This document shows, piece by piece, positions 1 through 64,000 of a stretch of DNA of 64,000 bases. The stretch comes from Algoriphagus pacificus (lineage in GTDB: Bacteria > Bacteroidota > Bacteroidia > Cytophagales > Cyclobacteriaceae). The stretch spans positions 765,048 to 829,047 of the forward strand of contig NZ_JAFKCU010000001.1 in assembly GCF_017254845.1 (NCBI RefSeq), given 5' to 3'. The first letter of the stretch is position 1. Each line of letters begins with the position of its first letter. The notes beneath the pieces were generated by a model. It had not been told where the DNA came from. It worked only from the letters and a program-made list of their open reading frames with translations, and ran no database searches. A program made the translations under genes and the position numbers.

Positions 1-873
1 GCTGCCGAAAGTTGCTTTGTCACTCAACCCACTTTAAGTGCTCAGTTGAGTAAACTGGAGCGGGATCTTGGGGTCATCTTATTTGATAGAAGCAAAATGC
101 CCGTCATTCCTACAGAGATTGGTGTTCAGATTATTGCCCAGGCAAAGAAAGTCGTTTCAGAAAGTAAAGGAATATTAGAGTTGGTGGCACATCTCAAAGG
201 TGACATTTCGGGAGTGATCAAACTCGGCATTATTCCCACTTTGGCACCTTACTTATTGCATCTTTTTATCCGGAGTTTTTTGGAGAAATATCCAAAGGTT
301 AAAATGGAAGTGCAGGAGATGGTGACCGAGGAAATCGTCAAAAAGCTAAAAAATGACGAGTTGGATCTTGGGGTCATTGTCACACCTGTGGAAGAAAATG
401 GGATCGTGGAAAAGCCCATGTTTTATGAAAAATTCTATGCTTACCTGTCCAAAGATCACCCGCTCTTATTGGAAAAAGAATTCAAACCAGAAATGGTCAA
501 AAAGGAAGACCTTTGGATCCTTCAGCAAGGCCATTGTTTCCGAGACCAAGTGATTAACCTCTGTGATCAAAACCTGAGTGGACCGAGTAATTTTCATTAT
601 GAAAGCGGATCCCTGGAAGGCTTAAAAAATATGGTCAATCGCTACAAAGGAGTAACCCTACTTCCCGAACTAGCCACATTTGATCTTTCGGATGAGGAAA
701 AAAGCAGGCTAAGACCTTTTGCAGGAGTCGCTCCTACCCGTGAAGTAAGCATTATTTTGAACAGGAGCTATTTAAAACAAAAATTGGTGGAGCTTCTATA
801 CAATGAAATCACCGAAGCTATTCCTAAAGAGATGACTTCCAAAGCTCATGGAAAAATCGTCAGGTTTAAATAA
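1..873 (+). CDS. oxyR: OxyR-type LysR-family peroxide-responsive regulator, 5' end outside window
   Basis: Partial LysR-family regulator. The reading frame is open to the first base, and the bases before the TTG at 46 encode the rest of a typical LysR helix-turn-helix (AAESCFVTQPTLSAQLSKLE), so the gene begins outside the window. The effector-binding domain carries the OxyR redox signature HCFRDQVINLC: the two cysteines, at bases 535-537 and 562-564, are separated by eight residues as in E. coli Cys199/Cys208. In that family peroxide drives disulfide formation, which changes DNA binding. The stop codon abuts the stop of the convergent lipoprotein gene. Assignment as OxyR rather than a generic LysR rests on this cysteine pair and its surrounding residues. 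Confidence 0.93.
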   Translation, partial: AAESCFVTQPTLSAQLSKLERDLGVILFDRSKMPVIPTEIGVQIIAQAKKVVSESKGILELVAHLKGDISGVIKLGIIPTLAPYLLHLFIRSFLEKYPKVKMEVQEMVTEEIVKKLKNDELDLGVIVTPVEENGIVEKPMFYEKFYAYLSKDHPLLLEKEFKPEMVKKEDLWILQQGHCFRDQVINLCDQNLSGPSNFHYESGSLEGLKNMVNRYKGVTLLPELATFDLSDEEKSRLRPFAGVAPTREVSIILNRSYLKQKLVELLYNEITEAIPKEMTSKAHGKIVRFK

Positions 874-1347
874 TCAGGGCTTTTTGGTCAGAATGTAATG
901 GTCGGCAAGCTCTCCTGTTATCATTTCGCCGTTTTTATCCAATTGCCAAACTCTATTTTCTCCGACCTTAAATTGCTTTGGAGCAAACTTTACTCCCTCT
1001 AAAATCACTTTTGATCCGGTTTCATCCCATCGGAAATTACCGTTGAAGGTTTCTTCCAAGGCATCATTTCTACCCAAGTAATTGGTGATTATGGTGAAAG
1101 TACGGTCAATATTAAGCGTGAGAGTTGTTTCAATTCCCTCACAATCTGCACAGGGGACTATTCCAGAATAGGTGCCGTTCCAATCCAAAGACATCATTGA
1201 ATTGTCGCCCATAGGAATGGCGCTCTTATTTTCAGATACAGTTTGTTCTATTTTTTCAGATTCCTGACTTACTGTTTCCTCTTTTTGTTGAGTACAAGCA
1301 AGAGTCAGAATTAAGAGAGGAAGTAAAAATAGATTTTGAGACTTCAT
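874..1347 (-). CDS. NlpE-like lipoprotein (copper resistance NlpE N-terminal family)
   Basis: Small lipoprotein of about 157 residues. The ATG at 1347 is preferred over one six codons upstream because it begins directly with a lipoprotein signal ending in LTLAC. After an acidic, low-complexity linker comes GTYSGIVPCADCEGI, the CxxC-containing opening of the NlpE N-terminal domain, followed by a run of beta strands. NlpE family members are outer-membrane lipoproteins linked to copper and envelope stress in Proteobacteria; the role in Bacteroidota is not settled. The gene is convergent with oxyR with no gap between the stop codons. Family assignment is fairly strong; function is inferred. Confidence 0.78.
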   Translation of the reverse strand: MKSQNLFLLPLLILTLACTQQKEETVSQESEKIEQTVSENKSAIPMGDNSMMSLDWNGTYSGIVPCADCEGIETTLTLNIDRTFTIITNYLGRNDALEETFNGNFRWDETGSKVILEGVKFAPKQFKVGENRVWQLDKNGEMITGELADHYILTKKP

Positions 1348-1411
1348 TATAATCAGGTTTTCCACAAAGTTAGGCTTAGCACTAACACAGCAAAAATTAA
1401 GCGAAGCAAAT

Positions 1412-1443
1412 AAAAAAGGAGAGCCAAATCAGGCTCTCCTTTT
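1412..1443 (-). terminator. Rho-independent terminator
   Basis: Perfect 12-bp stem AAAAGGAGAGCC (1414-1425) / GGCTCTCCTTTT (1432-1443) with a six-base loop. Read on the minus strand it is followed by a run of Ts (As at 1412-1417), so it ends transcription of the TonB-C-like gene at 1462-2070. Confidence 0.88.
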
Positions 1444-1461
1444 AAAATAGGATTGGGAACT

Positions 1462-2070
1462 TTATAAGGAAGTAGGTTTTCCGGAAGACCCATATCCTAC
1501 AATGACCACATTTGTGATTTCATTTTTTTTCAAAAATTCGCTTTGATTAGCGTCTAATTTTGATAGCCAATTTTCACCAATCATCGAATAATACTCACTT
1601 CTCTTTTTGTAAAGTTTAGAAGAATAAGGGTTTTCTTCAATTGCTTTATTTAGGGCTTTTAAAGGATCAACAACTTCTTCCTTCTTGTATTTTGTCATAG
1701 GGTTGCTGATAAATTCAGTTCCTTTTTGCAAAATAAATTCAAAAGTCATCAAGTAATCTTCACCTGTTTTTTTGCCATCTAGGTAAGAGGGATCCCAGGA
1801 TTCTTTAACCTTTTCATAGGTTCGTAATACTTCTTCCGCTAGTAGAGTTTCTCCAGAATAGACCTTTGGATCTCCTACAGGATATCCAGCATCGTCTATG
1901 GCTACAGAAAGAGTTACTATTCCCGTTTGATCATTCTGTCTCGCCTCAGTTGAATATTTGAGGTTTTTGGAAAATAATTTGTTCATCTCGCTTGGGCCTG
2001 GTGAGTTTTGTGCAAAAACTCCGAATCCAGCAAAAAATAGGAGTAGGAATAAAGAGGTTATTTTTCTCAT
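1462..2070 (-). CDS. Secreted protein with a TonB C-terminal-like domain
   Basis: Protein of 202 residues with a signal peptide ending near FGVFAQ. Residues about 37-115 look like a TonB C-terminal fold: YSTEARQNDQTGIVTLSVAIDDAGYP resembles the usual 'YP..A......G.V.v.f.V...G.' pattern. It has no N-terminal membrane anchor beyond the signal and no proline-rich spacer, so it is not a classical TonB energy transducer. The C-terminal part (about 130-202) is helical and charged and of no known type. A strong terminator follows it. Exact function unknown. Confidence 0.6.
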   Translation of the reverse strand: MRKITSLFLLLFFAGFGVFAQNSPGPSEMNKLFSKNLKYSTEARQNDQTGIVTLSVAIDDAGYPVGDPKVYSGETLLAEEVLRTYEKVKESWDPSYLDGKKTGEDYLMTFEFILQKGTEFISNPMTKYKKEEVVDPLKALNKAIEENPYSSKLYKKRSEYYSMIGENWLSKLDANQSEFLKKNEITNVVIVGYGSSGKPTSL

Positions 2071-2157
2071 CTTTTTTTGGTTTAGTGTAGACCCTTCTAA
2101 AATATTGATTTTGAGATAAATAAAAAAGTAAAATTTAGTTAAATTAAAATAATTTCT

Positions 2158-2523
2158 TCATTTAAACACCCCAAAATGCCATAAAACCCCAGCTGGATCA
2201 TGGAGGAAAAATTCCCTTCCCCAATCTTCGTTTTTGATTTCGCTGAGCTTTACTCCTTTGAATTTATCCGGAAGCCCTAAAACTTTCATGGCTTCCCAGT
2301 AGGAATCCAAATTTTCGACTTCCAAGAAAAGCATGCTGTTTTCGCACCATACTTTGGAATAATAATCCTGAAGGTAGAAACAGATATTTTCTTTTACCGT
2401 GACTAGAGAAAATCCTTTACTGAGTGGCTTCACCACAAAGCCTAGGGTCTCATAGAATTTAGTACTTTCATGAAAGTTTTTGGATCCGATAAAGGTCCGG
2501 ATTGATTTTGCAGGATGTATCAT
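2158..2523 (-). CDS. VOC (glyoxalase/bleomycin-resistance-like) family protein
   Basis: 121-residue single-domain protein. The N-terminal pattern (IRTFIGSKNFHESTKFYETLGF) and the C-terminal FFLHDPAGVLWHFG are those of the vicinal oxygen chelate superfamily, in which two beta-alpha-beta-beta-beta units form a metal or ligand pocket. Family members range from glyoxalases to antibiotic-binding proteins, so the substrate cannot be told. Its ATG overlaps the stop of the upstream DUF1569 gene by four bases (ATGA), indicating translational coupling. Confidence 0.75.
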   Translation of the reverse strand: MIHPAKSIRTFIGSKNFHESTKFYETLGFVVKPLSKGFSLVTVKENICFYLQDYYSKVWCENSMLFLEVENLDSYWEAMKVLGLPDKFKGVKLSEIKNEDWGREFFLHDPAGVLWHFGVFK

Positions 2524-2972
2524 ACGCCGAATTGAGTTAAGTGATGATCCAAATGTTTATAAAACTGATTATTCCATTCTTGGATGGTCATTGGACCAAA
2601 AGAAATGGATTCCTTTCCATCAAAATAGGCAGGCCCTAGTTCACAGGTTTTCTTGACATAGTTTATGAGAATGCTTTTTTCTTTTTCAAAATCCCGCTGG
2701 TCAGCGATGATAAAAGCTGGGGCAGTTCTTGAATTTTTTGGATAGGGCTTTTCATTGACAACGCCCTTTTTCACGAAAGATTTTAACAAAAATCTGAGAA
2801 TTGGATTTGGCTTAGGGTATTTGTCAGTAAGTGCCATCTCATAGGCTACTGTACAATGAGCAAGCATTTGATCCACCCTCATTTTCCCCCAGTTTGGTTT
2901 TGTTTCTGGTGTCAGTTTGTTGATTCTATCAATTAGCTCATCTGTAACCTTCGGATCAAAAATATTTTTCAT
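2520..2972 (-). CDS. DUF1569 family protein
   Basis: 150-residue cytoplasmic protein with no signal peptide. The N-terminal half (KPNWGKMRVDQMLAHCTVAYEMAL) matches the pattern of DUF1569, a helical-bundle family related to DinB/YfiT proteins; the internal His in AHC and the C-terminal HLDHHL are candidate metal ligands. It is the first gene of a two-gene unit with the VOC protein. Biochemical role unknown. Confidence 0.65.
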   Translation of the reverse strand: MKNIFDPKVTDELIDRINKLTPETKPNWGKMRVDQMLAHCTVAYEMALTDKYPKPNPILRFLLKSFVKKGVVNEKPYPKNSRTAPAFIIADQRDFEKEKSILINYVKKTCELGPAYFDGKESISFGPMTIQEWNNQFYKHLDHHLTQFGV

Positions 2973-3049
2973 AAGGAAATAGTTTCTTGTTGTTCAAATT
3001 AGAGAGTTTTCAGTAGATCAAATAGTTAAGAATAAAATATTTTGATTAT

Positions 3050-3076
3050 AAATAGGTTTATAATGTAAACCTATTT
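3050..3076. promoter_or_regulatory. Palindromic operator upstream of the membrane protein/winged-helix module
   Basis: Perfect inverted repeat: 11-bp arms AAATAGGTTTA (3050-3060) and TAAACCTATTT (3066-3076) around five bases. Its core GTTTATAATGTAAAC (3056-3070) recurs with one difference at 3982-3996. Probable binding site of the winged-helix regulator encoded at 3676-3963 (inference). Confidence 0.65.
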
Positions 3077-3113
3077 ATGTTTGCCTCGTTAGAATTGAAA
3101 AAACGCATATCAA

Positions 3114-3689
3114 ATGGAAAAAGAATTAAGTAGTAAGGAGTCTCTTGCTATCATCACAGAGATGATAGGAAAAGCAAAGCGGGAAGCGGCCGGTGACGGT
3201 AGCTTTCAGATTTTATTGTGGGGTTGGACTATTTCACTTTGTAATCTTGGGCATTTTGCTCTGGAGAAAATGGATTATTCCCAACCTTATCTAGTATGGT
3301 TATTGGTAATTCCAGCAACTATCACAAGCATTATTTATGGTGTGAAAAAAGGGCAAAAAGCCAGGGTAAAGACACATCTGGATATTGTTTTGAATCAACT
3401 ATGGATTGCTGTGTTTGTGGGAATTGTGATTGTATTGGCATTTATGAATATTCTCAAATTCAATCAAAGTCCGGTAATTTTGATTTTGGCTGCTTTGGGA
3501 ATGTTTGTTACCGGAACTTTGATTCGAGTCAATCAGGTTAAAATCGGTGGAGTAATTTTGGCCATAGGTGCAATCATAGCTTTTACATTACCGGTCATTG
3601 ATCAGTATTTAGTTTCAGGAATTGCTATTGTTTTGGGATATCTTGTGCCCGGTTATTATTTGAAAAAAAGTTATCGTGAGCGAGTTTAA
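3114..3689 (+). CDS. Polytopic membrane protein of unknown function
   Basis: 191 residues with a short charged cytoplasmic N-terminus (MEKELSSKESLAIITEM) followed by about five to six hydrophobic segments spread over residues 30-185 and a basic C-terminal end. No catalytic motif is visible. It is co-transcribed with, and overlaps by 14 bases, a small winged-helix regulator, and is preceded by a perfect palindromic operator. Such membrane protein plus HTH_34-type regulator pairs recur in Bacteroidota; the membrane protein may be the sensor or the regulated effector. Function unknown. Confidence 0.7.
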   Translation: MEKELSSKESLAIITEMIGKAKREAAGDGSFQILLWGWTISLCNLGHFALEKMDYSQPYLVWLLVIPATITSIIYGVKKGQKARVKTHLDIVLNQLWIAVFVGIVIVLAFMNILKFNQSPVILILAALGMFVTGTLIRVNQVKIGGVILAIGAIIAFTLPVIDQYLVSGIAIVLGYLVPGYYLKKSYRERV

Positions 3690-3963
3690 ACCACTGGATC
3701 CACTGCTTCATTCCCAACTTAGGTTGGCAGTCATGTCTCTTTTATTGAGTGTGGAGGAGGCGGAGTTTACTTTCCTGAAAGAAAAAACTGAGTCTACAGC
3801 CGGTAATCTGAGTGTACAGTTGGACAAGTTGGAAAAGTCGGGCTATATCCAAATCGAAAAATCCTTTAAAGGCAAACGACCTTTGACTACCTGTAAAATT
3901 TTGCCTGCTGGCGTGAAAGCTTTTGAAGAATATGTCGAAAATCTAAAGAACTACATTAACTAA
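3676..3963 (+). CDS. Small winged-helix transcriptional regulator (HTH_34/MarR-like)
   Basis: 95-residue single-domain regulator. It starts with GTG at 3676, inside the end of the membrane protein gene. The sequence reads as a winged helix: LRLAVMSLLLSVEEAEFTF, then a recognition helix around TAGNLSVQLDKLEKSGYI, then a wing with KGKRPLTTCKILPAG. This pattern is that of the PF13601-type 'winged helix DNA-binding domain' proteins. It probably binds the shared palindrome GTTTATAATRTAAAC found before its own operon and before the next gene, giving autoregulation (inference). Confidence 0.8.
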   Translation: MSEFKPLDPLLHSQLRLAVMSLLLSVEEAEFTFLKEKTESTAGNLSVQLDKLEKSGYIQIEKSFKGKRPLTTCKILPAGVKAFEEYVENLKNYIN

Positions 3964-3981
3964 AAAAAATTTCTCTATTTA

Positions 3982-4004
3982 GTTTATAATATAAACCAGT
4001 TTAC
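3982..4004. promoter_or_regulatory. Second copy of the winged-helix regulator operator
   Basis: GTTTATAATATAAAC at 3982-3996 is a perfect 7+1+7 inverted repeat, 14/15 identical to the core at 3056-3070. It is followed by a half-site GTTTAC (3999-4004), immediately before the ATG at 4007, where bound protein would block transcription or initiation. Confidence 0.6.
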
Positions 4005-4006
4005 AT

Positions 4007-4525
4007 ATGAAAAATCTATTAAAATCGGTCTTCCTTATCTGGATTCTTACAAGTTTCCAGCAATCTGCTTTCGGTCAAAATGTTGAGACAGACCCGCAAT
4101 CCAAATCGGCTATAAAAGAGCTAGGCTTTATGGTGGGAAATTGGGAAGGAAAGGGTTGGATGATCGGAGCTGACCGAAACAGGCATGAATTCAATCAAAC
4201 CGAGCAAATTCAATTTAAAATTGACTCAACAGCACTATTGATTGAGGGGCAGGGAATAGCCAATAATATCGTGGTTCATAATGCTCTGGCAATTGTAACT
4301 TTTGCCGGTGAAGAAAACCACTACGATTTCAACTCTTTCCTGCAAAACGGGAGAAAAGGAGCTTTCAAAGGAGAAATAAAAGACCAGGTATTTTACTGGT
4401 ATCCCTCAGAATCAATGAGATACATAATCCAAATCAACGAAACAGGACAATGGTATGAAATCGGTGAAATCAATACTGGAGACAGTTGGTTCAAGTTTTT
4501 TGAAATGACACTTGATAAAAAATAG
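4007..4525 (+). CDS. Secreted DUF1579/lipocalin-like protein
   Basis: 172 residues with a signal peptide cleaved near SAFGQ. The mature part opens with ELGFMVGNWEGKGWM, the G-x-W signature of small beta-barrel (lipocalin/DUF1579-like) proteins, and continues as alternating strands. A ligand-binding role is plausible, but the ligand is unknown. It lies behind a copy of the operator that also precedes the membrane protein/regulator pair, so it probably belongs to the same small regulon. Confidence 0.55.
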   Translation: MKNLLKSVFLIWILTSFQQSAFGQNVETDPQSKSAIKELGFMVGNWEGKGWMIGADRNRHEFNQTEQIQFKIDSTALLIEGQGIANNIVVHNALAIVTFAGEENHYDFNSFLQNGRKGAFKGEIKDQVFYWYPSESMRYIIQINETGQWYEIGEINTGDSWFKFFEMTLDKK

Positions 4526-4556
4526 AAAAGAAAGAATGAATCTTTTCAAATTACTT

Positions 4557-4581
4557 AAACAGGGAAATTCCCTGTTTTTTT
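4557..4581 (+). terminator. Rho-independent terminator
   Basis: Inverted repeat AAACAGGGAA (4557-4566) / TTCCCTGTTT (4568-4577) followed by a run of Ts. It ends the 3114-4525 group. Confidence 0.8.
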
Positions 4582-4627
4582 GTTTCCTGATTCATCTTAA
4601 ATTGTAAACTAAATATCGTTTTTAGCT

Positions 4628-5182
4628 ATGAAAAAACTTTCCATTTTTAGTTTTTTGCTCGTTTTTCTTTTGACTTTTTCTTCTGCTTTTTGTCAAGAAT
4701 TGGAAGAACCTGAAACGGAAGAAACAGAAGGAAAAAACAGTTTAGCATTTGTTTTAGGACATGCCAGAATAGGACAAGGCAGAAATGAGGCCGGAGAAAA
4801 ACAGTTTACCACGGTTCCATCATTTGCATTGGATTATAATTATTGGTTCAGTGAAAAATTTGCATTGGGATTACATACTGACTTTTTGAACGAGAACTTT
4901 TTTATAGAAAGCGAATCTGAAGGAACATTGATAGAAAGAGAAAGGCCGATTGCCCCAGCTCTGACCGGAACAGTTAAGCCAGGTGAACACTGGTCTTTTG
5001 GTTTGGGATTCGGAGGAGAATTTGCAAAAGGCGCTGAGTCTTATTTTGTGACAAGATTTGCGATAGAATACGGCGTAGAAATCAGAGATGGATGGGAGGT
5101 CTTGGGTTCCCTCACACAGGATTTTCGGGCAAATGCTTACAATGTGACTTCATTGGGAATTGGAATTGAAAAGAGATTTTAA
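4628..5182 (+). CDS. Putative outer-membrane beta-barrel protein
   Basis: 184 residues. A signal peptide ends near SAFCQ, followed by an acidic linker (EEPETEETEG). The rest shows alternating amphipathic strands rich in aromatic and glycine residues (LDYNYWFSEKFALGLH, WSFGLGFGGEFAKG) and ends in KRF, a terminal aromatic as in outer-membrane barrels. The length suits an eight-stranded barrel. No family recognised; function unknown. Confidence 0.6.
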   Translation: MKKLSIFSFLLVFLLTFSSAFCQELEEPETEETEGKNSLAFVLGHARIGQGRNEAGEKQFTTVPSFALDYNYWFSEKFALGLHTDFLNENFFIESESEGTLIERERPIAPALTGTVKPGEHWSFGLGFGGEFAKGAESYFVTRFAIEYGVEIRDGWEVLGSLTQDFRANAYNVTSLGIGIEKRF

Positions 5183-5225
5183 AGGGTTTACCTTTTTCAT
5201 TTCCTAAGCCTTATTACTTTAGACT

Positions 5226-5477
5226 ATGATTTATGAGATAATCGGTTGGATAGGAGCTTTTTTGTTCATTCTTTCTTATTTCTTGTTGGCCAAGGGAATT
5301 TGGAAACAAGAACAAGCCAGGTATCATTTTTTTAATCTGGGAGGAGCAATTTGTTTGGTGATCAATGCGATTCATTTTTCCGACCCAGCCAATATGGTGG
5401 TGAATGGAGTTTGGGGGGCGATAGCAATTATGGCATTATATAAGTATTGGAAATTTTACTTTCGTAATAAGTCATAA
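5226..5477 (+). CDS. Small membrane protein, CBU_0592-like
   Basis: 83 residues with three hydrophobic segments (about 5-22, 38-52, 57-73). The opening IGWIGAFLFILSYFLLAKG and the internal NLGGAICLVINA resemble the CBU_0592 family, a three-helix relative of PQ-loop proteins often found in Bacteroidota. Its 3' end overlaps the convergent TetR gene by 22 bases. Role unknown. Confidence 0.65.
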   Translation: MIYEIIGWIGAFLFILSYFLLAKGIWKQEQARYHFFNLGGAICLVINAIHFSDPANMVVNGVWGAIAIMALYKYWKFYFRNKS

Positions 5478-6040
5478 ACCTGATTCTTAAAAACCTCAAG
5501 TTTCTGCTGGTAAGTTTCCTCGTCGTCGATCATGGACAGATAGTAATAAGCTCCTTCGATTACTACAAAAATTTGTTCTGCCAGCAAGCTCGTATCCTTG
5601 CCGTTTAGTTTTCCATCCCGATCTAGAATCCCTTTTAAGTATTCCCGCAATTTTTCATGCAGCTTTCGGTATTCATTTCTGATTACTTTATTTCTGAATA
5701 TCAAACTATAGCAACTGTAAAACACCCCATCATCAAAGAGAAGATTCCAATCCCTCGAAAATAAGCGATCAATAAACGTCTTCGGATCGGTGTAGTTTTT
5801 TTCTTCCAATTCTTGAATGATTGGCTCATAAATCATCAGGTATTGCTGAAGAATATAAGAAATCAGATTAGAGATAAGTATCTCTTTTGTAGGAAAATAA
5901 TGCATGATCAAACTAGGCGGCATACCAAGGTGCTTTCCGATTTTTGCGATGGAAGTATTTTCCAGCCCATGCTCTTTAGAGAGCTCGTAAAATCCTTGGA
6001 TGATCTCTTTTTTTCTATCTGTGGAGATCCGGTGATTCAT
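5456..6040 (-). CDS. TetR/AcrR-family transcriptional regulator
   Basis: 194 residues. The N-terminal DNA-binding domain contains KKEIIQGFYELSKEHG and the recognition helices SIAKIGKHLGMPPSLIMHYFPTKE, the normal TetR pattern; the C-terminal 140 residues form a helical ligand-binding domain. It is divergent from the metallophosphoesterase/SusCD locus. The intergenic region carries the TetR-like half-palindrome TGAACGCCTATTCA and a perfect palindrome TTTTGAATTCAAAA, so it may regulate itself and the scavenging locus. Ligand unknown. Confidence 0.87.
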   Translation of the reverse strand: MNHRISTDRKKEIIQGFYELSKEHGLENTSIAKIGKHLGMPPSLIMHYFPTKEILISNLISYILQQYLMIYEPIIQELEEKNYTDPKTFIDRLFSRDWNLLFDDGVFYSCYSLIFRNKVIRNEYRKLHEKLREYLKGILDRDGKLNGKDTSLLAEQIFVVIEGAYYYLSMIDDEETYQQKLEVFKNQVYDLLRK

Positions 6041-6092
6041 GTTATTTTAATGTTATTCTTCAGTAAAATCGAGTTTGAAAGTAATCAAATTC

Positions 6093-6136
6093 TTTTGAAT
6101 TCAAAAAATCAATAGATAATATTGAACGCCTATTCA
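6093..6136. promoter_or_regulatory. Candidate TetR operator region between divergent genes
   Basis: Two symmetric sequences lie between the TetR gene and the metallophosphoesterase gene: the perfect palindrome TTTTGAATTCAAAA (6093-6106) and TGAACGCCTATTCA (6123-6136). The second matches TGAAyGnnTATTCA, which recurs upstream of susC at 7390-7403. Confidence 0.4.
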
Positions 6137-6224
6137 AATGAAATTGAAACTAAGACAATTCTAAATTTCAATTTTTGTTTGGTTTAGGATTGTGTCAAAT
6201 GACTAAATTACAAGTAAATCTGTG

Positions 6225-7118
6225 ATGAAGAGAAGGATGTTTCTAACAAGTGCAGCCCTTTTATCTGCTGGTGTGACAATTCCCGGGACAGCTAAAACCC
6301 GCCCCGAAGAACCAAAAGACAAACCGGAATTGGTAATAGCACATATTACTGATATCCATATCCGTCCAGAAGAAGAGATACCTCAAAGAGCCATAGCCTG
6401 GCTTAATGAAGTAAAAAAACAGGAGCCGGACTTCTACTTAAATGGCGGAGACAGTATTCATGATGCTTCCTATGATGATGTTCCAAAAGATCGGGTTTTG
6501 GAGCAATGGGAGGCTTGGGATTTAATAAAAGAACAACTTGAGGATAAGAAAATATACAGTTGCATCGGTAATCATGATCCTTGGTGGGATGTAAAAGACA
6601 AAACAGATCCCATGTATGGAAAACCTTATGTTGTCAAAAGGCTTTCTATTCCTGCAAACTATTACAGTTTTGATGAAAAAAACTGGCATTTTATCATTTT
6701 GGATGGCAATCACGAGGGGATTAGCCTAGGTGAGGAGCAAATGAACTGGTTGAAAAATGATTTGGAGAACCTACCTCCAAATACCCCAACACTGATTATG
6801 TCTCATTTTCCGATTACATCGATTACGAATGCCTTGGTTGGGGGACAGCACAGTGACCATAAGGAATTGAAAAAGTTGTTTTATCAACATAAGGATAAAG
6901 TCAGGGTATGTCTGAGTGGACATCAGCATCTTTTGGACAGAACCTGGTACAATGGGGTAGATTATTTTTGCAATGGATCACTCAGTGGATTTTGGTGGGG
7001 AGAGGGTGACTCAGAATCCGCTGGAAAACAGTATTATCTAGAGACACCTCCGGGGTATGCAATCCTGAAATTATACAAAGATGGAAGGGTGGAGAATGAA
7101 TATTTTCCCTTAGCCTAA
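6225..7118 (+). CDS. Secreted metallophosphoesterase (calcineurin-like)
   Basis: 297 residues starting at the ATG at 6225, directly after a GTG. The N-terminus MKRRMFLTSAALLSAG is a Tat-like or Sec signal, so the enzyme acts outside the cytoplasm. All motifs of the calcineurin-like fold are present in order: TDIHI (D-x-H), GGDSIHD, GNHD, MSHFP and SGHQHL (G-H-x-H), which together bind two metals. It probably hydrolyses phosphate mono- or diesters. It precedes SusC/SusD and a phosphodiesterase lipoprotein, which suggests a shared job in taking up a phosphorylated compound. Exact substrate unknown. Confidence 0.85.
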   Translation: MKRRMFLTSAALLSAGVTIPGTAKTRPEEPKDKPELVIAHITDIHIRPEEEIPQRAIAWLNEVKKQEPDFYLNGGDSIHDASYDDVPKDRVLEQWEAWDLIKEQLEDKKIYSCIGNHDPWWDVKDKTDPMYGKPYVVKRLSIPANYYSFDEKNWHFIILDGNHEGISLGEEQMNWLKNDLENLPPNTPTLIMSHFPITSITNALVGGQHSDHKELKKLFYQHKDKVRVCLSGHQHLLDRTWYNGVDYFCNGSLSGFWWGEGDSESAGKQYYLETPPGYAILKLYKDGRVENEYFPLA

Positions 7119-7146
7119 AAATATTTTTGCTATTAAATCCGTCTCG

Positions 7147-7176
7147 AAGCTACTCCAAAAGGGGTAGCTTTTTACT
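7147..7176 (+). terminator. Probable Rho-independent terminator
   Basis: Stem AGCTACTCC (7148-7156) / GGGGTAGCT (7161-7169), including one G-T pair, with loop AAAA, then a T-rich tract. It ends the metallophosphoesterase transcript. The rest of the 7119-7486 spacer is AT-rich and holds a candidate operator but no gene. Confidence 0.75.
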
Positions 7177-7387
7177 TTTTAGGTAGTTCTTCAAACAGTC
7201 GAATTCTGCAAAAATTTTCAAGAAACAAGCTTCTTTTAACAAAATTTTATAAGAAAAATCCAATAAATAAATCTGTGTTATTACATCATTTCTATAGTGT
7301 GAAATTTTGTATTCCAGTATTAAATTTTCATTACCATCCGTATAAATGAATTTTAATTGTTTTGATTAATTAAAAACAGTATTTAAT

Positions 7388-7405
7388 ATTGAATGAATAT
7401 TCAAT
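7388..7405. promoter_or_regulatory. Inverted repeat upstream of susC, candidate TetR site
   Basis: ATTGAAT (7388-7394) and ATTCAAT (7399-7405) form a perfect 7-bp inverted repeat. The inner TGAATGAATATTCA (7390-7403) fits the same TGAAyGnnTATTCA pattern found at 6123-6136. Binding by the nearby TetR protein is an inference. Confidence 0.4.
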
Positions 7406-7486
7406 AAATATTTTGCTTTAGCGAGACCCTTTCAGTCCGTTTTGGTAAAGGATTAATTGAATGGCTAAAAATTAAATCAAAGCTAT

Positions 7487-10400
7487 ATGGAACAATTTTT
7501 ACACAGAATCATGGAAAGGATTTCCTCTATGAGGAATCTTGGTGTTCTGGTTTTAGTAATCCTTTCAGTCTCATTTGAGACGCTTGCTCAAACCCAGATC
7601 AGAGGTAAAGTAACGGACAAGGAGGGGCTTGGTATTCCTGGTGTTTCTATTTTAGAAAAAGGAACCCAAAATGGCACCATCACAGATTTGGATGGTTCTT
7701 ATGCGATCATTGCTTCCAATGAAGATGCTGTATTGGTGTATTCGTTTATTGGATACAAAACGATCGAACAAACTGTAAAGGGAAAATCAGTCATCGATTT
7801 GACTTTTGAGGAGGAAGACACCTTACTGGAGCAAGTGGTTGTGGTGGGCTATGGAACCCAGAAAAAAGTCAATGTGACTGGAGCTGTGGATCAGTTGGCT
7901 GGAGAAGAAATTGCGGATAGACCTATAGCGAATGTTATGCAAGGTCTTCAAGGAATGAGCCCGGGATTGAACATTACCTATCAAGGAGGAAAACCTGGAT
8001 CTGTTCCTGATATCAATATCAGAGGTTTCACTTCCATCAATGGTGGCGGACCATTGATCATCATTGATGGAATCGCTGGAAATAACAGTGATTTGTTGAG
8101 ATTGAATCCTTCAGATATCGAATCTTATTCTGTTTTGAGAGATGCTGCTTCTGCTGCTATTTATGGTGCCAGAGCTGCTTTTGGGGTGATTTTGATTACC
8201 ACCAAAAAGGGAGCAGAGGGAAATCAAAGGATTTCTTATAACAATTACTTTGCATGGGGAAGACCCTCAGTTCTCCCTAAACCAGTGACTGACCCTTACA
8301 TCCATTCCAGAGTTTTGGAGATTTCTACCAACAATACACCTTGGGATTATGTCAATTACTCTGATGCACATTATCAATGGGCCAAAGAAAGATCAAATGA
8401 CCCAAGTATTGAAGACACTAGATTGGACCCAAATAATCCGAATCGTTGGGCTTACATGGGTAATTATGATTGGTACGATTACTTTTTCAATAAATCCAGT
8501 TTTTCAACAAACCACAGATTATCTATCAGTGGGAATAGCGGTGGCAAAATGCCGATGGGATACTATGTGTCCGGCGACTATACTAATGAAAACGGCTTAA
8601 ATAAGCTTGCTGACGATTATTGGAACCGATATTCCTTAAGAACTCGTGTGACTGCCAAGCCTTTGAAATGGTTGAATATTGATAACAACTTGAATATTTA
8701 CCAGACTAGAAGAGAAGACCCAACAAACGATATTACAAGTGTTTATAACCTAAGACCAATTGACGTTGCAGTCAATCCTGATGGAACTTGGGCAAATACT
8801 GAAACAGGTAGATTGGCTGCTCGATTGGTAGATGGTGGAGAAAATCAGGAGAACATGTTTGGTTTCCAGAATATCTTAGGAGCATCTGCCAGTTTATTAA
8901 ATGGTGATTTGACTTTCAATGCTACGGCTAGTTTCAAAAGAGAGCAATGGAAATACCACTGGGATAGAAAAAAATATAATATCGGTTTTGGTCCGGAAGA
9001 TATCAGAACTGAAGGTGGTGATGGTTCGGTAATAGAAAGAAATGGCTCTCTGAATACTACTATTCTTGATTTCTATGGCAAGTATTCCAAAACTTTTGGC
9101 AAGCATAATTTCAATATCCTAGCAGGATATAATCAGGAGGATTACGATTATTCGACCATTCAGGCAGAAAGAAGAGTCTTGATTTCTTCTTCGCTTCCAT
9201 ACATTGGTTTGACTACCGGAGATTCTTTTATCACGCCTTCCTACAGTGCATATGCCTTGAGAAGTTTGTTTGGAAGAATCAACTACACCTTCAATGAAAA
9301 ATACATTCTTGAAGTAAATGGGCGATATGATGGATCTTCAAGATTCCCGAAAGATAATCGTTGGGGCTTTTTCCCATCGGTGTCTGCTTCTTGGTTGATG
9401 ATGGATGAAGGATTCTTCCAGCCTTTGACGAGTGCGATTTCCACTTTTAAAGTTAGGGCATCCTATGGAAGTTTAGGAAATCAGAACGTTTCCAACTTCG
9501 GTTACATCCAGTCTTTGCCAACAAATCTTTCCAGCTATTTAATCGGTGGTAGCAAGAAAACCATCATCAGTTCAGCGCCTTCTCTTGCAGTGGATCCAAA
9601 CTTCTACACTTGGGAAGAGGTAATTTCAACCAATATAGGATTGGATTTCGGGTTTTTGGGAGACAGAATCAGCGGAACTTTCGATTATTTCATTAGAGAT
9701 ACCAAGGGAATGTTGACAGATCCTGTCGAGCTTCCCGGCGTATTGGGTACTGCACCTCCAAAGCAAAATGCTGCTGATTTAAGAACTAAAGGATTTGACT
9801 TTTCTATCGGCTATCGTGATCAAGTAGGTAGTACTTCAAACCCAGTACAATTCGGTGTGAAAATGATTGTTTCCGATTCTAGATCCACGATCACCAAGTT
9901 TCAAAATGAGCAAAACTTGTTCTCCAACTGGAGAGTAGGACAAGAAATAGGTGAAATGTGGGGTCTGCAGAGCGATGGATTTTTTGCCAACGAAGATGAA
10001 ATTACCAAGTTGGATCAGTCAAGCATTGTTCCTTGGGGAGCATTGGATATTGTTCCAGGTTGGCCAAAATATGTGGACTTGAATAATGACGGTAAAATCG
10101 AAATAGGTCAGACTCAAGACGATCCGAAGGATTTAAAACTTATTGGTAATACAACAGCCAGATACAGATATGGGGCAAACATTGACCTGAGCTGGAGCGG
10201 ATTTGACTTATCTATCTTCATGCAAGGAGTTGCCAAGAAAGATTATTACCCAAGCTATTATTTATTCTGGGGTCCATATCAACAACCATATGGAAACGTC
10301 TACCCATGGAATCTGGACTTTTATAGAGGACAGGCGGATGGAGCAGATTTAATGGCTCAACATTCTCAAGCCTACATCGATGCAGGTTTGGCAGACCAAA

Positions 10401-10720
10401 ATCTGGATTCAAAATATCCTGTATTGCAATCTTGGTTAGCTGATGCCAATTATGGTTCTGGCTTGGATATTCCTCAAACCAAGTATTTACTAAGTGGAGC
10501 ATACCTACGACTGAAAAACGTCACGCTGGGTTATAGCTTTCCACAGGTGTTGACCGAAAAACTAAAAGTAACCAAAGTCAGAGTGTATGTCACAGGTGAA
10601 AACTTGTATGAGTTTTCCGCTATCAAAAGGTATGTGGATCCAGAGGCAATCAATTCTGGAAGTGCTTGGGCTTATCCTTTCCAGAGAAAATTTGCATTCG
10701 GAGTTAACATAGACCTGTAA
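7487..10720 (+). CDS. SusC/RagA-type TonB-linked outer-membrane transporter
   Basis: 1077 residues. The signal peptide ends near FETLAQ. It is followed by a carboxypeptidase-regulatory-like domain (IRGKVTDKEGLGIPGVSI, about 38-115), then VVVVGYGTQKKVNVTGAV, the TonB plug (ADRPIANVMQGLQGMSPGLN ... INIRGFTSINGGGPLIIIDG ... SYSVLRDAASAAIYGARA, about 130-240) and a long beta-barrel. This is the canonical SusC order. It imports an oligomeric or complexed substrate delivered by its SusD partner, which follows 18 bases downstream. Flanking phosphoesterases suggest a phosphate-containing substrate rather than a plain polysaccharide; no glycoside hydrolase lies in the cluster. Confidence 0.95.
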   Translation: MEQFLHRIMERISSMRNLGVLVLVILSVSFETLAQTQIRGKVTDKEGLGIPGVSILEKGTQNGTITDLDGSYAIIASNEDAVLVYSFIGYKTIEQTVKGKSVIDLTFEEEDTLLEQVVVVGYGTQKKVNVTGAVDQLAGEEIADRPIANVMQGLQGMSPGLNITYQGGKPGSVPDINIRGFTSINGGGPLIIIDGIAGNNSDLLRLNPSDIESYSVLRDAASAAIYGARAAFGVILITTKKGAEGNQRISYNNYFAWGRPSVLPKPVTDPYIHSRVLEISTNNTPWDYVNYSDAHYQWAKERSNDPSIEDTRLDPNNPNRWAYMGNYDWYDYFFNKSSFSTNHRLSISGNSGGKMPMGYYVSGDYTNENGLNKLADDYWNRYSLRTRVTAKPLKWLNIDNNLNIYQTRREDPTNDITSVYNLRPIDVAVNPDGTWANTETGRLAARLVDGGENQENMFGFQNILGASASLLNGDLTFNATASFKREQWKYHWDRKKYNIGFGPEDIRTEGGDGSVIERNGSLNTTILDFYGKYSKTFGKHNFNILAGYNQEDYDYSTIQAERRVLISSSLPYIGLTTGDSFITPSYSAYALRSLFGRINYTFNEKYILEVNGRYDGSSRFPKDNRWGFFPSVSASWLMMDEGFFQPLTSAISTFKVRASYGSLGNQNVSNFGYIQSLPTNLSSYLIGGSKKTIISSAPSLAVDPNFYTWEEVISTNIGLDFGFLGDRISGTFDYFIRDTKGMLTDPVELPGVLGTAPPKQNAADLRTKGFDFSIGYRDQVGSTSNPVQFGVKMIVSDSRSTITKFQNEQNLFSNWRVGQEIGEMWGLQSDGFFANEDEITKLDQSSIVPWGALDIVPGWPKYVDLNNDGKIEIGQTQDDPKDLKLIGNTTARYRYGANIDLSWSGFDLSIFMQGVAKKDYYPSYYLFWGPYQQPYGNVYPWNLDFYRGQADGADLMAQHSQAYIDAGLADQNLDSKYPVLQSWLADANYGSGLDIPQTKYLLSGAYLRLKNVTLGYSFPQVLTEKLKVTKVRVYVTGENLYEFSAIKRYVDPEAINSGSAWAYPFQRKFAFGVNIDL

Positions 10721-10738
10721 TTAAGAAAAGAAACGATC

Positions 10739-12529
10739 ATGAAAAAATATATCTTATATATCAGCGCTGCTTTCGTTTTAGCTTCCTGCAACGATGATTT
10801 TCTGGATAAATATCCACAAACTTCGGTAGCTCCAGAGGAGTTTTTCAAAACCGAGGAAGACTTGGAATTGTATGTCAATGGCCTATTAACCATGGCCGGA
10901 CCAGGTAACTACCTTGCTGACCAAAGCAGTGATAACCTTGCAACTACCGGGGCTATTGAAATCAAAAATATAATGACAGGTACTCCAAGTTCCCAGACTG
11001 TAACGGGTGGCTGGAGTTGGGGAACTCTAAGAAACATTAATTATTTCCTAGACAACTATACAAAAGCAACTGGTTCTGATGAAGGAATTGCACATTATGT
11101 TGGGCTGGCTAGGTATTACAGAGCGATGTTTTACTTTGACAAAGTCAAAAGATATTCTGATGTGCCTTGGTATGAAAAGACTCTTAATCCAGGTGATGAA
11201 GATTTGTACAAAGCCAGAGATCCAAGAGAAATGGTCATGTCAAAAGTGATGGAAGATCTTGAATTTGCCATGGAAAATGTCAGAACATCCGTCCCAACAG
11301 GCACTCCAAATGTCTGGGCTGTGAAAGCTTTTGCAGCAAGAGTTGCCTTGTATGAAGGAACTTACAGAAAATACCATTCCGAGTTAGGACTAGAAAGTAG
11401 TGCGAATCAATTTCTGGAACAGGCAAAAAGTATCGCCCTTGAAATCATGAATTCCGGATTGTATTCAATCTATAATTCTGGGAATCCAGAAAAGGATTAT
11501 GCATCACTTTTTGGTGCCCAAAATTTGTTGGGAAATCCAGAAGTTATCCTTGCAAATATTTATGATTCTAGCAAGGATAGAGGTTCAAATAACAATACTG
11601 GCATTTTTGGAGACTACGAGCAATCGCCCTCAAAAGACCTGGTTTTAAGTTATTTGATGCGTGATGGCTCGCGTTTTACTGAATTAGAAGGTTATGATAA
11701 AATGGGTTTTATAGATGAATTCCAAAACAGAGACCCAAGACTAAGCCAAACTGTGGTTTATCCGGGTTGGGTGAGACAGCCAGACACTAATCCTTACATT
11801 CAGACATTGAGCAAGAACTTTACAGGCTATCATCAATTAAAAGGTTATGTCAATAGCACCAATAATGTGGAGGTTTCCAGTGATGATTTCCCGGTTTATA
11901 GATTTGCAGAAGTTTTGTTGACTTATGCGGAAGCCAAAGCGGAATTGAATGAAATTACCCAAGGAGATCTGGATATGTCTGTGAACCTACTCAGAGAAAG
12001 AGCTGGAATGCCGATTTTGGAACTTGCCGCTGCGAATGGAAATCCAGATCCATTTTTAGCTTCAAAATACCCAATGATTTCTGGAGCCAACCAAGGCGTG
12101 CTTTTGGAGATTCGAAGAGAAAGAAGAGTAGAAATGGCATTAGAGGGGTATCGTTACGATGACTTAATGCGATGGAATGCAGGAAAATTATTAGAGATTA
12201 TCCCACAGGGTATGTATTTTTCAGGTCTTGGGAAATATGATATGACAGGCGATGGTATCGAGGATATTATTCTTGTAAATAAGGATAGCTCTATTCCTGT
12301 TGGAGACGAGAAAGAGAAAAACAGCCTTGGTGTAGCTTTGATTTACTACAAAGCTGGAACCATCGACGAAAATGTGGATGTCTTTTTATCCAATGGTGAA
12401 AACGGTGGCAATATGGTGACTGAGACCAAAGCAAGAAACTTTGTCGAGCCAAAATACTATTACAGACCTGTTCCTATCCAGCAGGTAACCCTCAATCCAA
12501 ACCTGAAACAAATATTCGGTTGGGAATAA
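10739..12529 (+). CDS. SusD/RagB-type outer-membrane nutrient-binding lipoprotein
   Basis: 596 residues. The lipoprotein signal ends ...LASC, followed by the SusD opening NDDFLDKYPQTSVAPEEFFKTEEDLELYVNG. TPR-like helices (GLARYYRAMFYFDKVKRYSDVPW) and the C-terminal RRERRVEMALEGYRYDDLMRW are the usual family landmarks. It caps the SusC barrel and captures substrate at the cell surface. Paired with the SusC gene directly upstream and followed by a hairpin and a phosphodiesterase gene. Confidence 0.95.
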   Translation: MKKYILYISAAFVLASCNDDFLDKYPQTSVAPEEFFKTEEDLELYVNGLLTMAGPGNYLADQSSDNLATTGAIEIKNIMTGTPSSQTVTGGWSWGTLRNINYFLDNYTKATGSDEGIAHYVGLARYYRAMFYFDKVKRYSDVPWYEKTLNPGDEDLYKARDPREMVMSKVMEDLEFAMENVRTSVPTGTPNVWAVKAFAARVALYEGTYRKYHSELGLESSANQFLEQAKSIALEIMNSGLYSIYNSGNPEKDYASLFGAQNLLGNPEVILANIYDSSKDRGSNNNTGIFGDYEQSPSKDLVLSYLMRDGSRFTELEGYDKMGFIDEFQNRDPRLSQTVVYPGWVRQPDTNPYIQTLSKNFTGYHQLKGYVNSTNNVEVSSDDFPVYRFAEVLLTYAEAKAELNEITQGDLDMSVNLLRERAGMPILELAAANGNPDPFLASKYPMISGANQGVLLEIRRERRVEMALEGYRYDDLMRWNAGKLLEIIPQGMYFSGLGKYDMTGDGIEDIILVNKDSSIPVGDEKEKNSLGVALIYYKAGTIDENVDVFLSNGENGGNMVTETKARNFVEPKYYYRPVPIQQVTLNPNLKQIFGWE

Positions 12530-12549
12530 AAAAATAAATCTTGAATTTC

Positions 12550-12580
12550 AGAGCCCGGCTAAAATCGGGCTCTCTTGTTT
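12550..12580 (+). terminator. Hairpin after susD, terminator or attenuator
   Basis: Perfect stem AGAGCCCG (12550-12557) / CGGGCTCT (12566-12573) with an eight-base loop, followed by only a weak T-rich stretch. It stands 19 bases before the next ATG, leaving little room for a separate promoter, so partial read-through to the phosphodiesterase gene is likely. Confidence 0.6.
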
Positions 12581-12591
12581 ATTCTTAGCAA

Positions 12592-13842
12592 ATGAAAAAA
12601 TTTCTTCTAGCAGCAAGTATTCTACTTGTCGCACTCCAATCTTGTACTTCTGAAAAACAGCAAGAGAAGGAGCTAAAGTCAAAAAAAGTACTTTTTGTAA
12701 TTGTAGATGGGATACCCTACGATGTGATTGATTCCGTAGAAACTCCAAATCTGGACAAAATCATTTCCGAAGGTGGAATCATGAAGGCAACGATGGGAGG
12801 AGAAAAGGATGGATATAGTCAAACTCCTACCATTTCCGCAGTTGGATATAATTCCGTTCTCACAGGAGTCTGGGCAAATAAGCACAATGTATGGGGGAAC
12901 GGAATCAAAGATCCGAATTACAATTATTCAACAGTTTTTCGATTATTTAAAGACCAATTTCCGGATGGTAAGACAGCTATTTTTTCAACTTGGTTGGACA
13001 ATCGAACCAAACTTGTTGGGGATGGGCTTCCACAGACAGGCAACCTGAAAATCGATACACATTTTGATGGCTTGGAACTGGATACGGTGAACTATCCTCA
13101 TGATGATGAGAGAACCTATATTCATTTGATTGATGAGGAAGTGTCTAAAACAGCGGCAAAAACAATTTCTGAAAACGCTCCTGATTTGTCCTGGATGTAC
13201 CTGGAGTTTACAGATGACATGTCACACAGATATGGTAATAGTCCGCAATTCGTAGATGCTGTGAAAAAGGCGGATATTCAGATTGGAAGAGTTTGGGATG
13301 CAATAAAAGAAAGAGAAGCCAATTTTCAGGAAGACTGGCTGCTTGTAATAACCACTGACCACGGTAGAGAGGATGATGGCCATGGACATGGTGGTCAAAG
13401 CGACCGCGAACGTAGTATTTGGATTGCGACAAATGCAAAAAACAAAAACTCCCATTTTCAGGAATTAGGTCAGACAGTAGATATCCTTCCATCTATTGCC
13501 AATTTTATGGGCTTGGATATTTCAAGAGATCAGGCTATGGAATTGGATGGAACTCCTTTCATTGGAGATGTTTCTGCCAGTAATTTCAAAGCAACATTGG
13601 AGGACAACACCTTAAGTTTAAGCTGGAATTCATTGTCGAACGGAGAAAAGGGGAAAGTTTGGTTCAGTTATACGAATGACTTCAAAACCGGGGGAAAAGA
13701 TCAATACGAAGAATTGGGCGAAGTAGAGCTAGACAGAGGATCAGCGACGTTTGATTTGGCATCTCAAGATTCCAGTTTCTTGAAAGTTATTTTAGAAACA
13801 CCATCAGGATTTTTGAATTACTGGATTCTTGCAAAAGAATAA
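12592..13842 (+). CDS. Alkaline-phosphatase-superfamily phosphodiesterase lipoprotein
   Basis: 416 residues. The lipoprotein signal ends ...LQSC. The catalytic domain belongs to the type I phosphodiesterase/nucleotide pyrophosphatase group: VLFVIVDGIPYDVID gives the first metal Asp, SQTPTISAVGYNSVLTG the candidate Thr/Ser nucleophile region, and TTDHGREDDGHGHGG the C-terminal Asp-His metal ligands. The last 80 residues (after about 335) look like a small beta-domain. Being lipid-anchored, it probably works in the periplasm or at the cell surface. It follows SusCD and, with the upstream metallophosphoesterase, could strip phosphate from an imported diester. Substrate unproven. Confidence 0.83.
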   Translation: MKKFLLAASILLVALQSCTSEKQQEKELKSKKVLFVIVDGIPYDVIDSVETPNLDKIISEGGIMKATMGGEKDGYSQTPTISAVGYNSVLTGVWANKHNVWGNGIKDPNYNYSTVFRLFKDQFPDGKTAIFSTWLDNRTKLVGDGLPQTGNLKIDTHFDGLELDTVNYPHDDERTYIHLIDEEVSKTAAKTISENAPDLSWMYLEFTDDMSHRYGNSPQFVDAVKKADIQIGRVWDAIKEREANFQEDWLLVITTDHGREDDGHGHGGQSDRERSIWIATNAKNKNSHFQELGQTVDILPSIANFMGLDISRDQAMELDGTPFIGDVSASNFKATLEDNTLSLSWNSLSNGEKGKVWFSYTNDFKTGGKDQYEELGEVELDRGSATFDLASQDSSFLKVILETPSGFLNYWILAKE

Positions 13843-13844
13843 TT

Positions 13845-13882
13845 AAAAAGGGGCTCAGATTAAATTCTGAGCCCCTTTTTTT
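13845..13882. terminator. Bidirectional Rho-independent terminator
   Basis: Perfect 15-bp stem AAAAAGGGGCTCAGA (13845-13859) / TCTGAGCCCCTTTTT (13866-13880) with a six-base loop and A/T tracts on both sides. It serves both convergent genes; the downstream gene's stop codon is at its edge. Confidence 0.92.
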
Positions 13883-15770
13883 AGTCTAGGATCACTTTCT
13901 CTCTTTTCGGGTATTTCACTTCATACTGTAATTTCAATTCTTTTTGGGAGCCCGCTGGCACATCAATGATCCAACTTACTTTTCCTGTTTGAGGATCGAT
14001 TTTTCCACCAGACAGTTCCAAAGCTTCCACAGTGATTTCAGAGTTGACGGAAACAGGAATCTGATCTTCCACTTGGATGGCTACAGCCTGTGATTTGTTA
14101 TTGCGAACAGTGATTTTATACTCTCTGGTTTCTGTGATATTGGAGCCAATGCTCCTTTTCTTTGAGAATTCCTCATTCTTTTCTCGTTGCACCACGATGC
14201 TTCTGTCTCTGCCCATTGAGATTTGTAAAGTGTCCTGAAGGCTGGAAGCATTTAAAACTGATCTACCTACAAAGCCATCCTCAAAATACAAATTGCTCTC
14301 CCCTTCCAGTAAACTGTATTGGTTCCAGTCATTGATTTCAGCTACTAAAAATACATCGTTGTCAATTTTAGGAATCGCAGAATAGAGGTAATTGGCAGGG
14401 ATATCGTATGCTTTTAAATCAACCATAGTTTTTTCACCATTAGATTTAATGGTATAGGGCTCGGCTACTTCTATTTCCACAGTGGTCTGATTCTCTTGAA
14501 CAATTGTTTGAATGGATGGAGCCATTGCGATTTCATCTACAGTTTCATTTAAGGTAGAACTGCCACGTATCCTTATTGAATTATTTAATGCTCTTTTATT
14601 GGAACTACTATACCCAGTAACAGTTACTTCATTTAGCATTTGGGAGTTTGGAAATAAAGTCACGTTGATAGAAGAAGATGTAATGGGTACTTCTCTAGAT
14701 GAATATCCAATAAATGAAAAGACCAAAGACGAAGCCGACTGAGGTAAGCTTAATGAATAAAAACCCTCCACATCGGTAGCGGTTCCGATTGTTGTGCCTT
14801 TTACCAAGACAGTTGTACCAGGTAGAGGCTCTCCATCTTCTCCAAATACTCTTCCAGAAACGCTGGTAAAAGTCGTTCGCTTTTGAGAATAAGTAGTGAG
14901 TCTGGCAAAATTCAATTCCCATTTGTCCAAAGTAGGCACTTGTCCACTTTCATTGGGATTTCCATTTGAAAAACGAAGTTTGACATTATTCCAATCAACA
15001 CCTGTATTTTGGTTGACTTCGGCTTTGTAGTTTAGTTGAAGTGGAGAATTGATATCACTCACTCTCACATCGTATTTAGGATACCAGCCGGCATTTGCGA
15101 CCAAGTAGTTCAATTCAAAACTTGCCGGACCTGCCACATCTGCTTTCACTCGGATTCTAATTTCAGAAGTGGATTTATTTCCAGATTCCTGAAGAATACG
15201 GATCTGATTGATCAGTTTATTCTTTTCAAGATTCCCTTCATTTAGCTTGGTCTGAAGTTTTTTTAACTCAGATTTGATTTTGGTGAGTTCGCTTTCGTAA
15301 AAATCCATCGCCTGCTTCAGCTGGGTCATGTTCAACCCATTCTGACTTCCCCCGATGGATTTATTTGCCGAAAGTAAGTTTTCCTGTTGCGCGAGCACAT
15401 CTAGACGAATAGTTGTCTCCTCCTGATTTTGATCGATTTTCTTGATTTGATCTTCCAAGGACTTTATTTCCTCGTTGACTTTTTGACCAGATAAGTAATC
15501 TATCCGCTTATTGACAGCTTGGATCACAAAATTGCCTTTCCCTTTGACTTGGATGCTTTTTTCATCGACATAGGGTGACAGCCCTTTGATGACAATAAAG
15601 GATTCTCCGGCTGGAATCTGTCCGGCAGAAGTTTCAAAAATTTGGGCTCCCTTTAGGAAAACTGTGACTTCTTCAATTTTCGAAGTGAACTTTGTTTCCT
15701 TGAGTTCCTGAGCCGAAATCTTGAAAATAAACAGAATCAATAACGATGAAAGTAGAAACATTTGCTTCAT
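13881..15770 (-). CDS. DUF4139 (MuiA-like) protein with inserted carboxypeptidase-regulatory-like domain
   Basis: 629 residues. The signal peptide ends near KISAQ. Residues about 26-130 fit the N-terminal DUF4140 region (EEVTVFLKGAQIFETSAG), followed by a coiled coil (about 100-195). DUF4139 begins near 205 (PASFELNYLVANAGWYPKYDVRV) and ends in a DUF4139-like strand-rich region around WIIDVPAGSQKELKLQYEV. A module at about 303-388 (VSGRVFGEDGEPLPGTTVLVKG ... FSFIGY ... LNEVTVTGY) is inserted into DUF4139; it looks like the N-terminal extension of SusC-type receptors. The related MuiA of Pseudomonas is linked to suppression of mucoidy, but the molecular activity of this family is unclear. Confidence 0.82.
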   Translation of the reverse strand: MKQMFLLSSLLILFIFKISAQELKETKFTSKIEEVTVFLKGAQIFETSAGQIPAGESFIVIKGLSPYVDEKSIQVKGKGNFVIQAVNKRIDYLSGQKVNEEIKSLEDQIKKIDQNQEETTIRLDVLAQQENLLSANKSIGGSQNGLNMTQLKQAMDFYESELTKIKSELKKLQTKLNEGNLEKNKLINQIRILQESGNKSTSEIRIRVKADVAGPASFELNYLVANAGWYPKYDVRVSDINSPLQLNYKAEVNQNTGVDWNNVKLRFSNGNPNESGQVPTLDKWELNFARLTTYSQKRTTFTSVSGRVFGEDGEPLPGTTVLVKGTTIGTATDVEGFYSLSLPQSASSLVFSFIGYSSREVPITSSSINVTLFPNSQMLNEVTVTGYSSSNKRALNNSIRIRGSSTLNETVDEIAMAPSIQTIVQENQTTVEIEVAEPYTIKSNGEKTMVDLKAYDIPANYLYSAIPKIDNDVFLVAEINDWNQYSLLEGESNLYFEDGFVGRSVLNASSLQDTLQISMGRDRSIVVQREKNEEFSKKRSIGSNITETREYKITVRNNKSQAVAIQVEDQIPVSVNSEITVEALELSGGKIDPQTGKVSWIIDVPAGSQKELKLQYEVKYPKREKVILD

Positions 15771-15843
15771 AAATCCGGAGGTTAGATTAAAAGAATATTT
15801 TAGTAATCAACGGAAAAATCTAGGATTTGGCAACAATTAAAAC

Positions 15844-15880
15844 AAAAAACCCTCTCCAAAAATTAATTCGAAGAGGGTTT
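15844..15880 (-). terminator. Rho-independent terminator of the S9 peptidase gene
   Basis: Stem AAACCCTCT (15847-15855) / AGAGGGTTT (15872-15880) with a 16-base loop. On the minus strand it is followed by Ts (As at 15844-15849). Confidence 0.75.
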
Positions 15881-15897
15881 AGTAAAGGAAAGTTTTC

Positions 15898-18336
15898 CTA
15901 TTCGGTTTCCTTCTTAATCTCGTTTTTGTTCTTCACGTATTTCTCCAACCAAGTATCCATTTCCCAAAGGGTGTGCAAAATAGATTCCTCAGCGGCATAT
16001 CCATGACTTTCGTTTGGTAGGAAAACCAATCTCGCAGTAGCTCCATGACCTTTCAGTGCATTATAATAACGCTCAGATTGGATTGGGAATGTTCCGGAGT
16101 TATTATCTGCCTGTCCATGGATCAGCAAAATCGGAGTCTCTACTTTATGTGCAAAAGAGAATGGAGACATGTTGAAATATACGTCTGGAGCTTCCCAATA
16201 AGTTCTTTGCTCATATTGGAAACCGAAAGGAGTTAGCGTTCTATTGTAAGCACCACTTCTTGCAATTCCTGCTGCAAACAAGTTGGTATGCGAAAGTAAA
16301 TTAGCAGTCATAAAAGCTCCATAAGAGTGACCCCCAACGGCAATTCGATCTCGATCCCCGATTCCCAATTCCACAATATGATCGATGGCTGCTTCGGCAT
16401 TGGCAACCAATTGCTCAATGAAATAATCGTTTGGCTCTTTGTCACCTTCGCCGACAATTGGCATTTCCGTTTGGTCCATGATCGCATATCCGCGGGTTAC
16501 CCAATAGATCGGAGAACCCCAGCTCAATCTTGTAAAGGCATATTTTGAACCTCTTACCTGAGCAGCAACTTCCTTAGACTTGTATTCTCTTGGATAGGCC
16601 CACATCAAAACCGGAAGAGGACCATCTTTAGCAGCATCATATCCAGCCGGAGTATAGATCACAGCTGAAAGATTCAATCCGTCATTTCTTTTATAGGTCA
16701 CCAATTGTTTTTGGATTCCTTTAATTGACTCATAAGGATGCGCAAAATTGGTTACTTGTAGAGGAGCAATTCTCTTTTTGGTATTTACTAACCAATAATT
16801 TGGTTGGATATCGGTACTTTCTTTCAAAGTGATGAATTCTGTACCGTTTTCATCTAGAACTTTTACAACCCGCTCGTAGTAAGGAGCCTGTGATCTCCAA
16901 AGGATTTCCTGCTCCTTTGTTTTGGTATTGAAAGTTGAAAGGAAAGGCATATTACCTTCTGGAGAACCGCCTTGACTGGTCATAAATACCAAATCACCTT
17001 TTCTCATCAATACATTTCTTCCAAATTCATTTTCTGTGTAAAGTGGATCTCCTGGATCATTGTATAAATCATCCGATGATCTTTCGATGATTACTTTTTT
17101 TGGTTGAGAAGGATCAGATGGATTGATCACAGATCGTACTTCTTTTCTGGATTGAGACCAGCGTTCATTTAGGATAGCGAACGAATCATCTGACCAGGCA
17201 ATTCCTCCATATCTATAAGGAGTGGAGGTTAACTTTTTCTTTTGTGCTGTAAAAGGAGCATCTAGCGTAAATACTACATCCCTTTCTTTGATTTCTACTC
17301 GGGCATCTCCGCCATCCTGCGCCTCTACCCAATACAAAGTTGCTGGTTTATCTGCTCTCCAGCTGATACTTCTGGGACCAGTTACAGTAGCATCAAACCC
17401 GGTAGGACGATTTTCATCCAATGGAATTTCTGCCAAAGTCTTTACTTTTTTGCCATCCTTAGACCAGATTTCCACATCATAAGGAAATCTAGAAGCTGGA
17501 ACTAAATAAGAAAATGGTTTTTTGATCAAATCTACCATGATATATGAACCATCGGGAGAAAGATCCATTCCTTTAATCATTCCACTTGGACCGATTGGTT
17601 TCTTGCTTCCGTCCAAGTTTATGAGCATAAGCTGAGAATCCATGAAGTAAGCAAAAAGTGCCTCATCATAAGGATCTGCCAATAAATCCTGATATGTTCT
17701 GCTAGGAGCTGCATCTCCGGAAGTTTCCTGAATAATCGGACCTGCTGGAGCACTTGGCCTTTGAGGGATGCTACCTCTAGAAGGATTTGCAGCTTTTACC
17801 AATAATTGATTTTCGGGAGTCCAAAGAATGGAATTTCCATAGACATCGTTGATGATGGCATCTGTCAGTTTTTTAGCTTCGAGTGTAGTCAAATCTACTA
17901 CCCAAAGGCTGATACCATTTGCTTCTGTCTGTGTAAATGAAAGGTATTTTTCATCATGGGACATAGAAAAATCCCCCATGTTTGGTTTTGACGGCAAACC
18001 GGTGATTTGCTTTTCCTCTCCGCTTTGGGTCATTTTCACTTTGATGTTTTCCACACCTCGACCGCGACTTGGGCCAGATGTAGCAGGATTAATCCGCAAA
18101 CCTGCAATTCTTAATTCAGGTTGGGATAGATCCTCTATGCTTGGATTATCTGCTCTTTCCAAAAGCAACATCCAGTCGCCATTTTTACTGAAGTTTACCG
18201 AAGGAGTACTTGGTGCATTTACCAAATCCAAAATGGACTTAGCTGGCTTTTGATAGCCTGTTTGTGCCTGAGAGTCAATGACTCCTAAGCAAACTAGCAG
18301 GGCTAGAATCAAATGGGGTGTAAATTTTTTGATCAT
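15898..18336 (-). CDS. S9-family (prolyl-oligopeptidase-like) serine peptidase
   Basis: 812 residues with a signal peptide ending near DSQAQ. The first two thirds form a beta-propeller-like region. The C-terminal alpha/beta-hydrolase domain has the nucleophile in GGHSYGAFM (about 685), the acid in HGQADNN and the His in ESHGYA, a complete catalytic triad. The size and the shape of the C-terminal domain resemble the glutamyl-peptidase-like (S9D) branch seen in Bacteroidota and plastids. It probably trims peptides in the periplasm. Followed by a terminator; transcribed from the long spacer upstream. Confidence 0.88.
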   Translation of the reverse strand: MIKKFTPHLILALLVCLGVIDSQAQTGYQKPAKSILDLVNAPSTPSVNFSKNGDWMLLLERADNPSIEDLSQPELRIAGLRINPATSGPSRGRGVENIKVKMTQSGEEKQITGLPSKPNMGDFSMSHDEKYLSFTQTEANGISLWVVDLTTLEAKKLTDAIINDVYGNSILWTPENQLLVKAANPSRGSIPQRPSAPAGPIIQETSGDAAPSRTYQDLLADPYDEALFAYFMDSQLMLINLDGSKKPIGPSGMIKGMDLSPDGSYIMVDLIKKPFSYLVPASRFPYDVEIWSKDGKKVKTLAEIPLDENRPTGFDATVTGPRSISWRADKPATLYWVEAQDGGDARVEIKERDVVFTLDAPFTAQKKKLTSTPYRYGGIAWSDDSFAILNERWSQSRKEVRSVINPSDPSQPKKVIIERSSDDLYNDPGDPLYTENEFGRNVLMRKGDLVFMTSQGGSPEGNMPFLSTFNTKTKEQEILWRSQAPYYERVVKVLDENGTEFITLKESTDIQPNYWLVNTKKRIAPLQVTNFAHPYESIKGIQKQLVTYKRNDGLNLSAVIYTPAGYDAAKDGPLPVLMWAYPREYKSKEVAAQVRGSKYAFTRLSWGSPIYWVTRGYAIMDQTEMPIVGEGDKEPNDYFIEQLVANAEAAIDHIVELGIGDRDRIAVGGHSYGAFMTANLLSHTNLFAAGIARSGAYNRTLTPFGFQYEQRTYWEAPDVYFNMSPFSFAHKVETPILLIHGQADNNSGTFPIQSERYYNALKGHGATARLVFLPNESHGYAAEESILHTLWEMDTWLEKYVKNKNEIKKETE

Positions 18337-18711
18337 GACGGTAGGGTTTAATTTTCTGTAAACAAATTAACCCCTTTCTCTCAATTTTGGCTTTAAAAAT
18401 GAGATCAATGGTATGTAACTGGGTTTAATAGCTGATTTTGGAAGGATTAAATTGAATTAAGGTCTTATCTAGAGCAGAAATATAGAGAAATGGAATAACC
18501 TACTATTTCATTAATTAAAAAACCCTAGCCAATATTTTTTGAATTATAAACTGGATTAACTTCTTGTTAAATTTCTATACTTTTTGATCATTAGATATCC
18601 CAATTCATCAAAGTAGAATTATTATAAGAATAGATTGTCAAAATTTATTTTAATTTTAAAAAAGAGTTTAAGAAAAAATTAGTCTTAAAATCCACTTAAC
18701 TAATTTAATAA
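18337..18711. other. Long AT-rich spacer between divergent genes
   Basis: 375 bases between the peptidase start and the first sulfatase. Very AT-rich, so it probably contains both divergent promoters. No ORF, RNA gene or clear repeat was seen. Confidence 0.5.
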
Positions 18712-20280
18712 ATGAAGAAGTTAGAATCTATTTTTAAATGGACCCTGTGTCTTTTCTTGCTGAGTGCTGGTGCGTCTTGGGCTCAAGAAAAGCCCAATAT
18801 TTTAGTCATCATGGGAGATGATATTGGATATTGGAATTTGAGCTATAATAACAGAGGTATGATGGGATATAAAACTCCCAACATTGACCGTATAGCTGCC
18901 GAAGGAGCTATTTTTACGGATTATTATGCAGAACAATCTTGTACCGCCGGAAGGGCAGCCTTTATTACAGGACAAATGCCTGTCAGAACTGGCCTGACGA
19001 AAGTAGGTATTCCAGGAGCTGCAGTAGGAATCCAAAAAGAAGATCCAACACTTGCGGAGCTTTTGAAACCAATGGGATATGCCACAGGACAATTTGGTAA
19101 AAACCATTTGGGAGACAAGGATGAGTTTTTGCCAACCAACCATGGTTTTGATGAGTTCTTTGGAAACCTATATCATCTAAATGCTGAAGAAACTCCAGAG
19201 AATCCTTATTATCCAAAAAATCCGGCTTTTAAAGAAAAGTATGGGCCAAGGGGAGTAATTAGAAGTACGGCCGATGGAAAAATTGAAGATACGGGACCAT
19301 TGACTAAAAAACGTATGGAAACGATCGATCAAGAAGTTTTGAATGCTACGGAAGACTTTATTGAAAGACAAGTGAAAGATGATAAACCATTCTTTGTTTG
19401 GTTTAATACCACCAGAATGCACTATGTGACACACGTTCCAGAAAGTTATTCAGGAAGAACCGGACTTGGAGAATATGCAGATGGTATGGTCCAACACGAT
19501 GATCAAATTGGCCAATTATTGAATAAACTGGAAGCTTTGGGGGTTGATGACAATACTATTATCCTTTACACAACTGATAATGGACCGCATTTTAATATGT
19601 GGCCTGATGGCGGAATCACTCCATTTAGAGGGGAAAAAAATACCAACTGGGAAGGTGGATATCGCGTGCCTATGATTATCAAATGGCCAGGTAAAATTAA
19701 GCCAGGTACAGTAATTAATGAGGTGGTAGCAGGTAATGACTGGCTTCCAACTTTGATGGCAGCAGTTGGTGAACCAAACATCAAAGAGAAATTATTAAAT
19801 GGACATAAAGTCGGAGACATGACTTATAAAGTTCATTTAGATGGATATAATATTCTCCCTTTTCTTACTGGTGAAAAAACTGTGACGAAGGATCAATATG
19901 GAGCTACTAATTTTCCAAGAAGAGAATTCTATTATTGGAATGATGATGGTCAATTGGTTGCCATGAGGTATGATCGTTGGAAATTGGTATTCATGGAACA
20001 GCAGGCAGATAAATTCGGTGTTTGGATGTATCCATTTGTTCAATTGAGGATCCCATTAATATTTGATCTTAAAATGGATCCATTTGAGCGAGCACAACAC
20101 AATTCCAATAGCTACTATGAATGGATGGAAGGGATAATTCAGTTTGCTGGAGGTGCATCTCAAGGTATTGCCGGAGAGATGGTAAAGACTTTTGTAGAGT
20201 TTCCTCCAAGGCAAAAACCTGATTCCTTTAATCTAGATGCAGTTTTACAATCCTTGACTGCTGGGCAGGAAGGAAATTAA
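18712..20280 (+). CDS. Secreted arylsulfatase (type I, formylglycine)
   Basis: 522 residues with a signal peptide ending near GASWAQ. The core reads IMGDDIGYWN (metal Asp pair), then SCTAGRAAFITGQ: the cysteine of C-T-A-G-R is the residue converted to formylglycine, with Ala in place of the commoner Pro. GKNHLGD and TTDNGPHFN supply further active-site Lys, His, Asp and Asn residues. It hydrolyses a sulfate ester outside the cytoplasm. It is closely related to the second sulfatase at 23807; the two flank a beta-barrel, a regulator and a HAD lipoprotein. No formylglycine-generating enzyme gene lies nearby (the SUMF1-like GldJ is a different branch). Confidence 0.92.
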   Translation: MKKLESIFKWTLCLFLLSAGASWAQEKPNILVIMGDDIGYWNLSYNNRGMMGYKTPNIDRIAAEGAIFTDYYAEQSCTAGRAAFITGQMPVRTGLTKVGIPGAAVGIQKEDPTLAELLKPMGYATGQFGKNHLGDKDEFLPTNHGFDEFFGNLYHLNAEETPENPYYPKNPAFKEKYGPRGVIRSTADGKIEDTGPLTKKRMETIDQEVLNATEDFIERQVKDDKPFFVWFNTTRMHYVTHVPESYSGRTGLGEYADGMVQHDDQIGQLLNKLEALGVDDNTIILYTTDNGPHFNMWPDGGITPFRGEKNTNWEGGYRVPMIIKWPGKIKPGTVINEVVAGNDWLPTLMAAVGEPNIKEKLLNGHKVGDMTYKVHLDGYNILPFLTGEKTVTKDQYGATNFPRREFYYWNDDGQLVAMRYDRWKLVFMEQQADKFGVWMYPFVQLRIPLIFDLKMDPFERAQHNSNSYYEWMEGIIQFAGGASQGIAGEMVKTFVEFPPRQKPDSFNLDAVLQSLTAGQEGN

Positions 20281-20298
20281 TAATTCTTGAAATTTTGA

Positions 20299-20332
20299 AG
20301 ATGGGGACCTTTTGTCCCCATCTTTATTTTTA
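20299..20332 (+). terminator. Rho-independent terminator
   Basis: Perfect stem AGATGGGGAC (20299-20308) / GTCCCCATCT (20314-20323), five-base loop, followed by a T-rich tract. It ends the first sulfatase gene. Confidence 0.88.
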
Positions 20333-20467
20333 AGGTTCTACAACAATACTTCAATCAAAATGTATTTTTTGATCTGATAAAACAGAAAACTTATTCTGAT
20401 TTTAATTTCTTATTGATTTCAATTTCCTTGGAATAATCTATCTTTAATAGGAATAAAACATCATAAA

Positions 20468-21259
20468 ATGAAAAAGATTTTTACTTTAAGCAGCCTGTTG
20501 TTTTTTGCTTTTATCATTAATTCAAAGGCACAAGATGATGCTGCCGAGCTAGCAAAGAAACTGGCCAATCCTATCGCATCTTTGATTTCTGTGCCTTTCC
20601 AGAACAACACGGATTACGGTATCGGGGAATTCAATGGATCTAGAAACACCATGAATATTCAGCCAGTAGTACCTGTTTCAATTTCAAAGGATTGGAATAT
20701 GATTACTAGGATTGTTTTGCCAGTAATAACACAGTATAATATTACAGCTCCTGGTGAGAAGCAAGCTGGTTTGGGAGACGCAGTCATGTCAGCATTTTTT
20801 TCGCCCGCTAATTCCGAGAAATTAACCTGGGGTGTCGGTCCGGCTTTGCTGTTACCGGTGGGTACCAATGATTTTTTAACAACCAAGAAATTTGGAATGG
20901 GTCCTACAGCCGTAGCTCTGAAGCAGATGAATGGATGGACTGTTGGAGGTTTGGTCAATCAGATCTGGTCTGTGGCTGGTGCAGAAGAGAGAGCGGATGT
21001 CAGTCAGTTATTTGTTCAACCTTTCGTCACATACAACTGGAAATCCGGAGCAGGTTTAGGAGCTAATATGGAATGGACTCAAAATTGGAAAGCTTCCACC
21101 ACGACCATTTGGTTGAATCCTACACTATCTGCGGTGACAAGCATCGGTAACCAAAAAACTCAATTTGCGATAGGTCCAAGATTGAATTTAGCTGCTCCCA
21201 CAGGAGGGAAAGGAGACTGGGGCTGGAGAGCAGTCGTAGTATTCTTATTTCCAAAGTAA
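20468..21259 (+). CDS. Outer-membrane transporter-like beta-barrel, often annotated 'neuromedin U'
   Basis: 263 residues. A signal peptide ends near NSKAQ. After ANPIASLISVPFQNN the chain is made of alternating strands (GIGEFNGSRNTMNIQPVVPVSI, GVGPALLLPVGTNDFL, FAIGPRLNLAAPTGG). This pattern resembles the MetA-pathway/phenol-degradation outer-membrane family (PF13557) that databases also label neuromedin U. The C-terminus is hydrophobic (VVVFLFPK). It is placed between sulfatase genes and may pass sulfated substrates or products, by context only. Confidence 0.6.
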   Translation: MKKIFTLSSLLFFAFIINSKAQDDAAELAKKLANPIASLISVPFQNNTDYGIGEFNGSRNTMNIQPVVPVSISKDWNMITRIVLPVITQYNITAPGEKQAGLGDAVMSAFFSPANSEKLTWGVGPALLLPVGTNDFLTTKKFGMGPTAVALKQMNGWTVGGLVNQIWSVAGAEERADVSQLFVQPFVTYNWKSGAGLGANMEWTQNWKASTTTIWLNPTLSAVTSIGNQKTQFAIGPRLNLAAPTGGKGDWGWRAVVVFLFPK

Positions 21260-21341
21260 TACACTAACCCTTTTCAAAAATTTCTTTTATTTACTCACAT
21301 TAAGTATTCCCCCCTAAAAAGAAAATTATCATAGCGCAGAA

Positions 21342-22511
21342 ATGAAGCTAGATCTTAATTTTTACAATTTTGTATATGTCTTTTCCTGCTCTTTAGGATA
21401 TCTTTTGGGCTTGGTTTTACTCACTTACGGGATCAAAAACAAAACGACCAATATTTTAATGGGTTTGAGTTTTTTGTTTTTGTCCCATGGGATTCTTTTA
21501 GCAGGCCTTATCGATACTGGCTTGATTGTTCATTTTCCCATCATTTACAGAACAGGTAATTTAGCAGGTTTGATTTATGCTTTTTTACCCTTTTTATATA
21601 TCCAATATACCTTATTTGAAACACGGTTTAAGTATTGGCACTTGATTCATTTGCTACCTGCTCTACTCTACACAGTGGATTATTGGCCGGTCTTAATGAT
21701 GAATTCAGCGGAAAAATTGGATTTGATACTTACAGAAGTAAATGATCCCTATTTAGTAGTGAGTTTCACTCAAAGCAGGTTTTTTCCAGCTGGATTTTAT
21801 ACTCCTTTCCGAACTATTCTAGTCAATTTTTATTGGGTTTTGGGTTTGATCTTGGTTTGGAAATTCAAAAAATCAAATCCCAGTTTGGGCAATAAAAAAG
21901 AGGTTTATCATTGGATACAGACTTATTTATTTTTCCAATTAACCATGTTTTTGCCTTTTTATCTCACTTTAGAGAGTTTAGATAGAGACGTGTTGTTTAA
22001 AGCTGTACATTTTGGTGCAGCCCTTCAGGATTTATCTACTGGATTGTTTTTGCTTTACTTCCCAAATATTTTGTATGGATATGATTTTTCTGGTAAAAAA
22101 TTGACTTCAGGAAAACCAGAATTAGAAGAATCTAAAGCTCAACCAAAGGTTTCAATTATTGATGAAGAAAAAGCTATAGAGCTGGATCAAGTATTGCAGC
22201 AAAAGCTTAAGGAACAAGTTTTTTTGAAAAAGGGATACTCTATATATGACCTCGCGAAGGATTCAGGTATCCCACATTATCTTTTAAGTCAATACATCAA
22301 TCAAAATCTTGGTGTTTCATTTCCTGATTTTATTAATAAGGAAAGGATTCTTTACTGCTGTCAATTATTGGATTCAGATCAGGCAGAAAGCTATACATTG
22401 GAAGCAATTGGGGAACTATCTGGATTCAGTAATCGAAACTCTTTTTCTGCAGCATTCAAAAAAGTAATGGGGAAATCTCCCTCCAAGTATCTAAAAGATA
22501 AATCTGAATAG
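21342..22511 (+). CDS. Membrane-bound AraC-family transcriptional regulator
   Basis: 389 residues. The first roughly 240 contain about seven hydrophobic helices (FVYVFSCSLGYLLGLVLLTYG is the first). A cytoplasmic linker follows, and an AraC-type double helix-turn-helix at about 285-385: YSIYDLAKDSGIPHYLLSQYIN and LEAIGELSGFSNRNSFSAAFKKVMGKSPSKY. Membrane-anchored AraC regulators of this kind sense signals at the inner membrane in Bacteroidota. It likely controls the sulfatase genes on each side (context). Confidence 0.87.
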   Translation: MKLDLNFYNFVYVFSCSLGYLLGLVLLTYGIKNKTTNILMGLSFLFLSHGILLAGLIDTGLIVHFPIIYRTGNLAGLIYAFLPFLYIQYTLFETRFKYWHLIHLLPALLYTVDYWPVLMMNSAEKLDLILTEVNDPYLVVSFTQSRFFPAGFYTPFRTILVNFYWVLGLILVWKFKKSNPSLGNKKEVYHWIQTYLFFQLTMFLPFYLTLESLDRDVLFKAVHFGAALQDLSTGLFLLYFPNILYGYDFSGKKLTSGKPELEESKAQPKVSIIDEEKAIELDQVLQQKLKEQVFLKKGYSIYDLAKDSGIPHYLLSQYINQNLGVSFPDFINKERILYCCQLLDSDQAESYTLEAIGELSGFSNRNSFSAAFKKVMGKSPSKYLKDKSE

Positions 22512-22743
22512 AAATAGGAATTCTCCTATTGATTTTTTGCACAGATTCATTAGAAATTAGCAAAGGGATTGGATCATAGGCTCTAATGTGAGTAAATTTT
22601 TATTTCTTGTTAACGATTTGTTCACATTCAAATAAGAATATCTATTGATTATTTTGTAAATTTTAAATATTGAAGTTTTTAAAATTTGCAAATTCTATTG
22701 CCATCTTTTTTACTATCACTTAATCTCAATTAAGATTTTGTCT

Positions 22744-23772
22744 ATGAAAAATTTATCCAGACCAATTTTTTTCTTAGCTCTTCCTTTTGTCTTACTGACT
22801 TTTTGTACTCCTAAAGAAGAGACAGCTGATGTCCTATCTGAAAAATCAATCCAACCTGAACTCCTCTCCTGGAATGAAGGTAAGTCAAAGTCTGCCATCA
22901 TGGATTTTGTAGAGAAAGCGGTGGACGCTAATAGTCCCGATTTTGTGCCTGTGGCTGATAGAATTGCTGTTTTTGATAACGATGGTACTTTGTGGAGCGA
23001 GCAACCCATGTATTTTCAGTTGGCCTTTGCTTTGGATGAAATAAAGCGGATGGCGCCTGAGCATCCTGAGTGGAAAACCACTCCTCCTTTCAGCGACCTT
23101 TTAAATGGTGATGTTCAAAAGTTCATGTCAGAAGAGAAAAATCTGTTTATGCTTATGGCGAATACCCATGCCAATATGGGAACTGATGAATTTGACATGC
23201 GAGTAAAAGAATGGATGAAAACGGCAGTTCATCCAAAGACTGGAAAACATTACAACGAGATGATCTTCCAGCCTATGCTGGAACTTTTGGAATATCTCCG
23301 AGCTCATGAATTCAAAACATTCATTGTTTCAGGGGGTGGGATAGATTTTATGAGAGCTTGGACAGAAGAAGCTTATGGAATTCCACCCTACCAAGTAGTG
23401 GGTTCCCTCTTTGGCTTGGCATATATTGACTCCACTGCTACTCCAGAATTGATAAAAATTCCTGAACTCTTCTTCAATGATGATAAAGGCGGAAAACCTG
23501 TAGGCATTCATAGAAACATAGGCAAAAGACCAGTTTTCGCAGGCGGAAACAGTGATGGAGATTACCAGATGCTTCAATATACTTCTACAGGATCAGGGCC
23601 GAGATTTGGTATGTATGTCCATCATACAGATTCTGTGAGAGAATATGCTTATGACAGAAATTCATCAATAGGAAGATTAAATAAAGGACTGGATGATGCT
23701 TCAAAATACGGCTGGCTCATTGTGGATATGGCCAAAGACTGGAAAGTGATTTATCCTTTTGACAAACAATAA
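22744..23772 (+). CDS. HAD-superfamily phosphatase-like lipoprotein
   Basis: 342 residues from the ATG at 22744; a TTG two codons upstream is less likely. The lipoprotein signal ends ...LLTFC. The HAD motifs are present: FDNDGTLW (nucleophile and acid Asp), VSGGGIDFMR (motif II Ser), and GGNSDGDYQML (motif IV acidic residues). The layout resembles phosphoserine-phosphatase-like proteins. Lipid anchoring and its position between two arylsulfatases suggest an extracytoplasmic role in the same catabolic system. The next sulfatase starts 34 bases after its stop, so the two are probably one operon. Confidence 0.82.
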   Translation: MKNLSRPIFFLALPFVLLTFCTPKEETADVLSEKSIQPELLSWNEGKSKSAIMDFVEKAVDANSPDFVPVADRIAVFDNDGTLWSEQPMYFQLAFALDEIKRMAPEHPEWKTTPPFSDLLNGDVQKFMSEEKNLFMLMANTHANMGTDEFDMRVKEWMKTAVHPKTGKHYNEMIFQPMLELLEYLRAHEFKTFIVSGGGIDFMRAWTEEAYGIPPYQVVGSLFGLAYIDSTATPELIKIPELFFNDDKGGKPVGIHRNIGKRPVFAGGNSDGDYQMLQYTSTGSGPRFGMYVHHTDSVREYAYDRNSSIGRLNKGLDDASKYGWLIVDMAKDWKVIYPFDKQ

Positions 23773-23806
23773 TTACACTAAAACAAATCAATTAACATTT
23801 TTAAAA

Positions 23807-25420
23807 ATGAAAAAATTACTACTCACTTTAACCCTTGTAATAGGCTTGGGATTAATAGGATTCAGCCAAAACAAGAAGCCCAACATTTTAGTGATTTGGG
23901 GAGATGACATAGGTTATTGGAATGTGGGAGCCTATACACACGGAATGATGGGTCGAACCCCAAACATAGATGGCATCGCCCGTGACGGGATGTTGTTTAC
24001 CGATCACTATGGACAACCTAGCTGTACAGCTGGTAGAGCTGCTTTTATTATGGGACAGCTGCCTGTGAGAACCGGTATGACTACGATTGGTATTCCTGGT
24101 TCTACGCAAGGTATCCAGGCAGTAGATCCTACTTTGGCACAAGTGCTAAAGACGCAAGGATATGCAACAGCACAATTTGGAAAAAATCACTTGGGAGATA
24201 GAAATGAGTTCTTACCAACTATGCACGGGTTTGATGAATGGTTTGGAAACCTTTATCACCTAAATGCAGAGGAAGAACCAGAAGAATTGGATTATCCAGG
24301 TCAGAAAAACCCTGCTTATAAGGAAAAATTTGGTCCAAGAGGAGTTTTGCATGCTTATGCGACGGACACAGATGATCCTACCGTGGATCCAAAATTTGGT
24401 AAAGTAGGGAAGCAGCGAATTATCGATACAGGACCATTGACAAGAAAGAGAATGGAAACCATCGATTCGGAGGTAACAGATGAGACTTTGAAATACTTGG
24501 ATAAAGTAGGCAAAGAGGATAAGCCATTTTTTGTCTGGTACAACACAACTGCTACTCATATTTGGTCTCATAGCACAAATAAATACATTCAAGCTGCTGT
24601 AGATGAAGGACGTGCTGAAGAGGATGTGGTTAGAGCTAAGATGATAGAGCATGATGAATTGATTGGCAAGATTCTTCAGAAGATCAAAGACATGGGTGAA
24701 GAAGACAATACAATTGTAATCTACAGCACAGATAATGGAAATGAATTGATGTACTGGCCTGATGGTGGTTATGCTCCATTTAGAGGCGAAAAAGGAACTA
24801 CTTGGGAAGGCGGTCTAAGAGTACCTATGCTTGTAAAATGGCCAGGTAAAATTCCTGCAGGTACCTATTCCAATGGAATCCAAAGTCATGAAGATTTATA
24901 TGTGACACTGGCAGCTGCTGCAGGCCTTCCAAATTTGAAAGAGGAGTTACTTTCAGGAAAGAAAATGGGTGACAGAACCTTCAAAACACATTTGGATGGA
25001 TATAATAACTTGGATCTTTGGACTGGAAAAACAGATAAATCTGCCCGAAGAGAAATGTTTTATTACGATGAATCAGATTTGATGGCTATTAGAGTAGATG
25101 CCTGGAAAATGCATATTGGAGTTAAACATGGTGGAAGTTGGTTTGATGAGAAATCCTATCCAAGTGTACCATATATCGTCAATCTCTTAATGGATCCTAT
25201 GGAGAAAATGACTCCAGATTCTGAAGAGTGGGGATATGCAGGTAGAAAATTCGTAGCTCAGAAGCTTTGGGCTCCTACGGCAGCAGTTCCTTTCCTTCAG
25301 GCTCATTTGAAATCATTGGTTGATTATCCACCAAGTCAAGGTGGAGAATCACTGAACATGAAAGCAACAATTGAAAAAGCGATGAAAATGATGGAACAAC
25401 CTACTGGAGGTAGTAATTAA
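23807..25420 (+). CDS. Second secreted arylsulfatase
   Basis: 537 residues from the ATG at 23807, which directly begins a signal peptide (MKKLLLTLTLVIGLG ... GFSQ); an upstream in-frame start would give a non-signal extension overlapping the HAD gene. Motifs: IWGDDIGYWN, SCTAGRAAFIMGQ with the formylglycine cysteine, GKNHLGD, STDNGNE. It aligns by eye along most of its length with the sulfatase at 18712, indicating duplication and divergence; it carries an extra segment (TDTDDPTVDPKFGKVGKQR, around residue 185) absent from the other. Ends in a strong terminator. Confidence 0.92.
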   Translation: MKKLLLTLTLVIGLGLIGFSQNKKPNILVIWGDDIGYWNVGAYTHGMMGRTPNIDGIARDGMLFTDHYGQPSCTAGRAAFIMGQLPVRTGMTTIGIPGSTQGIQAVDPTLAQVLKTQGYATAQFGKNHLGDRNEFLPTMHGFDEWFGNLYHLNAEEEPEELDYPGQKNPAYKEKFGPRGVLHAYATDTDDPTVDPKFGKVGKQRIIDTGPLTRKRMETIDSEVTDETLKYLDKVGKEDKPFFVWYNTTATHIWSHSTNKYIQAAVDEGRAEEDVVRAKMIEHDELIGKILQKIKDMGEEDNTIVIYSTDNGNELMYWPDGGYAPFRGEKGTTWEGGLRVPMLVKWPGKIPAGTYSNGIQSHEDLYVTLAAAAGLPNLKEELLSGKKMGDRTFKTHLDGYNNLDLWTGKTDKSARREMFYYDESDLMAIRVDAWKMHIGVKHGGSWFDEKSYPSVPYIVNLLMDPMEKMTPDSEEWGYAGRKFVAQKLWAPTAAVPFLQAHLKSLVDYPPSQGGESLNMKATIEKAMKMMEQPTGGSN

Positions 25421-25440
25421 AAGCTAAATACTTAAAGTTT

Positions 25441-25480
25441 AAAAAGGGTAAGACTCAACTTTCGAGTCTTACCTTTTTTT
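25441..25480. terminator. Bidirectional Rho-independent terminator
   Basis: Stem GGTAAGACTC (25447-25456) / GAGTCTTACC (25464-25473) with flanking A and T runs, between the convergent sulfatase and DUF2490 genes. Confidence 0.88.
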
Positions 25481-25492
25481 ATTCCTTGAAGA

Positions 25493-26329
25493 TTAAAGGT
25501 CATCGCCACTGTTCACCATATCAAAGGTCTCCCTTAGTTTAGCTTTGAAATTCCACTTGAGTGCTACTGTCGGTCCATAATAGACATCAAATTGATTCCC
25601 ATTTGTCCTTAATTGGATTTGTGCGATAATTCCCGTGAGTACCGTCAGGTTTTCAGTGAGACTTGCTGAATAGTAAACCGATTGTCTCAAGATATCAAAT
25701 CTGCTTTTTGCGTAATCTTTCGAAGGAAATTTAAACATGATCTCCGCGTAATATGAGATGTTTTGGGATTTGAAAATAGGATCCTCCTTTTGAGGTAAAT
25801 AATGGTTCACTCCAAACCTTCCCCTTAATCTTGGGATTGTTCTTGGTATTCCATTTTTATCATCAAAAAACTTTGTTTCAAAACGCACTTGTTCCTACAA
25901 ACTACCTCTGGGCATCATTTGCATGTAGGTTCCCATCAGAATTAGTCTTCTTTCCAAAATCTCTGGATTGCCGGCCTCCTCAATCTCATATTTCTTATTT
26001 CTGGCATAACCCACATAGAATTTCATATGCTTGAAACCTGAATAAATAAGCCATGGTCTGACTACAAATCGTTGAACATAGGCATAGGGATTTGAATTGG
26101 TGTAAGCACCCTGTGTGACAAGTTGAACATCTACTTGGCCAGATATTTTCCATTTTTCCAAGAGGGGAAATGCGACGTCAACTTCACCAATGGAGGCAGG
26201 GATAAAGCCAATTTGCTTAGTTGTTTCGGATTGGGCCCAAAGTGCTTGATGTAAAAATATTGATGAGACTATTAAAATTAGCGTTGTGATCTTCTTTGGG
26301 AAAAGAGATTCTTTTTCGGGATTCAACAT
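25493..26329 (-). pseudogene. DUF2490-like outer-membrane protein gene interrupted by an in-frame TAG
   Basis: Two minus-strand ORFs (25895-26329 and 25493-25888) are in the same reading frame and are separated only by TAG at 25895-25897. The joined product would have 278 positions: a signal region ending near LWAQ, then IGFIPASIGEVDVAFPLLEKWKISGQVDVQ, a barrel pattern typical of DUF2490, with MMPRGSL before the stop and EQVRFETKFFDD after it, which read as one family block. There is no frameshift and both halves look otherwise intact, so the change is recent, a sequencing error, or a suppressed stop. Only the first half would be secreted; a lone N-terminal half could not form the full barrel. 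Confidence 0.72.
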
Positions 26330-26698
26330 AAAGCATGCAGATGAAAGCTAGTTCTTCGATGTGTGTGAAACTAGGCAGGTTAAAACGATGTAAAGAAGAT
26401 GCTATTTCAAAGTAAAATTCCACCCAATTTCGGAAATACTATCCAGAAAAATTGATAAAAATTATCGAGTTCGATTCGGATTTTTTGTTGGGATTGTGCT
26501 GGATAAAATATGACCTATCTTTTTATAAGACTGTAAATTTTTTGGAACTCATAATTCCTCAAAAGTTTTGATTTTCATCATTTTAAGAGTGAATTAATAT
26601 TCTCTAAATCTTGAATTTACCTGATACTAAAGCTATTTTTAGTGAGTGGTGTTTTTTATTTAAATACTTTATTCAAAGAGTTTTCAAAATAAGAAAAT
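26330..26698. other. AT-rich spacer between divergent genes
   Basis: 369 bases between the DUF2490 start and the next plus-strand gene. Probably contains two promoters. No ORF, repeat or RNA gene recognised. Confidence 0.45.
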
Positions 26699-27769
26699 AT
26701 GAAAAATGGATTTTTTGATTTGCCAGTAAGGATGAACCAACGCTCACAAAGACTGATTTTATTTCTTGTTTTGATTTGCTCATCTTCAAGCCTTTTTGGT
26801 CAGGGAGCACAGAAAATATTCAATCCAGTACATGATGCCTATTTCGATAGCATCAAACAAATGGATTACCCTTACATCTTCCCAATTTTAGGTAAGGGGG
26901 CTGCAAAAAGAGGCTATGATCTTCCATACGCCTATGGCGTCAGCGGGATTTATTTTACCCAAAGACAGGAAATATTAATCACCCGTACCTTAATTGGGTT
27001 CAATGGAAGTGAAAAAGTAGATGTAAGCAGTTTGATTAAGTTCGGACCTACCATTGCCACAACCAATGCCTATACTGTTCGACCTGATATTTGGGTTTTG
27101 CCTTTTTTAAATCTCTATGGGATTTTCGGTGGAGGCACTACTCAGACGGATGTGACTTTGCTTTCACCTGTGGGGTTTGAGACAAACCAACAGTTCTCGG
27201 TAAATAGTTTTGGATTAGGAGCTACCCTTACCGGCGCATTTGGACCCATTTGGGTAGCTTGGGACAACAATTACAATTTTGCGGATGTGGAGGTAGTGGT
27301 AGAACCGGTTCCGGCTTTCAACAGTAGTTTGAGGATTGGTCATGCGATTTATGATGCTGCACATCCCCAAAGATCCCTCTCTGTTTGGACAGGAGTATTC
27401 TACCAAATTATCCAAAATGATACCCAGGGATCGATTTCAGTTGCAAGTATTTTCCCTGGATTTGGAGAAGGAAATGTTATCCAGATTCTTAACGATTGGG
27501 CGGACGGACTTCCACCCGCTCAAAAATTGATAGCCAAACAAATAATTCAAAAATTGGAAGACGCTTCTTCAGGCATAGAAACTTCAGATAGTTACATAGA
27601 TTACCTGTTAGATAAAGAGGTTGCAGCTCCTTTCAATATTATCTTGGGAGCTCAATATCAATTCAATAAAAATTGGATGCTCCGATCTGAAGTGGGTGTA
27701 TTTGGGAAGAGAAGCCAGTTTTTACTAAATCTTAATTGGAGATTCCCAGGATTCAAAAAATTGAAATGA
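26699..27769 (+). CDS. Putative outer-membrane beta-barrel protein of unknown function
   Basis: 356 residues from the first ATG; an internal ATG at 26732 would begin directly at the signal peptide (MNQRSQRLILFLVLICSSS) and is an equally possible start. The signal ends near SLFGQ. The mature chain is rich in amphipathic strands (FLNLYGIFGGGTTQTDVTL, GLGATLTGAFGPIWVAWDNNY) and ends with a strand LLNLNWRFPG. A helical segment around 255-305 interrupts the barrel pattern. It overlaps the next barrel gene by four bases (ATGA), so the pair is translated together. Confidence 0.6.
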   Translation: MKNGFFDLPVRMNQRSQRLILFLVLICSSSSLFGQGAQKIFNPVHDAYFDSIKQMDYPYIFPILGKGAAKRGYDLPYAYGVSGIYFTQRQEILITRTLIGFNGSEKVDVSSLIKFGPTIATTNAYTVRPDIWVLPFLNLYGIFGGGTTQTDVTLLSPVGFETNQQFSVNSFGLGATLTGAFGPIWVAWDNNYNFADVEVVVEPVPAFNSSLRIGHAIYDAAHPQRSLSVWTGVFYQIIQNDTQGSISVASIFPGFGEGNVIQILNDWADGLPPAQKLIAKQIIQKLEDASSGIETSDSYIDYLLDKEVAAPFNIILGAQYQFNKNWMLRSEVGVFGKRSQFLLNLNWRFPGFKKLK

Positions 27770-28476
27770 TGCCAAATAAAAAATATTTCTACCTTTTCTT
27801 GTTCTTCTTTTTCGTGAATCAATGCCTTCAAGCGCAAGTGATCATGAGCCTTTTATTTGGTGATAAGCTGAATAATGAATCCAATTTATTTGGGCTTCAT
27901 CTCGATTACAGTTCCAATTCATTTTCCAATTTTAAACCTTCAAATGCTTTAAACTCCTTCAATCTGGGTTTGAATTTCACACACCGATTCGAAGGGAAAA
28001 TAGAAATGAATGTTGGAATGTTAGCGAAATACCGCAGAGGAGCTACAGGTTTGCCTGCTTATGAATTGGAGGAAAGCTCATTGAATTCCATATATGCTGA
28101 TACAGAAGTAGAAAGGAGAATCAACTATTTAAGTATGCCTGTTACGTTTAGATATCGAACTGAAAAAGGCTTATTTGCAGAATTGGGACCTCAGGTTTCC
28201 TACCATCTCAAAGCTATTGACCGTTTTGAAGCTGATACTTCCGATGGTCTTTTAGAATTGGATGTAGATGTTAGAGACCAAATAAGAAAAGTGGATTTGA
28301 GTGCTGTTTTTGGTATTGGATCATACTTCGGAAAGGATAAAGTGAATGCCATAGGCATCCGACATCATGCTGGACTTACTGATATCTTAAAAGAAGTATC
28401 AGGAAAGCAACATTACAGTCAGTGGGCACTTTATGCCAATCTACCCATTGGAAGAGGAAAGGCCGGGCTGAAATAA
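27766..28476 (+). CDS. PorT-like outer-membrane beta-barrel protein
   Basis: 236 residues. The ATG at 27766 overlaps the previous stop codon as ATGA and directly starts a signal peptide ending near LQAQ; a more upstream in-frame ATG would give a longer overlap and a non-signal extension. The mature protein is a run of strands (FNLGLNFTHRFEGKIEMNVGM, INYLSMPVTFRYRTEKGLFAELGPQVSY) typical of the eight-stranded 'outer membrane protein beta-barrel' (PorT) group of Bacteroidota. Function unknown; coupled to the preceding gene. Confidence 0.62.
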   Translation: MMPNKKYFYLFLFFFFVNQCLQAQVIMSLLFGDKLNNESNLFGLHLDYSSNSFSNFKPSNALNSFNLGLNFTHRFEGKIEMNVGMLAKYRRGATGLPAYELEESSLNSIYADTEVERRINYLSMPVTFRYRTEKGLFAELGPQVSYHLKAIDRFEADTSDGLLELDVDVRDQIRKVDLSAVFGIGSYFGKDKVNAIGIRHHAGLTDILKEVSGKQHYSQWALYANLPIGRGKAGLK

Positions 28477-28560
28477 ATTTGAATTAAAATGTTACAAAGT
28501 GCAACTTTAGAGCGTATTGAAATAAATTTCTCTGTTTAATTCATTTGAAATCAGAATTTT

Positions 28561-29061
28561 ATGAAAGCCATAAACACCATACTTTTAGCTCTTTTGATCC
28601 TTAGTCTAGGTTCTTGTAAAGAAGATAAAGACATGCTTCCCCTCACTCCCCTTGAAGGGACTTGGCAATATGCTTTCTATAATAAAGACCAGCAGTTCTA
28701 TTTTATATACCAATATGAATTTAATCCAGATGGAACTATGGAAAAAAGCATTTTGGTCAGGGAAAGCGAAACTCCGAAAGTTCTGGGATATTATAGTTAT
28801 GCAACTGGTACTTATGAATTGCGTGGTGAATCCTATTCAGAAGTTTTGCAAAAGCAATATGGATTGGCTTTGGATGCCTATCTTTTTTATGTGCCGAAGG
28901 ATAAACTAATAGAGATTCCTGGTAACCCTTCTTCAAGTCAAAAGGGCTCACTCATTTTTTCAGACAATAGCAGATCCTTTGAGCTCGGATTTCCTTGCAA
29001 TGATACTCCGGGTGCTAGCAGCAGTTGTCTAGGCGCACTAACCTATAAAAGAGTGGATTGA
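28561..29061 (+). CDS. Lipocalin-like lipoprotein
   Basis: 166 residues. The lipoprotein signal ends SLGSC. The mature start PLTPLEGTWQYAFYNK, followed by strand pairs such as YQYEFNPDGTMEKSIL, matches the small lipocalin-like lipoproteins common in Bacteroidota. Two cysteines near the end (FPCNDTPGASSSC) could form a disulfide. Ligand and role unknown. Convergent with the DoxX gene four bases away. Confidence 0.6.
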   Translation: MKAINTILLALLILSLGSCKEDKDMLPLTPLEGTWQYAFYNKDQQFYFIYQYEFNPDGTMEKSILVRESETPKVLGYYSYATGTYELRGESYSEVLQKQYGLALDAYLFYVPKDKLIEIPGNPSSSQKGSLIFSDNSRSFELGFPCNDTPGASSSCLGALTYKRVD

Positions 29062-29065
29062 TCAA

Positions 29066-29509
29066 TTACCCATAAGGATGTTTTTTCATCCAATTGTCAA
29101 CAGAGAATTTACCTGAACCCCAGATAAAGAAGACGAGAAGCAGAATTAACACTGCCAAAGAAATTCCGAATTCCAGGTTATTTGAAACTGATAGAAAACC
29201 TTGGCTACTATTTACAAACAAAACTGCACCTAGTAATATTGGAATTTGGAAAGCGATCGCGATTCGGGTGACAAGTCCCATGGCGATCAATATTCCACCC
29301 ACCAAATGCGCAAAAGCAACAAAATGGGCCAATCCTAAATTGACAAATTGTAAGTCTGCAGATTTCATGATTGCCAATAACGCATCCGTATCAGAGATGA
29401 AGAGAATCCCTTTATACAGGATAAATAAGCCTAAAATCACTCGGATGAAATCAATCCATTGTGGATGATGGGCATCTGCCCAGTGTTCAATTTTTGATAT
29501 CGTATTCAT
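29066..29509 (-). CDS. DoxX-family membrane protein
   Basis: 147 residues from the ATG at 29509; a longer reading to 29572 adds a basic, unlikely N-terminus. Four hydrophobic helices are visible (FIRVILGLFILYKGILFI; FVAFAHLVGGILIAMGL; AIAFQIPILLGAVLFV; FGISLAVLILLLVFFIWG). The first helix pair and LVGGILIAMGLVTR are typical of DoxX. Family members are small inner-membrane proteins with various redox-linked roles. Confidence 0.8.
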   Translation of the reverse strand: MNTISKIEHWADAHHPQWIDFIRVILGLFILYKGILFISDTDALLAIMKSADLQFVNLGLAHFVAFAHLVGGILIAMGLVTRIAIAFQIPILLGAVLFVNSSQGFLSVSNNLEFGISLAVLILLLVFFIWGSGKFSVDNWMKKHPYG

Positions 29510-29697
29510 GGCATTTTGGGTTTTGGTTCTACCCCTTATACGATGAAATTTAATTAATGGTCTGAAATTCAATGTTTTGTGATTAGTCAGAATTTTATCA
29601 TCCTACTCTTCCTTTCCTACACATTTCATGTCACTCCAAGAATTTTGCCTTGCAGCATTTGTTAAATGAAGTATCTTTCCTTCTTAAATACTGATTT

Positions 29698-30543
29698 ATG
29701 CGTACAGTTTTCGGAATTATACTCGCTGTTTTTTTATTAGTCCACAGCCAATTAAGCTTCGCCCAAAAAGCTCCAAAAGGATATAAACTTATTTGGGAAG
29801 AAACCTTCAACGGAGAAGGTCCAGTGGACTCTAATTTTTGGAATTTTGAATCCGGTTTTGTGCGTAACCAAGAACAGCAATGGTATCAAGCAGAAAATGC
29901 GATTCAGATGGATGGCGTTTTACAGATTTTAGGCAAGAGGGAAAAAGTGAAAAATCCAAGATTTGAGGCAGGAAGTGAAAACTGGAAAAAGTCTCGAGAA
30001 TTTGCTGAGTATACTTCCTCAAGTATTAATACCCGAGGAAAGTTTGAATTTCAATATGGCATCTTGGAGGTCAAAGCAAAGATTGATACTTCCGCAGGGA
30101 TGTGGCCAGCCATTTGGACCTTGGGGATTACTAAACCATGGCCTGCCAATGGAGAAATTGATGTCATGGAGTTTTATCAGGTAAAAGGAGAAAAAACTAT
30201 TTTGGCAAATGCTGCTTGGGCTGATGAAACTAAAAGGGCAAACTGGGATGAAGCCAAAATTCCTTTTTCAGAATTCTTAAAAAAGGATCCTACATGGTCT
30301 GAGAAGTTTCATATCTGGAAGATGGAATGGACAGAAGACTACATCAAACTTTTCCTTGATGGTGAACTCTTAAATGAAATAGAGTTGAGTAAAACGCTGA
30401 ACCCAGATGGATTTAACCCCTTTCATCAACCACATTACATCTTATTGAATTTGGCATTGGGCTCTAATGGTGGGGATCCATCACAGACGGAATTCCCGAA
30501 AGCATACTTGGTAGACTATGTGAGAGTATATCAGCAGAAATAG
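29698..30543 (+). CDS. Glycoside hydrolase family 16 (laminarinase-like)
   Basis: 281 residues with a signal peptide ending near LSFAQ. The catalytic motif GEIDVMEF (about 151-158) is the E-x-D-x-x-E of GH16 with the extra residue of the beta-bulge (beta-1,3-glucanase) group. Other landmarks are LIWEETFNG, WPAIWTLG, HIWKMEWTEDYIKLFLDGEL and the C-terminal YVRVYQQ. Predicted to cut beta-1,3-glucan or a related glycan outside the cytoplasm. A stand-alone enzyme, not within a SusCD cluster. One base separates it from the convergent RluF-like gene. Confidence 0.9.
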   Translation: MRTVFGIILAVFLLVHSQLSFAQKAPKGYKLIWEETFNGEGPVDSNFWNFESGFVRNQEQQWYQAENAIQMDGVLQILGKREKVKNPRFEAGSENWKKSREFAEYTSSSINTRGKFEFQYGILEVKAKIDTSAGMWPAIWTLGITKPWPANGEIDVMEFYQVKGEKTILANAAWADETKRANWDEAKIPFSEFLKKDPTWSEKFHIWKMEWTEDYIKLFLDGELLNEIELSKTLNPDGFNPFHQPHYILLNLALGSNGGDPSQTEFPKAYLVDYVRVYQQK

Positions 30544-30544
30544 T

Positions 30545-31276
30545 TTAATCGAAGGTTTTTGAGCTATCAGAAACGAGATAGTTTAATTCCTTCAATTCTT
30601 TTTCGGTCAGATCTCTCCATTTCCCGACAGGGATATCCAGATGAACATTCATAATTCGGATCCGCTTCAATTGCTTTACCTCATACCCTAAATATTCACA
30701 CATCCTTCGGATTTGTCTGTTGAGTCCTTGGGTCAATATAATCCGAAACTTGAATCTTGATATTTTCTCAACTTTGCAGGGGTCTGTCACTGTTCCCAAA
30801 ATTGGTATTCCAGCTTCCATTCGTTCTACAAATCGGTCATGAATGGGTTTGTCAACCGTGACTATGTATTCCTTTTCATGATTGTTTTTAGAGCGTAGGA
30901 TTTTATTGACGATATCTCCTTCACTTGTCAAAAAAATAAGTCCCTCACTGTCTTTATCCAGTCTTCCGATTGGAAAAATCCGTTGAGGATGGCCAATAAA
31001 ATCTATCATATTGTCTTTTTCGCCTTTTGTGTCGGTTGTAGAAACAATTCCTACGGGCTTGTTGAAAGCGATATAAACATGCTTTTGAAGTGGTTTTCCA
31101 ATTGGTTTACCGTCTACCCTGACGATGTCATTTGGCATGACCTTGGTTCCAACCTCGGGGATTTTTCCATTAAGAGTGATTCTTCCTGCTTCCAGTAGTT
31201 TATCTCCTTCTCTCCGTGAGCAAAAGCCTACTTCACTTAGGTATTTGTTGATCCGGATGCCCTGATTCTCTTCCAT
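30545..31276 (-). CDS. rluF: 23S rRNA pseudouridine synthase, RluF-like
   Basis: 243 residues. An N-terminal S4 RNA-binding domain ([24 protein letters not shown]) is followed by a RsuA/RluB/RluF catalytic domain: [20 protein letters not shown] contains the catalytic Asp, and [18 protein letters not shown] the conserved C-terminal block. The short form, the S4 domain and the sequence [13 protein letters not shown] fit RluF, which modifies U2604 of 23S rRNA in E. coli. RluB or RsuA are alternatives. Confidence 0.82.
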
Positions 31277-31303
31277 GCTTCAAAATTCCTTGATTCTTTG
31301 GAA

Positions 31304-31339
31304 ATAAAAAAGCCCCGAAACGTCAAATGCTTCGGGGCT
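31304..31339 (-). terminator. Rho-independent terminator of the gldJ-like gene
   Basis: Stem AGCCCCGAA (31311-31319) / TTCGGGGCT (31331-31339), 11-base loop; read on the minus strand it is followed by a T run (As at 31306-31310). Confidence 0.85.
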
Positions 31340-31358
31340 CATTATTTATTACTGAGGA

Positions 31359-32582
31359 TTATTTTCCTTTTTCACCGATTGAAATCATCGCACATCTGAA
31401 ACCAATTGAGTTGGTAGCAGAATCCTGATGCATAAATCTTCTTGTGCCTGGAGCTAGCCAATAAGCGACATCTTTCCAAGATCCACCTTTGTATACTCTA
31501 AACTCATCACTAAGCATAGAAGTCTCGTAGTTTTCGATCTCATCATAAACACCATCTTTTCTCAATGGGTTAAGATCATCAAAATCCTGATAAGAAAGTG
31601 GACGATACACATCATAAACCCACTCGTTCATGTTACCTGCCATGTGATAAAGCCCAAAATCGTTTGGAGCCATATCGTAAACATTGGTAGGAAGGATTTC
31701 ACCGTCATTTCTCTGGTTACCTGCAATACCTGCGTAGTCACCACGACCTCTTTTAAAGTTGGCCAAGAAATCACCTTGCTTTCCTTTTCTCTTCACGTTG
31801 TATGGGTTTCTCACACCACGACCATCCCAAGGGTAGATTCTACCATATTCTTGGTTTTCGTCAAGATACTGAGTTCCGATCATTGCTTTAGCTGCATATT
31901 CCCACTCACCTTCGTTAGGCAAACGGAAATCCGCCATAGCAACACCTCTTTCAATTAATTGGTTTTTAGTGAACGTAGAGTCAATTTCTCTCTCTTTTCT
32001 TATCAATTCCTGAACGTATTCAGTTCTCCACTTACCGTAAACACTTGCTTGTGTCCAAGAAACACCAGCAACTGGGTAGAAGTTAAATCCTGGGAATCTG
32101 AAATAGTAAGATTGGTACAAGTCATTGAAGGACATTGCGCCTGACCACACATTTTCAGAAGGCTCCAATTTTAACAAAGAATCTGCACTTACATTTTTCT
32201 TCATATCGAAAAGGAATTCACGATAATCATTGTTCGTGATTTCTGTTTCATCCATATAGAAATTAGAAATAGTAACGGTTCTTTCCTGATTATCTCTGAA
32301 AGCCATTACATCTTCTTCCTGTGAACCCAGAACTGCTCTACCACCTTGGATAAATTTCAAGTTTGGACCAGGAATTTGCTCAGCGTTTTTGGCTACAAAA
32401 AAGTTTGTGGAGTCGTTTTCGTCAAAACTAAACTCTGCACCAGTAGTCGCGCTTTTTTTGCCTGGGTTATTGGCAGTTCTTCTTCCATAACCCGGAGTTT
32501 TGTTACAAGAGGTAAGAATAGAACCTGCAACTATAGCTAAAGCTGCTGTCCACATTCCCCAAGATTTGTTACTCAGACGCAT
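31359..32582 (-). CDS. gldJ: Gliding motility/T9SS lipoprotein GldJ (SUMF1-like fold)
   Basis: 407 residues. The lipoprotein signal ends ILTSC. The fold is that of the formylglycine-generating enzyme family: SNFYMDETEITNNDYREFL, PVAGVSWTQASVYGKWR, FRLPNEGEWEYAA, FGLYHMAGNMNEWVYDVYRP, DEFRVYKGGSWKD and IGFRCAM. In Bacteroidota such lipoproteins are GldJ and GldK, parts of the gliding motor and type IX secretion ring; the catalytic cysteines of true formylglycine-generating enzymes are not evident. The MAGN.NEWV.DVYRP and RVYKGGSW blocks favour GldJ; GldK is the alternative. Other gld genes are not in this window. Confidence 0.78.
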   Translation of the reverse strand: MRLSNKSWGMWTAALAIVAGSILTSCNKTPGYGRRTANNPGKKSATTGAEFSFDENDSTNFFVAKNAEQIPGPNLKFIQGGRAVLGSQEEDVMAFRDNQERTVTISNFYMDETEITNNDYREFLFDMKKNVSADSLLKLEPSENVWSGAMSFNDLYQSYYFRFPGFNFYPVAGVSWTQASVYGKWRTEYVQELIRKEREIDSTFTKNQLIERGVAMADFRLPNEGEWEYAAKAMIGTQYLDENQEYGRIYPWDGRGVRNPYNVKRKGKQGDFLANFKRGRGDYAGIAGNQRNDGEILPTNVYDMAPNDFGLYHMAGNMNEWVYDVYRPLSYQDFDDLNPLRKDGVYDEIENYETSMLSDEFRVYKGGSWKDVAYWLAPGTRRFMHQDSATNSIGFRCAMISIGEKGK

Positions 32583-32759
32583 ATATTTTTGATTTTAAGG
32601 CCTTGATCAATTCGTAAATATAGAAGCATTACAAGCTACTTCCAATCGTTTTAAGAGTCAGCAAGTTTAAGAAAAGCTCTCAAACATGCAAATTCCCAAT
32701 TATTCTGCAAAATTGGTATCGAAAACTGCAATATTTATGCCAGTTAAATATTAATTTTT

Positions 32760-35700
32760 TTATGCACTAGCCATCTCTTTCAGAGCCGCTTGTGCTTTAT
32801 TGATGCTTGAGATTTCTGTTACTGTAAGAATCAAACGATTTTTATGTTCTTTTATTTTACTACGCTTGGCATGAACTTGGGCAAATTTCATGATTTTGCC
32901 GAAGATCGGAGAAGAATAAAAATCATCTCTCGAAGAAGGAAGAAGATAACATTTCATCTGGTTTCCTTTCAGACTTAGTTTCTCAATACCAAGCAGTTCT
33001 GCCATCCATCTCAACCTGACAGTTTCCATTAAGTCTTCTACCGATGCTGGCAAAGGACCAAAACGGTCGATCAGCATTTTTGAAAACTTCTCGAACTCTT
33101 CCTCATTTTTGATGGCATCCAGTTTGGAATAGAGGCCAAGTCTTTCAGAAATATTGCTTACATATTCTTCGGGAATCAGTAGTTCCAAATCAGTCTCAAT
33201 GGTACAATCCTGAACTAAAACTTTTACTTTTTCTTTGAGATCCACTTCGAAAAGCGCCGCAAACTCATTCTCCTTCAGTTCCTGAACGGCTTCATCCAAT
33301 ATTTTATGGTACATCTCAAAGCCCAAATCAGTAATAAATCCACTTTGCTCGGCTCCCAGAAGGTTTCCTGCACCACGAATGTCCAAGTCTTTCATCGCCA
33401 CTTTAAACCCATCACCTAGATCCGAAAATTCCTCCAGCGTTTGCAGTCTCTTTCTAGCTTCTGGTGTCAATCCAGACATAGGCTGAGTAAGAAGGTAGCA
33501 AAAAGCCTTTTTGTTACTTCTACCCACTCGACCACGCATCTGATGCAAATCACTCAAACCAAACATATGAGCCCGGTTGATGATGATGGTATTTGCATTC
33601 GGTATATCCAGACCAGACTCAATAATGTTGGTGGAAACCAAAACGTCATATTCATGGTGGATAAAGTCAACCATGATTTTTTCCAGCTTTTTGCCATCCA
33701 TTTGGCCATGAGCTCCCACCACTCTTGCGTCAGGAACTAGCTTCATGATCAAATTAGCGATGCTGTCTATTTCACCAACTCTATTGTGAACAAAGAAAAC
33801 CTGTCCTCCTCTTCTCAACTCATAGGCCACTGCATCTCGGATCGTTTCCTCTTGAAAAGTTGCCACTTCTGTGGTTACAGGCTGTCTGTTTGGCGGAGGA
33901 GTCGCAATGACCGAGAGATCTCTCGCTCCCATTAAAGAGAAATGTAAGGTTCTAGGAATTGGGGTGGCAGTCAAGGTCAATACATCCACATTCACACGTA
34001 GATTTTTCAATTGATCTTTGACTTTTACTCCAAACTTCTGCTCCTCATCGATGATCAACAGGCCAAGATCTTTGAAAACGATGTCCTTGTTGACGATTTT
34101 ATGTGTACCAACCAAAATGTCGATTTCTCCAGTTTTCACCTGGGAGACAATTTCTTTGATTTCCTTGGCAGTCCTGAATCGGTTGATGTATTCTACTTTT
34201 ACAGGAAGGTTTTCTAATCTTTCTGAGAAAGTCTGGTAATGCTGCATTGCCAAAATGGTGGTAGGCACCAGAACAGCCACCTGCTTTCGGTCATTTACAG
34301 CCTTGAAAGCCGCTCTGATTGCGACTTCAGTTTTTCCAAAACCAACATCCCCACAAACCAAGCGATCCATTGGATAGGATTTTTCCATATCGGTTTTGAC
34401 ATCGGCAGTTGCCATCGCCTGGTCCGGAGTATCTTCATAGATAAAGGAGGATTCCAATTCTACCTGCAATACCGAATCTTTGTTGAAAGCAAAGCCAGGG
34501 GCAGAGCGACGCTTTGCATAGAGGGCAATCAGGTCCTTAGCAATGTCCTTAACCTGTCTTTTGACCTTGTTTTTTTTGTTGTCCCACTCCGGAGATCCAA
34601 GCTTCGACATGGAAGGCATGGTTCCTTCCTGGCCGGAATATTTAGAGATTTTATGGAGGGAGTGAATATTCACATACAACAAATCGTCGTCTCGAAAAAC
34701 TAAGCGAACAGCCTCCTGAAGCTTGCCATTGACATCGACTTTTTCAAGTCCGGCAAATCTTCCTACACCATAATCCACATGGACAATGTAATCACCGGGA
34801 TGTAAGGCCTTGAGCTCCTTGATCGTCAGAGCCTTTGATTTACTGGCTTTATTTTTTGTTTTGTACCGATGGAATCGTTCAAAAAGTTGATGGTCTGTGT
34901 AGCAAACCAATTTTAGCAGACGATCTTCAAAGCCTTCTCGAAGCCCCAAAAGCATGCTCTGAACCTGAAGAGTCGGGTCTAACTCTCGGAAAATTCCTAA
35001 AAGCCTTTCGATTTGCTTTTCGTTTTCCGCTGTCAGAATATTGGTAAAGCCCTTTTTTTCATTCTCGGCAAAATTGGTCACCAACAAATCAAAATTCTTA
35101 TTGAAGGAAGGTTGAGGCTGGCTTTCCCATTTGATTTCCTTCCCACCCTTGAGGTAATATTGTTTTCCAAATTCAATTTGGGAATGTTCACTCGCCAGCG
35201 TTTTGAAATCTTTTCCTTTGTCAAAAAGATCCGCTGGTTTCAGCATCAGCTTATCTGTCTGGGTTTGTTTCGCAATCACATCAAAAGCCATTTCAGCTTT
35301 GTGGAAGCATTCGTCCATAACATCAGCTGTCAACTGATAGTCTTTATGCCAGATTTTACAGTTTTCCGGGAGGAAGCTCAAAAATGACTGCCTTACTTCT
35401 TGAAGTAGTTTGGTCTGGACATTTGGAATCAATGAAATTTGCTCAACTGAGGCGATGGAAAGTTGACTTTCTGGATCAAAAGTCCGGATACTTTCGATTT
35501 CTTTCCCGAAAAGTTCCAGTCGATAGGGGTTTTCATTAGAAAAAGAAAACACATCCAATATCCCACCTCGGATGGCAAATTGACCGGGCTCGTATACAAA
35601 ATCTGTTTTTTCGAAGTCATAGCTTGTCAAAACCTCTGCAACAAACTCCATATCTACAGACTCCCCAACTTTCGCAGTAAAAGTGTTTTCTTTTAGCGAA

Positions 35701-36113
35701 CGCTTGTTAATCACGCGTTCATAAAGGGCTTCTGGGTAGGTAATTATAATTCTGGAACTGCCTTTGCCCTCCAAGACTCCATTCAATATTTCAGATCGGA
35801 GCAGGACATTGGCATTATCCACCTCCTCGTATTGATAAGCTCGCTTAAAACTTGAAGGGAAAATCATGTGCTCCTCCGTGTTCAAGAGGTTTTGAAGATC
35901 GGAATTCAAGTAGGCTGCTTCCTCTTTATCCTGCCCAATGATCAGGTGAAACCCACCAAATTGTTGGAAATAGCTTGCAAAGAGCACCATATCCAAACTG
36001 CCGGACACACCTTTGAGTTGCAAGGTGAATTTATCCTGCTGATTTAATTGGTGTGCGAGAGTCTGAAAAATCGGGTCGGACTGATAGATTGATAGAAATG
36101 CCTTACGATCCAA
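32760..36113 (-). CDS. mfd: Transcription-repair coupling factor Mfd
   Basis: 1117 residues. Order of domains: UvrB-homology region (about 1-330), CarD-like RNA polymerase interaction domain (LHPGDYIVHVDYGVGRF, near 437), superfamily II translocase with Walker A GDVGFGKTEVA (near 585), the DEEQ box (IIDEEQKFG, near 690), motif VI QMRGRVGRS, and a C-terminal TRCF domain. It removes RNA polymerase stalled at DNA lesions and recruits the UvrA-UvrB repair complex. Slightly shorter than E. coli Mfd (1148) but complete. Confidence 0.97.
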   Translation of the reverse strand: MDRKAFLSIYQSDPIFQTLAHQLNQQDKFTLQLKGVSGSLDMVLFASYFQQFGGFHLIIGQDKEEAAYLNSDLQNLLNTEEHMIFPSSFKRAYQYEEVDNANVLLRSEILNGVLEGKGSSRIIITYPEALYERVINKRSLKENTFTAKVGESVDMEFVAEVLTSYDFEKTDFVYEPGQFAIRGGILDVFSFSNENPYRLELFGKEIESIRTFDPESQLSIASVEQISLIPNVQTKLLQEVRQSFLSFLPENCKIWHKDYQLTADVMDECFHKAEMAFDVIAKQTQTDKLMLKPADLFDKGKDFKTLASEHSQIEFGKQYYLKGGKEIKWESQPQPSFNKNFDLLVTNFAENEKKGFTNILTAENEKQIERLLGIFRELDPTLQVQSMLLGLREGFEDRLLKLVCYTDHQLFERFHRYKTKNKASKSKALTIKELKALHPGDYIVHVDYGVGRFAGLEKVDVNGKLQEAVRLVFRDDDLLYVNIHSLHKISKYSGQEGTMPSMSKLGSPEWDNKKNKVKRQVKDIAKDLIALYAKRRSAPGFAFNKDSVLQVELESSFIYEDTPDQAMATADVKTDMEKSYPMDRLVCGDVGFGKTEVAIRAAFKAVNDRKQVAVLVPTTILAMQHYQTFSERLENLPVKVEYINRFRTAKEIKEIVSQVKTGEIDILVGTHKIVNKDIVFKDLGLLIIDEEQKFGVKVKDQLKNLRVNVDVLTLTATPIPRTLHFSLMGARDLSVIATPPPNRQPVTTEVATFQEETIRDAVAYELRRGGQVFFVHNRVGEIDSIANLIMKLVPDARVVGAHGQMDGKKLEKIMVDFIHHEYDVLVSTNIIESGLDIPNANTIIINRAHMFGLSDLHQMRGRVGRSNKKAFCYLLTQPMSGLTPEARKRLQTLEEFSDLGDGFKVAMKDLDIRGAGNLLGAEQSGFITDLGFEMYHKILDEAVQELKENEFAALFEVDLKEKVKVLVQDCTIETDLELLIPEEYVSNISERLGLYSKLDAIKNEEEFEKFSKMLIDRFGPLPASVEDLMETVRLRWMAELLGIEKLSLKGNQMKCYLLPSSRDDFYSSPIFGKIMKFAQVHAKRSKIKEHKNRLILTVTEISSINKAQAALKEMASA

Positions 36114-36236
36114 AATATTTCGTTTTGTAGGGTAAAATTTAGGAGCCCAAATTTAGGGCATTCTCTGGTCATTCACGCTAAATTGAATTGATTAAGAGAA
36201 TTCTGAACCTATGGACTCTTAAAATGTTTAGCAAAC

Positions 36237-36851
36237 ATGGGGAATATAAAAGATTCGCAGACCTGGTTCCAAAAGCTGGAAAATCTGCATCCTTACGAGA
36301 CTTTACTATACTTGGGCATGTTTGGGAGTGGCTTGCTCTTCCTCTTTTTGGTGGTGGCTTTTCTGTTTTCAGGCTTGAACCAACTGGAAGGTTTCAACCA
36401 CAAAGTTCCCCTTGCATTTTTGGCCTCGACTTTTCTCATTATTCTCAGTGGATACACGGCGACTAAAATGCGTCTGCATTTTCAGGAAGAAAATATTTCG
36501 AAACTATTGAATGCGCTTCGCAATACCCTTTTTCTAGGTCTGGCTTTTACTGGTTTGCAACTGGTTGGCTGGCTGGAACTGACAAATATGGGTATCAATT
36601 TTACAGGGATTCCTAGCGGAAGTTTTCTTTATGTACTATCCGGAATCCATATTTTCCACTTAATCGGAGCGATGATATTTGCGGTGATTTTATGGTTTCA
36701 GCTGAAGAAAGTCCAGCAAGATCAAATCAAGAACCTGATATTAGTAACCAATCCTTTTGAAAAAATGCGAATTCGGCTTTTTACAGTTTATTGGCATTTT
36801 ATGGATGCTGTTTGGTTGATTCTGTTTTTCCTATTTGTCTTAAGTTTTTAA
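36237..36851 (+). CDS. Orphan cytochrome c oxidase subunit III-like protein
   Basis: 204 residues with five hydrophobic segments. SGIHIFHLIGAMIFAVIL and VYWHFMDAVWLILFFLFV are the last-helix signatures of heme-copper oxidase subunit III. The first segment follows HPYETLLYLGMFGSGLLFLFL, as in the COX III/CyoC family. No other oxidase subunits are adjacent, so it is either a stand-alone assembly or accessory subunit or is brought in from elsewhere. Ten bases separate it from the next gene. Confidence 0.75.
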   Translation: MGNIKDSQTWFQKLENLHPYETLLYLGMFGSGLLFLFLVVAFLFSGLNQLEGFNHKVPLAFLASTFLIILSGYTATKMRLHFQEENISKLLNALRNTLFLGLAFTGLQLVGWLELTNMGINFTGIPSGSFLYVLSGIHIFHLIGAMIFAVILWFQLKKVQQDQIKNLILVTNPFEKMRIRLFTVYWHFMDAVWLILFFLFVLSF

Positions 36852-36860
36852 AATCCACAA

Positions 36861-37304
36861 ATGAAACTCACCATAAAAACACAGGTTGAACAGGATTACC
36901 TTACCGTCAAAAACGGTTTTGATGCCTCTCTTTTCAAGAAATTAAGCCCACCTTTTCCACCCGTGAAATTGCTTCGCTTTGATGGGTCAAAGAAAGGAGA
37001 TTTGGTCTCTTTGGAATTGAATTTTCTGGCTTTCAAGCAAACCTGGACCAGCGAAATCACAGAAGATCAAACTAATGAAAAGGAATTTTACTTCGTGGAT
37101 GAAGGGGTCAAACTCCCGTTTTTTCTAAAAAGCTGGAGGCATAAGCACCGCATTATTCAATCAGGAGATCAGAGTATTATCCGAGATGAAATTCAATATC
37201 AAGCACCTTTTGGCTTACTGACTTTGCTGTTATATCCTGCATTGCTACTTCAGTTTGCTTACAGAATTCCGGTTTATAAAAAGATATTTAAGAGAAAAGC
37301 TTAG
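36861..37304 (+). CDS. SRPBCC-like (START-fold) protein
   Basis: 147 residues, no signal peptide. Pattern of the SRPBCC/polyketide-cyclase-like fold: an N-terminal strand, FDASLFKKLSPPFPP helix region, strands (VSLELNFLAFKQTWTSEI), then IIRDEIQYQAPFGLL and a long hydrophobic C-terminal helix, ending in a basic tail. Likely binds a hydrophobic ligand. Stop codon overlaps the stop of the convergent Fur gene. Confidence 0.55.
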   Translation: MKLTIKTQVEQDYLTVKNGFDASLFKKLSPPFPPVKLLRFDGSKKGDLVSLELNFLAFKQTWTSEITEDQTNEKEFYFVDEGVKLPFFLKSWRHKHRIIQSGDQSIIRDEIQYQAPFGLLTLLLYPALLLQFAYRIPVYKKIFKRKA

Positions 37305-37774
37305 ATAAAGGCTGTTTTATTCTCACAATTCTCGATCAAGCAATCACCATAAAGCACCAAAGAATGGCTTTGAATTGCTGATTGGAATTCTTTTCCCATT
37401 GCTTCCTTGATCTGGTTGATTTTCGGGTCGGAAAATTCACGGATTTTTCGACACTGATTGCAAACATGGTGATCGTGATGCTTGTAGGTCAAAGCCTGTT
37501 CGTATAGTGCTACTTTATCCTTAAACTGGTGCTTCACCGCCAAACCACTTTCTACAAGCAGGTCTAAAGTATTGTAAATAGTGGCTCTGCTGATTGTATA
37601 GCCCTTATTTCTCATGCTTAAAAAAAGTCCCTCCACATCCATGTGCTCATCTTCGGGTAGCGAATAAAGCTCATCGATCACTGAGAATCTTTCAGGAGTC
37701 TTTCTGCTTCCTTGCTTAGTCAGGAAGTTTTCAAAAATCTTTTTTGCCTTTTCTATAAGCGCCTTGTCAGCCAT
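37301..37774 (-). CDS. Fur-family transcriptional repressor
   Basis: 157 residues. The winged helix has the Fur signature SRATIYNTLDLLVESGLA, and the metal-binding half contains HHDHHVCNQCRKI, with a CxxC for structural zinc and the usual histidines. A further pair C...C is near the end (YGDCLIENC). It represses genes in response to metal or peroxide; whether it is Fur, Zur or PerR cannot be decided by eye. Confidence 0.87.
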   Translation of the reverse strand: MADKALIEKAKKIFENFLTKQGSRKTPERFSVIDELYSLPEDEHMDVEGLFLSMRNKGYTISRATIYNTLDLLVESGLAVKHQFKDKVALYEQALTYKHHDHHVCNQCRKIREFSDPKINQIKEAMGKEFQSAIQSHSLVLYGDCLIENCENKTAFI

Positions 37775-37984
37775 AGTTCCAAATGCTAATAAATAAAGAT
37801 GGAATATTCAGGTATTTTTGACAAGCCATGCCAACCAAATTGTCCTTATTTGGTTTTATTCTAAATTCAACCAAGGCTTCTGTACTGCGTACACTTATAT
37901 GTTTGGAATGGTTTCTAAATACTGCTGTGCTTTTTTTTTAAAAAAGGTTTATCTTTTATCAGTCACCCCGACTTATTGGTCAAA

Positions 37985-39238
37985 ATGAAAATGAAGATAG
38001 TATCACTACTATTTTTTTGTCTTATTCTTTTTGGATCTGTAGAAGCACAGATTCCGGGATACTTTATGAAAGAAGAGCAGCGAAAAGTCGACATTCCTTT
38101 TTATGCCTCAAATAATCTGATTATCGTTCCAGTTTCCATCAATGGAGCCTATCCTATCAATTTTCTCATTGATACCGGAGTAAGGGCAAACATTCTTTTC
38201 AGTAAAAAACTGGGGGATGCCATGGAGTTGAATTATACCCGTGAACTGAATCTAGTCGGAGCGGATGGAGCCGCTAGTTTGGTTGCCTTTGTGTCTCCAA
38301 CGAATACTCTTGATTTAGGAGAAGTCGAAGGTAGATTGCAGAATTTGTTGGTGCTGGAAGAAGATTTTTTCGAATTGGAAGCAGTAATTGGAGTCCCTGT
38401 GTATGGCATAATTGGCTATGAGTTTTTTAAGTACAATCCGATCAAAATTGATTACGATAAAGGCATGATCAGCTTTTATAAAACGGATGCTTTTAAGTGG
38501 CGACCTCCTTTTTACAAGGAAATCCCTCTCACCATTGAAGACAATAAGCCTTATATCGATGCAAAGGTCAAACAAATCGGTGGAAGTACTTTGGCTACCA
38601 AACTATTGGTGGATACAGGTGCTAATCATGGGCTTTTACTCAACAAAGAGACAAGTCCAGACATTGTTTTGCCTGAGTTATTTATTGAAACAGAGCTTGG
38701 GCAGAGTTTGGGAGGGGCTTTATATGGATTTATTGGAAGAGTATCCTTGTTGAATATTTCCGGATACCGCATGGAAAACGTCATTACTTCCTACCCTGAG
38801 GAGACACCTTTTAGTTTTGTCATCAAAGAATCTGGGAGACAAGGAAGTTTGGGATCAGAAGTGTTGGGGAGGATGAAAGTCATTTTTGATTACCCAAGAG
38901 AAAGAATGCTGATTCATAGGGGAGAAAAATATTTTGCGCCATTCGAATATGACATGAGCGGGATGGTCGTGAAAAAAGTACCCAATGATGAAAATAGACT
39001 TTTTGTAGGCCAGGTGAGGGTAAATTCACCTGCTGAGGATGTTGGGATTCAGGCTTTCGATGAAATTCTCTCCATCAATAAAATTCCGGTTTTCATTTGG
39101 GAATTATCTGATGTGATCAAATTATTCCGCTCAGAAGAAGGCAAGGAGATCGAATTGGAGATCCGAAGGTATGAGGGCCTGGATCTGGACAAGTTTGAAG
39201 ATATGACTTTTAGGATCACCTTGAGGAAACAGATTTAA
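37985..39238 (+). CDS. Secreted double-retropepsin-like aspartyl protease with PDZ domain
   Basis: 417 residues from the ATG at 37985; a TTG three codons upstream is less likely. Signal peptide ends near SVEAQ. Two retropepsin-type repeats each have a catalytic D-T-G: FLIDTGVRANILF and LLVDTGANHGLLL, so a single chain could form the two-lobed active site. The C-terminal 90 residues (VRVNSPAEDVGIQAFDEILSINKIPV) form a PDZ domain. Predicted periplasmic or envelope peptidase; substrate unknown. Confidence 0.75.
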   Translation: MKMKIVSLLFFCLILFGSVEAQIPGYFMKEEQRKVDIPFYASNNLIIVPVSINGAYPINFLIDTGVRANILFSKKLGDAMELNYTRELNLVGADGAASLVAFVSPTNTLDLGEVEGRLQNLLVLEEDFFELEAVIGVPVYGIIGYEFFKYNPIKIDYDKGMISFYKTDAFKWRPPFYKEIPLTIEDNKPYIDAKVKQIGGSTLATKLLVDTGANHGLLLNKETSPDIVLPELFIETELGQSLGGALYGFIGRVSLLNISGYRMENVITSYPEETPFSFVIKESGRQGSLGSEVLGRMKVIFDYPRERMLIHRGEKYFAPFEYDMSGMVVKKVPNDENRLFVGQVRVNSPAEDVGIQAFDEILSINKIPVFIWELSDVIKLFRSEEGKEIELEIRRYEGLDLDKFEDMTFRITLRKQI

Positions 39239-39359
39239 TCCTGATTTTCGGCCTTATCGAATAAAAAAGGATAATTTTGAGCTAAGAAGAGTGAAAGATT
39301 TACAACCTCTTTCTGTGATTTCCGTGATTATTTCAGTTTTCTAAACCAAAAAACAGACT

Positions 39360-39950
39360 ATGAAAAAGCTATTGATTCCTATTTTAATTTTAGCAGTGGT
39401 GGGGATTTTTGTGTACACCAAGGCAGTAGGAACTTATAACCAATTTGTTCAGACAGAAGAACAAATCAATGGGCAATGGGCGGAAGTTCAGACCCAATAC
39501 CAGCGAAGAGCAGACTTAATTCCAAACTTGGTAAATACCGTCAAAGGATATGCAGAATTTGAGCAAGAAACGCTGACTGGCGTAGTAGAAGCCAGAGCCA
39601 AGGCAACTTCTGTCAATGTGGATGCTGGTAATCTGACACCAGAAAAACTCGCAGAATTCCAGCAGGCACAAGATCAACTATCAGGTGCTTTAAGCAGATT
39701 ATTGGTTACAGTAGAGCGCTACCCTGACCTAAAAGCAAACCAGAATTTCTTGGAACTTCAAGCTCAATTAGAAGGTACCGAGAACAGAATTGCTGTGGCT
39801 AGAAGGAACTTTAACGAGTCAGTTCAGGCTTATAATGCAAACCTCAGAACATTCCCGAACAATATCTTCGCGGGATGGTATGGCTTCGAAGCCAAAGGCT
39901 ATTTCGAAGCATCTGCTGGAGCTGAAAATGCTCCGACAGTACAGTTTTAA
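39360..39950 (+). CDS. lemA: LemA family protein
   Basis: 196 residues. One N-terminal membrane helix (LLIPILILAVVGIFVYT) and the LemA core QYQRRADLIPNLVNTVKGYAEFEQETL, followed by a helical domain with ARRNFNESVQAYNANLRTFPNN. It is the first gene of a lemA-TPM-TPM operon. The group is common in Bacteroidota; its role at the membrane is not well defined. Confidence 0.92.
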   Translation: MKKLLIPILILAVVGIFVYTKAVGTYNQFVQTEEQINGQWAEVQTQYQRRADLIPNLVNTVKGYAEFEQETLTGVVEARAKATSVNVDAGNLTPEKLAEFQQAQDQLSGALSRLLVTVERYPDLKANQNFLELQAQLEGTENRIAVARRNFNESVQAYNANLRTFPNNIFAGWYGFEAKGYFEASAGAENAPTVQF

Positions 39951-39960
39951 TCAATAACTC

Positions 39961-40398
39961 ATGGCTGAAAAATTATTTTCTTCTGCAGATCGGGAGGCTA
40001 TTATTAATGCCATCAAATCTGCAGAAGTAGCTACGTCCGGTGAAATACAGGTTCATATCGAAAGCAAATGCAAAGGAGATGTGCTTGAAAGAGCGGTGGT
40101 GGTTTTTGAGAAATTGAAAATGCATCAGACCAAAGACAGAAACGGCGTGCTGTTTTACTTGGCAGTGGCAGATAAAAAGTTTGCGATTTTGGGAGATTCA
40201 GGAATCAATCAAGTGGTACCTGAAAACTTTTGGGAAAGCATTAAAGAACACATGGCCGGGAAATTCAAAGCTGGTCAATTTACGCAAGGCCTGATAGAAG
40301 GAATTCAACAAGCCGGGGATCAACTCGGAAAGCATTTTCCATATCAAGGTGACGACGATATAAACGAACTTCCTGATGAGATTTCTTTTGGATCCTAA
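39961..40398 (+). CDS. TPM-domain protein, cytoplasmic form
   Basis: 145 residues without signal peptide or membrane helix. It reads ATSGEIQVHIESKC ... NGVLFYLAVADKKFAILGDSGINQVVPENFWESIKEHMAGKFKAGQFTQGLIEGI, the TPM (TLP18.3/Psb32/MOLO-1) fold. It is ten bases downstream of lemA and overlaps the second TPM gene by 23 bases. Confidence 0.82.
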   Translation: MAEKLFSSADREAIINAIKSAEVATSGEIQVHIESKCKGDVLERAVVVFEKLKMHQTKDRNGVLFYLAVADKKFAILGDSGINQVVPENFWESIKEHMAGKFKAGQFTQGLIEGIQQAGDQLGKHFPYQGDDDINELPDEISFGS

Positions 40399-41179
40399 GA
40401 TCCGAACACTCCTACTGATTTTAATTTTTGTTACTGGAGGCTTAGCAGCTCAGGATTTTCCTCCTGTGCCTAATCCTCCCAGATTGGTAAATGATTTTAC
40501 CAATACCCTTTCCAACTCGGAGGTACAGCAATTAGAAAATAAGCTGGTGGCTTATAATGACAGTACTTCTACCCAGATTTCCATCGTGATGATCCGATCT
40601 GTTGGTCAGTATGATATTTCAGATTATGCTTTTCGATTGGGAGATGCCTGGGGAATCGGTGGATCCAAAAATGACAATGGTATCCTGATTCTTGCTGCGA
40701 TGAATGATAGAAAAGTATTCATTGCGACAGGGTATGGACTAGAAGGAGCTGTTCCTGATGCTTTGGCAAAAAGGATCGTTGAGCAACTGATCATTCCCAA
40801 TTTCAAAATGGAGGAATATTATCAGGGATTGGACAAAGCAACTGATATGATTATCAAATTGGCTTCTGGGGAGTATAAAGCCGAAGATGTGGAGTCTACT
40901 GGTAAAGGTGGAGGTGCATTCTTCCTCTTATTGGCTTTCATATTTTTCTTTGTGATTCTTCCTTTGATCAGAAATAAGAATGACAACAATAACCACATGG
41001 GTGGTAGAGGAGGCGGTGTGGATCTATGGACCACAATTATGCTCGCTAACATGCTAGGCGGTGGTGGCCGTAGAGGCGGTGGTTTCGGCGGCGGCGGCGG
41101 CTTCGGTGGTGGCGGCGGCGGATTTGGCGGCTTCGGCGGCGGATCTTTCGGCGGCGGTGGAGCCGGTGGGAGTTGGTAA
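40376..41179 (+). CDS. TPM-domain membrane protein with Gly-rich tail (YgcG-like)
   Basis: 267 residues. An N-terminal signal (LLLILIFVTGGLAAQ) is followed by a TPM domain (RLVNDFTNTLSNSEVQQLENKL ... GILILAAMNDRKVFIATGYGLEGAVPDALAKRIVEQLIIPNFK), a membrane helix (AFFLLLAFIFFFVILPLI, near 180-197) and a C-terminal low-complexity tail of Gly and Phe repeats ending GGAGGSW. This layout is that of YgcG-type proteins. The tail is encoded by repeated GGCGGC-type triplets (41050-41170). Confidence 0.87.
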   Translation: MRFLLDPKIRTLLLILIFVTGGLAAQDFPPVPNPPRLVNDFTNTLSNSEVQQLENKLVAYNDSTSTQISIVMIRSVGQYDISDYAFRLGDAWGIGGSKNDNGILILAAMNDRKVFIATGYGLEGAVPDALAKRIVEQLIIPNFKMEEYYQGLDKATDMIIKLASGEYKAEDVESTGKGGGAFFLLLAFIFFFVILPLIRNKNDNNNHMGGRGGGVDLWTTIMLANMLGGGGRRGGGFGGGGGFGGGGGGFGGFGGGSFGGGGAGGSW

Positions 41180-41224
41180 GATTTAAAATCAAAAGTATGA
41201 AATCAGAAAGCTGAATTAATTTTG

Positions 41225-41256
41225 GCCTGGAATCAAATTGGTTTCAGGCTTTTTTT
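41225..41256 (+). terminator. Rho-independent terminator
   Basis: Stem GCCTGGAA (41225-41232) / TTTCAGGC (41242-41249), one G-T pair, followed by seven Ts. Ends the lemA operon. Confidence 0.82.
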
Positions 41257-41337
41257 ATGTCTTGCAGGAAGGATTGCTTAGATTTCTTTTTTCTTGGTTA
41301 AATCTAAAGGAGAGAATTCTCAATAAATGAAAATAAA

Positions 41338-41374
41338 TACGTAGAAAAATACGTAATAATACTTAATTTACTTA
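41338..41374. promoter_or_regulatory. TACGTA/TACTTA box array upstream of moeA
   Basis: Boxes: TACGTA at 41338 and 41350, TACTTA at 41360 and 41369, spaced 12, 10 and 9 bases, ending 27 bases before the moeA start. TAccTTaG at 41373-41380 resembles the Bacteroidota -7 element TAnnTTTG, with no clear -33 TTTG, as in an activated promoter. The first three boxes recur almost identically at 52253-52280. Boxes of this form are close to the NarL heptamer TACYYMT. Confidence 0.6.
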
Positions 41375-41400
41375 CCTTAGTACTCTGTTCAACATTAATT

Positions 41401-42573
41401 ATGGTTTCAGTATTTCAAGCGCTTTCCATTATCGATCAAAACACAGATGCTTTGGCTTCTATACTTTTACCTCTTTCTGAGGTAAATGGATGTGTTTTAG
41501 CAGAGGATGTCAAAGCTCCTATCAACCTTCCTCCATTTCGCCAATCGGCGATGGATGGTTATGCTTTCCAACATGGAGCGCAGGGAGAATTGAAGCTGAT
41601 TGGTGAAAGCAAAGCGGGAGATTTCAAGGAATTTGAGGTGTCCATTTCTGATTGCCTTAGAATTTTCACTGGTGCTAGAGTTCCAGATCAGGTGGATACA
41701 GTCGTGATGCAAGAGCATGTGGAGAAAACTGCCGACGGTATTCGAATTCTAAAAATGCCTGAGAAAGGAACCAATGTGAGACCAATTGGAGAACAGATAA
41801 AACAAAATGAGATTGTCCTTAAAAAAGGAACCAAAATCAATGCGGCGATTGTCGGATTTTTGGCTGGTTTAGGGATCTCCAAGGTTTTAGTCATTCGAAA
41901 ACCCAAAGTAGCACTGATCGTCACGGGAAATGAACTTCAGGAGCCAGGAACGCAACTGAAGCCCGGGTCAGTGTATGAAAGTAACCGAGTAATGCTGGAA
42001 ACAGCAATTGCTTTAGAAAAAGTGGAATTGATTCATTCTGATCATGTTTTGGACGACAAAGAGTCCACTTACAACGCTATTCAGAAAGCCCTGGAAGCTG
42101 ATTTGGTTTTAATCTCAGGGGGCATTTCAGTGGGTGATTATGATTTCGTCAAGGGGGCTTTGGAAAAAAACGGAGTGGAGGAAAAATTCTATAAAGTAAA
42201 TCAGAAGCCAGGGAAACCGCTTTGGTATGGGAAAAAAGGTGAAAAGCAGGTATTTGCTTTACCTGGGAATCCAGCCTCTTCTCTTACTTGTTTCTTGATT
42301 TATGTGACTGCGGCTATTCGCAAAATGAATGGAACTGCCCCAATAGACATCAATTTGAAAAAAGGTAGAATGAAGGGAAGGTATACCAATGTTTTTAATA
42401 AAGCCTTATTTCTTCAGGTAAGAGAACATGCGGGTGAATTGGAAGTCTATCCAAAGCAAGCTTCGAGCATGTTGGTTTCTTTTACACAAAGCAATGCGTT
42501 TTTATTCGTACCCGATGATGTCAAAGAAATCTGCGATGGGGATGAAGTCATGTACATTCCATTTAAACTTTAA
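41401..42573 (+). CDS. moeA: Molybdopterin molybdenumtransferase MoeA
   Basis: 390 residues. N-terminal PLSEVNGCVLAEDVKAPINLPPFRQSAMDGYAF is the MoeA opening; the MPT-binding domain contains VALIVTGNEL and ISGGISVGDYDFVKGAL; VFALPGNPASSLTCF and the C-terminal domain complete it. It inserts molybdate into adenylylated molybdopterin. First gene of the cofactor operon, behind the TACGTA box array, nine bases before mobA. Confidence 0.96.
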   Translation: MVSVFQALSIIDQNTDALASILLPLSEVNGCVLAEDVKAPINLPPFRQSAMDGYAFQHGAQGELKLIGESKAGDFKEFEVSISDCLRIFTGARVPDQVDTVVMQEHVEKTADGIRILKMPEKGTNVRPIGEQIKQNEIVLKKGTKINAAIVGFLAGLGISKVLVIRKPKVALIVTGNELQEPGTQLKPGSVYESNRVMLETAIALEKVELIHSDHVLDDKESTYNAIQKALEADLVLISGGISVGDYDFVKGALEKNGVEEKFYKVNQKPGKPLWYGKKGEKQVFALPGNPASSLTCFLIYVTAAIRKMNGTAPIDINLKKGRMKGRYTNVFNKALFLQVREHAGELEVYPKQASSMLVSFTQSNAFLFVPDDVKEICDGDEVMYIPFKL

Positions 42574-42581
42574 TTGATCTG

Positions 42582-43157
42582 ATGCTTCGAATCAAGGAAG
42601 ATATAGCGGTTTATATACTCTGTGGCGGGAAAAGCTCCAGAATGAAAACAGAGAAAGGTCTGGTGGAATTTCATGGGAGGCCTTTTTTACAGTGGATTTT
42701 AGATGCGGTTACTCCTCTGACAAGTAAGATCACTTTGGTCACGAAGAACCCAGCTTACGCTAGCTACGGATTGCCTATGATTCCAGATTTGGTGGAGGAT
42801 CAGGGTCCTGTCGGTGGAATATTTACTGCTTTGGCTGATTCTAGCTCCAAATACAACTTGATTTTAAGCTGTGATATTCCCAAGATCTCGACAGAAGTGT
42901 TGGACTCTTTGATTCAATCTGCAATAGATTCTGACAAAGATGTTTGCATCCTCTCTGATGGAAAGCATGATTATCCTTTGATTGGATGCTATCAAAAATA
43001 CTTGCTACCCGCGTTCCAACAAGCTATTGAACAAAATCATTTGAAGCTATGCTCTTTAGTGGATAGCCTTAGGAATAATAAATTGGTCATTTCCCAAAAA
43101 GATCAAGCTGCTTTAAGAAATATCAATACCCCAGCAGAATTACTTAGCCTCACCTAA
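42582..43157 (+). CDS. mobA: Molybdenum cofactor guanylyltransferase MobA
   Basis: 191 residues. YILCGGKSSRMKTEKGLVEFHGRPFL is the nucleotide-binding signature (GGxSxRM and Lys), with PDLVEDQGPVGGIFTAL and LSCDIP (metal-binding Asp) following. It makes the guanine dinucleotide form of the cofactor, as needed by the nitrate reductase encoded at 53844-57368, which is of the bis-MGD type. Confidence 0.9.
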   Translation: MLRIKEDIAVYILCGGKSSRMKTEKGLVEFHGRPFLQWILDAVTPLTSKITLVTKNPAYASYGLPMIPDLVEDQGPVGGIFTALADSSSKYNLILSCDIPKISTEVLDSLIQSAIDSDKDVCILSDGKHDYPLIGCYQKYLLPAFQQAIEQNHLKLCSLVDSLRNNKLVISQKDQAALRNINTPAELLSLT

Positions 43158-43168
43158 CAAACCTAGCC

Positions 43169-43981
43169 ATGAATACAATCACAGGAAAATCCCCGCGCCT
43201 GACCTTGGTTGGGGCCGGACCCGGAGATCCAGAACTTCTGACACTTAAAGCTATCAAAGCCCTGCAAGATGCCGATGTGGTACTATACGATGCTTTGGCA
43301 AATGAAGAAATTCTTGATTATGCCAATAAAGCACTGAAAGTCCCAGTAGGTAAAAGAAAAGGGATGCATTCCTATTCTCAGGATGAAATCAATGAGTTGA
43401 TTGTCAACTATGCTTTTGAATTTGGGCATGTGGTTCGATTAAAAGGGGGAGATCCTTTTGTTTTTGGACGAGGAAAAGAGGAGCAGGAATTTGTAGAGAA
43501 TTTCGGGATCGAGACAAATATAATTCCTGGGATATCCTCTTCAGTGGCGGTTCCTGCCTCCATTGGGATTCCAGTTACCTCCCGAGGAGTTTCAGAGAGC
43601 TTTTGGGTGATTACCGGGACTACCAGTGAGCGGAAATTATCCAATGACATAACCTTGGCCGCACAGTCCACAGCCACCGTTGTGATATTGATGGGTTTGG
43701 GAAAAATAGCTGAAATCACCTCGATTTATAAAGCTTTGGGAAAACAGGAATTACCTGTAGCGGTCATTCAAAACGGAACCAAAGCCGAACAAAAAGAAGT
43801 CATTGGAACAATTGAGACAATCCATCAGTTGATTGAAAAAGAACAAATTTCAGCTCCAGCTGTCATTGTCATTGGAGAAGTGGTGCACTTGGCATCCAAA
43901 AAAATCAAAGAAGAATTGGACTATGTATTAGAAGATGAGTTTATTTTTCAGAATCTTAATACCATTCCATTCGTAAATTAG
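43169..43981 (+). CDS. cobA: Uroporphyrinogen-III C-methyltransferase (SUMT)
   Basis: 270 residues. SUMT motifs: LTLVGAGPGDPELLTLKA, VVLYDALANEEIL, VVRLKGGDPFVFGRGKEE and the IPGISSSVAVPASIGIPVT block. It methylates uroporphyrinogen III to precorrin-2, the first step to siroheme. Siroheme is needed by the nitrite reductase NirB in this same region, which explains a siroheme gene inside a molybdenum cofactor operon. No dehydrogenase/ferrochelatase gene for the later steps is seen here. Confidence 0.93.
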   Translation: MNTITGKSPRLTLVGAGPGDPELLTLKAIKALQDADVVLYDALANEEILDYANKALKVPVGKRKGMHSYSQDEINELIVNYAFEFGHVVRLKGGDPFVFGRGKEEQEFVENFGIETNIIPGISSSVAVPASIGIPVTSRGVSESFWVITGTTSERKLSNDITLAAQSTATVVILMGLGKIAEITSIYKALGKQELPVAVIQNGTKAEQKEVIGTIETIHQLIEKEQISAPAVIVIGEVVHLASKKIKEELDYVLEDEFIFQNLNTIPFVN

Positions 43982-43997
43982 GCGTAATTTAAATCCT

Positions 43998-44234
43998 ATG
44001 ATTCAGGTAAAGTATTTCGGTGTAATAGCAGAAGCCGCTCAAAGAGACTCGGAAAGTATTCCTGCGGAAAAAGTGACTTTATCCAAAATCCTTTCCGATT
44101 TATCATCACGTCATAATTTGGGTGAGTATAATTTTCAAGTTGCTTTAAACAGAAAAATAGTCTCCAACTTTACTGAGCAGGAGCTTTCAGATGGGGATGA
44201 AATTGCTTTTTTACCACCCTTTTCCGGAGGCTAA
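43998..44234 (+). CDS. moaD: Molybdopterin synthase sulfur carrier subunit MoaD
   Basis: 78-residue ubiquitin-like protein. IQVKYFGVIAEAAQ at the start and DGDEIAFLPPFSGG at the end; the terminal Gly-Gly is adenylylated by MoeB and then thiocarboxylated. Its stop codon is two bases before the moeB start. Confidence 0.92.
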   Translation: MIQVKYFGVIAEAAQRDSESIPAEKVTLSKILSDLSSRHNLGEYNFQVALNRKIVSNFTEQELSDGDEIAFLPPFSGG

Positions 44235-44235
44235 A

Positions 44236-45288
44236 ATGAACCGATACATCCGTCAGATTACCTTGCCTCAAGTAGGACTTTCCGGTCAGCAAAAACTGAT
44301 GGAAAGCAGCGTCCTTGTTATTGGAGCAGGAGGTCTGGGATGTGCAGTTTTACCTTATCTAGCTGCAGCTGGGATCGGAAGAATCGGAATCATTGATGGG
44401 GATAGAATAGAGGAATCCAACCTGCATCGGCAAGTCCTTTATGGAGCGGAGCAAATTGGCCTATTCAAAGCCAAAGAAGCTGCAGACTCCATCCTCAAAA
44501 ATAATTCAGATGTAGAAATCCTCGTATTTGAGGAGTTTTTGACCCAAAAAAATGCTAAGCAAATCTTCTCGGATTTTGATTTGATTCTGGATGCGACGGA
44601 TAACCTGTTTATCCGATATGTCATCAATGATACTTGTGTAAGCCTAAACAAGCCTTTTGTCTATGGTTCGATCCATCAGTTTCAAGGGCAGGTTTCTGTG
44701 TTTAACTACCAAGATGGACCGAGTTATCGTGACATTTTCCCCGAGGAAAATCAATCTGCTCCCAACTGTGCCGAGGCAGGAGTTTTGGGCACAACGGTTG
44801 GATTAATAGGTATGCTTCAGGCTAATGAAGCCTTGAAAATTATTCTGGAAATCGGAGAAGTGATTTCTGGAAAACTATTGATTTATGATCTCTTGAGTAA
44901 TTCCCAGCAAGTGTTTGAATTTGGTAAGGTGCCTGGAAGCAAAAAGCCCGAGATTCAAAATCCTTTTGAAATGATTTCTGCAGAAGAGGCAATCCAAAGT
45001 GGGAGTTTGCTCCTGGACGTGAGAGAACTGGGTGAAATGCCTTCCGTCCATCTGGAAAATGTAAAACAGGTTCCTCTTTCGATATTGGAAGTGGAGTCAG
45101 TGAACTTAGATAAAGAACAAGAAATAAAGATCTTTTGCCAGTCGGGAGTACGAAGTCGGAAAGCCGCACAATTGCTTTCTGAGAAAGGATTTCAGAACTT
45201 GAAGCTGATTCGAGGAGGCGCAAAGGATTTATTGCAGTTTGTGGAAACTGAAATCGAGCGTAATTCGAAGAGATCTATTGTGAAATAA
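44236..45288 (+). CDS. moeB: MoeB/ThiF-type adenylyltransferase with rhodanese domain
   Basis: 350 residues. The ATG at 44236 is chosen because the sequence MNRYIRQITLPQVGLSGQQ is the E1 opening; a longer reading would overlap moaD. VLVIGAGGLGC is the nucleotide-binding loop, DGDRIEESNLHRQ the MoeB motif, and DATDNLFIRYVIND follows. The C-terminal rhodanese domain has the active Cys in FCQSGVRSRKA. The zinc-binding CxxC pairs of E. coli MoeB are not visible (SYRDIFPE stands where CYRCLFPE is expected), an oddity. Activates MoaD; the rhodanese domain may supply the sulfur. Confidence 0.85.
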   Translation: MNRYIRQITLPQVGLSGQQKLMESSVLVIGAGGLGCAVLPYLAAAGIGRIGIIDGDRIEESNLHRQVLYGAEQIGLFKAKEAADSILKNNSDVEILVFEEFLTQKNAKQIFSDFDLILDATDNLFIRYVINDTCVSLNKPFVYGSIHQFQGQVSVFNYQDGPSYRDIFPEENQSAPNCAEAGVLGTTVGLIGMLQANEALKIILEIGEVISGKLLIYDLLSNSQQVFEFGKVPGSKKPEIQNPFEMISAEEAIQSGSLLLDVRELGEMPSVHLENVKQVPLSILEVESVNLDKEQEIKIFCQSGVRSRKAAQLLSEKGFQNLKLIRGGAKDLLQFVETEIERNSKRSIVK

Positions 45289-45338
45289 TTATTGCTAGGG
45301 GAGATTTCACGTAGCCTATAATTTTGAATAAAATTTAC

Positions 45339-45767
45339 ATGAAAAAGGTATTTCTTGAGGGAGCAATTTCCCCTGAATTCATAGCAGATTCGATTGCCAA
45401 GCATCAAGGCAAACATAGTATTGGGGCTCATAATATCTTCTTGGGACAAGTGAGAGGAGATGAAGTAGAGGGTAAAAAAGTGGAATCCATTGACTTTACT
45501 TGCTATGAGGAAATGGCCAATGAAAAGCTTCATGAAATCCGGGAAGCGGCTTTTGAGAAATTCGACTTGACCTGTATGCATATCTACCATAGTTTGGGAA
45601 ATGTGAAAGTTGGAGGAATCTGCATCTTCGTTTTTGTGTCTGCTCCTAGAAGGAAGCAAGTATACGAAGCCACTGAATGGCTGGTAAATCAGGTGAAGTC
45701 AGAAGTTCCTATTTTCGGAAAGGAGATTTTTGAAAATGAGGAGAGTCAGTGGAAAGTGAACAGTTAA
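45339..45767 (+). CDS. moaE: Molybdopterin synthase catalytic subunit MoaE
   Basis: 142 residues from the ATG at 45339; an upstream TTG would add only five residues. GQVRGDEVEGKKVESIDFTCYEEMANEKLHEI and IYHSLGNVKVGGICIFVFVSAPRRKQVYEATEWLVNQVKSEVPIFGKE are the MoaE core, with the conserved Arg and Lys residues of the active site. Together with MoaD it turns the precursor into molybdopterin. Confidence 0.92.
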   Translation: MKKVFLEGAISPEFIADSIAKHQGKHSIGAHNIFLGQVRGDEVEGKKVESIDFTCYEEMANEKLHEIREAAFEKFDLTCMHIYHSLGNVKVGGICIFVFVSAPRRKQVYEATEWLVNQVKSEVPIFGKEIFENEESQWKVNS

Positions 45768-45909
45768 GAAAGTCAGAAAGCTGAAGTCAGAAGTCTAAAA
45801 ATTTGCCAGTCTGAGCGTCCACGATAATTATCGGGATCGAAGACATTTGAGACAGTATTCATTAAGAAGTTGCAGTTAGCGGAGAGAAAAGCCGGAATAA
45901 AATTTAGAA
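45768..45909. repeat. Intergenic repeat-like sequence inside the cofactor operon
   Basis: 142 non-coding bases between moaE and moaCB hold a degenerate direct repeat (GTCAGAAAGCTGAA then GTCAGAAGTCTAAA, 45771-45798; a related AATCAGAAAGCTGAATT is at about 41201-41217) and the perfect 12-base palindrome CGATAATTATCG (45822-45833). The palindrome resembles the CCCGATA...TATCGGG elements scattered between genes in Cytophagales. Confidence 0.4.
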
Positions 45910-46827
45910 ATGGTAGACATTACACATAAAATAACCACACTACGAGTTGCGAAGGCAAAGGCCATTGTTCAGGTAAGCATGCCCGAAACCATCGCAGCAG
46001 TGGTCGAAAATAAAGTTCCCAAAGGCAATGTCTTTGAAATGGCGAAAGTGGCGGGGTTGTTTGCCGTGAAAAATACCCACATCACCATTCCAGATTGCCA
46101 TCCGCTTCCTATAGAATACACTGCGGTGGAATACGATATCCAAGGCTTGGAAATCCATATTTTCATCACTGTGAAGACGGTTTATAAAACAGGAGTAGAA
46201 GTGGAAGCAATGCACGGGGCATCTGTGATTGCTTTGACCATGTATGATATGCTCAAGCCGATTGATAAGGGTATCGTCATCCGGGAAGTAGGATTGGTGG
46301 AGAAAAAAGGAGGCAAAAGCAGCTTTAAGCAACAGCACCCGAAAACCATCAATGCAGCCGTGGTCGTTTGTTCGGATTCTATTTCCAAAGGAATCAAGGA
46401 AGATGCGGCAGGAAAGGCTATTGTAGAGAAACTCAAGTCCATGGAAGTGGAGGTGTCTTCTTATGAAGTGATTCCCGATGAGCTTGAGCAAATCCGTCAA
46501 AAGGCATTAGAATATGCGGATACCAATAAACTGATCATTTTCACCGGAGGAACAGGCCTCTCTAAAAGAGATGTGACGCCGGAAGCCCTAGAACCGATTT
46601 TGGAGAGAAGAATTCCTGGAATTGAGGAGGCCATCCGAAGCTATGGGCAAAAAATTATGCCTTATGCCATGCTTTCCAGATCAGTGGCTGGAACGATTGG
46701 AGATGCCTTGATTTTGGCGCTGCCAGGAAGTACCAATGGAGCAAAGGAATCCATGGATGCTGTTTTCCCGCATTTGTTGCATGTTTTTAAAATCTTGAAA
46801 GGAGCTCAGCATGAAACAGCAGACTGA
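45910..46827 (+). CDS. moaCB: MoaC-MoaB fusion protein for molybdenum cofactor synthesis
   Basis: 305 residues. The first roughly 150 are MoaC: MVDITHKITTLRVAKA, IPDCHPLPIEYTAVEY, VEVEAMHGASVIALTMYDMLKPIDKG. The next part is MoaB/MogA: VVVCSDSISKGIKEDAAGKAI and LIIFTGGTGLSKRDVTPEAL. MoaC acts with MoaA to make cyclic pyranopterin phosphate; the MoaB/Mog part adenylylates molybdopterin. Two non-consecutive steps are thus on one chain. It overlaps moaA by 17 bases. Confidence 0.92.
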   Translation: MVDITHKITTLRVAKAKAIVQVSMPETIAAVVENKVPKGNVFEMAKVAGLFAVKNTHITIPDCHPLPIEYTAVEYDIQGLEIHIFITVKTVYKTGVEVEAMHGASVIALTMYDMLKPIDKGIVIREVGLVEKKGGKSSFKQQHPKTINAAVVVCSDSISKGIKEDAAGKAIVEKLKSMEVEVSSYEVIPDELEQIRQKALEYADTNKLIIFTGGTGLSKRDVTPEALEPILERRIPGIEEAIRSYGQKIMPYAMLSRSVAGTIGDALILALPGSTNGAKESMDAVFPHLLHVFKILKGAQHETAD

Positions 46828-47827
46828 ACAACTTCAGGTACTCAAAGATCAATTTGGTAGGAAACACGACTATCTCCGAATTTCTCTGATCGAGAAATGC
46901 AATCTGCGTTGCAAGTATTGCATGCCGGAGGAGGGAATTCCACTGACGCCTTCCAAATTCATAATGAATGCTGAAGAGATTGAAAGTCTGGCTAGAACTT
47001 TTGTGGGATTAGGAGTAAAAAAGATCCGCTTGACGGGCGGTGAACCGCTGCTTCGAAAGGATTTTGAAGATATTTTAAGCCGATTGTCTCAATTTGATGT
47101 GGATCTTTCCATCACTACCAACGGGATTTTAGCTGATCGATTTGTATCGATTTTTAAAAAGCACGGGCTTAAAAAAATCAATTTCAGTCTGGATACTCTG
47201 AAAGAAGAGCGTTTCAAGGAAATCACCCGGAGATCAGGATATCAGAAGACACTTGATAACCTGGATTTATTTATCCGGGAAGGTTTTGAAGTGAAATTGA
47301 ATATCGTTTTGATGAGAGGCCTCAATGATGACGAGGTGGTGGACTTTGTACGATTTACCAAAGACTTGCCGATTTCGGCTAGATTTATTGAGTTTATGCC
47401 TTTTGATGGAAATAAATGGGATCGATCGAAAATGGTTTCCGAACAGGAGGTACTCGCAGAGGTAGGTGCTGCCTTTGGGTCTGAAAACCTGGTTTCGTTA
47501 CCTGATGAACAAAACCTAACTGCCCGTAAATTTCAGATTAAAGGTTTTCAGGGAGATTTTGGGGTGATTTCATCTGTGACCAATCCTTTTTGCGGAACCT
47601 GCAATCGAATCCGTCTTACTGCCAACGGAAAGATAAAAAACTGTCTTTTTTCCAATCTAGAGACCGATTTGCTGACTGCTTTACGGGCTGGCGAAGATGT
47701 GGAAAAACTGATTTTGGAATCCATTTTTCATAAAAAGGCCGTTCGTGCCGGTATGGATAACCTAGAAAAACTGTCTGATCCAGACTTGCATTCTGATAAT
47801 CGTAGTATGATTGCTATTGGGGGGTAG
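46811..47827 (+). CDS. moaA: GTP 3',8-cyclase MoaA
   Basis: 338 residues. Radical SAM motif C-N-L-R-C-K-Y-C (near 30-37) binds the first [4Fe-4S] cluster. The C-terminal second cluster is in NPFCGTCNRIRLTANGKIKNC, and the chain ends in GG as expected for MoaA. It catalyses the first step of molybdenum cofactor synthesis from GTP with MoaC. Last gene of the cofactor operon. Confidence 0.97.
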   Translation: MKQQTEQLQVLKDQFGRKHDYLRISLIEKCNLRCKYCMPEEGIPLTPSKFIMNAEEIESLARTFVGLGVKKIRLTGGEPLLRKDFEDILSRLSQFDVDLSITTNGILADRFVSIFKKHGLKKINFSLDTLKEERFKEITRRSGYQKTLDNLDLFIREGFEVKLNIVLMRGLNDDEVVDFVRFTKDLPISARFIEFMPFDGNKWDRSKMVSEQEVLAEVGAAFGSENLVSLPDEQNLTARKFQIKGFQGDFGVISSVTNPFCGTCNRIRLTANGKIKNCLFSNLETDLLTALRAGEDVEKLILESIFHKKAVRAGMDNLEKLSDPDLHSDNRSMIAIGG

Positions 47828-47877
47828 TAGAGGGAGAATCGGTTAGAGAATGCATAGCCGATTAACCGTAATTACAA

Positions 47878-48984
47878 TTACCACATATCATCTCCTTTAT
47901 TAACATTTTCGAAATAATCTTCAAAACTTTTTACAGTTCCCACCTGAGTTTTAAAATCTACAAACTTTTCAACATTTACTTGAATCAGATGTGTATCTAT
48001 TTGCAATTTTAATACTCCATTTTTCTTACAATTATTTGAAATGAATTTCCAAATTAAATCGATGTTTGCTCCTTCTAAATTTGGCTTAAAGCATATTTTA
48101 CTGGTTATATATTCTTCTTCTAAAGCAAGAACGTTTCTATGTGGTGTTATATAAAGATCACCTTGTTCCTCATTAATTTTAATATCAGTTTCTGTCTTTT
48201 GAGAAATAAAAATGTTGTCAATATTGTCATCACCGAATTCCACAAAATCACCTTTTGGATAAATTATAAGTTTAGGGTTATCAATTGGCGAGCTTCCAAT
48301 GTTCTTTATCTTTAATCTGAATTTAAAATAACTTTTATTTTCACCTCTAGTTAATGGACTATCAGAGTCAAGTAATGGGGAATAAGGTGTAAAATCAAAA
48401 ATGCTGGTAGAACTAGATGCTCTTAAGGTATAGTGTGTGAATTTTTCGCAAAATGGAACAGAACCTGTAAGCGTATCTTCATTATTTTGGAATGAAATCA
48501 AAACATCAGATTTGGTTTTAAATCTCTGTAAATTAATGTACCAATCATGGGTTTCTTTATTTTCATCAATTAAGTCAACGATGTCTTCCCATGAGAATAA
48601 ATGGACCTCAAATAATTTTTGCTCTCTATTTTCTATGTCTTTAATTCGAATGTATTCTTCGATTATTGAATCTTTATTAGCAGTTGTGGCAAAGTAGAAT
48701 TTTTTCAAAGGAGGTTTAAATGCCTTTGCTAATTCTATTTCATTATTAATTTCTTTTTCTGATAGCTGCTTGTCGGAATATTCATCCTTTCCTTTGCATT
48801 GTATTCCAAAATAGTAGTTTTCACCATTTGGTATCCCATAAATGTCTACTCCATTTTGTGATTGCCCTTTTCTTCCATTCTTTTTTATTTCTTTACAATC
48901 CCAAATCTCACCCCAAAGCTTTTTACAAAGGCTTTCGAAATCTTCCCAATTTTCGGGTTTTCTTAATTGTTTTCTTGCTTCCAT
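47878..48984 (-). CDS. PD-(D/E)XK nuclease-domain protein with uncharacterised C-terminal domain
   Basis: 368 residues, no signal peptide. The N-terminal about 165 residues resemble the restriction-endonuclease domain found at the N-termini of some STAND/NLR-like defence proteins: W13-E-D-F-E17, NGRKGQSQNGVD47, then GIQ62-C-K64, giving the E...D...QxK active site, followed by FKPPLKKFYFATTANKD and LFSWEDIVDLI. The rest (about 170-368) looks beta-rich, with a segment like an immunoglobulin-type fold (FKFRLKIKNIGSSPIDNPKLIIYP); no known family was recognised. It is clearly more AT-rich than its neighbours and stands alone on the opposite strand after moaA, which suggests acquisition. Possible defence effector; no partner gene seen. 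Confidence 0.7.
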   Translation of the reverse strand: MEARKQLRKPENWEDFESLCKKLWGEIWDCKEIKKNGRKGQSQNGVDIYGIPNGENYYFGIQCKGKDEYSDKQLSEKEINNEIELAKAFKPPLKKFYFATTANKDSIIEEYIRIKDIENREQKLFEVHLFSWEDIVDLIDENKETHDWYINLQRFKTKSDVLISFQNNEDTLTGSVPFCEKFTHYTLRASSSTSIFDFTPYSPLLDSDSPLTRGENKSYFKFRLKIKNIGSSPIDNPKLIIYPKGDFVEFGDDNIDNIFISQKTETDIKINEEQGDLYITPHRNVLALEEEYITSKICFKPNLEGANIDLIWKFISNNCKKNGVLKLQIDTHLIQVNVEKFVDFKTQVGTVKSFEDYFENVNKGDDMW

Positions 48985-49062
48985 TTTTCTTTTGGCAAAG
49001 GTTTAACAAAGTGCCTTTAACTTAATAAGTGTATATCTGAAATATCACAGGATCAGATTTTT

Positions 49063-49701
49063 TTAAGGTAGCCTTGACTTTAAGAACTTAATTTGGCCGT
49101 TGTGATTGGACATGTGTTCGCAGGCATGAAACCAGCGCCAAAATTTGTTTAAAGGTGCTTCTGGCGTAGAAAGGTTTCCGTCTAGTGATAGCAACCAGGC
49201 ATCATCTTTTTCTTTGAGACCAGTTAATGAATCTTTCCTGACATCATCCATAATCTTTAGATAATAATCAATCTCATTTCCTCTTATGGATTTGCTCGAT
49301 GGATCGCTCAGGTTTCTAGCAGGAAACCAAAATTTAAGCTCTTCCTCATTCAATGGTCGATTTTCGAATGTTCCGATTTGATGATATTTTTCACTGGAAG
49401 TGATGTGTAAGATCAGGGCACCAATTGTATTTGCATTATCATCAAACTGATAATCTAGCTCATCGATAGTCAAATCCTTAATTGTGTTTTTTACTTGACT
49501 TGTCATGTTTTCCAGCATCGAAACTAATGTCCCAATTAAAGGCGTATATCCGTTTCTTGGTCCAATTACCGTTATGCCTTCTTCAATTTTATAGTCTTGT
49601 TCTTTTGGTTTAAACGCCATACCGGTTATGGCAAAAGTAGAGCTCAATGCAATTGTTTTGCCTATAAAAGACCGTCTTGATGGATTTTCTGTTGCTTTCA
49701 T
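49063..49701 (-). CDS. DinB-superfamily protein with Tat-like signal
   Basis: 212 residues from the ATG at 49701, which places the twin-arginine signal at the N-terminus (NPSRRSFIGKTIALSS); a longer start adds 18 residues before it. The mature domain is a helical bundle like DinB/DUF664: LILHITSSEKYHQIGTF and HACEHMSNHNGQIKFLKSRLP hold candidate metal histidines in the usual places. Exported DinB-fold proteins occur in Bacteroidota; the activity is unknown. Confidence 0.7.
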   Translation of the reverse strand: MKATENPSRRSFIGKTIALSSTFAITGMAFKPKEQDYKIEEGITVIGPRNGYTPLIGTLVSMLENMTSQVKNTIKDLTIDELDYQFDDNANTIGALILHITSSEKYHQIGTFENRPLNEEELKFWFPARNLSDPSSKSIRGNEIDYYLKIMDDVRKDSLTGLKEKDDAWLLSLDGNLSTPEAPLNKFWRWFHACEHMSNHNGQIKFLKSRLP

Positions 49702-49908
49702 GTGGGTTGATAATTTTTGTTCCTTGCTAAAAAAATGTTTAGGCCCATATCCCATTTTCCGATTTAGAATTAACTCCGCAAATCCTTTGGAAATAAAGGG
49801 CTTATGATAAACAAATTAAGAATTTCGACGGATTTGTTTCGAAAATGCAACCTAAATAATCACTGATGCGGAGTGCTGCTATTTGTTGACAGGGAGAGCT
49901 AAAAAATT

Positions 49909-50808
49909 CTAATTGATCGGATAGATGATAAAGCTATCATGAATTTCTTTGGTAGGTTCATCACCTAGTTTTTTGAGGGCTTCTCCTAATTCCTTCAATT
50001 GCATCACATTAAGAGGAAGCGGATGCTCGTCCGGTTGGTAAATCGTTTCGATCGGGTAATCAACTCCCGGTGTTTGGGTCATCTCAATATGGTTTCCTAG
50101 GATCATGGAAATCTCGTTCGAATTGCAAAACTTTTCCAATCGATCCACACTCATCTTGAAGGCATTCCAATCTTTCACATACAATCTCCCAGGATAAAAA
50201 GTATCTCCGGTTAAAAGGATTTTGGTGGAGGGATCATACACTGCTATGGAAGAGGCTTGATGCCCAGGAATAGGGATGATTTTCAGCTTTCTATTTCCAA
50301 GATCAAAATCGACTATTTCCTCTGGCCAGTTCGAGATCTTGAAAAAACGCTGGATATCCGCTACTTCCAAACCAATTACAGTTGTGTTCGGTTTGTCAAT
50401 AAATTGCCCATCTCCAGCATAATGATCTCCATGCTTATGGGTATGAGCCACTACTAATTCCACTGGTCCATGCTCTTCAGACCAATTTTTTATTAGTTCA
50501 TTTACAGTATCATAGAGAGGAAAAAGATCAGCGCTTTCTGTAGCTCCAGTATCCATTAAAAGTGCTTTTTCTTCCCCAAAAAACAGGAACATAAAAGGCG
50601 CTTCGTAATTGGTACACTTGTTCTGACGTAGGATCCAGGTATTTGAATCGTACTGAACTACTTGAATAAGTGGATCAGTGTTTTCCTCACAGTTTTCCGA
50701 ACCATGGATCCAATTCTGAGTTGTTAAATCAAGGGATTTTTCATTCGAAGTATTGCACGCCATTACTGATGCAATTGATACTATAAAAAGCAAGATTTTC
50801 GATTTCAA
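49909..50808 (-). CDS. Metallo-beta-lactamase-fold lipoprotein hydrolase
   Basis: 299 residues. The lipoprotein signal ends SVMAC. The metal-binding motif AHTHKHGDH is complete (H-x-H-x-D-H), followed by IPGHQASSIAV and LLTGDTFYPG, which supply the further His and Asp ligands, and NHIEMT. A hydrolase of the broad MBL superfamily, located outside the cytoplasm. Not a class B beta-lactamase by obvious sequence; substrate unknown. Confidence 0.82.
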   Translation of the reverse strand: MKSKILLFIVSIASVMACNTSNEKSLDLTTQNWIHGSENCEENTDPLIQVVQYDSNTWILRQNKCTNYEAPFMFLFFGEEKALLMDTGATESADLFPLYDTVNELIKNWSEEHGPVELVVAHTHKHGDHYAGDGQFIDKPNTTVIGLEVADIQRFFKISNWPEEIVDFDLGNRKLKIIPIPGHQASSIAVYDPSTKILLTGDTFYPGRLYVKDWNAFKMSVDRLEKFCNSNEISMILGNHIEMTQTPGVDYPIETIYQPDEHPLPLNVMQLKELGEALKKLGDEPTKEIHDSFIIYPIN

Positions 50809-50962
50809 TTAGTCTGGGTTTAACAAATAAAAATCAAATTATGCTGATTTTCGAGTTCATATAAATAGCTGAGATAAAATCTAAATTTGTGATCCAGCTA
50901 TTGACAATTTATCCTTTTTAATTGGATTTTCTCTTACGTTTCAACTCTTGCTATTACCTTAG

Positions 50963-52237
50963 TTAATCTTCTTTAATTGAATAACTCAATAGTCTTGGGT
51001 TTACGATCAATTGCACCCAGCCCCAGTTATTGGTGTTGTCGGAGCTAATTCCACCTTTGATGGCACTCATACTTTCTGAAGCAAAGAGTTGGGAATAGCC
51101 TATGGCCATTTTAATGTTTTTAGAAATGGTTTTGTTGTAGACAAGGTCTAATTCAGTCCCTAAATAACTTTCTTGATTATCTGCGAGTTGGGCTTGTGAT
51201 GAAAAGAAATGAACATCCAATCCCAAGCCTGAGGTTTCTCCTGTTGGCATAGCAATTTTCCCATACAGGTTATTCAAGCCCACGTTGTTAGCATGGTTTC
51301 CTACATAGAAATAATCCATGTATCCGTTGAATTTATGGTTAGTTCCATAAAGGGGAAAAAAGGAATTATTCTTTTCTTCGCCTCCTTGATCCGTACCACT
51401 CAGGGACTCAAACCCAAGAGTCAAATTTACTTTTCCAGGTTTGAATTTTGCCTCTAACATGTATTGATAAGCAGATAAATCCGTGGAGGCAGTTGCTTTT
51501 CCGGTTTGAAGATATGCAGAGCCAGTAAGGGTAAAGAAACTAACAGGAAGGTTGAAATAGGTTCCTGTAGTTTGTCTATAGTAAACGCCGTCTGGAAGTG
51601 GATTGGCTTCTTCTGTATATTTCTGAAACCCGTTATTCATAAAAAGAAAGCTGATATTTCCTTTGTCCCATGCCTTCTGAAAATGGGCCATTTGCATCAA
51701 TTTGTAGGAATAAAATCCATTGATGTTATATTCTGAACCTATGATCTTTTGATCTTGCTGGTTATAAGCAAAGGCTAAATCCACATCGAATTTATTTTTG
51801 GAGAATTTCAACATGGCAGCATCATGAAACCTTCCCTGCATGGCCCAGTCAACTCCTCCAAGAATCCGTTGATCATCGTATGAAATTACCTGCCTGCCTA
51901 ATTTTAAAGCCCAGGTTTCGGTAAAAGAATAGCTTAACCAAGCCTGAAAAAGCGAGAAGGATTCATTTCCATCGTTGATGGCCAATTGGCGTGTATCACC
52001 CCAGGTACTGACATCCTGCACGCTGAAATAAACTTGAAGTTTTTCATCACCATATCCAAAATTCAATCGGGATCTTTGAGTCACAAAAGCGGCGGCTTTT
52101 GCATCATCCGGAAAAAGGTTACCAAATCCGTGTCTGAATTCAAATCTTGGGCGGATATCCGCATCCAGGGTGAAAGTCTGTGCTTGGCTAAGCTGAATAC
52201 AACTTAACAAGAGGAATGAGAAGAGAATACGTTTCAT
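50963..52237 (-). CDS. Alginate-export-like outer-membrane porin in the nitrate regulon
   Basis: 424 residues. Signal peptide ends near QLSQAQ. The mature protein opens DADIRPRFEFRHGFG and continues as many long amphipathic strands (LQVYFSVQDVSTWGDTRQ, WALKLGRQVISYDDQRILGGVDW), the pattern of the alginate-export family barrel (PF13372). It ends in a Lys-Glu-Asp tail rather than an aromatic. Its promoter carries TACGTA boxes shared with moeA, the nitrate transporter and the response regulator, so it probably passes nitrate, nitrite or a linked solute through the outer membrane (inference from context). Confidence 0.72.
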   Translation of the reverse strand: MKRILFSFLLLSCIQLSQAQTFTLDADIRPRFEFRHGFGNLFPDDAKAAAFVTQRSRLNFGYGDEKLQVYFSVQDVSTWGDTRQLAINDGNESFSLFQAWLSYSFTETWALKLGRQVISYDDQRILGGVDWAMQGRFHDAAMLKFSKNKFDVDLAFAYNQQDQKIIGSEYNINGFYSYKLMQMAHFQKAWDKGNISFLFMNNGFQKYTEEANPLPDGVYYRQTTGTYFNLPVSFFTLTGSAYLQTGKATASTDLSAYQYMLEAKFKPGKVNLTLGFESLSGTDQGGEEKNNSFFPLYGTNHKFNGYMDYFYVGNHANNVGLNNLYGKIAMPTGETSGLGLDVHFFSSQAQLADNQESYLGTELDLVYNKTISKNIKMAIGYSQLFASESMSAIKGGISSDNTNNWGWVQLIVNPRLLSYSIKED

Positions 52238-52252
52238 AGGTTGAGAAATTTA

Positions 52253-52315
52253 TACGTATAAAAATACGTATAAATACTTAATATTAAAAAATATAAATAC
52301 GTATTTATTTACGTA
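52253..52315. promoter_or_regulatory. TACGTA/TACTTA box arrays upstream of the porin gene
   Basis: TACGTA at 52253, 52265, 52298 and 52310, TACTTA at 52275. Spacing is 12 and 10 within the first group and 12 within the second. The first group repeats the moeA array (41338-41365) with three differences in 28 bases; the two groups are arranged as an imperfect inverted repeat. Confidence 0.6.
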
Positions 52316-52385
52316 TTTTTTGGGGTGAGCAATAAAAAAATCAGCCTGCTGGGGAAGCTGTTTTTTTCTGATCTCAAAATGGACT

Positions 52386-53828
52386 TTAATCTAGCTGTCT
52401 GGTAAATTTTTTCTTAATAAAATCAGCCTTTGGAGCATCGCAAACAGGACAGACATATTCAATTGGAAGATTTTCAAAAGGTGTTTCTGCAGGAATATGC
52501 TGAGTTTGGTCACCGTACTTAGGATCGTAAATAGTTAAGCAATTTTTGCATTGGTAGGCCTCTGTAATACGTATTTCCTTTGCCGGCGCTGGTTTTTCTG
52601 ATTTGTTCTGTTCATTCCCCAGTTGGTCAAAATACATCTTACTCAGTTCGATCAGTAAATTGGGCAGTTCTTCCTTGTCCACCTCCTGTACATGGACTAT
52701 GAATTCCTGAGTATTGGGGTCAAAATTTTTGGCATAGAGGAGATTGTAAGTGCTTCGGATATTTAGAGTTTCCAGACCAAAGGGAGGTGCGTTTTTTTCA
52801 ATAACGATCGAAGTGAAGTAATAGGCTTTTTTGGTATAATCCGTGATACCAAAGGTCAATCCATAGGTACTGATGTCGTTTTTGTTGAAATTGTTAACTA
52901 GGTATTCTTTCAGATCTAAAGCCGATTTATTGTTTACAGGCAAGTGCCAATTGAGTTCTAGCATGGAATGGCGAACGTTGATCCCGTGCTTTCCGAGCAG
53001 TTTTTCCCATTCCAACTTTTGCTTTTCTGGAATCCCTTTGATGATAATGGATTTCCAAGGTGTGATGGAGATTTTTCCTATTTTACAATCTGCACAGAGG
53101 TCACATAGTACTTTCAAAAAATCTATATAATATTTATTATTTCTCCAGTACAAACCAAGCCAATAGGAATCCGCTCCTACTCGATTGATTCCCTCATAGT
53201 ATGGAAACGGATAAAAAGGTACTTCTAAAGATTGGTCAACAGTTCGGTTGTTTGTGTCCACAGCATCATTGACCAGCTCAAATAACATATCTGTAGAATC
53301 CGGTTCTTCCAATAACAATTCTTCAATGGTAGTCGCAACTTTGGCCAGGTCCCAGCTGTAAATCAATGCCGGATACATTTCAGTTTTTTCCCATTCAGGG
53401 AGTCGGACATAAAGGTACCAATAATCCTCGTGCTCAGAAGCGATGAAATTTAGATGACCAGTAAACAATGGAACCAATCGTTGCCTCGGATCGGTGATAT
53501 TGATTTTCAGTCCTGATTTTTGTCTAAACTGCTCCAAGATATATAAGTAGCGATCACCCGTGAGCCAGGGAGTATTCGGGAAAATATCTGCTGAAACATA
53601 GGAGGAAACTATATTTTCGGCCCCTTCTTGGTCTGGAGAAATGATCTGGAATTTTTCTTTTTCCAAAACATCTACTTCTTCTCCTTCCCCGATAAAGAGA
53701 ATATCCTGCCTGGATCCCAAAGAAATCGTATTGAGACCTGCGCTTTCAGCTAATTCCAGAATCTGTTTTAACTCGGCTGGAGATAATACCCCACCTCTCA
53801 CTATTACTCTCGAAAACGTCTGTTTCAT
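52386..53828 (-). CDS. Nir/Sir-like protein fused to a C-terminal rubredoxin domain
   Basis: 480 residues. N-terminal RGGVLSPAELKQILELAESAGLNTISLGSRQDILF and a later KIGKISITPWKSIIIKGI look like the ferredoxin-like half-domains of nitrite/sulfite reductases, but the siroheme-[4Fe-4S] cysteine pattern (C-x5-C ... C-x3-C) is absent. The last about 56 residues are a complete rubredoxin: YQCKNCLTIYDP ... NLPIEYVCPVCDAPKADF with two CxxC pairs. Directly downstream of the nitrate reductase (15 bases apart). It probably carries electrons to or from the reductase or the NirB system; this pairing is not standard in textbook nitrate pathways. Confidence 0.75.
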   Translation of the reverse strand: MKQTFSRVIVRGGVLSPAELKQILELAESAGLNTISLGSRQDILFIGEGEEVDVLEKEKFQIISPDQEGAENIVSSYVSADIFPNTPWLTGDRYLYILEQFRQKSGLKINITDPRQRLVPLFTGHLNFIASEHEDYWYLYVRLPEWEKTEMYPALIYSWDLAKVATTIEELLLEEPDSTDMLFELVNDAVDTNNRTVDQSLEVPFYPFPYYEGINRVGADSYWLGLYWRNNKYYIDFLKVLCDLCADCKIGKISITPWKSIIIKGIPEKQKLEWEKLLGKHGINVRHSMLELNWHLPVNNKSALDLKEYLVNNFNKNDISTYGLTFGITDYTKKAYYFTSIVIEKNAPPFGLETLNIRSTYNLLYAKNFDPNTQEFIVHVQEVDKEELPNLLIELSKMYFDQLGNEQNKSEKPAPAKEIRITEAYQCKNCLTIYDPKYGDQTQHIPAETPFENLPIEYVCPVCDAPKADFIKKKFTRQLD

Positions 53829-53843
53829 CTCTTCAGGGTGAAT

Positions 53844-56800
53844 TTATGCCATGATTTTGGATTGGTTCAATAACTCACGAACCTCACTTTTGCAACTGCC
53901 ACAACCTAATCCAGCGCCAGTTTGAGTACAGAGCTCTGAAAAATCTTTACAGCCTCCAGCGATAGCTTCTTTGATATTTCCATCGCCAACCCTACTACAG
54001 CTACAGACCAATTTTCCAATTACGGGCCTCGTTTCAGAAGATCCCATCAGCAAGGATTTTCTTTTTTCGGAAAGTTCAATTTTGTTTTCAATGAGAGTTT
54101 TAAATTCCGCAAACTCATTTTTATCTCCCATGAGTACGGCACCGATAAGCAAATCGTCCTTTACAATACATTTCTTGTAATACCTTCTGCTGATATCGGT
54201 AAAGACGATTTCTTCGTAACTATCATCGTTTTCTGGGATAAGGATATCTCCGATGCTACAAAGCTCTAGATCTTTGAATTTCAGAATATTCATCAACACT
54301 GAACCGTCATAGGAGCTGCTGACGTCGCCAGCGATGTAATTGGCCAAAATCGAGGCTTGCTCCTCAGCCGCTGAGGTAATGCCAAACAATTGATTGTTGT
54401 ATTCGGCTATTTCTCCGATGGCAAAAATATTGGAGAAGTTGGATTGCAAATGCTGGTTGACTTTGACTCCCCTTCCGCAAATGATGCCATTTTCTCTTGC
54501 AATTTTAATGTTTGGTTGGGTACCAATGGCATATACAATCGCATTTGCCTCTAGAATTTTCCCACTTTTTAAAGTGATGTTCAGTGTTTTGTTGTCTTGC
54601 TCATCGAAAACAGTACTGACCTCATTGTCAAAATAAATATGGATTCCCCGCTCCTGTACATCCAGTGCCAGAAGTTTGCTGGAAACCGGATCGAGTTGCC
54701 TTTCCATTAATCGGGAGGCTCTCTGGACAATTGTTACTTTGACTTGGGTATGTTGTAGTGCAGCAGCCAATTCCAAGCCTAACAATCCGCCTCCAACTAT
54801 GACCACATGTTGGTTTTCGGGAGGGAGATTGGTTGCGTTTAGGTATTCTTTAAAACGGTCCGCATCTGTTTTATTCCTCATTGTAAATCTTCCTGGCAAA
54901 TCCAGCTGGGCATCTTTTGGCACAAAAGCCCTGCTTCCAGTAGCCAAAATCAATTTGTCAAAGGCATGTTCGGAGCCGTTTTCATCCAACACCACTTGGT
55001 TAATTGGATCAATTCTCTCAATGGACAGCCCTGTATGAAGGCTGATTTTTAACTTTTTCAGTTCATTTTCCTTGATCTTTTGCAATTGTTCCCAAGTCAA
55101 TTCTTCCGTTACATATTCTGGAAGTAAAACCCGATTATAAAATGGATTGGGTTCTTTTGAAAAGACATGGATCTGATCCGTTTCATTGTGTTCCCGGTAG
55201 TTTTGAATAAATCTAAAAGCGGCTGCTCCTGCTCCGATCACAATGATTTTTTCTACAGGCTTTTTATATTTTTTGACTGAGACGGTCGTAAACTTAAAAT
55301 CAGGCTCCTTTGATTGTGGGTCTACCCGAGTGAAAGTCAGATTATTGGCCCGGTTTAGATCATTTTGCAATTGTTTTCCCCAGTGCATAGGAAGAAAGAC
55401 TACTCCTTCGCGGATGTTTTTGGATAGTTTGGCTCGTACACGAACTATTCCATTGCTGCTTTTAATCTCCACCACATCTCCTTCTTTGACTTTGTTGATG
55501 TAGGCATCGATGGAATTCATCTCTAATACGGGATGGGAATAGTGTGTTCTCAGTCTGGAAACTTTACCTGTTTTGGTCATCGTATGCCATTGATCCCGAA
55601 CTCTTCCAGTTGTTAGAATAAATGGAAATTCCTGACTTGGCTTTTCCGAGGTGTTTTCTATTTGGGCGGGTAAGTTAAATATTGCTTTCCCAGATGGCGT
55701 ATGGAATTTTTTATCTGTAAAAAGCCTCGGAGTTCCTTCATGACGGTATTCCGGTACAGGCCATTGGAAACTTCCCTCATTTTTTAAACGATCGTAATTC
55801 AAAAATGAAATGTCAATGGAAGTACCTTTGGTCATAGCGGCATATTCCTCATAGATTTCCTCTGAATTGGAAAAATTAAATCCTCGGAAGCCCATTCTCT
55901 TGGCAAAATCACATAGAATTTCCACATCAGGTCGAGCCTCTCCCGGCGGATCAATTCCCTTGTTCAGATAAGAAATTCTGCGCTCAGAATTAGTCATGGT
56001 TCCTTCCTTTTCGAGCCATCCAGCAGCCGGAAGTACCAGATCTGCATATGCAACTGTGTCTGAGCGGTGGGATATATCCTGGACGACAACAAATTTGGCA
56101 TTGGCCATCGCCTTTTCCATTCTTTTCAGGTTGGGAAGACTTACCAACGGATTGGTACAAATGATCCAAATGGCTTTCATTTTCCCTGATTCCAATGCAT
56201 CAAACATTTCTGTCGCTGATAGACCGGGGTTGGGTGAAATCTGATCTACTCCCCAAAAATCTGCAACTTCCTGTCTATGTTGTGGATTGGAAAGTTCTTT
56301 ATGAACAGCTAATAAACTAGCCATCCCTCCGACTTCCCTGCCTCCCATGGCATTGGGTTGGCCAGTAAGCGAAAATGGACCGTTTCCTGGTTTCCCTATC
56401 CTTCCTGTAACCAGTGAAAGGTTCAAAAGGGCGAAGTTTTTATCTGTTCCGATTGCACTTTGGTTTAGACCCATAGCCCACATGCTGATAAAACCATTTG
56501 AAGTGCCGATCAGATCAGCGGCAGTACGGATATCGTCAATCGGTACTCCACATAACTTGGATGCGGTACTCAAAGAAACCGACATCACTTGTTTCCGGTA
56601 TTTGAGATAGTTTTCAGTGTGGTTATCGATGAAATTTTGATCTACAAAACCAGTTTCGATTAACCTTCTACCTATCGCATTGTATAAAATTATGTCTGTG
56701 CCGGGGATTAGTTGCAGGTGCAAATCGGCAAAATTGGCTGAATCCGTTTTTCGTGGATCCACGACTATGACTTTTACATTTGGATTTTGCTCTTTGTGCT

Positions 56801-57368
56801 TTTCCAGTCTTCTGAAAAGGATGGGATGGCACCAGGCAGGATTTGCTCCTGCAATCAAAAAAACATCAGCCAACTCAATGTCTTCATATGAAATCGGAAC
56901 CGAATCCTCTCCGAATGTTTTCTTTTGAGCAACCACCGCCGAGCTCATACATAATCGGGAATTGGTATCAATATTATTGGTTCCTAAAAAACCCTTTACC
57001 AGTTTATTGACGATGTAGTATTCCTCTGTGAGGCATTGACCGGAAACATAGAAACCGACACTATCCGGACCATGTTTATGGATGATGGATTTAAAGACGC
57101 CAGCCGCCCGATCCAAGGCATCGTCCCATGAAACCCGCTCTCTAGGATGCGATCTGCTCCACCGCATTTCAGGAAATAGAATCCTATCAGAGGTATCATT
57201 GACCACATAGTGAAGATTCATTCCCTTGCTGCAAAGCATACCCTTGTTTACAGGATGGGAAGGATCACCTTCGACCATAACTTTTTCCTGTGTGTTGACA
57301 CTGGCGAGAATACCACAGCCGACACCGCAATAAGAACAAGTGGTTTTTATTTTTTTACTGGAAATCAC
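53844..57368 (-). CDS. nasC: Single-chain assimilatory nitrate reductase: molybdopterin, FAD/NAD and BFD domains
   Basis: 1174 residues. The N-terminal [4Fe-4S] motif CSYCGVGC...LCSKG and a full molybdopterin oxidoreductase domain (about 1-680: SRLCMSSAV, DVFLIAGANPAWCHPILFRR, GRVRDQWHTMTKTGK) are nitrate reductase type. Then a pyridine-nucleotide-disulfide-oxidoreductase module (about 705-1110: FAD loop IVIGAGAAAFRF, NAD loop VVIVGGGLLGLELA), and a BFD-type [2Fe-2S] domain (KLVCSCSRVG ... TGAGLGCGSCKSEV, about 1120-1174). In Klebsiella the catalytic and NADH-reductase parts are separate proteins. Preceded by the transporter gene and followed by the rubredoxin fusion. Confidence 0.93.
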   Translation of the reverse strand: MISSKKIKTTCSYCGVGCGILASVNTQEKVMVEGDPSHPVNKGMLCSKGMNLHYVVNDTSDRILFPEMRWSRSHPRERVSWDDALDRAAGVFKSIIHKHGPDSVGFYVSGQCLTEEYYIVNKLVKGFLGTNNIDTNSRLCMSSAVVAQKKTFGEDSVPISYEDIELADVFLIAGANPAWCHPILFRRLEKHKEQNPNVKVIVVDPRKTDSANFADLHLQLIPGTDIILYNAIGRRLIETGFVDQNFIDNHTENYLKYRKQVMSVSLSTASKLCGVPIDDIRTAADLIGTSNGFISMWAMGLNQSAIGTDKNFALLNLSLVTGRIGKPGNGPFSLTGQPNAMGGREVGGMASLLAVHKELSNPQHRQEVADFWGVDQISPNPGLSATEMFDALESGKMKAIWIICTNPLVSLPNLKRMEKAMANAKFVVVQDISHRSDTVAYADLVLPAAGWLEKEGTMTNSERRISYLNKGIDPPGEARPDVEILCDFAKRMGFRGFNFSNSEEIYEEYAAMTKGTSIDISFLNYDRLKNEGSFQWPVPEYRHEGTPRLFTDKKFHTPSGKAIFNLPAQIENTSEKPSQEFPFILTTGRVRDQWHTMTKTGKVSRLRTHYSHPVLEMNSIDAYINKVKEGDVVEIKSSNGIVRVRAKLSKNIREGVVFLPMHWGKQLQNDLNRANNLTFTRVDPQSKEPDFKFTTVSVKKYKKPVEKIIVIGAGAAAFRFIQNYREHNETDQIHVFSKEPNPFYNRVLLPEYVTEELTWEQLQKIKENELKKLKISLHTGLSIERIDPINQVVLDENGSEHAFDKLILATGSRAFVPKDAQLDLPGRFTMRNKTDADRFKEYLNATNLPPENQHVVIVGGGLLGLELAAALQHTQVKVTIVQRASRLMERQLDPVSSKLLALDVQERGIHIYFDNEVSTVFDEQDNKTLNITLKSGKILEANAIVYAIGTQPNIKIARENGIICGRGVKVNQHLQSNFSNIFAIGEIAEYNNQLFGITSAAEEQASILANYIAGDVSSSYDGSVLMNILKFKDLELCSIGDILIPENDDSYEEIVFTDISRRYYKKCIVKDDLLIGAVLMGDKNEFAEFKTLIENKIELSEKRKSLLMGSSETRPVIGKLVCSCSRVGDGNIKEAIAGGCKDFSELCTQTGAGLGCGSCKSEVRELLNQSKIMA

Positions 57369-57409
57369 GAATTGATTTAGATAGGTTTAGGAGCAATTAA
57401 ATTCAAAAT

Positions 57410-57446
57410 AGCTCCTCGAAAGCTAGAAATCCAGTTTCAAGGAGCT
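57410..57446 (-). terminator. Weak hairpin between transporter and nitrate reductase genes
   Basis: AGCTCCTcGAAA (57410-57421) / TTTCaAGGAGCT (57435-57446), one mismatch, without a strong T run. It could be partial termination or processing between nasA and nasC, which are otherwise consecutive genes. Confidence 0.4.
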
Positions 57447-57466
57447 TATTTAGCCAAAAGGGATTA

Positions 57467-58891
57467 TTAATTTTCTATGGGAATGTATTCGGGCTTCAAT
57501 TTTTCCAATTCGATTTGAGCTTCTTTTTCATCCTCTGTGCTGAATCGAATAACCAGAGTGAAAATTCCAGCCAATACAATCATGACTCCAATTGTTAAAA
57601 AACCACTGGAAACTGCAGATGCAGCGGCGGCAGATTGAGCTGCGGCAGCAGCTTCAGCTCCCAAAGATTCGCTGGCGATGATTGCAGCTTTTTCTGCTAC
57701 TGAGGACTTTGAACTTAAAAACAAGGCGGCCAAAAAGGCTCCAAAATTACCCCCAGCACCGACAATACCTGAAATTGAGCCGATGGCTTTTCTGTTTATA
57801 AATGGGACGACCGAAAATGTTGCTCCTTCTGCCATTTGGACAGTTAAGCTAAATGCCACTAACAGGATTATTCCTAAAATCAGACTAGTTGCGAGTGAAA
57901 AAACACTAAGCATTACTCCCTCAGCCACTAAAATCACAGCAAGGAACCAAACTCTTCCCTTTAGACCTCCGATTTTACCGAATTTATCCCCAAAAAATCC
58001 ACCCAGTGTCCTAGCAAATATGTTCATCAAAGCAAAAGACAAAACGATGTTTCCAGCGGTGATCCGCTCCAGTTGAAATGTATTCTGTAAATAGTCATCC
58101 ATGGTTCCATAGACCGTCAATTCAATTCCGAAACAAGCTGCATAAACGATAAAAAGTACCCAGACTCTATAATCCTTTAAGGTCTCCATAAAGCCCACTT
58201 TATCTTTTTTCAGTTTTGGAAGATCAATTCCTTTTGCTTCCAGTTCGTCAAAATTGCCCTCCGGTGTATCCTTGGTAAAAAAGTAGTATAGCAAGCCTGT
58301 CAAAAAACAAACAATCCCTGCGATCACCATCGAATACCTCCAGGCATCTCCTTCGGCAATACCAAAACTGATCACCAGAGCGGCGATAATCGGCATTCCA
58401 AGTCTATTGGCTCCTCCTCCTAAATTTCCCCATCCAGCGGAAGTGGCATTCGCTGTTCCGACGACATTGGATGCAAACATCAGAGAGGTGTGTACTTGTG
58501 TGATGACAAAGGATGCTCCGATAAAACCCGTAAATAATCTACAGAGGTAAAATTGCATGGGAGTCTGGACCAGACCGCTTAGAATCACTGGGATAGATCC
58601 TAAAATCAAAAGCCAAGTGTAGCAAAGACGGGGACCGTACTTATCGCAAAGTTTGCCGATAAGTAATCTGGCGAAAACTGTTCCCGCTACCGCCAGTACG
58701 GTGGCATTCCATTTTTGTGCCGGAGTCAAGCCTAAGTCTTTCACCACATCCGGCATAAATGGGACAATGCCAAACCAAGCAAAAAAACAAATGAAAAACG
58801 CCAACGAGGTAATCCAGAAAGTACGGATTGGAACACTTCTAAAATCTCCTAGATTCAGACGTGTTGCTTTGTGTGAGATGTGATGTTTCAT
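57467..58891 (-). CDS. nasA: Nitrate/nitrite MFS transporter (NarK/NasA type)
   Basis: 474 residues, about 12 membrane helices. SAGWGNLGGGANRLGMPI is the nitrate-nitrite porter signature in the middle of the chain, and LCDKYGPRLCYTW is the usual MFS loop A. A low-complexity Ala-rich stretch (EAAAAAQSAAAASAVSSG, about 411-428) sits in a periplasmic or cytoplasmic loop and is unusual. Its promoter has TACGTA boxes and its start codon lies against a perfect 36-base inverted repeat. Supplies nitrate to the reductase gene downstream. Confidence 0.92.
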   Translation of the reverse strand: MKHHISHKATRLNLGDFRSVPIRTFWITSLAFFICFFAWFGIVPFMPDVVKDLGLTPAQKWNATVLAVAGTVFARLLIGKLCDKYGPRLCYTWLLILGSIPVILSGLVQTPMQFYLCRLFTGFIGASFVITQVHTSLMFASNVVGTANATSAGWGNLGGGANRLGMPIIAALVISFGIAEGDAWRYSMVIAGIVCFLTGLLYYFFTKDTPEGNFDELEAKGIDLPKLKKDKVGFMETLKDYRVWVLFIVYAACFGIELTVYGTMDDYLQNTFQLERITAGNIVLSFALMNIFARTLGGFFGDKFGKIGGLKGRVWFLAVILVAEGVMLSVFSLATSLILGIILLVAFSLTVQMAEGATFSVVPFINRKAIGSISGIVGAGGNFGAFLAALFLSSKSSVAEKAAIIASESLGAEAAAAAQSAAAASAVSSGFLTIGVMIVLAGIFTLVIRFSTEDEKEAQIELEKLKPEYIPIEN

Positions 58892-58954
58892 TTTTACTTA
58901 CTTTTATTTCAATAAAAGTAAGTAAAAATACTTATTAAATAAATATAATACGTA
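58891..58954. promoter_or_regulatory. Perfect inverted repeat and TACGTA boxes at the nasA start
   Basis: A perfect inverted repeat: TTTTTACTTACTTTTATT (58891-58908), two bases, AATAAAAGTAAGTAAAAA (58911-58928). The left arm touches the nasA start codon. On the mRNA it would fold into an 18-bp hairpin hiding the start. Boxes TAAGTA (58919), TACTTA (58929) and TACGTA (58949) are spaced 10 and 20 bases. Confidence 0.62.
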
Positions 58955-58974
58955 ATAAATTTAGCAAATAAATT

Positions 58975-59010
58975 AAAAAAACCTCCCAAATGGCTAAATG
59001 GGAGGTTTTT
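58975..59010. terminator. Rho-independent terminator of the response regulator gene
   Basis: Stem AAAAACCTCCCA (58977-58988) / TGGGAGGTTTTT (58999-59010), ten-base loop, with A/T runs on both sides. It separates the regulator from the nasA promoter. Confidence 0.88.
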
Positions 59011-59013
59011 GTA

Positions 59014-59030
59014 TACGTATTAAATACGTA
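59014..59030. promoter_or_regulatory. Pair of TACGTA boxes between the response regulator and nasA
   Basis: TACGTA at 59014 and 59025, 11 bases apart, just 3' of the regulator stop codon and about 125-140 bases from the nasA start, beyond the terminator hairpin. Confidence 0.45.
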
Positions 59031-59032
59031 GA

Positions 59033-59710
59033 TTAAATTAAGTGAAGCTCTCTCGATTTATTGGTGAGCTCAATCAGGTTTTTGACATTGAGTTTTTTCA
59101 TCAGATTAAAGCGGTGAACTTCAGCAGTTCTTTTGCTGATTTCTAATTCTTCTGAAATCTCATTATTCCCTTTTCCTTGCAGAATTAACTCCAGAATCTG
59201 TTTTTCTCGATTAGTTAGGGCCGCTAACTCCTCTGGAATCGGCTCAGCCTTTGGGGTAGGTTTTGCTTTTCCACCTACAAAATTATTGATGATAATAGCA
59301 GAAACATCACCTGTGAAATACTTGCCTCCATCGGCAATGGTATTCAAAGCTTTTAAAAATTCTGATTTGGAGGAACCTTTGAGTAAGTATCCATCTGCGC
59401 CTGCCTGGATAGATTCTACTACGTATTCTTCTGAATCATGCATGGAAAGCACCAGCTTCTTCACATCCGGGTATTTTTCAGTCAATTGCCTTACCACCTC
59501 GATTCCATTCATATTTGGCATCCGGATGTCTACAATTAATAAATCAGGCTGTTTTTTGGCAATTACCTGTAAGGCTTCCACTCCGTCTGAAGCTTCGTCG
59601 ATTACTTCAAATCGGGTTTCATTTTCCAATAAGGATTTGATTCCATCTCTGACCAATTCATGATCGTCAGCAAGGATTATTTGGGTAGGAGTCATGGGCT
59701 CTAAAGTCAA
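59033..59710 (-). CDS. NarL-family nitrate response regulator
   Basis: 225 residues. Receiver domain: IILADDHELVRDGIKSLLENE (acidic pocket), LLIVDIRMPNMNGIEV (phosphorylatable Asp) and GYLLKGSSKSEF (Lys). After a proline-rich linker comes a LuxR/NarL-type helix-turn-helix: LTNREKQILELILQGKGNNEISEELEISKRTAEVHRFNLMKKLNVKNLIEL. It is the partner of the kinase encoded just upstream. Nearby TACGTA/TACTTA boxes resemble the NarL heptamer and precede the transport, reductase and cofactor genes. Probable activator in the presence of nitrate or nitrite (inference). Confidence 0.9.
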   Translation of the reverse strand: MTLEPMTPTQIILADDHELVRDGIKSLLENETRFEVIDEASDGVEALQVIAKKQPDLLIVDIRMPNMNGIEVVRQLTEKYPDVKKLVLSMHDSEEYVVESIQAGADGYLLKGSSKSEFLKALNTIADGGKYFTGDVSAIIINNFVGGKAKPTPKAEPIPEELAALTNREKQILELILQGKGNNEISEELEISKRTAEVHRFNLMKKLNVKNLIELTNKSRELHLI

Positions 59711-59738
59711 TACGTAGTAAAATAAGCAAATTTACGTA
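59711..59738. promoter_or_regulatory. TACGTA pair upstream of the response regulator
   Basis: TACGTA at 59711-59716 and 59733-59738, 22 bases (two helical turns) apart, in the short gap between the kinase stop and the regulator start. Suggests autoregulation of the regulator gene. Confidence 0.5.
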
Positions 59739-59753
59739 TGAAAGACTAGTAAA

Positions 59754-61565
59754 TTATTGCAAAGGAACATTCAAAGTGACCCGAGTGCCTTCATTCGGTG
59801 ATGAATTGATAAATAGCCTTCCATTGATGTAGTTAATTCTCTCCTGCATAAACGTCAGCCCCATTCCTCCATCTTTGTCCGGTTTAGGCTTTAGTTTCGA
59901 TTTATCAAATCCTTTTCCATTATCATCTACAATGATGCTGAGGATTTTTTCACTATGGGAGATAGTCACAATGATATGTGTGGAATCCGCATATTTGATG
60001 GCGTTGTTTATGGCTTCTTGGGTGATTCGATACAAATTGATTTCGACTAATGAATCCAACCGCTGGTTGAAGTCGGTCTTATTGAACAAGACAATGTGCT
60101 TGTCTGTCAGTTTTTCCAATTCCTGGGTTAGTTCAGTCAAAGCCGGCACGATCCCATAATCTTTCAGTTCGGGAGGAGTTAAATTAAACGTCGCAGTTCT
60201 TACGCCTTTGATGATATTACCAGTTAGGAGCTTCAGTTTTTCTATCTTTTCTTTGGCTTTTTCCGGGTCATCCAATTCTACACTTTCCAAAAGATATTTC
60301 AGTCCTGTCAACATCTGACCGATTCCGTCGTGGATATCTTTGGCTATCCTGTTTTGCTCGTTCTCCTGATTTTCGATGATTTGGCGGCTCAGAACTTTTT
60401 GCTGTAGCATCTTTTCCTCAAAGCTTTCCTTGGTCAAACGCTCCACCTCATGCATGGCTTCTTTGCGCTTCGTGATATCCAGGCAGACAATAATCAGTTC
60501 GGATTTGTCATCGGCCGAACTAAATGGAAGCATGGAAAAATCCAGCCAGATTTCCTTTCCTTCTTTATTGGAGGCTTTGATTTCACCTTGCCAACCTGAT
60601 TTTTTGTTTTCAGATATAATCCGATCCATCAAAAGCTGTTCTTTTTCATGGATGGAAATCATCTCAGAGAATTTGGAGTTCAGGTTGTACTTTTTTATTT
60701 GCAGTAGCCTAGAAAACTGGTTTCCTATATGAGTGATATAGCCTTCTGGTGTTATCCTGGCGAAAAGTAAAATCTGATCCATGGCTTGGCTCAATGCTCT
60801 TAATTCTCGAACAGACTTTTCTTTGGATTGAGAAAGACTATCTGCATCTTTTGCCATTTTGATGGCTTTTTTCTCTGCTTCCATCAGCTCACGGATACTG
60901 CTTTTCATTGCTTTGGCTGAAGGCCAAAAGATGATCAAAAATTCACCTAGTAAAACAAGAAGTGTAAATACTGTTATTCCGATCTCCAGCTTTCTGAGTT
61001 TGGCCACTTTTGCTTTGGCCTCGTCATCGTATTGATTGACGATTTTTTCCATTTGTACCAAAAACTGGGAGGCTGCACCCTGAAGAGTCACCAGTTCATT
61101 GGTAACCATCAAAGAATCATTAATCTCAGATTGGGAAAGTGTGATCAATCTCTGGGTGGACTGTCTCACCTGATCATATGCAGGTTGGATGGCATCAAAC
61201 ATTTCGGTGATTTCCGGACTATTTCCTGCCTCGAGCCCCAGAGTCTCATCTCCAAACTGTAAAGCCTGATGGGCTTTTTCCCATTCTGATTTAGTGGTGT
61301 TGATGCTGTCGATCAATGATGGCCGGGTTGGGTTCAAGCCATTGATAGAAAGAAGTAGCACTTCTTTGGTGAGTTTTTGGCTCAACATCCTTTGCCTTCC
61401 TGCCACATTGACCAGTTTGCTGTCATCCTCCTGATCATTGAGATAGGATCGGATTAGAAACTGGCTGGTCAGCAGGGAAATGGCAATTGCTCCCAAAGCG
61501 ATGATATAAAGCCGCCGAAGCCGATTGAAAGTGTCTTGATCTAAGGATTTGGTAGAATGAGCCAT
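59754..61565 (-). CDS. NarX-like sensor histidine kinase (PilJ/PAS/HisKA_3)
   Basis: 603 residues from the ATG at 61565; a longer reading would run into the previous gene. Two membrane helices (LYIIALGAIAISLLTSQFLI near 20-40; KLEIGITVFTLLVLLGEFLIIFW near 190-212) flank a periplasmic domain whose NVAGRQRMLSQKLTKEVL has the PilJ/NarX-type nitrate-binding motif. A PAS domain (about 280-395), then HisKA_3 with the phospho-His in IAKDIHDGIGQMLTG, and an ATPase domain (DDNGKGFD ... GGMGLTFMQERI). It should phosphorylate the adjacent regulator. Located two bases after the DUF4202 gene. Confidence 0.88.
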   Translation of the reverse strand: MAHSTKSLDQDTFNRLRRLYIIALGAIAISLLTSQFLIRSYLNDQEDDSKLVNVAGRQRMLSQKLTKEVLLLSINGLNPTRPSLIDSINTTKSEWEKAHQALQFGDETLGLEAGNSPEITEMFDAIQPAYDQVRQSTQRLITLSQSEINDSLMVTNELVTLQGAASQFLVQMEKIVNQYDDEAKAKVAKLRKLEIGITVFTLLVLLGEFLIIFWPSAKAMKSSIRELMEAEKKAIKMAKDADSLSQSKEKSVRELRALSQAMDQILLFARITPEGYITHIGNQFSRLLQIKKYNLNSKFSEMISIHEKEQLLMDRIISENKKSGWQGEIKASNKEGKEIWLDFSMLPFSSADDKSELIIVCLDITKRKEAMHEVERLTKESFEEKMLQQKVLSRQIIENQENEQNRIAKDIHDGIGQMLTGLKYLLESVELDDPEKAKEKIEKLKLLTGNIIKGVRTATFNLTPPELKDYGIVPALTELTQELEKLTDKHIVLFNKTDFNQRLDSLVEINLYRITQEAINNAIKYADSTHIIVTISHSEKILSIIVDDNGKGFDKSKLKPKPDKDGGMGLTFMQERINYINGRLFINSSPNEGTRVTLNVPLQ

Positions 61566-61567
61566 TG

Positions 61568-62149
61568 TTAATCTAAAACTGCCTCTTTGATTAGGAGCAA
61601 GCTTTCTGGGGAATAGGAAAGTTGTAATGCGGCTTGATGGCCTTTTTCGGACATTTTGGTCCAAGTTTTTTTCACAATATCGATGACTTTGTCTTTTTCA
61701 TGTTTCGCTGCAAATTCCTCAAAGTAATTTTCCAGAAAGACCAAACAGATGACATCCTCCAGCAATTGCGTTTCTGCATCTGTTTTTAATTGTTTTTTTC
61801 TGATCAGATGGGTCACCTTTTCAATGAATTTGGTATCGTAACCTACTTCTTCTAAAATCGCTGCAGTCAATTCTGCATGCATTTTTTTTAATTCTTCTCT
61901 CCATCGCAAATAGCCAACACGATCCATGGGATAACTGGATCTGGCAATTTTCCATCTACCAATGTGTTGTGCTCTCGCGGCAATTTTTAAATATTCAGGA
62001 GCATTTGGTTCAAAGGAATCCAGCTTATCGCTCATTCTTTTTGAATAAAGTAATTCTTTGGCTATCGGCTGCCCATCCAACTCTTCTTGGGTTGGATCTT
62101 CAGAGTTTATTGCATCGATTTTGGCAAGAGCCTGTCGAAAGAGATTCAT
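61568..62149 (-). CDS. DUF4202 protein of the nitrite reductase operon
   Basis: 193 residues, cytoplasmic, helical. The block IAARAQHIGRWKIARSSYPMDRVGYLRWREELKKMHAEL is the DUF4202 hallmark; it is strongly patterned, with invariant His, Arg and Asp residues that suggest a hydrolase-like or nucleotide-linked active site. Located between nirD and the nitrate sensor kinase, two bases before the kinase. From this neighbourhood it probably works in nitrite/nitrate assimilation, but its reaction is unknown. Confidence 0.78.
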   Translation of the reverse strand: MNLFRQALAKIDAINSEDPTQEELDGQPIAKELLYSKRMSDKLDSFEPNAPEYLKIAARAQHIGRWKIARSSYPMDRVGYLRWREELKKMHAELTAAILEEVGYDTKFIEKVTHLIRKKQLKTDAETQLLEDVICLVFLENYFEEFAAKHEKDKVIDIVKKTWTKMSEKGHQAALQLSYSPESLLLIKEAVLD

Positions 62150-62160
62150 GGTAAAATGGT

Positions 62161-62538
62161 TTAATCAGCAAAACCAATATATACAATTCCATCTTCTATT
62201 TTGACTGGGTAAGTGGCAATCCGGTATTCCTCTCCATTTAAATTACCGCCATCTTCCAGTGAAAAGGTCTTTTTATGCAAGGGACATGCGACTTTGGGAA
62301 TGCCTGATGCATCGCCGATCATTCCTCGGGAAAGAACCATTTCCATTTTATGTGGACAAAGGTTTTGGCAGGCATACCAGCTGTCAGTTCTTTTGAAATA
62401 ATAGACTGCTACCTGTTTTGATTTATACTTGATGCAGCCACCACCGTTTTCCGGGAAATCAACCGTATTTCCTACAGAGACCCAATTCAATACCTCTTGA
62501 ACCTGGACAGTCTGATAATTTTTAAGTAGTTCTTCCAT
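62161..62538 (-). CDS. nirD: Nitrite reductase small subunit NirD (Rieske-like)
   Basis: 125 residues from the ATG at 62538, five bases after the nirB stop. Rieske-type [2Fe-2S] ligands: CPHK (C-x-H) and CPLHKK (C-x2-H), plus the strand pattern of the NirD/Rieske fold (YFKRTDSWYACQNLCPH). Small partner of NirB in the NAD(P)H-dependent reduction of nitrite to ammonium. Confidence 0.92.
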   Translation of the reverse strand: MEELLKNYQTVQVQEVLNWVSVGNTVDFPENGGGCIKYKSKQVAVYYFKRTDSWYACQNLCPHKMEMVLSRGMIGDASGIPKVACPLHKKTFSLEDGGNLNGEEYRIATYPVKIEDGIVYIGFAD

Positions 62539-62543
62539 AGCAA

Positions 62544-64000
62544 TTACCAAGGTTTTGGCATTTTTTGATCTCTCATCGGTACAAATACTAATTGATCATC
62601 GCTTTCGTCGCTGTTTACGAAGTGCTTGAATCTTTTCATCATTTCAGGATTATCGATGGCTTCTTTCCACTCGCAAGTGTATTTGCTGACCAAATCTTCC
62701 ATTTCCCTTTCCAGTTCTTCCCCCATTCCTAGTGAATCGTCTACCACCACTTGTTTCAAATAGGCAATACCACCATCCAGCTTTTCCAACCAAGGTGCAG
62801 TTCGCATCAGTGGAGCGGCAGTTCGGATATAGTACATCAGGAAGCGGTCTAGGTATTTGATGCAGGTTTCGTCATCAAGCTGGGATGCGAGCAGAACCGC
62901 ATGCTTCGGTGTTGCACCCCCGTTTCCACATACATATAAGTTCCAACCGCCCTCCACAGCTATGATTCCAAAATCTTTTCCTCTAGCTTCTGCACATTCC
63001 CGGATACATCCCGAAACGCCACCTTTTAATTTATGAGGCGACCTTAAGCCTTTATATCGCTCTTCGATCCGGATTGCAAAGCTCACCGAATCATGCATCC
63101 CATATCTGCACCAAGTAGAGCCCACACAGCTTTTGACTGTTCTAAGCGATTTGCCGTAGGCATGTCCACTTTCAAAGCCAGCTTCGATCAACTCATTCCA
63201 GATCAATGGCAACTCATGGAGTTGGGCACCGAAAAGATCTATCCTTTGTCCTCCGGTGATTTTGGTATAGAGGTCATATTTTTTGGCGACTTTACCGAGG
63301 ACGACTAGTTTCTCTGGAGTAATCTCTCCCCCCGGTACCCGAGGGACGACTGAGTAGGTGCCATTTCTCTGAATATTTGCCAAAAAACGGTCGTTTGAAT
63401 CCTGGATAGGAACTTGACGATTGGCCGTTTCCATAAAGATGCTGGCAAAAATGGATGCCATGACGGGTTTACAGATTTCGCAGCCATGACCATTGCCGTG
63501 TTTATCCAGAACTTCGTCAAAACCAGCGATTTTGTTCATTTTGATCAGGTCATAAAGCTCTTGTCGACTGTAATGGAAGTGCTCACAAACTGTTTCTTTC
63601 ACTTCCTGTCCCATGGATTTCAGGGTTTCATTGACCAGGTCCACCACCATAGGTTTGCATCCGCCACAACAGCTGGATGCTTTGGTAGTTTTTATAACCT
63701 CTTTCAAATTGGTGCAAGCCCCACTTTTCAAAGCATCGCAAATTGTACCTTTGCTCACAGACTCACAGGAGCAGATCTGAGCCGAATCAGGCAGGTCTAG
63801 TGCAGAACCGAAAGAGCCACTTTCTCCCCCTCTTGCGCCTAAGATTAAATCCTCGACATTTTCCGGAAGCTTGATGGCATTGAGGTATAACTGGAAAAGG
63901 GAGTTGTAATCAGAGGCATCACCAACTAATATTCCTCCAAGCAGTCTGCTGCCGTCTTTGGTGATATTGATTCTTTTGTAAATTCCTTTTTGTTTGTTTT
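62544..64000 (-). CDS. nirB: Nitrite reductase large subunit NirB, 5' end outside window
   Basis: The frame stays open to the window end (from 63998), so the GTG at 63758 is not the start. In the visible 485 residues: the end of the FAD/NAD domain (INITKDGSRLLGGILVGDAS), a BFD-type [2Fe-2S] domain (CSCESVSKG ... SSCCGGCKP), a second BFD-like repeat (VCEHFHYSR ... GHGCEICKP), and a siroheme/[4Fe-4S] nitrite reductase domain with CVGSTWC (C-x5-C) and CIREC (C-x3-C). It reduces nitrite to ammonium; siroheme supply explains the SUMT gene in this region. Confidence 0.94.
   Translation of the reverse strand, partial: NKQKGIYKRINITKDGSRLLGGILVGDASDYNSLFQLYLNAIKLPENVEDLILGARGGESGSFGSALDLPDSAQICSCESVSKGTICDALKSGACTNLKEVIKTTKASSCCGGCKPMVVDLVNETLKSMGQEVKETVCEHFHYSRQELYDLIKMNKIAGFDEVLDKHGNGHGCEICKPVMASIFASIFMETANRQVPIQDSNDRFLANIQRNGTYSVVPRVPGGEITPEKLVVLGKVAKKYDLYTKITGGQRIDLFGAQLHELPLIWNELIEAGFESGHAYGKSLRTVKSCVGSTWCRYGMHDSVSFAIRIEERYKGLRSPHKLKGGVSGCIRECAEARGKDFGIIAVEGGWNLYVCGNGGATPKHAVLLASQLDDETCIKYLDRFLMYYIRTAAPLMRTAPWLEKLDGGIAYLKQVVVDDSLGMGEELEREMEDLVSKYTCEWKEAIDNPEMMKRFKHFVNSDESDDQLVFVPMRDQKMPKPW

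Follow-up and report, generated by a model that had tools for sequence, protein, structure and literature searches.

Bacteroidetes narHK/narRR pairs are catalogued as nitrate-sensing two-component systems, and the PAS-bearing kinases have been grouped with that of Indibacter alkaliphilus (PMC8199190), a source whose accessible text gives neither operator sites nor targets. In Escherichia coli, NarL acts at both single and paired sites, the latter consisting of converging heptamers in a 7-2-7 arrangement (PMC7419079, PMC4549865), while SsrB is described as binding a tail-to-tail 7-4-7 palindrome (PMC2837388), according to the available parts of these articles. The sigma-A promoters of Bacteroidota carry a -7 element, TAnnTTTG, at positions -12 to -5 in the accessible portion of PMC9723704. 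Within the part of the open literature covered here, no DNA motif or target list could be found for a nitrate kinase/regulator pair of this phylum. To our knowledge, few regulator motifs have been defined in the Bacteroidota. New here are the exact motif, its grammar, a target list and a promoter mechanism that is open to test.

The window, i.e. the whole stretch of 64,000 nucleotides of Algoriphagus pacificus DNA that was analysed, contains a nitrate cluster with a sensor kinase and a response regulator (Table 1). The sensor domain of the kinase matches PF13675 (E 7e-15) and carries a P-box-like VNVAGRQRMLSQ, which we take to be the P-box of NarX-type sensors. The domain models matched were restricted to PilJ, PAS_9, HisKA_3 and two HATPase models, and this domain-model search found no HAMP or GAF-like domain. 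Models often miss GAF-like domains even in NarX, and in its NarX-like sensor, its PAS domain, the lack of a detected HAMP or GAF-like domain and its adjoining nitrate genes the system resembles narHK/narRR, to which an operator motif, grammar and target list are added here (accessible text of PMC8199190). The transporter encoded by nasT scores 300.8 bits against its family model, below the cut-off of 311.7. In the relatives mapped (n = 11) the DUF4202 gene adjoins the kinase/regulator pair or, in G018, the response regulator gene only. A scan of the cluster proteins of this genome, from moeA to nirD, revealed no further regulator; a FUR-family gene is located 3.6 kb before moeA.

Table 1. Genes, boxes and associated elements of the nitrate cluster (window positions)
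Feature	Position	Strand	Remarks
moeA upstream box TACGTA	41338..41343		12 bp from core dyad
moeA core dyad TACGTA-ATAA-TACTTA	41350..41365	+	
Putative moeA -7 element TACCTTAG	41373..41380	+	
Cofactor gene run: moeA, mobA, cobA (siroheme), moeB, moaE, moaCB, moaA	41401..47827	+	
Porin-like gene	50963..52237	-	Alginate_exp family
Porin downstream box TACGTA	52253..52258		
Porin core dyad TAAGTA-TTTA-TACGTA	52265..52280	-	
Porin distal box pair	52298..52315	-	12 bp step
Rubredoxin / nitrite-sulfite reductase ferredoxin-like protein gene	52386..53828	-	
Assimilatory-type nitrate reductase gene	53844..57368	-	Fused to NirB-like NADH reductase module
nasT	57467..58891	-	NarK-family nitrate/nitrite MFS transporter
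Perfect palindrome at nasT start	58890..58929		40 bp
nasT core dyad TAAGTA-TTTT-TACTTA	58919..58934	-	Right half overlaps -7-like TACTTTTA
nasT upstream box TACGTA	58949..58954		20 bp from dyad
Terminator-like hairpin	58970..59015	-	3' of response regulator gene
Box pair TACGTA-N5-TACGTA	59014..59030		
Response regulator gene, probable NarRR	59033..59695	-	Receiver + LuxR/GerE HTH; likely ATG at 59695
Response regulator promoter boxes TACGTA-N16-TACGTA	59711..59738		22 bp step
Sensor kinase gene	59754..61565	-	PilJ/NarX-like sensor domain, PAS, HisKA_3, HATPase
DUF4202 gene	61568..62149	-	
nirD (Rieske)	62161..62550	-	
nirB, 3' part	62544..64000	-	842 aa; gene and promoter boxes run on, L007 1592-4182
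nirB array, beyond window	about 65055-65134 (window-equivalent)		L007 4103-4182

Every box listed in a preliminary description of this DNA is present at its position, and the nirB array, absent from that list, is a further one. TACKTA is matched 55 times on both strands of the window, against 26.7 +/- 5.9 in shuffled sequences, with the palindromic TACGTA scored twice in both counts. Genome-wide, TACGTA occurs 204 times in 5.28 Mb and is rare compared with the reversed control ATGCAT (1291), while 17 copies fall in the moeA-nirB interval of 23.8 kb, for which the expectation is 0.92 (Poisson p about 7e-17). TACGTA-N2..20-TACGTA pairs are confined to the 24 kb nitrate cluster (6/6 of the 5.28 Mb genome), with the sixth before nirB, outside the window; the reversed control of this pattern has ten matches genome-wide (a count only, without locations). 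The genome-wide count that had been proposed as a check shows that box density is not equal elsewhere. Lone TACGTA copies at 52568 and 59420 lie within genes.

The fourth box proposed for moeA, at 41369-41374, exists as sequence, but its role as an operator is doubtful; it probably belongs to the promoter, since it overlaps the putative -7 element and no box occurs at this position in 5/5 relatives with a moeA row compared. Similarly, the pair at 59014-59030, placed before the transporter gene in the preliminary description, is present, but its assignment to nasT is tentative because it lies between the stop codon of the response regulator gene and the terminator-like hairpin. The palindrome at the nasT start contains the right half-box of the dyad and a downstream TAAGTA box adjoining the ATG. 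An RNA switch formed by this hairpin (z -6.1) was considered and not adopted, as transcription starting about 5 nt past the -7-like element would begin in the loop, leaving the stem incomplete in the transcript and the full stem probably untranscribed.

The core unit of the arrays is the dyad TAMGTA-N4-TACKTA (R-N4-F), whose orientation is strongly biased, with 53 strict R-N4-F dyads against one strict F-N4-R across 58 loci. In the A. pacificus genome, 4/5 R-N4-F dyads and 4/4 of those with an A/T-only spacer (W4) belong to the nitrate cluster; the fifth (C23:634182) has a G in the spacer and was treated as a probable chance match. The helical spacing noticed earlier in the single genome is borne out across relatives, where box-to-box steps peak at 10, 12-13, 20-25 and 30-35 bp and are scarce at 15-17, 27-28 and 37-38 bp. 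In-phase and out-of-phase steps number 348 and 33, respectively, in the genus set, as opposed to 32 and 11 for the reversed-box control, which also leans in-phase, in bands chosen once the step spectrum was known and among related sequences that are not independent. Both the orientation bias and the step numbers are far above simulation. An upstream box at 11-12 bp accompanies 9/11 moeA dyads, and the 22-23 bp unit of the response regulator promoter is kept in 12/12 genus genomes shown, with TAAGTA as the second box in one.

Comparison of promoters with those of related genomes, as suggested at the outset, revealed conserved boxes before moeA, the porin gene, nasT, the response regulator gene and nirB. 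They are also kept where moeA is situated 230-250 kb from the cluster on the same contig (G017, G021 and G028) or on a contig other than that of the cluster (G019), so that a common site precedes an unlinked target operon. This conservation, the unlinked moeA boxes and the tracking of the response regulator described below support the earlier proposal of a single regulon of cofactor, transport, regulator and porin genes, and the inclusion of nirB is likewise supported. The predicted targets comprise the transporter, nitrate and nitrite reductases, the porin and the molybdenum and siroheme cofactor genes, with NMT1-like transport proteins and globins as further candidates in the Flavobacteriaceae. 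Judged from these arrays, a single nitrate-sensing control system probably switches the uptake, reduction and molybdenum cofactor genes in concert.

The dyads coincide with predicted core promoters. An exact TAnnTTTG is found at a common offset from 25/34 nirB dyads, and when near matches at a single offset are counted as well, the element accompanies 29/34 nirB and 25/27 nasT dyads, with the right half-box at nirB and nasT usually fused to the -7 element through a common last TA. The element resembles that of Bacteroidota sigma-A promoters, but here it appears to overlap operator half-site bases. At the porin an exact match at the common offset accompanies only 1/15 dyads, and at the flavobacterial response regulator genes, and less clearly at moeA, the dyad is about one turn further upstream. 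A sigma-70 scan found 15 promoters against 17.0 in shuffles, Bacteroidota promoters being different.

The boxes, their grammar and conservation, their co-occurrence with the response regulator and the promoter overlap are read from the sequences themselves; we infer NarRR as the binder, nitrate as the signal, and the regulatory sign. The boxes would be operators of one nitrate-assimilation regulon, under the control of the two-component system whose genes lie in its midst. The NarX-like membrane kinase, with a PilJ/NarX-type sensor, a PAS domain and no HAMP domain found, would sense nitrate and control phosphorylation of the LuxR/GerE-type regulator, which belongs to the Bacteroidota NarRR type. 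Dimers of NarRR would bind TAMGTA-W4-TACKTA together with additional half-boxes that lie on the same helical face at a distance of one to three turns. Within the promoter, the dyad would occupy the core region, its right half at nirB and nasT having the last TA in common with TAnnTTTG, and a further half-box would usually follow about two turns downstream, near the transcription start. Given this placement, a direct effect of the regulator on RNA polymerase at the core promoter is to be expected. Leaving the sign aside, it is highly probable that the boxes are operators, that NarRR binds them and that it acts at the core promoter. As to the sign itself, the genes are predicted to be repressed in the absence of nitrate and released in its presence, with autoregulation of the response regulator gene, repression being slightly favoured over activation. 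An even chance can be given to the complete picture, that of a nitrate switch acting at the core promoter, probably by derepression, with the operator fused to the -7 element, the dyad reversed in orientation relative to NarL sites and half-boxes in helical register on both sides of the start, and found in Algoriphagus, in Flavobacteriaceae and in several further families of the Bacteroidota, though only a few.

The same operators and regulator could instead serve activation, with phosphorylated NarRR activating transcription in response to nitrate, in the manner of NarL at many promoters of E. coli; this falls somewhat short of even probability. The core-promoter dyad would then stand in for a weak -33 element, while the boxes upstream, in many cases at a distance of 20-33 bp, would recruit polymerase. 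Upstream half-boxes within 40 bp accompany 20/34 nirB, 25/27 nasT, 13/15 porin and 9/11 moeA dyads, the nirB profile shows no conservation of the G of a -33 TTG, and induction by nitrate is usual for nitrate genes, all in keeping with activation. The common element, however, lies between -33 and -7 or on the -7 element itself, and 31/34 nirB and 22/27 nasT dyads retain a downstream half-box close to the start codon. This combination is a repressor layout. Some Algoriphagus nirB promoters, inspected by eye, also carry TTTG at the -33 spacing, at which an activator would not be required.

Another DNA-binding protein might occupy the boxes, with the linked response regulator merely a member of the regulon, but this is unlikely given how closely the dyads track the regulator. 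Within the genus, 12/36 genomes encode an ortholog, and the mean number of R-N4-F dyads per genome is 4.1 with it and 0.33 without it (4.1 vs 0.58 in genomes of at least 3.8 Mb, n = 12 each, p = 9e-5), in co-occurrence counts that, here and below, come from related genomes and are not independent. Among the named genomes, dyads occur at 29/31 loci of response regulator orthologs (Algoriphagus and Flavobacteriaceae; 79 dyads vs 0.2 expected), at 2/3 loci of intermediate and at 1/46 loci of distant response regulators. In the phylum sample of 247 genomes, at least four W4 dyads were found in 11/13 genomes with the regulator and 1/234 without it, and 44/63 of the W4 dyads in the former, among the matches listed, lie within 30 kb of the regulator gene. 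Dyads further follow the recognition helix of the regulator, being present at 31/34 loci reading HRFN and 2/22 others, HRFN having been picked as separator after the fact. The exceptions include one locus with a single dyad despite the helix VDNHRAN (L197) and two HRFN loci without dyads, both on short contigs (L173 and L174). The wider RTx[EQ]xHR was rejected as a signature of dyad-bearing regulators, as at least nine distant regulators with RTxExHR have no dyad. A different binder would gain from G018, in which the regulator is intact and no R-N4-F dyad was found; this genome is without nasT, and the kinase and nirBD were not found in the stretches examined. It would gain also from the FUR-family gene and from genomes with dyads and no close regulator (15 in G139, eight each in G280 and G250), to be set against the absence of a further regulator among the scanned cluster proteins. 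At least three R-N4-F dyads occur in 20/234 phylum genomes without the regulator, while the eleven with nasT and no close regulator have between zero and five each (none in four), and G299 encodes the regulator with only one W4 dyad.

The E. coli systems share with this cluster the nitrate theme, a LuxR/GerE-type regulator, half-boxes starting with TAC and, in NarX and NarQ, a periplasmic sensor domain and P-box like those of the cluster kinase. The protein encoded between the sites is indeed of the NarL/FixJ type, with NarL (1a04) as the best PDB match over its full length, but it does not reach the equivalog cut-offs of NarL (153.5 bits; cut-off 250) or NarP (132.4 bits; cut-off 343). Its recognition helix reads AEVHRF, in contrast to VKVHVK in NarL, residues that presumably contact DNA. 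The identification of the boxes as E. coli-type 7-2-7 NarL heptamers, drawn from the fit of TACTTAT to TACYYMT, can accordingly be put down as very improbable, the R-N4-F dyad being opposite in orientation to the converging NarL sites. Its location inside the core promoter also differs from the -44.5 to -77.5 of NarL in the ogt examples available. By sequence, the DNA-binding domain is nearest to EsrB/SsrB among solved structures, although the protein (185 bits) does not pass the cut-off of 242 for NCBIfam PRK15369, which we take to be SsrB. The 4-bp spacer is common to both sites, but 'tail-to-tail' need not equal R-N4-F, and SsrB has its own regulon and half-site, mCCyTA, in the accessible text. 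That the boxes are chance or AT-rich promoter sequence without a regulator is scarcely credible. The AT-richness of the promoters, the overlap between right half-box and -7 element and the somewhat in-phase lean of the reversed-box control speak for it, but it would leave the dyad excess at ortholog loci, the absence of dyads at 45/46 distant loci, the orientation bias and step numbers, and the lack of equal density in unrelated promoters to coincidence.

In G017, G019 and G021, TACGTA-N16-TACGTA pairs also precede two adjoining genes of VapBC-like appearance. These are non-nitrate genes, labelled from reading their translations, and were left out of the regulon.

The boxes TACGTA and TACTTA, which the preliminary description had assigned to the nitrate genes, are all present at their places. 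In the whole genome (5.28 Mb, 50 contigs) TACGTA occurs 204 times and the reversed control ATGCAT 1291 times, and this scarcity would aid the specificity of a TACGTA-based operator. Enrichment at the nitrate genes, named beforehand as a check on the regulon, is evident, with 17 TACGTA copies in the 23.8 kb between moeA and nirB against 0.92 expected. All six TACGTA-N2..20-TACGTA pairs of the genome fall within this cluster, the sixth preceding nirB, while the reversed-pattern control pair has 10 matches genome-wide, a comparison by number. Such pairs can occur by chance, but their clustering here cannot easily do so.

Genes and sites of the nitrate cluster; names denote the best family, several NCBIfam matches being under the curated cut-offs
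Feature	Position in window	Remark
moeA, mobA, cobA, moeB, moaE, moaCB, moaA		cofactor genes
Porin-like gene
Rubredoxin/ferredoxin-type protein gene
Nitrate reductase gene		fused to NirB-like module
nasT	57467..58891	NarK-family transporter
Palindrome	58890-58929	40 bp, perfect; 19-bp arms, 2-bp centre; ends at nasT ATG
Response regulator gene (RR)	59033..59695	ATG at 59695 most likely the true start, judged from relatives
Sensor kinase gene		PilJ/NarX sensor, PAS, HisKA_3, HATPase
DUF4202 gene	61568-62149	between nirD and kinase in 10/11 mapped relatives; adjoins RR in G018
nirD
nirB		start ~1.05 kb past window end

Two of the boxes are asymmetric, F (TACTTA) and R (TAAGTA), and they follow a fixed grammar, with R-N4-F (TAMGTA-N4-TACKTA) as the core dyad. 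Counting unambiguous box ends only, R-N4-F occurs 23 times in 34 genus loci and 30 times in a second set of 24 flavobacterial or related loci, and F-N4-R 0 and 1 times, respectively. Where one end is the palindromic TACGTA (P), the counts are 29 and 23 for R-N4-P, and 0 and 1 for F-N4-P. In 103 of 119 dyads the spacer consists of A/T only (W4). At distances of 6-60 bp there are 439 (genus) and 315 (second set) box pairs; helical bands take in 348 and 261 of these and the intervals between bands 33 and 23, the bands having been chosen after the step spectrum was seen and covering 24 steps versus 19 between. Markov simulation gave 1.2 in-band and 2.4 between (genus) and 10.2 and 11.8 (second set), and reversed boxes gave 32 and 11, and 17 and 12. 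Helical-phase spacing, as initially proposed, is thus retained, although part of it may stem from local sequence, since the reversed boxes also lean in phase in the genus set.

The nasT-start palindrome retains its outer boxes in the relatives compared, with variable inner arms. It is read as an additional DNA operator (F-N18-R), in preference to an RNA switch, which was not adopted. In three genomes TACGTA-N16-TACGTA (L106 4474, L108 5225, L110 4639) is kept in the interval that separates a divergent conserved gene from a gene pair whose translations read as VapBC-like; these neighbours are not nitrate genes.

RR is present in 12/36 genus genomes (E < 1e-100), of which 11 also contain nasT, and nasT is absent at E 1e-60 from the other 24, several of which are small, incomplete assemblies. 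Twenty-five stretches from 11 relatives showed the promoter conservation that had been proposed as a check, almost all relatives having boxes before nirB, nasT, RR, porin and moeA/mobA; the G028 porin has none in the 170 bp upstream shown. The RR promoter retains its box pair, at a step of 22-23 bp, in 12/12 genus genomes compared. The moe operon lies 230-250 kb away in G017, G021 and G028 and on another contig in G019, with its boxes kept, which argues for action in trans. G018 retains RR, DUF4202 and moe boxes (L087 14142-15546, L088). Its fetched stretches yielded no nirB, nirBD, nasT, kinase or nitrate reductase, and genome-wide neither nasT (1e-60) nor any R-N4-F dyad was found, possibly reflecting natural decay of the regulon.

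Beyond the genus, named genomes were scanned with an RR alignment, and the best 80 of 555 confirmed loci comprise 31 ortholog (at least 55 % identity), three intermediate and 46 distant loci; L148 and L151 coincide with the G028 and G017 loci. Within these 80, R-N4-F was found in 29/31 ortholog loci (79 dyads versus 0.2 expected; the two others are short contigs of 9.1 and 6.2 kb), 2/3 intermediate and 1/46 distant loci, and the orthologs include Salegentibacter, Algibacter, Polaribacter and Flavobacterium. RR occurs in 13/247 phylum genomes (1e-70). At least three R-N4-F are present in 13/13 RR+ versus 20/234 RR- genomes, and at least four W4 dyads in 11/13 versus 1/234. Of the 63 W4 dyads listed for the RR+ genomes (including 8 of the 9 in G078), 44 share a contig with RR and are no more than 30 kb from it. 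Eleven of the 16 phylum genomes with nasT (1e-80) have no close RR and carry 0 to 5 R-N4-F, with none in four; the dyad thus tracks RR more than the transporter. Counter-evidence comes from G139 (15 dyads), G280 and G250 (8 each), where no close RR occurs (best E 1e-34 to 1e-40), and from G299, with RR but one W4 dyad. Taken with the boxes kept in relatives, this tracking strongly bears out the earlier claim of one regulon. The G139 dyads, 14 of them of TACGTA-W4-TACGTA type and some paired 33 bp apart, look like a dispersed repeat. R-N4-F dyads also precede porin and nirB in another family (L140/L141, G050). The fetched stretches of G039 and G045, with RR relatives and nitrate genes, contain no dyad, and those of G054 one, ~7.6 kb before nasT and at no mapped nitrate gene.

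RR is the likely, putative binder of the boxes. HRFN occurs in its recognition helix in 34 of the 56 loci shown, with a dyad in 31 of these (exceptions L087 of G018, short L173 and L174), compared to 2/22 non-HRFN loci (L140, HRAN; L197, VDNHRAN). As HRFN was picked after the table was seen and most carriers are orthologs, this is support and not proof. The preceding RTxExHR was ruled out as diagnostic, at least nine distant regulators having it without dyads. The closest PDB entry to full-length RR is NarL, while the isolated DNA-binding domain is closest to EsrB and SsrB; the top NCBIfam model, below cut-off, is PRK15369, which we take to be SsrB. The original identification as NarL sites is not supported, as the core R-N4-F differs from the 7-2-7 inverted repeat of NarL (PMC7419079, PMC4549865), and the corresponding NarL helix reads STVKVHVKH. 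The SsrB site is a tail-to-tail 7-4-7 palindrome (PMC2837388). The kinase/RR pair fits the Bacteroidetes narHK/narRR class, as far as the available portion of PMC8199190 describes it, and a literature search found no DNA site for this class.

The 119 distinct dyads (65 loci) were assigned, where one lay at most 320 bp away, to one of 19 query genes, namely nirB (34), nasT (27), porin (15), RR (12), moeA (11), cobA (3), nasNR (3) and mobA (2). The sigma-A -7 element, located at -12 to -5, is TAnnTTTG (PMC9723704). Counted from the dyad end, exact copies of it sit at -2 in 25/34 nirB (four more near-matches), 9/27 nasT (16 more) and 1/15 porin dyads (seven near). Exact copies are found at +6 to +10 in 11/12 flavobacterial RR dyads, and moeA has near-matches at +7 to +9 in 5/11 and at -2 in 3/11. 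If this is the -7 element, the dyads are centred near -18.5 or -27.5. An additional half-box begins no more than 34 bp from the right box in 31/34 nirB and 22/27 nasT dyads (~6 % expected), mostly 20-25 bp on, and is rarer at porin (4/15) and moeA (1/11). Repressors commonly sit at the -7 element or near the transcription start, a layout that would suit derepression of the nitrate genes by nitrate. The frequent upstream half-boxes at nasT, porin and moeA could instead serve activation; derepression by nitrate is slightly favoured.

Twelve of the 119 dyads have no assigned query gene, and five of the ORFs downstream of these were scanned. Two dyads precede NMT1-like protein genes, and two others are 339-382 bp upstream of ORFs of 1173 aa, the one scanned being nitrate-reductase-like. 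A further two precede globin genes in flavobacterial nitrate loci (L163 18252, L180 16979), which may be NO-detoxifying members of the regulon.
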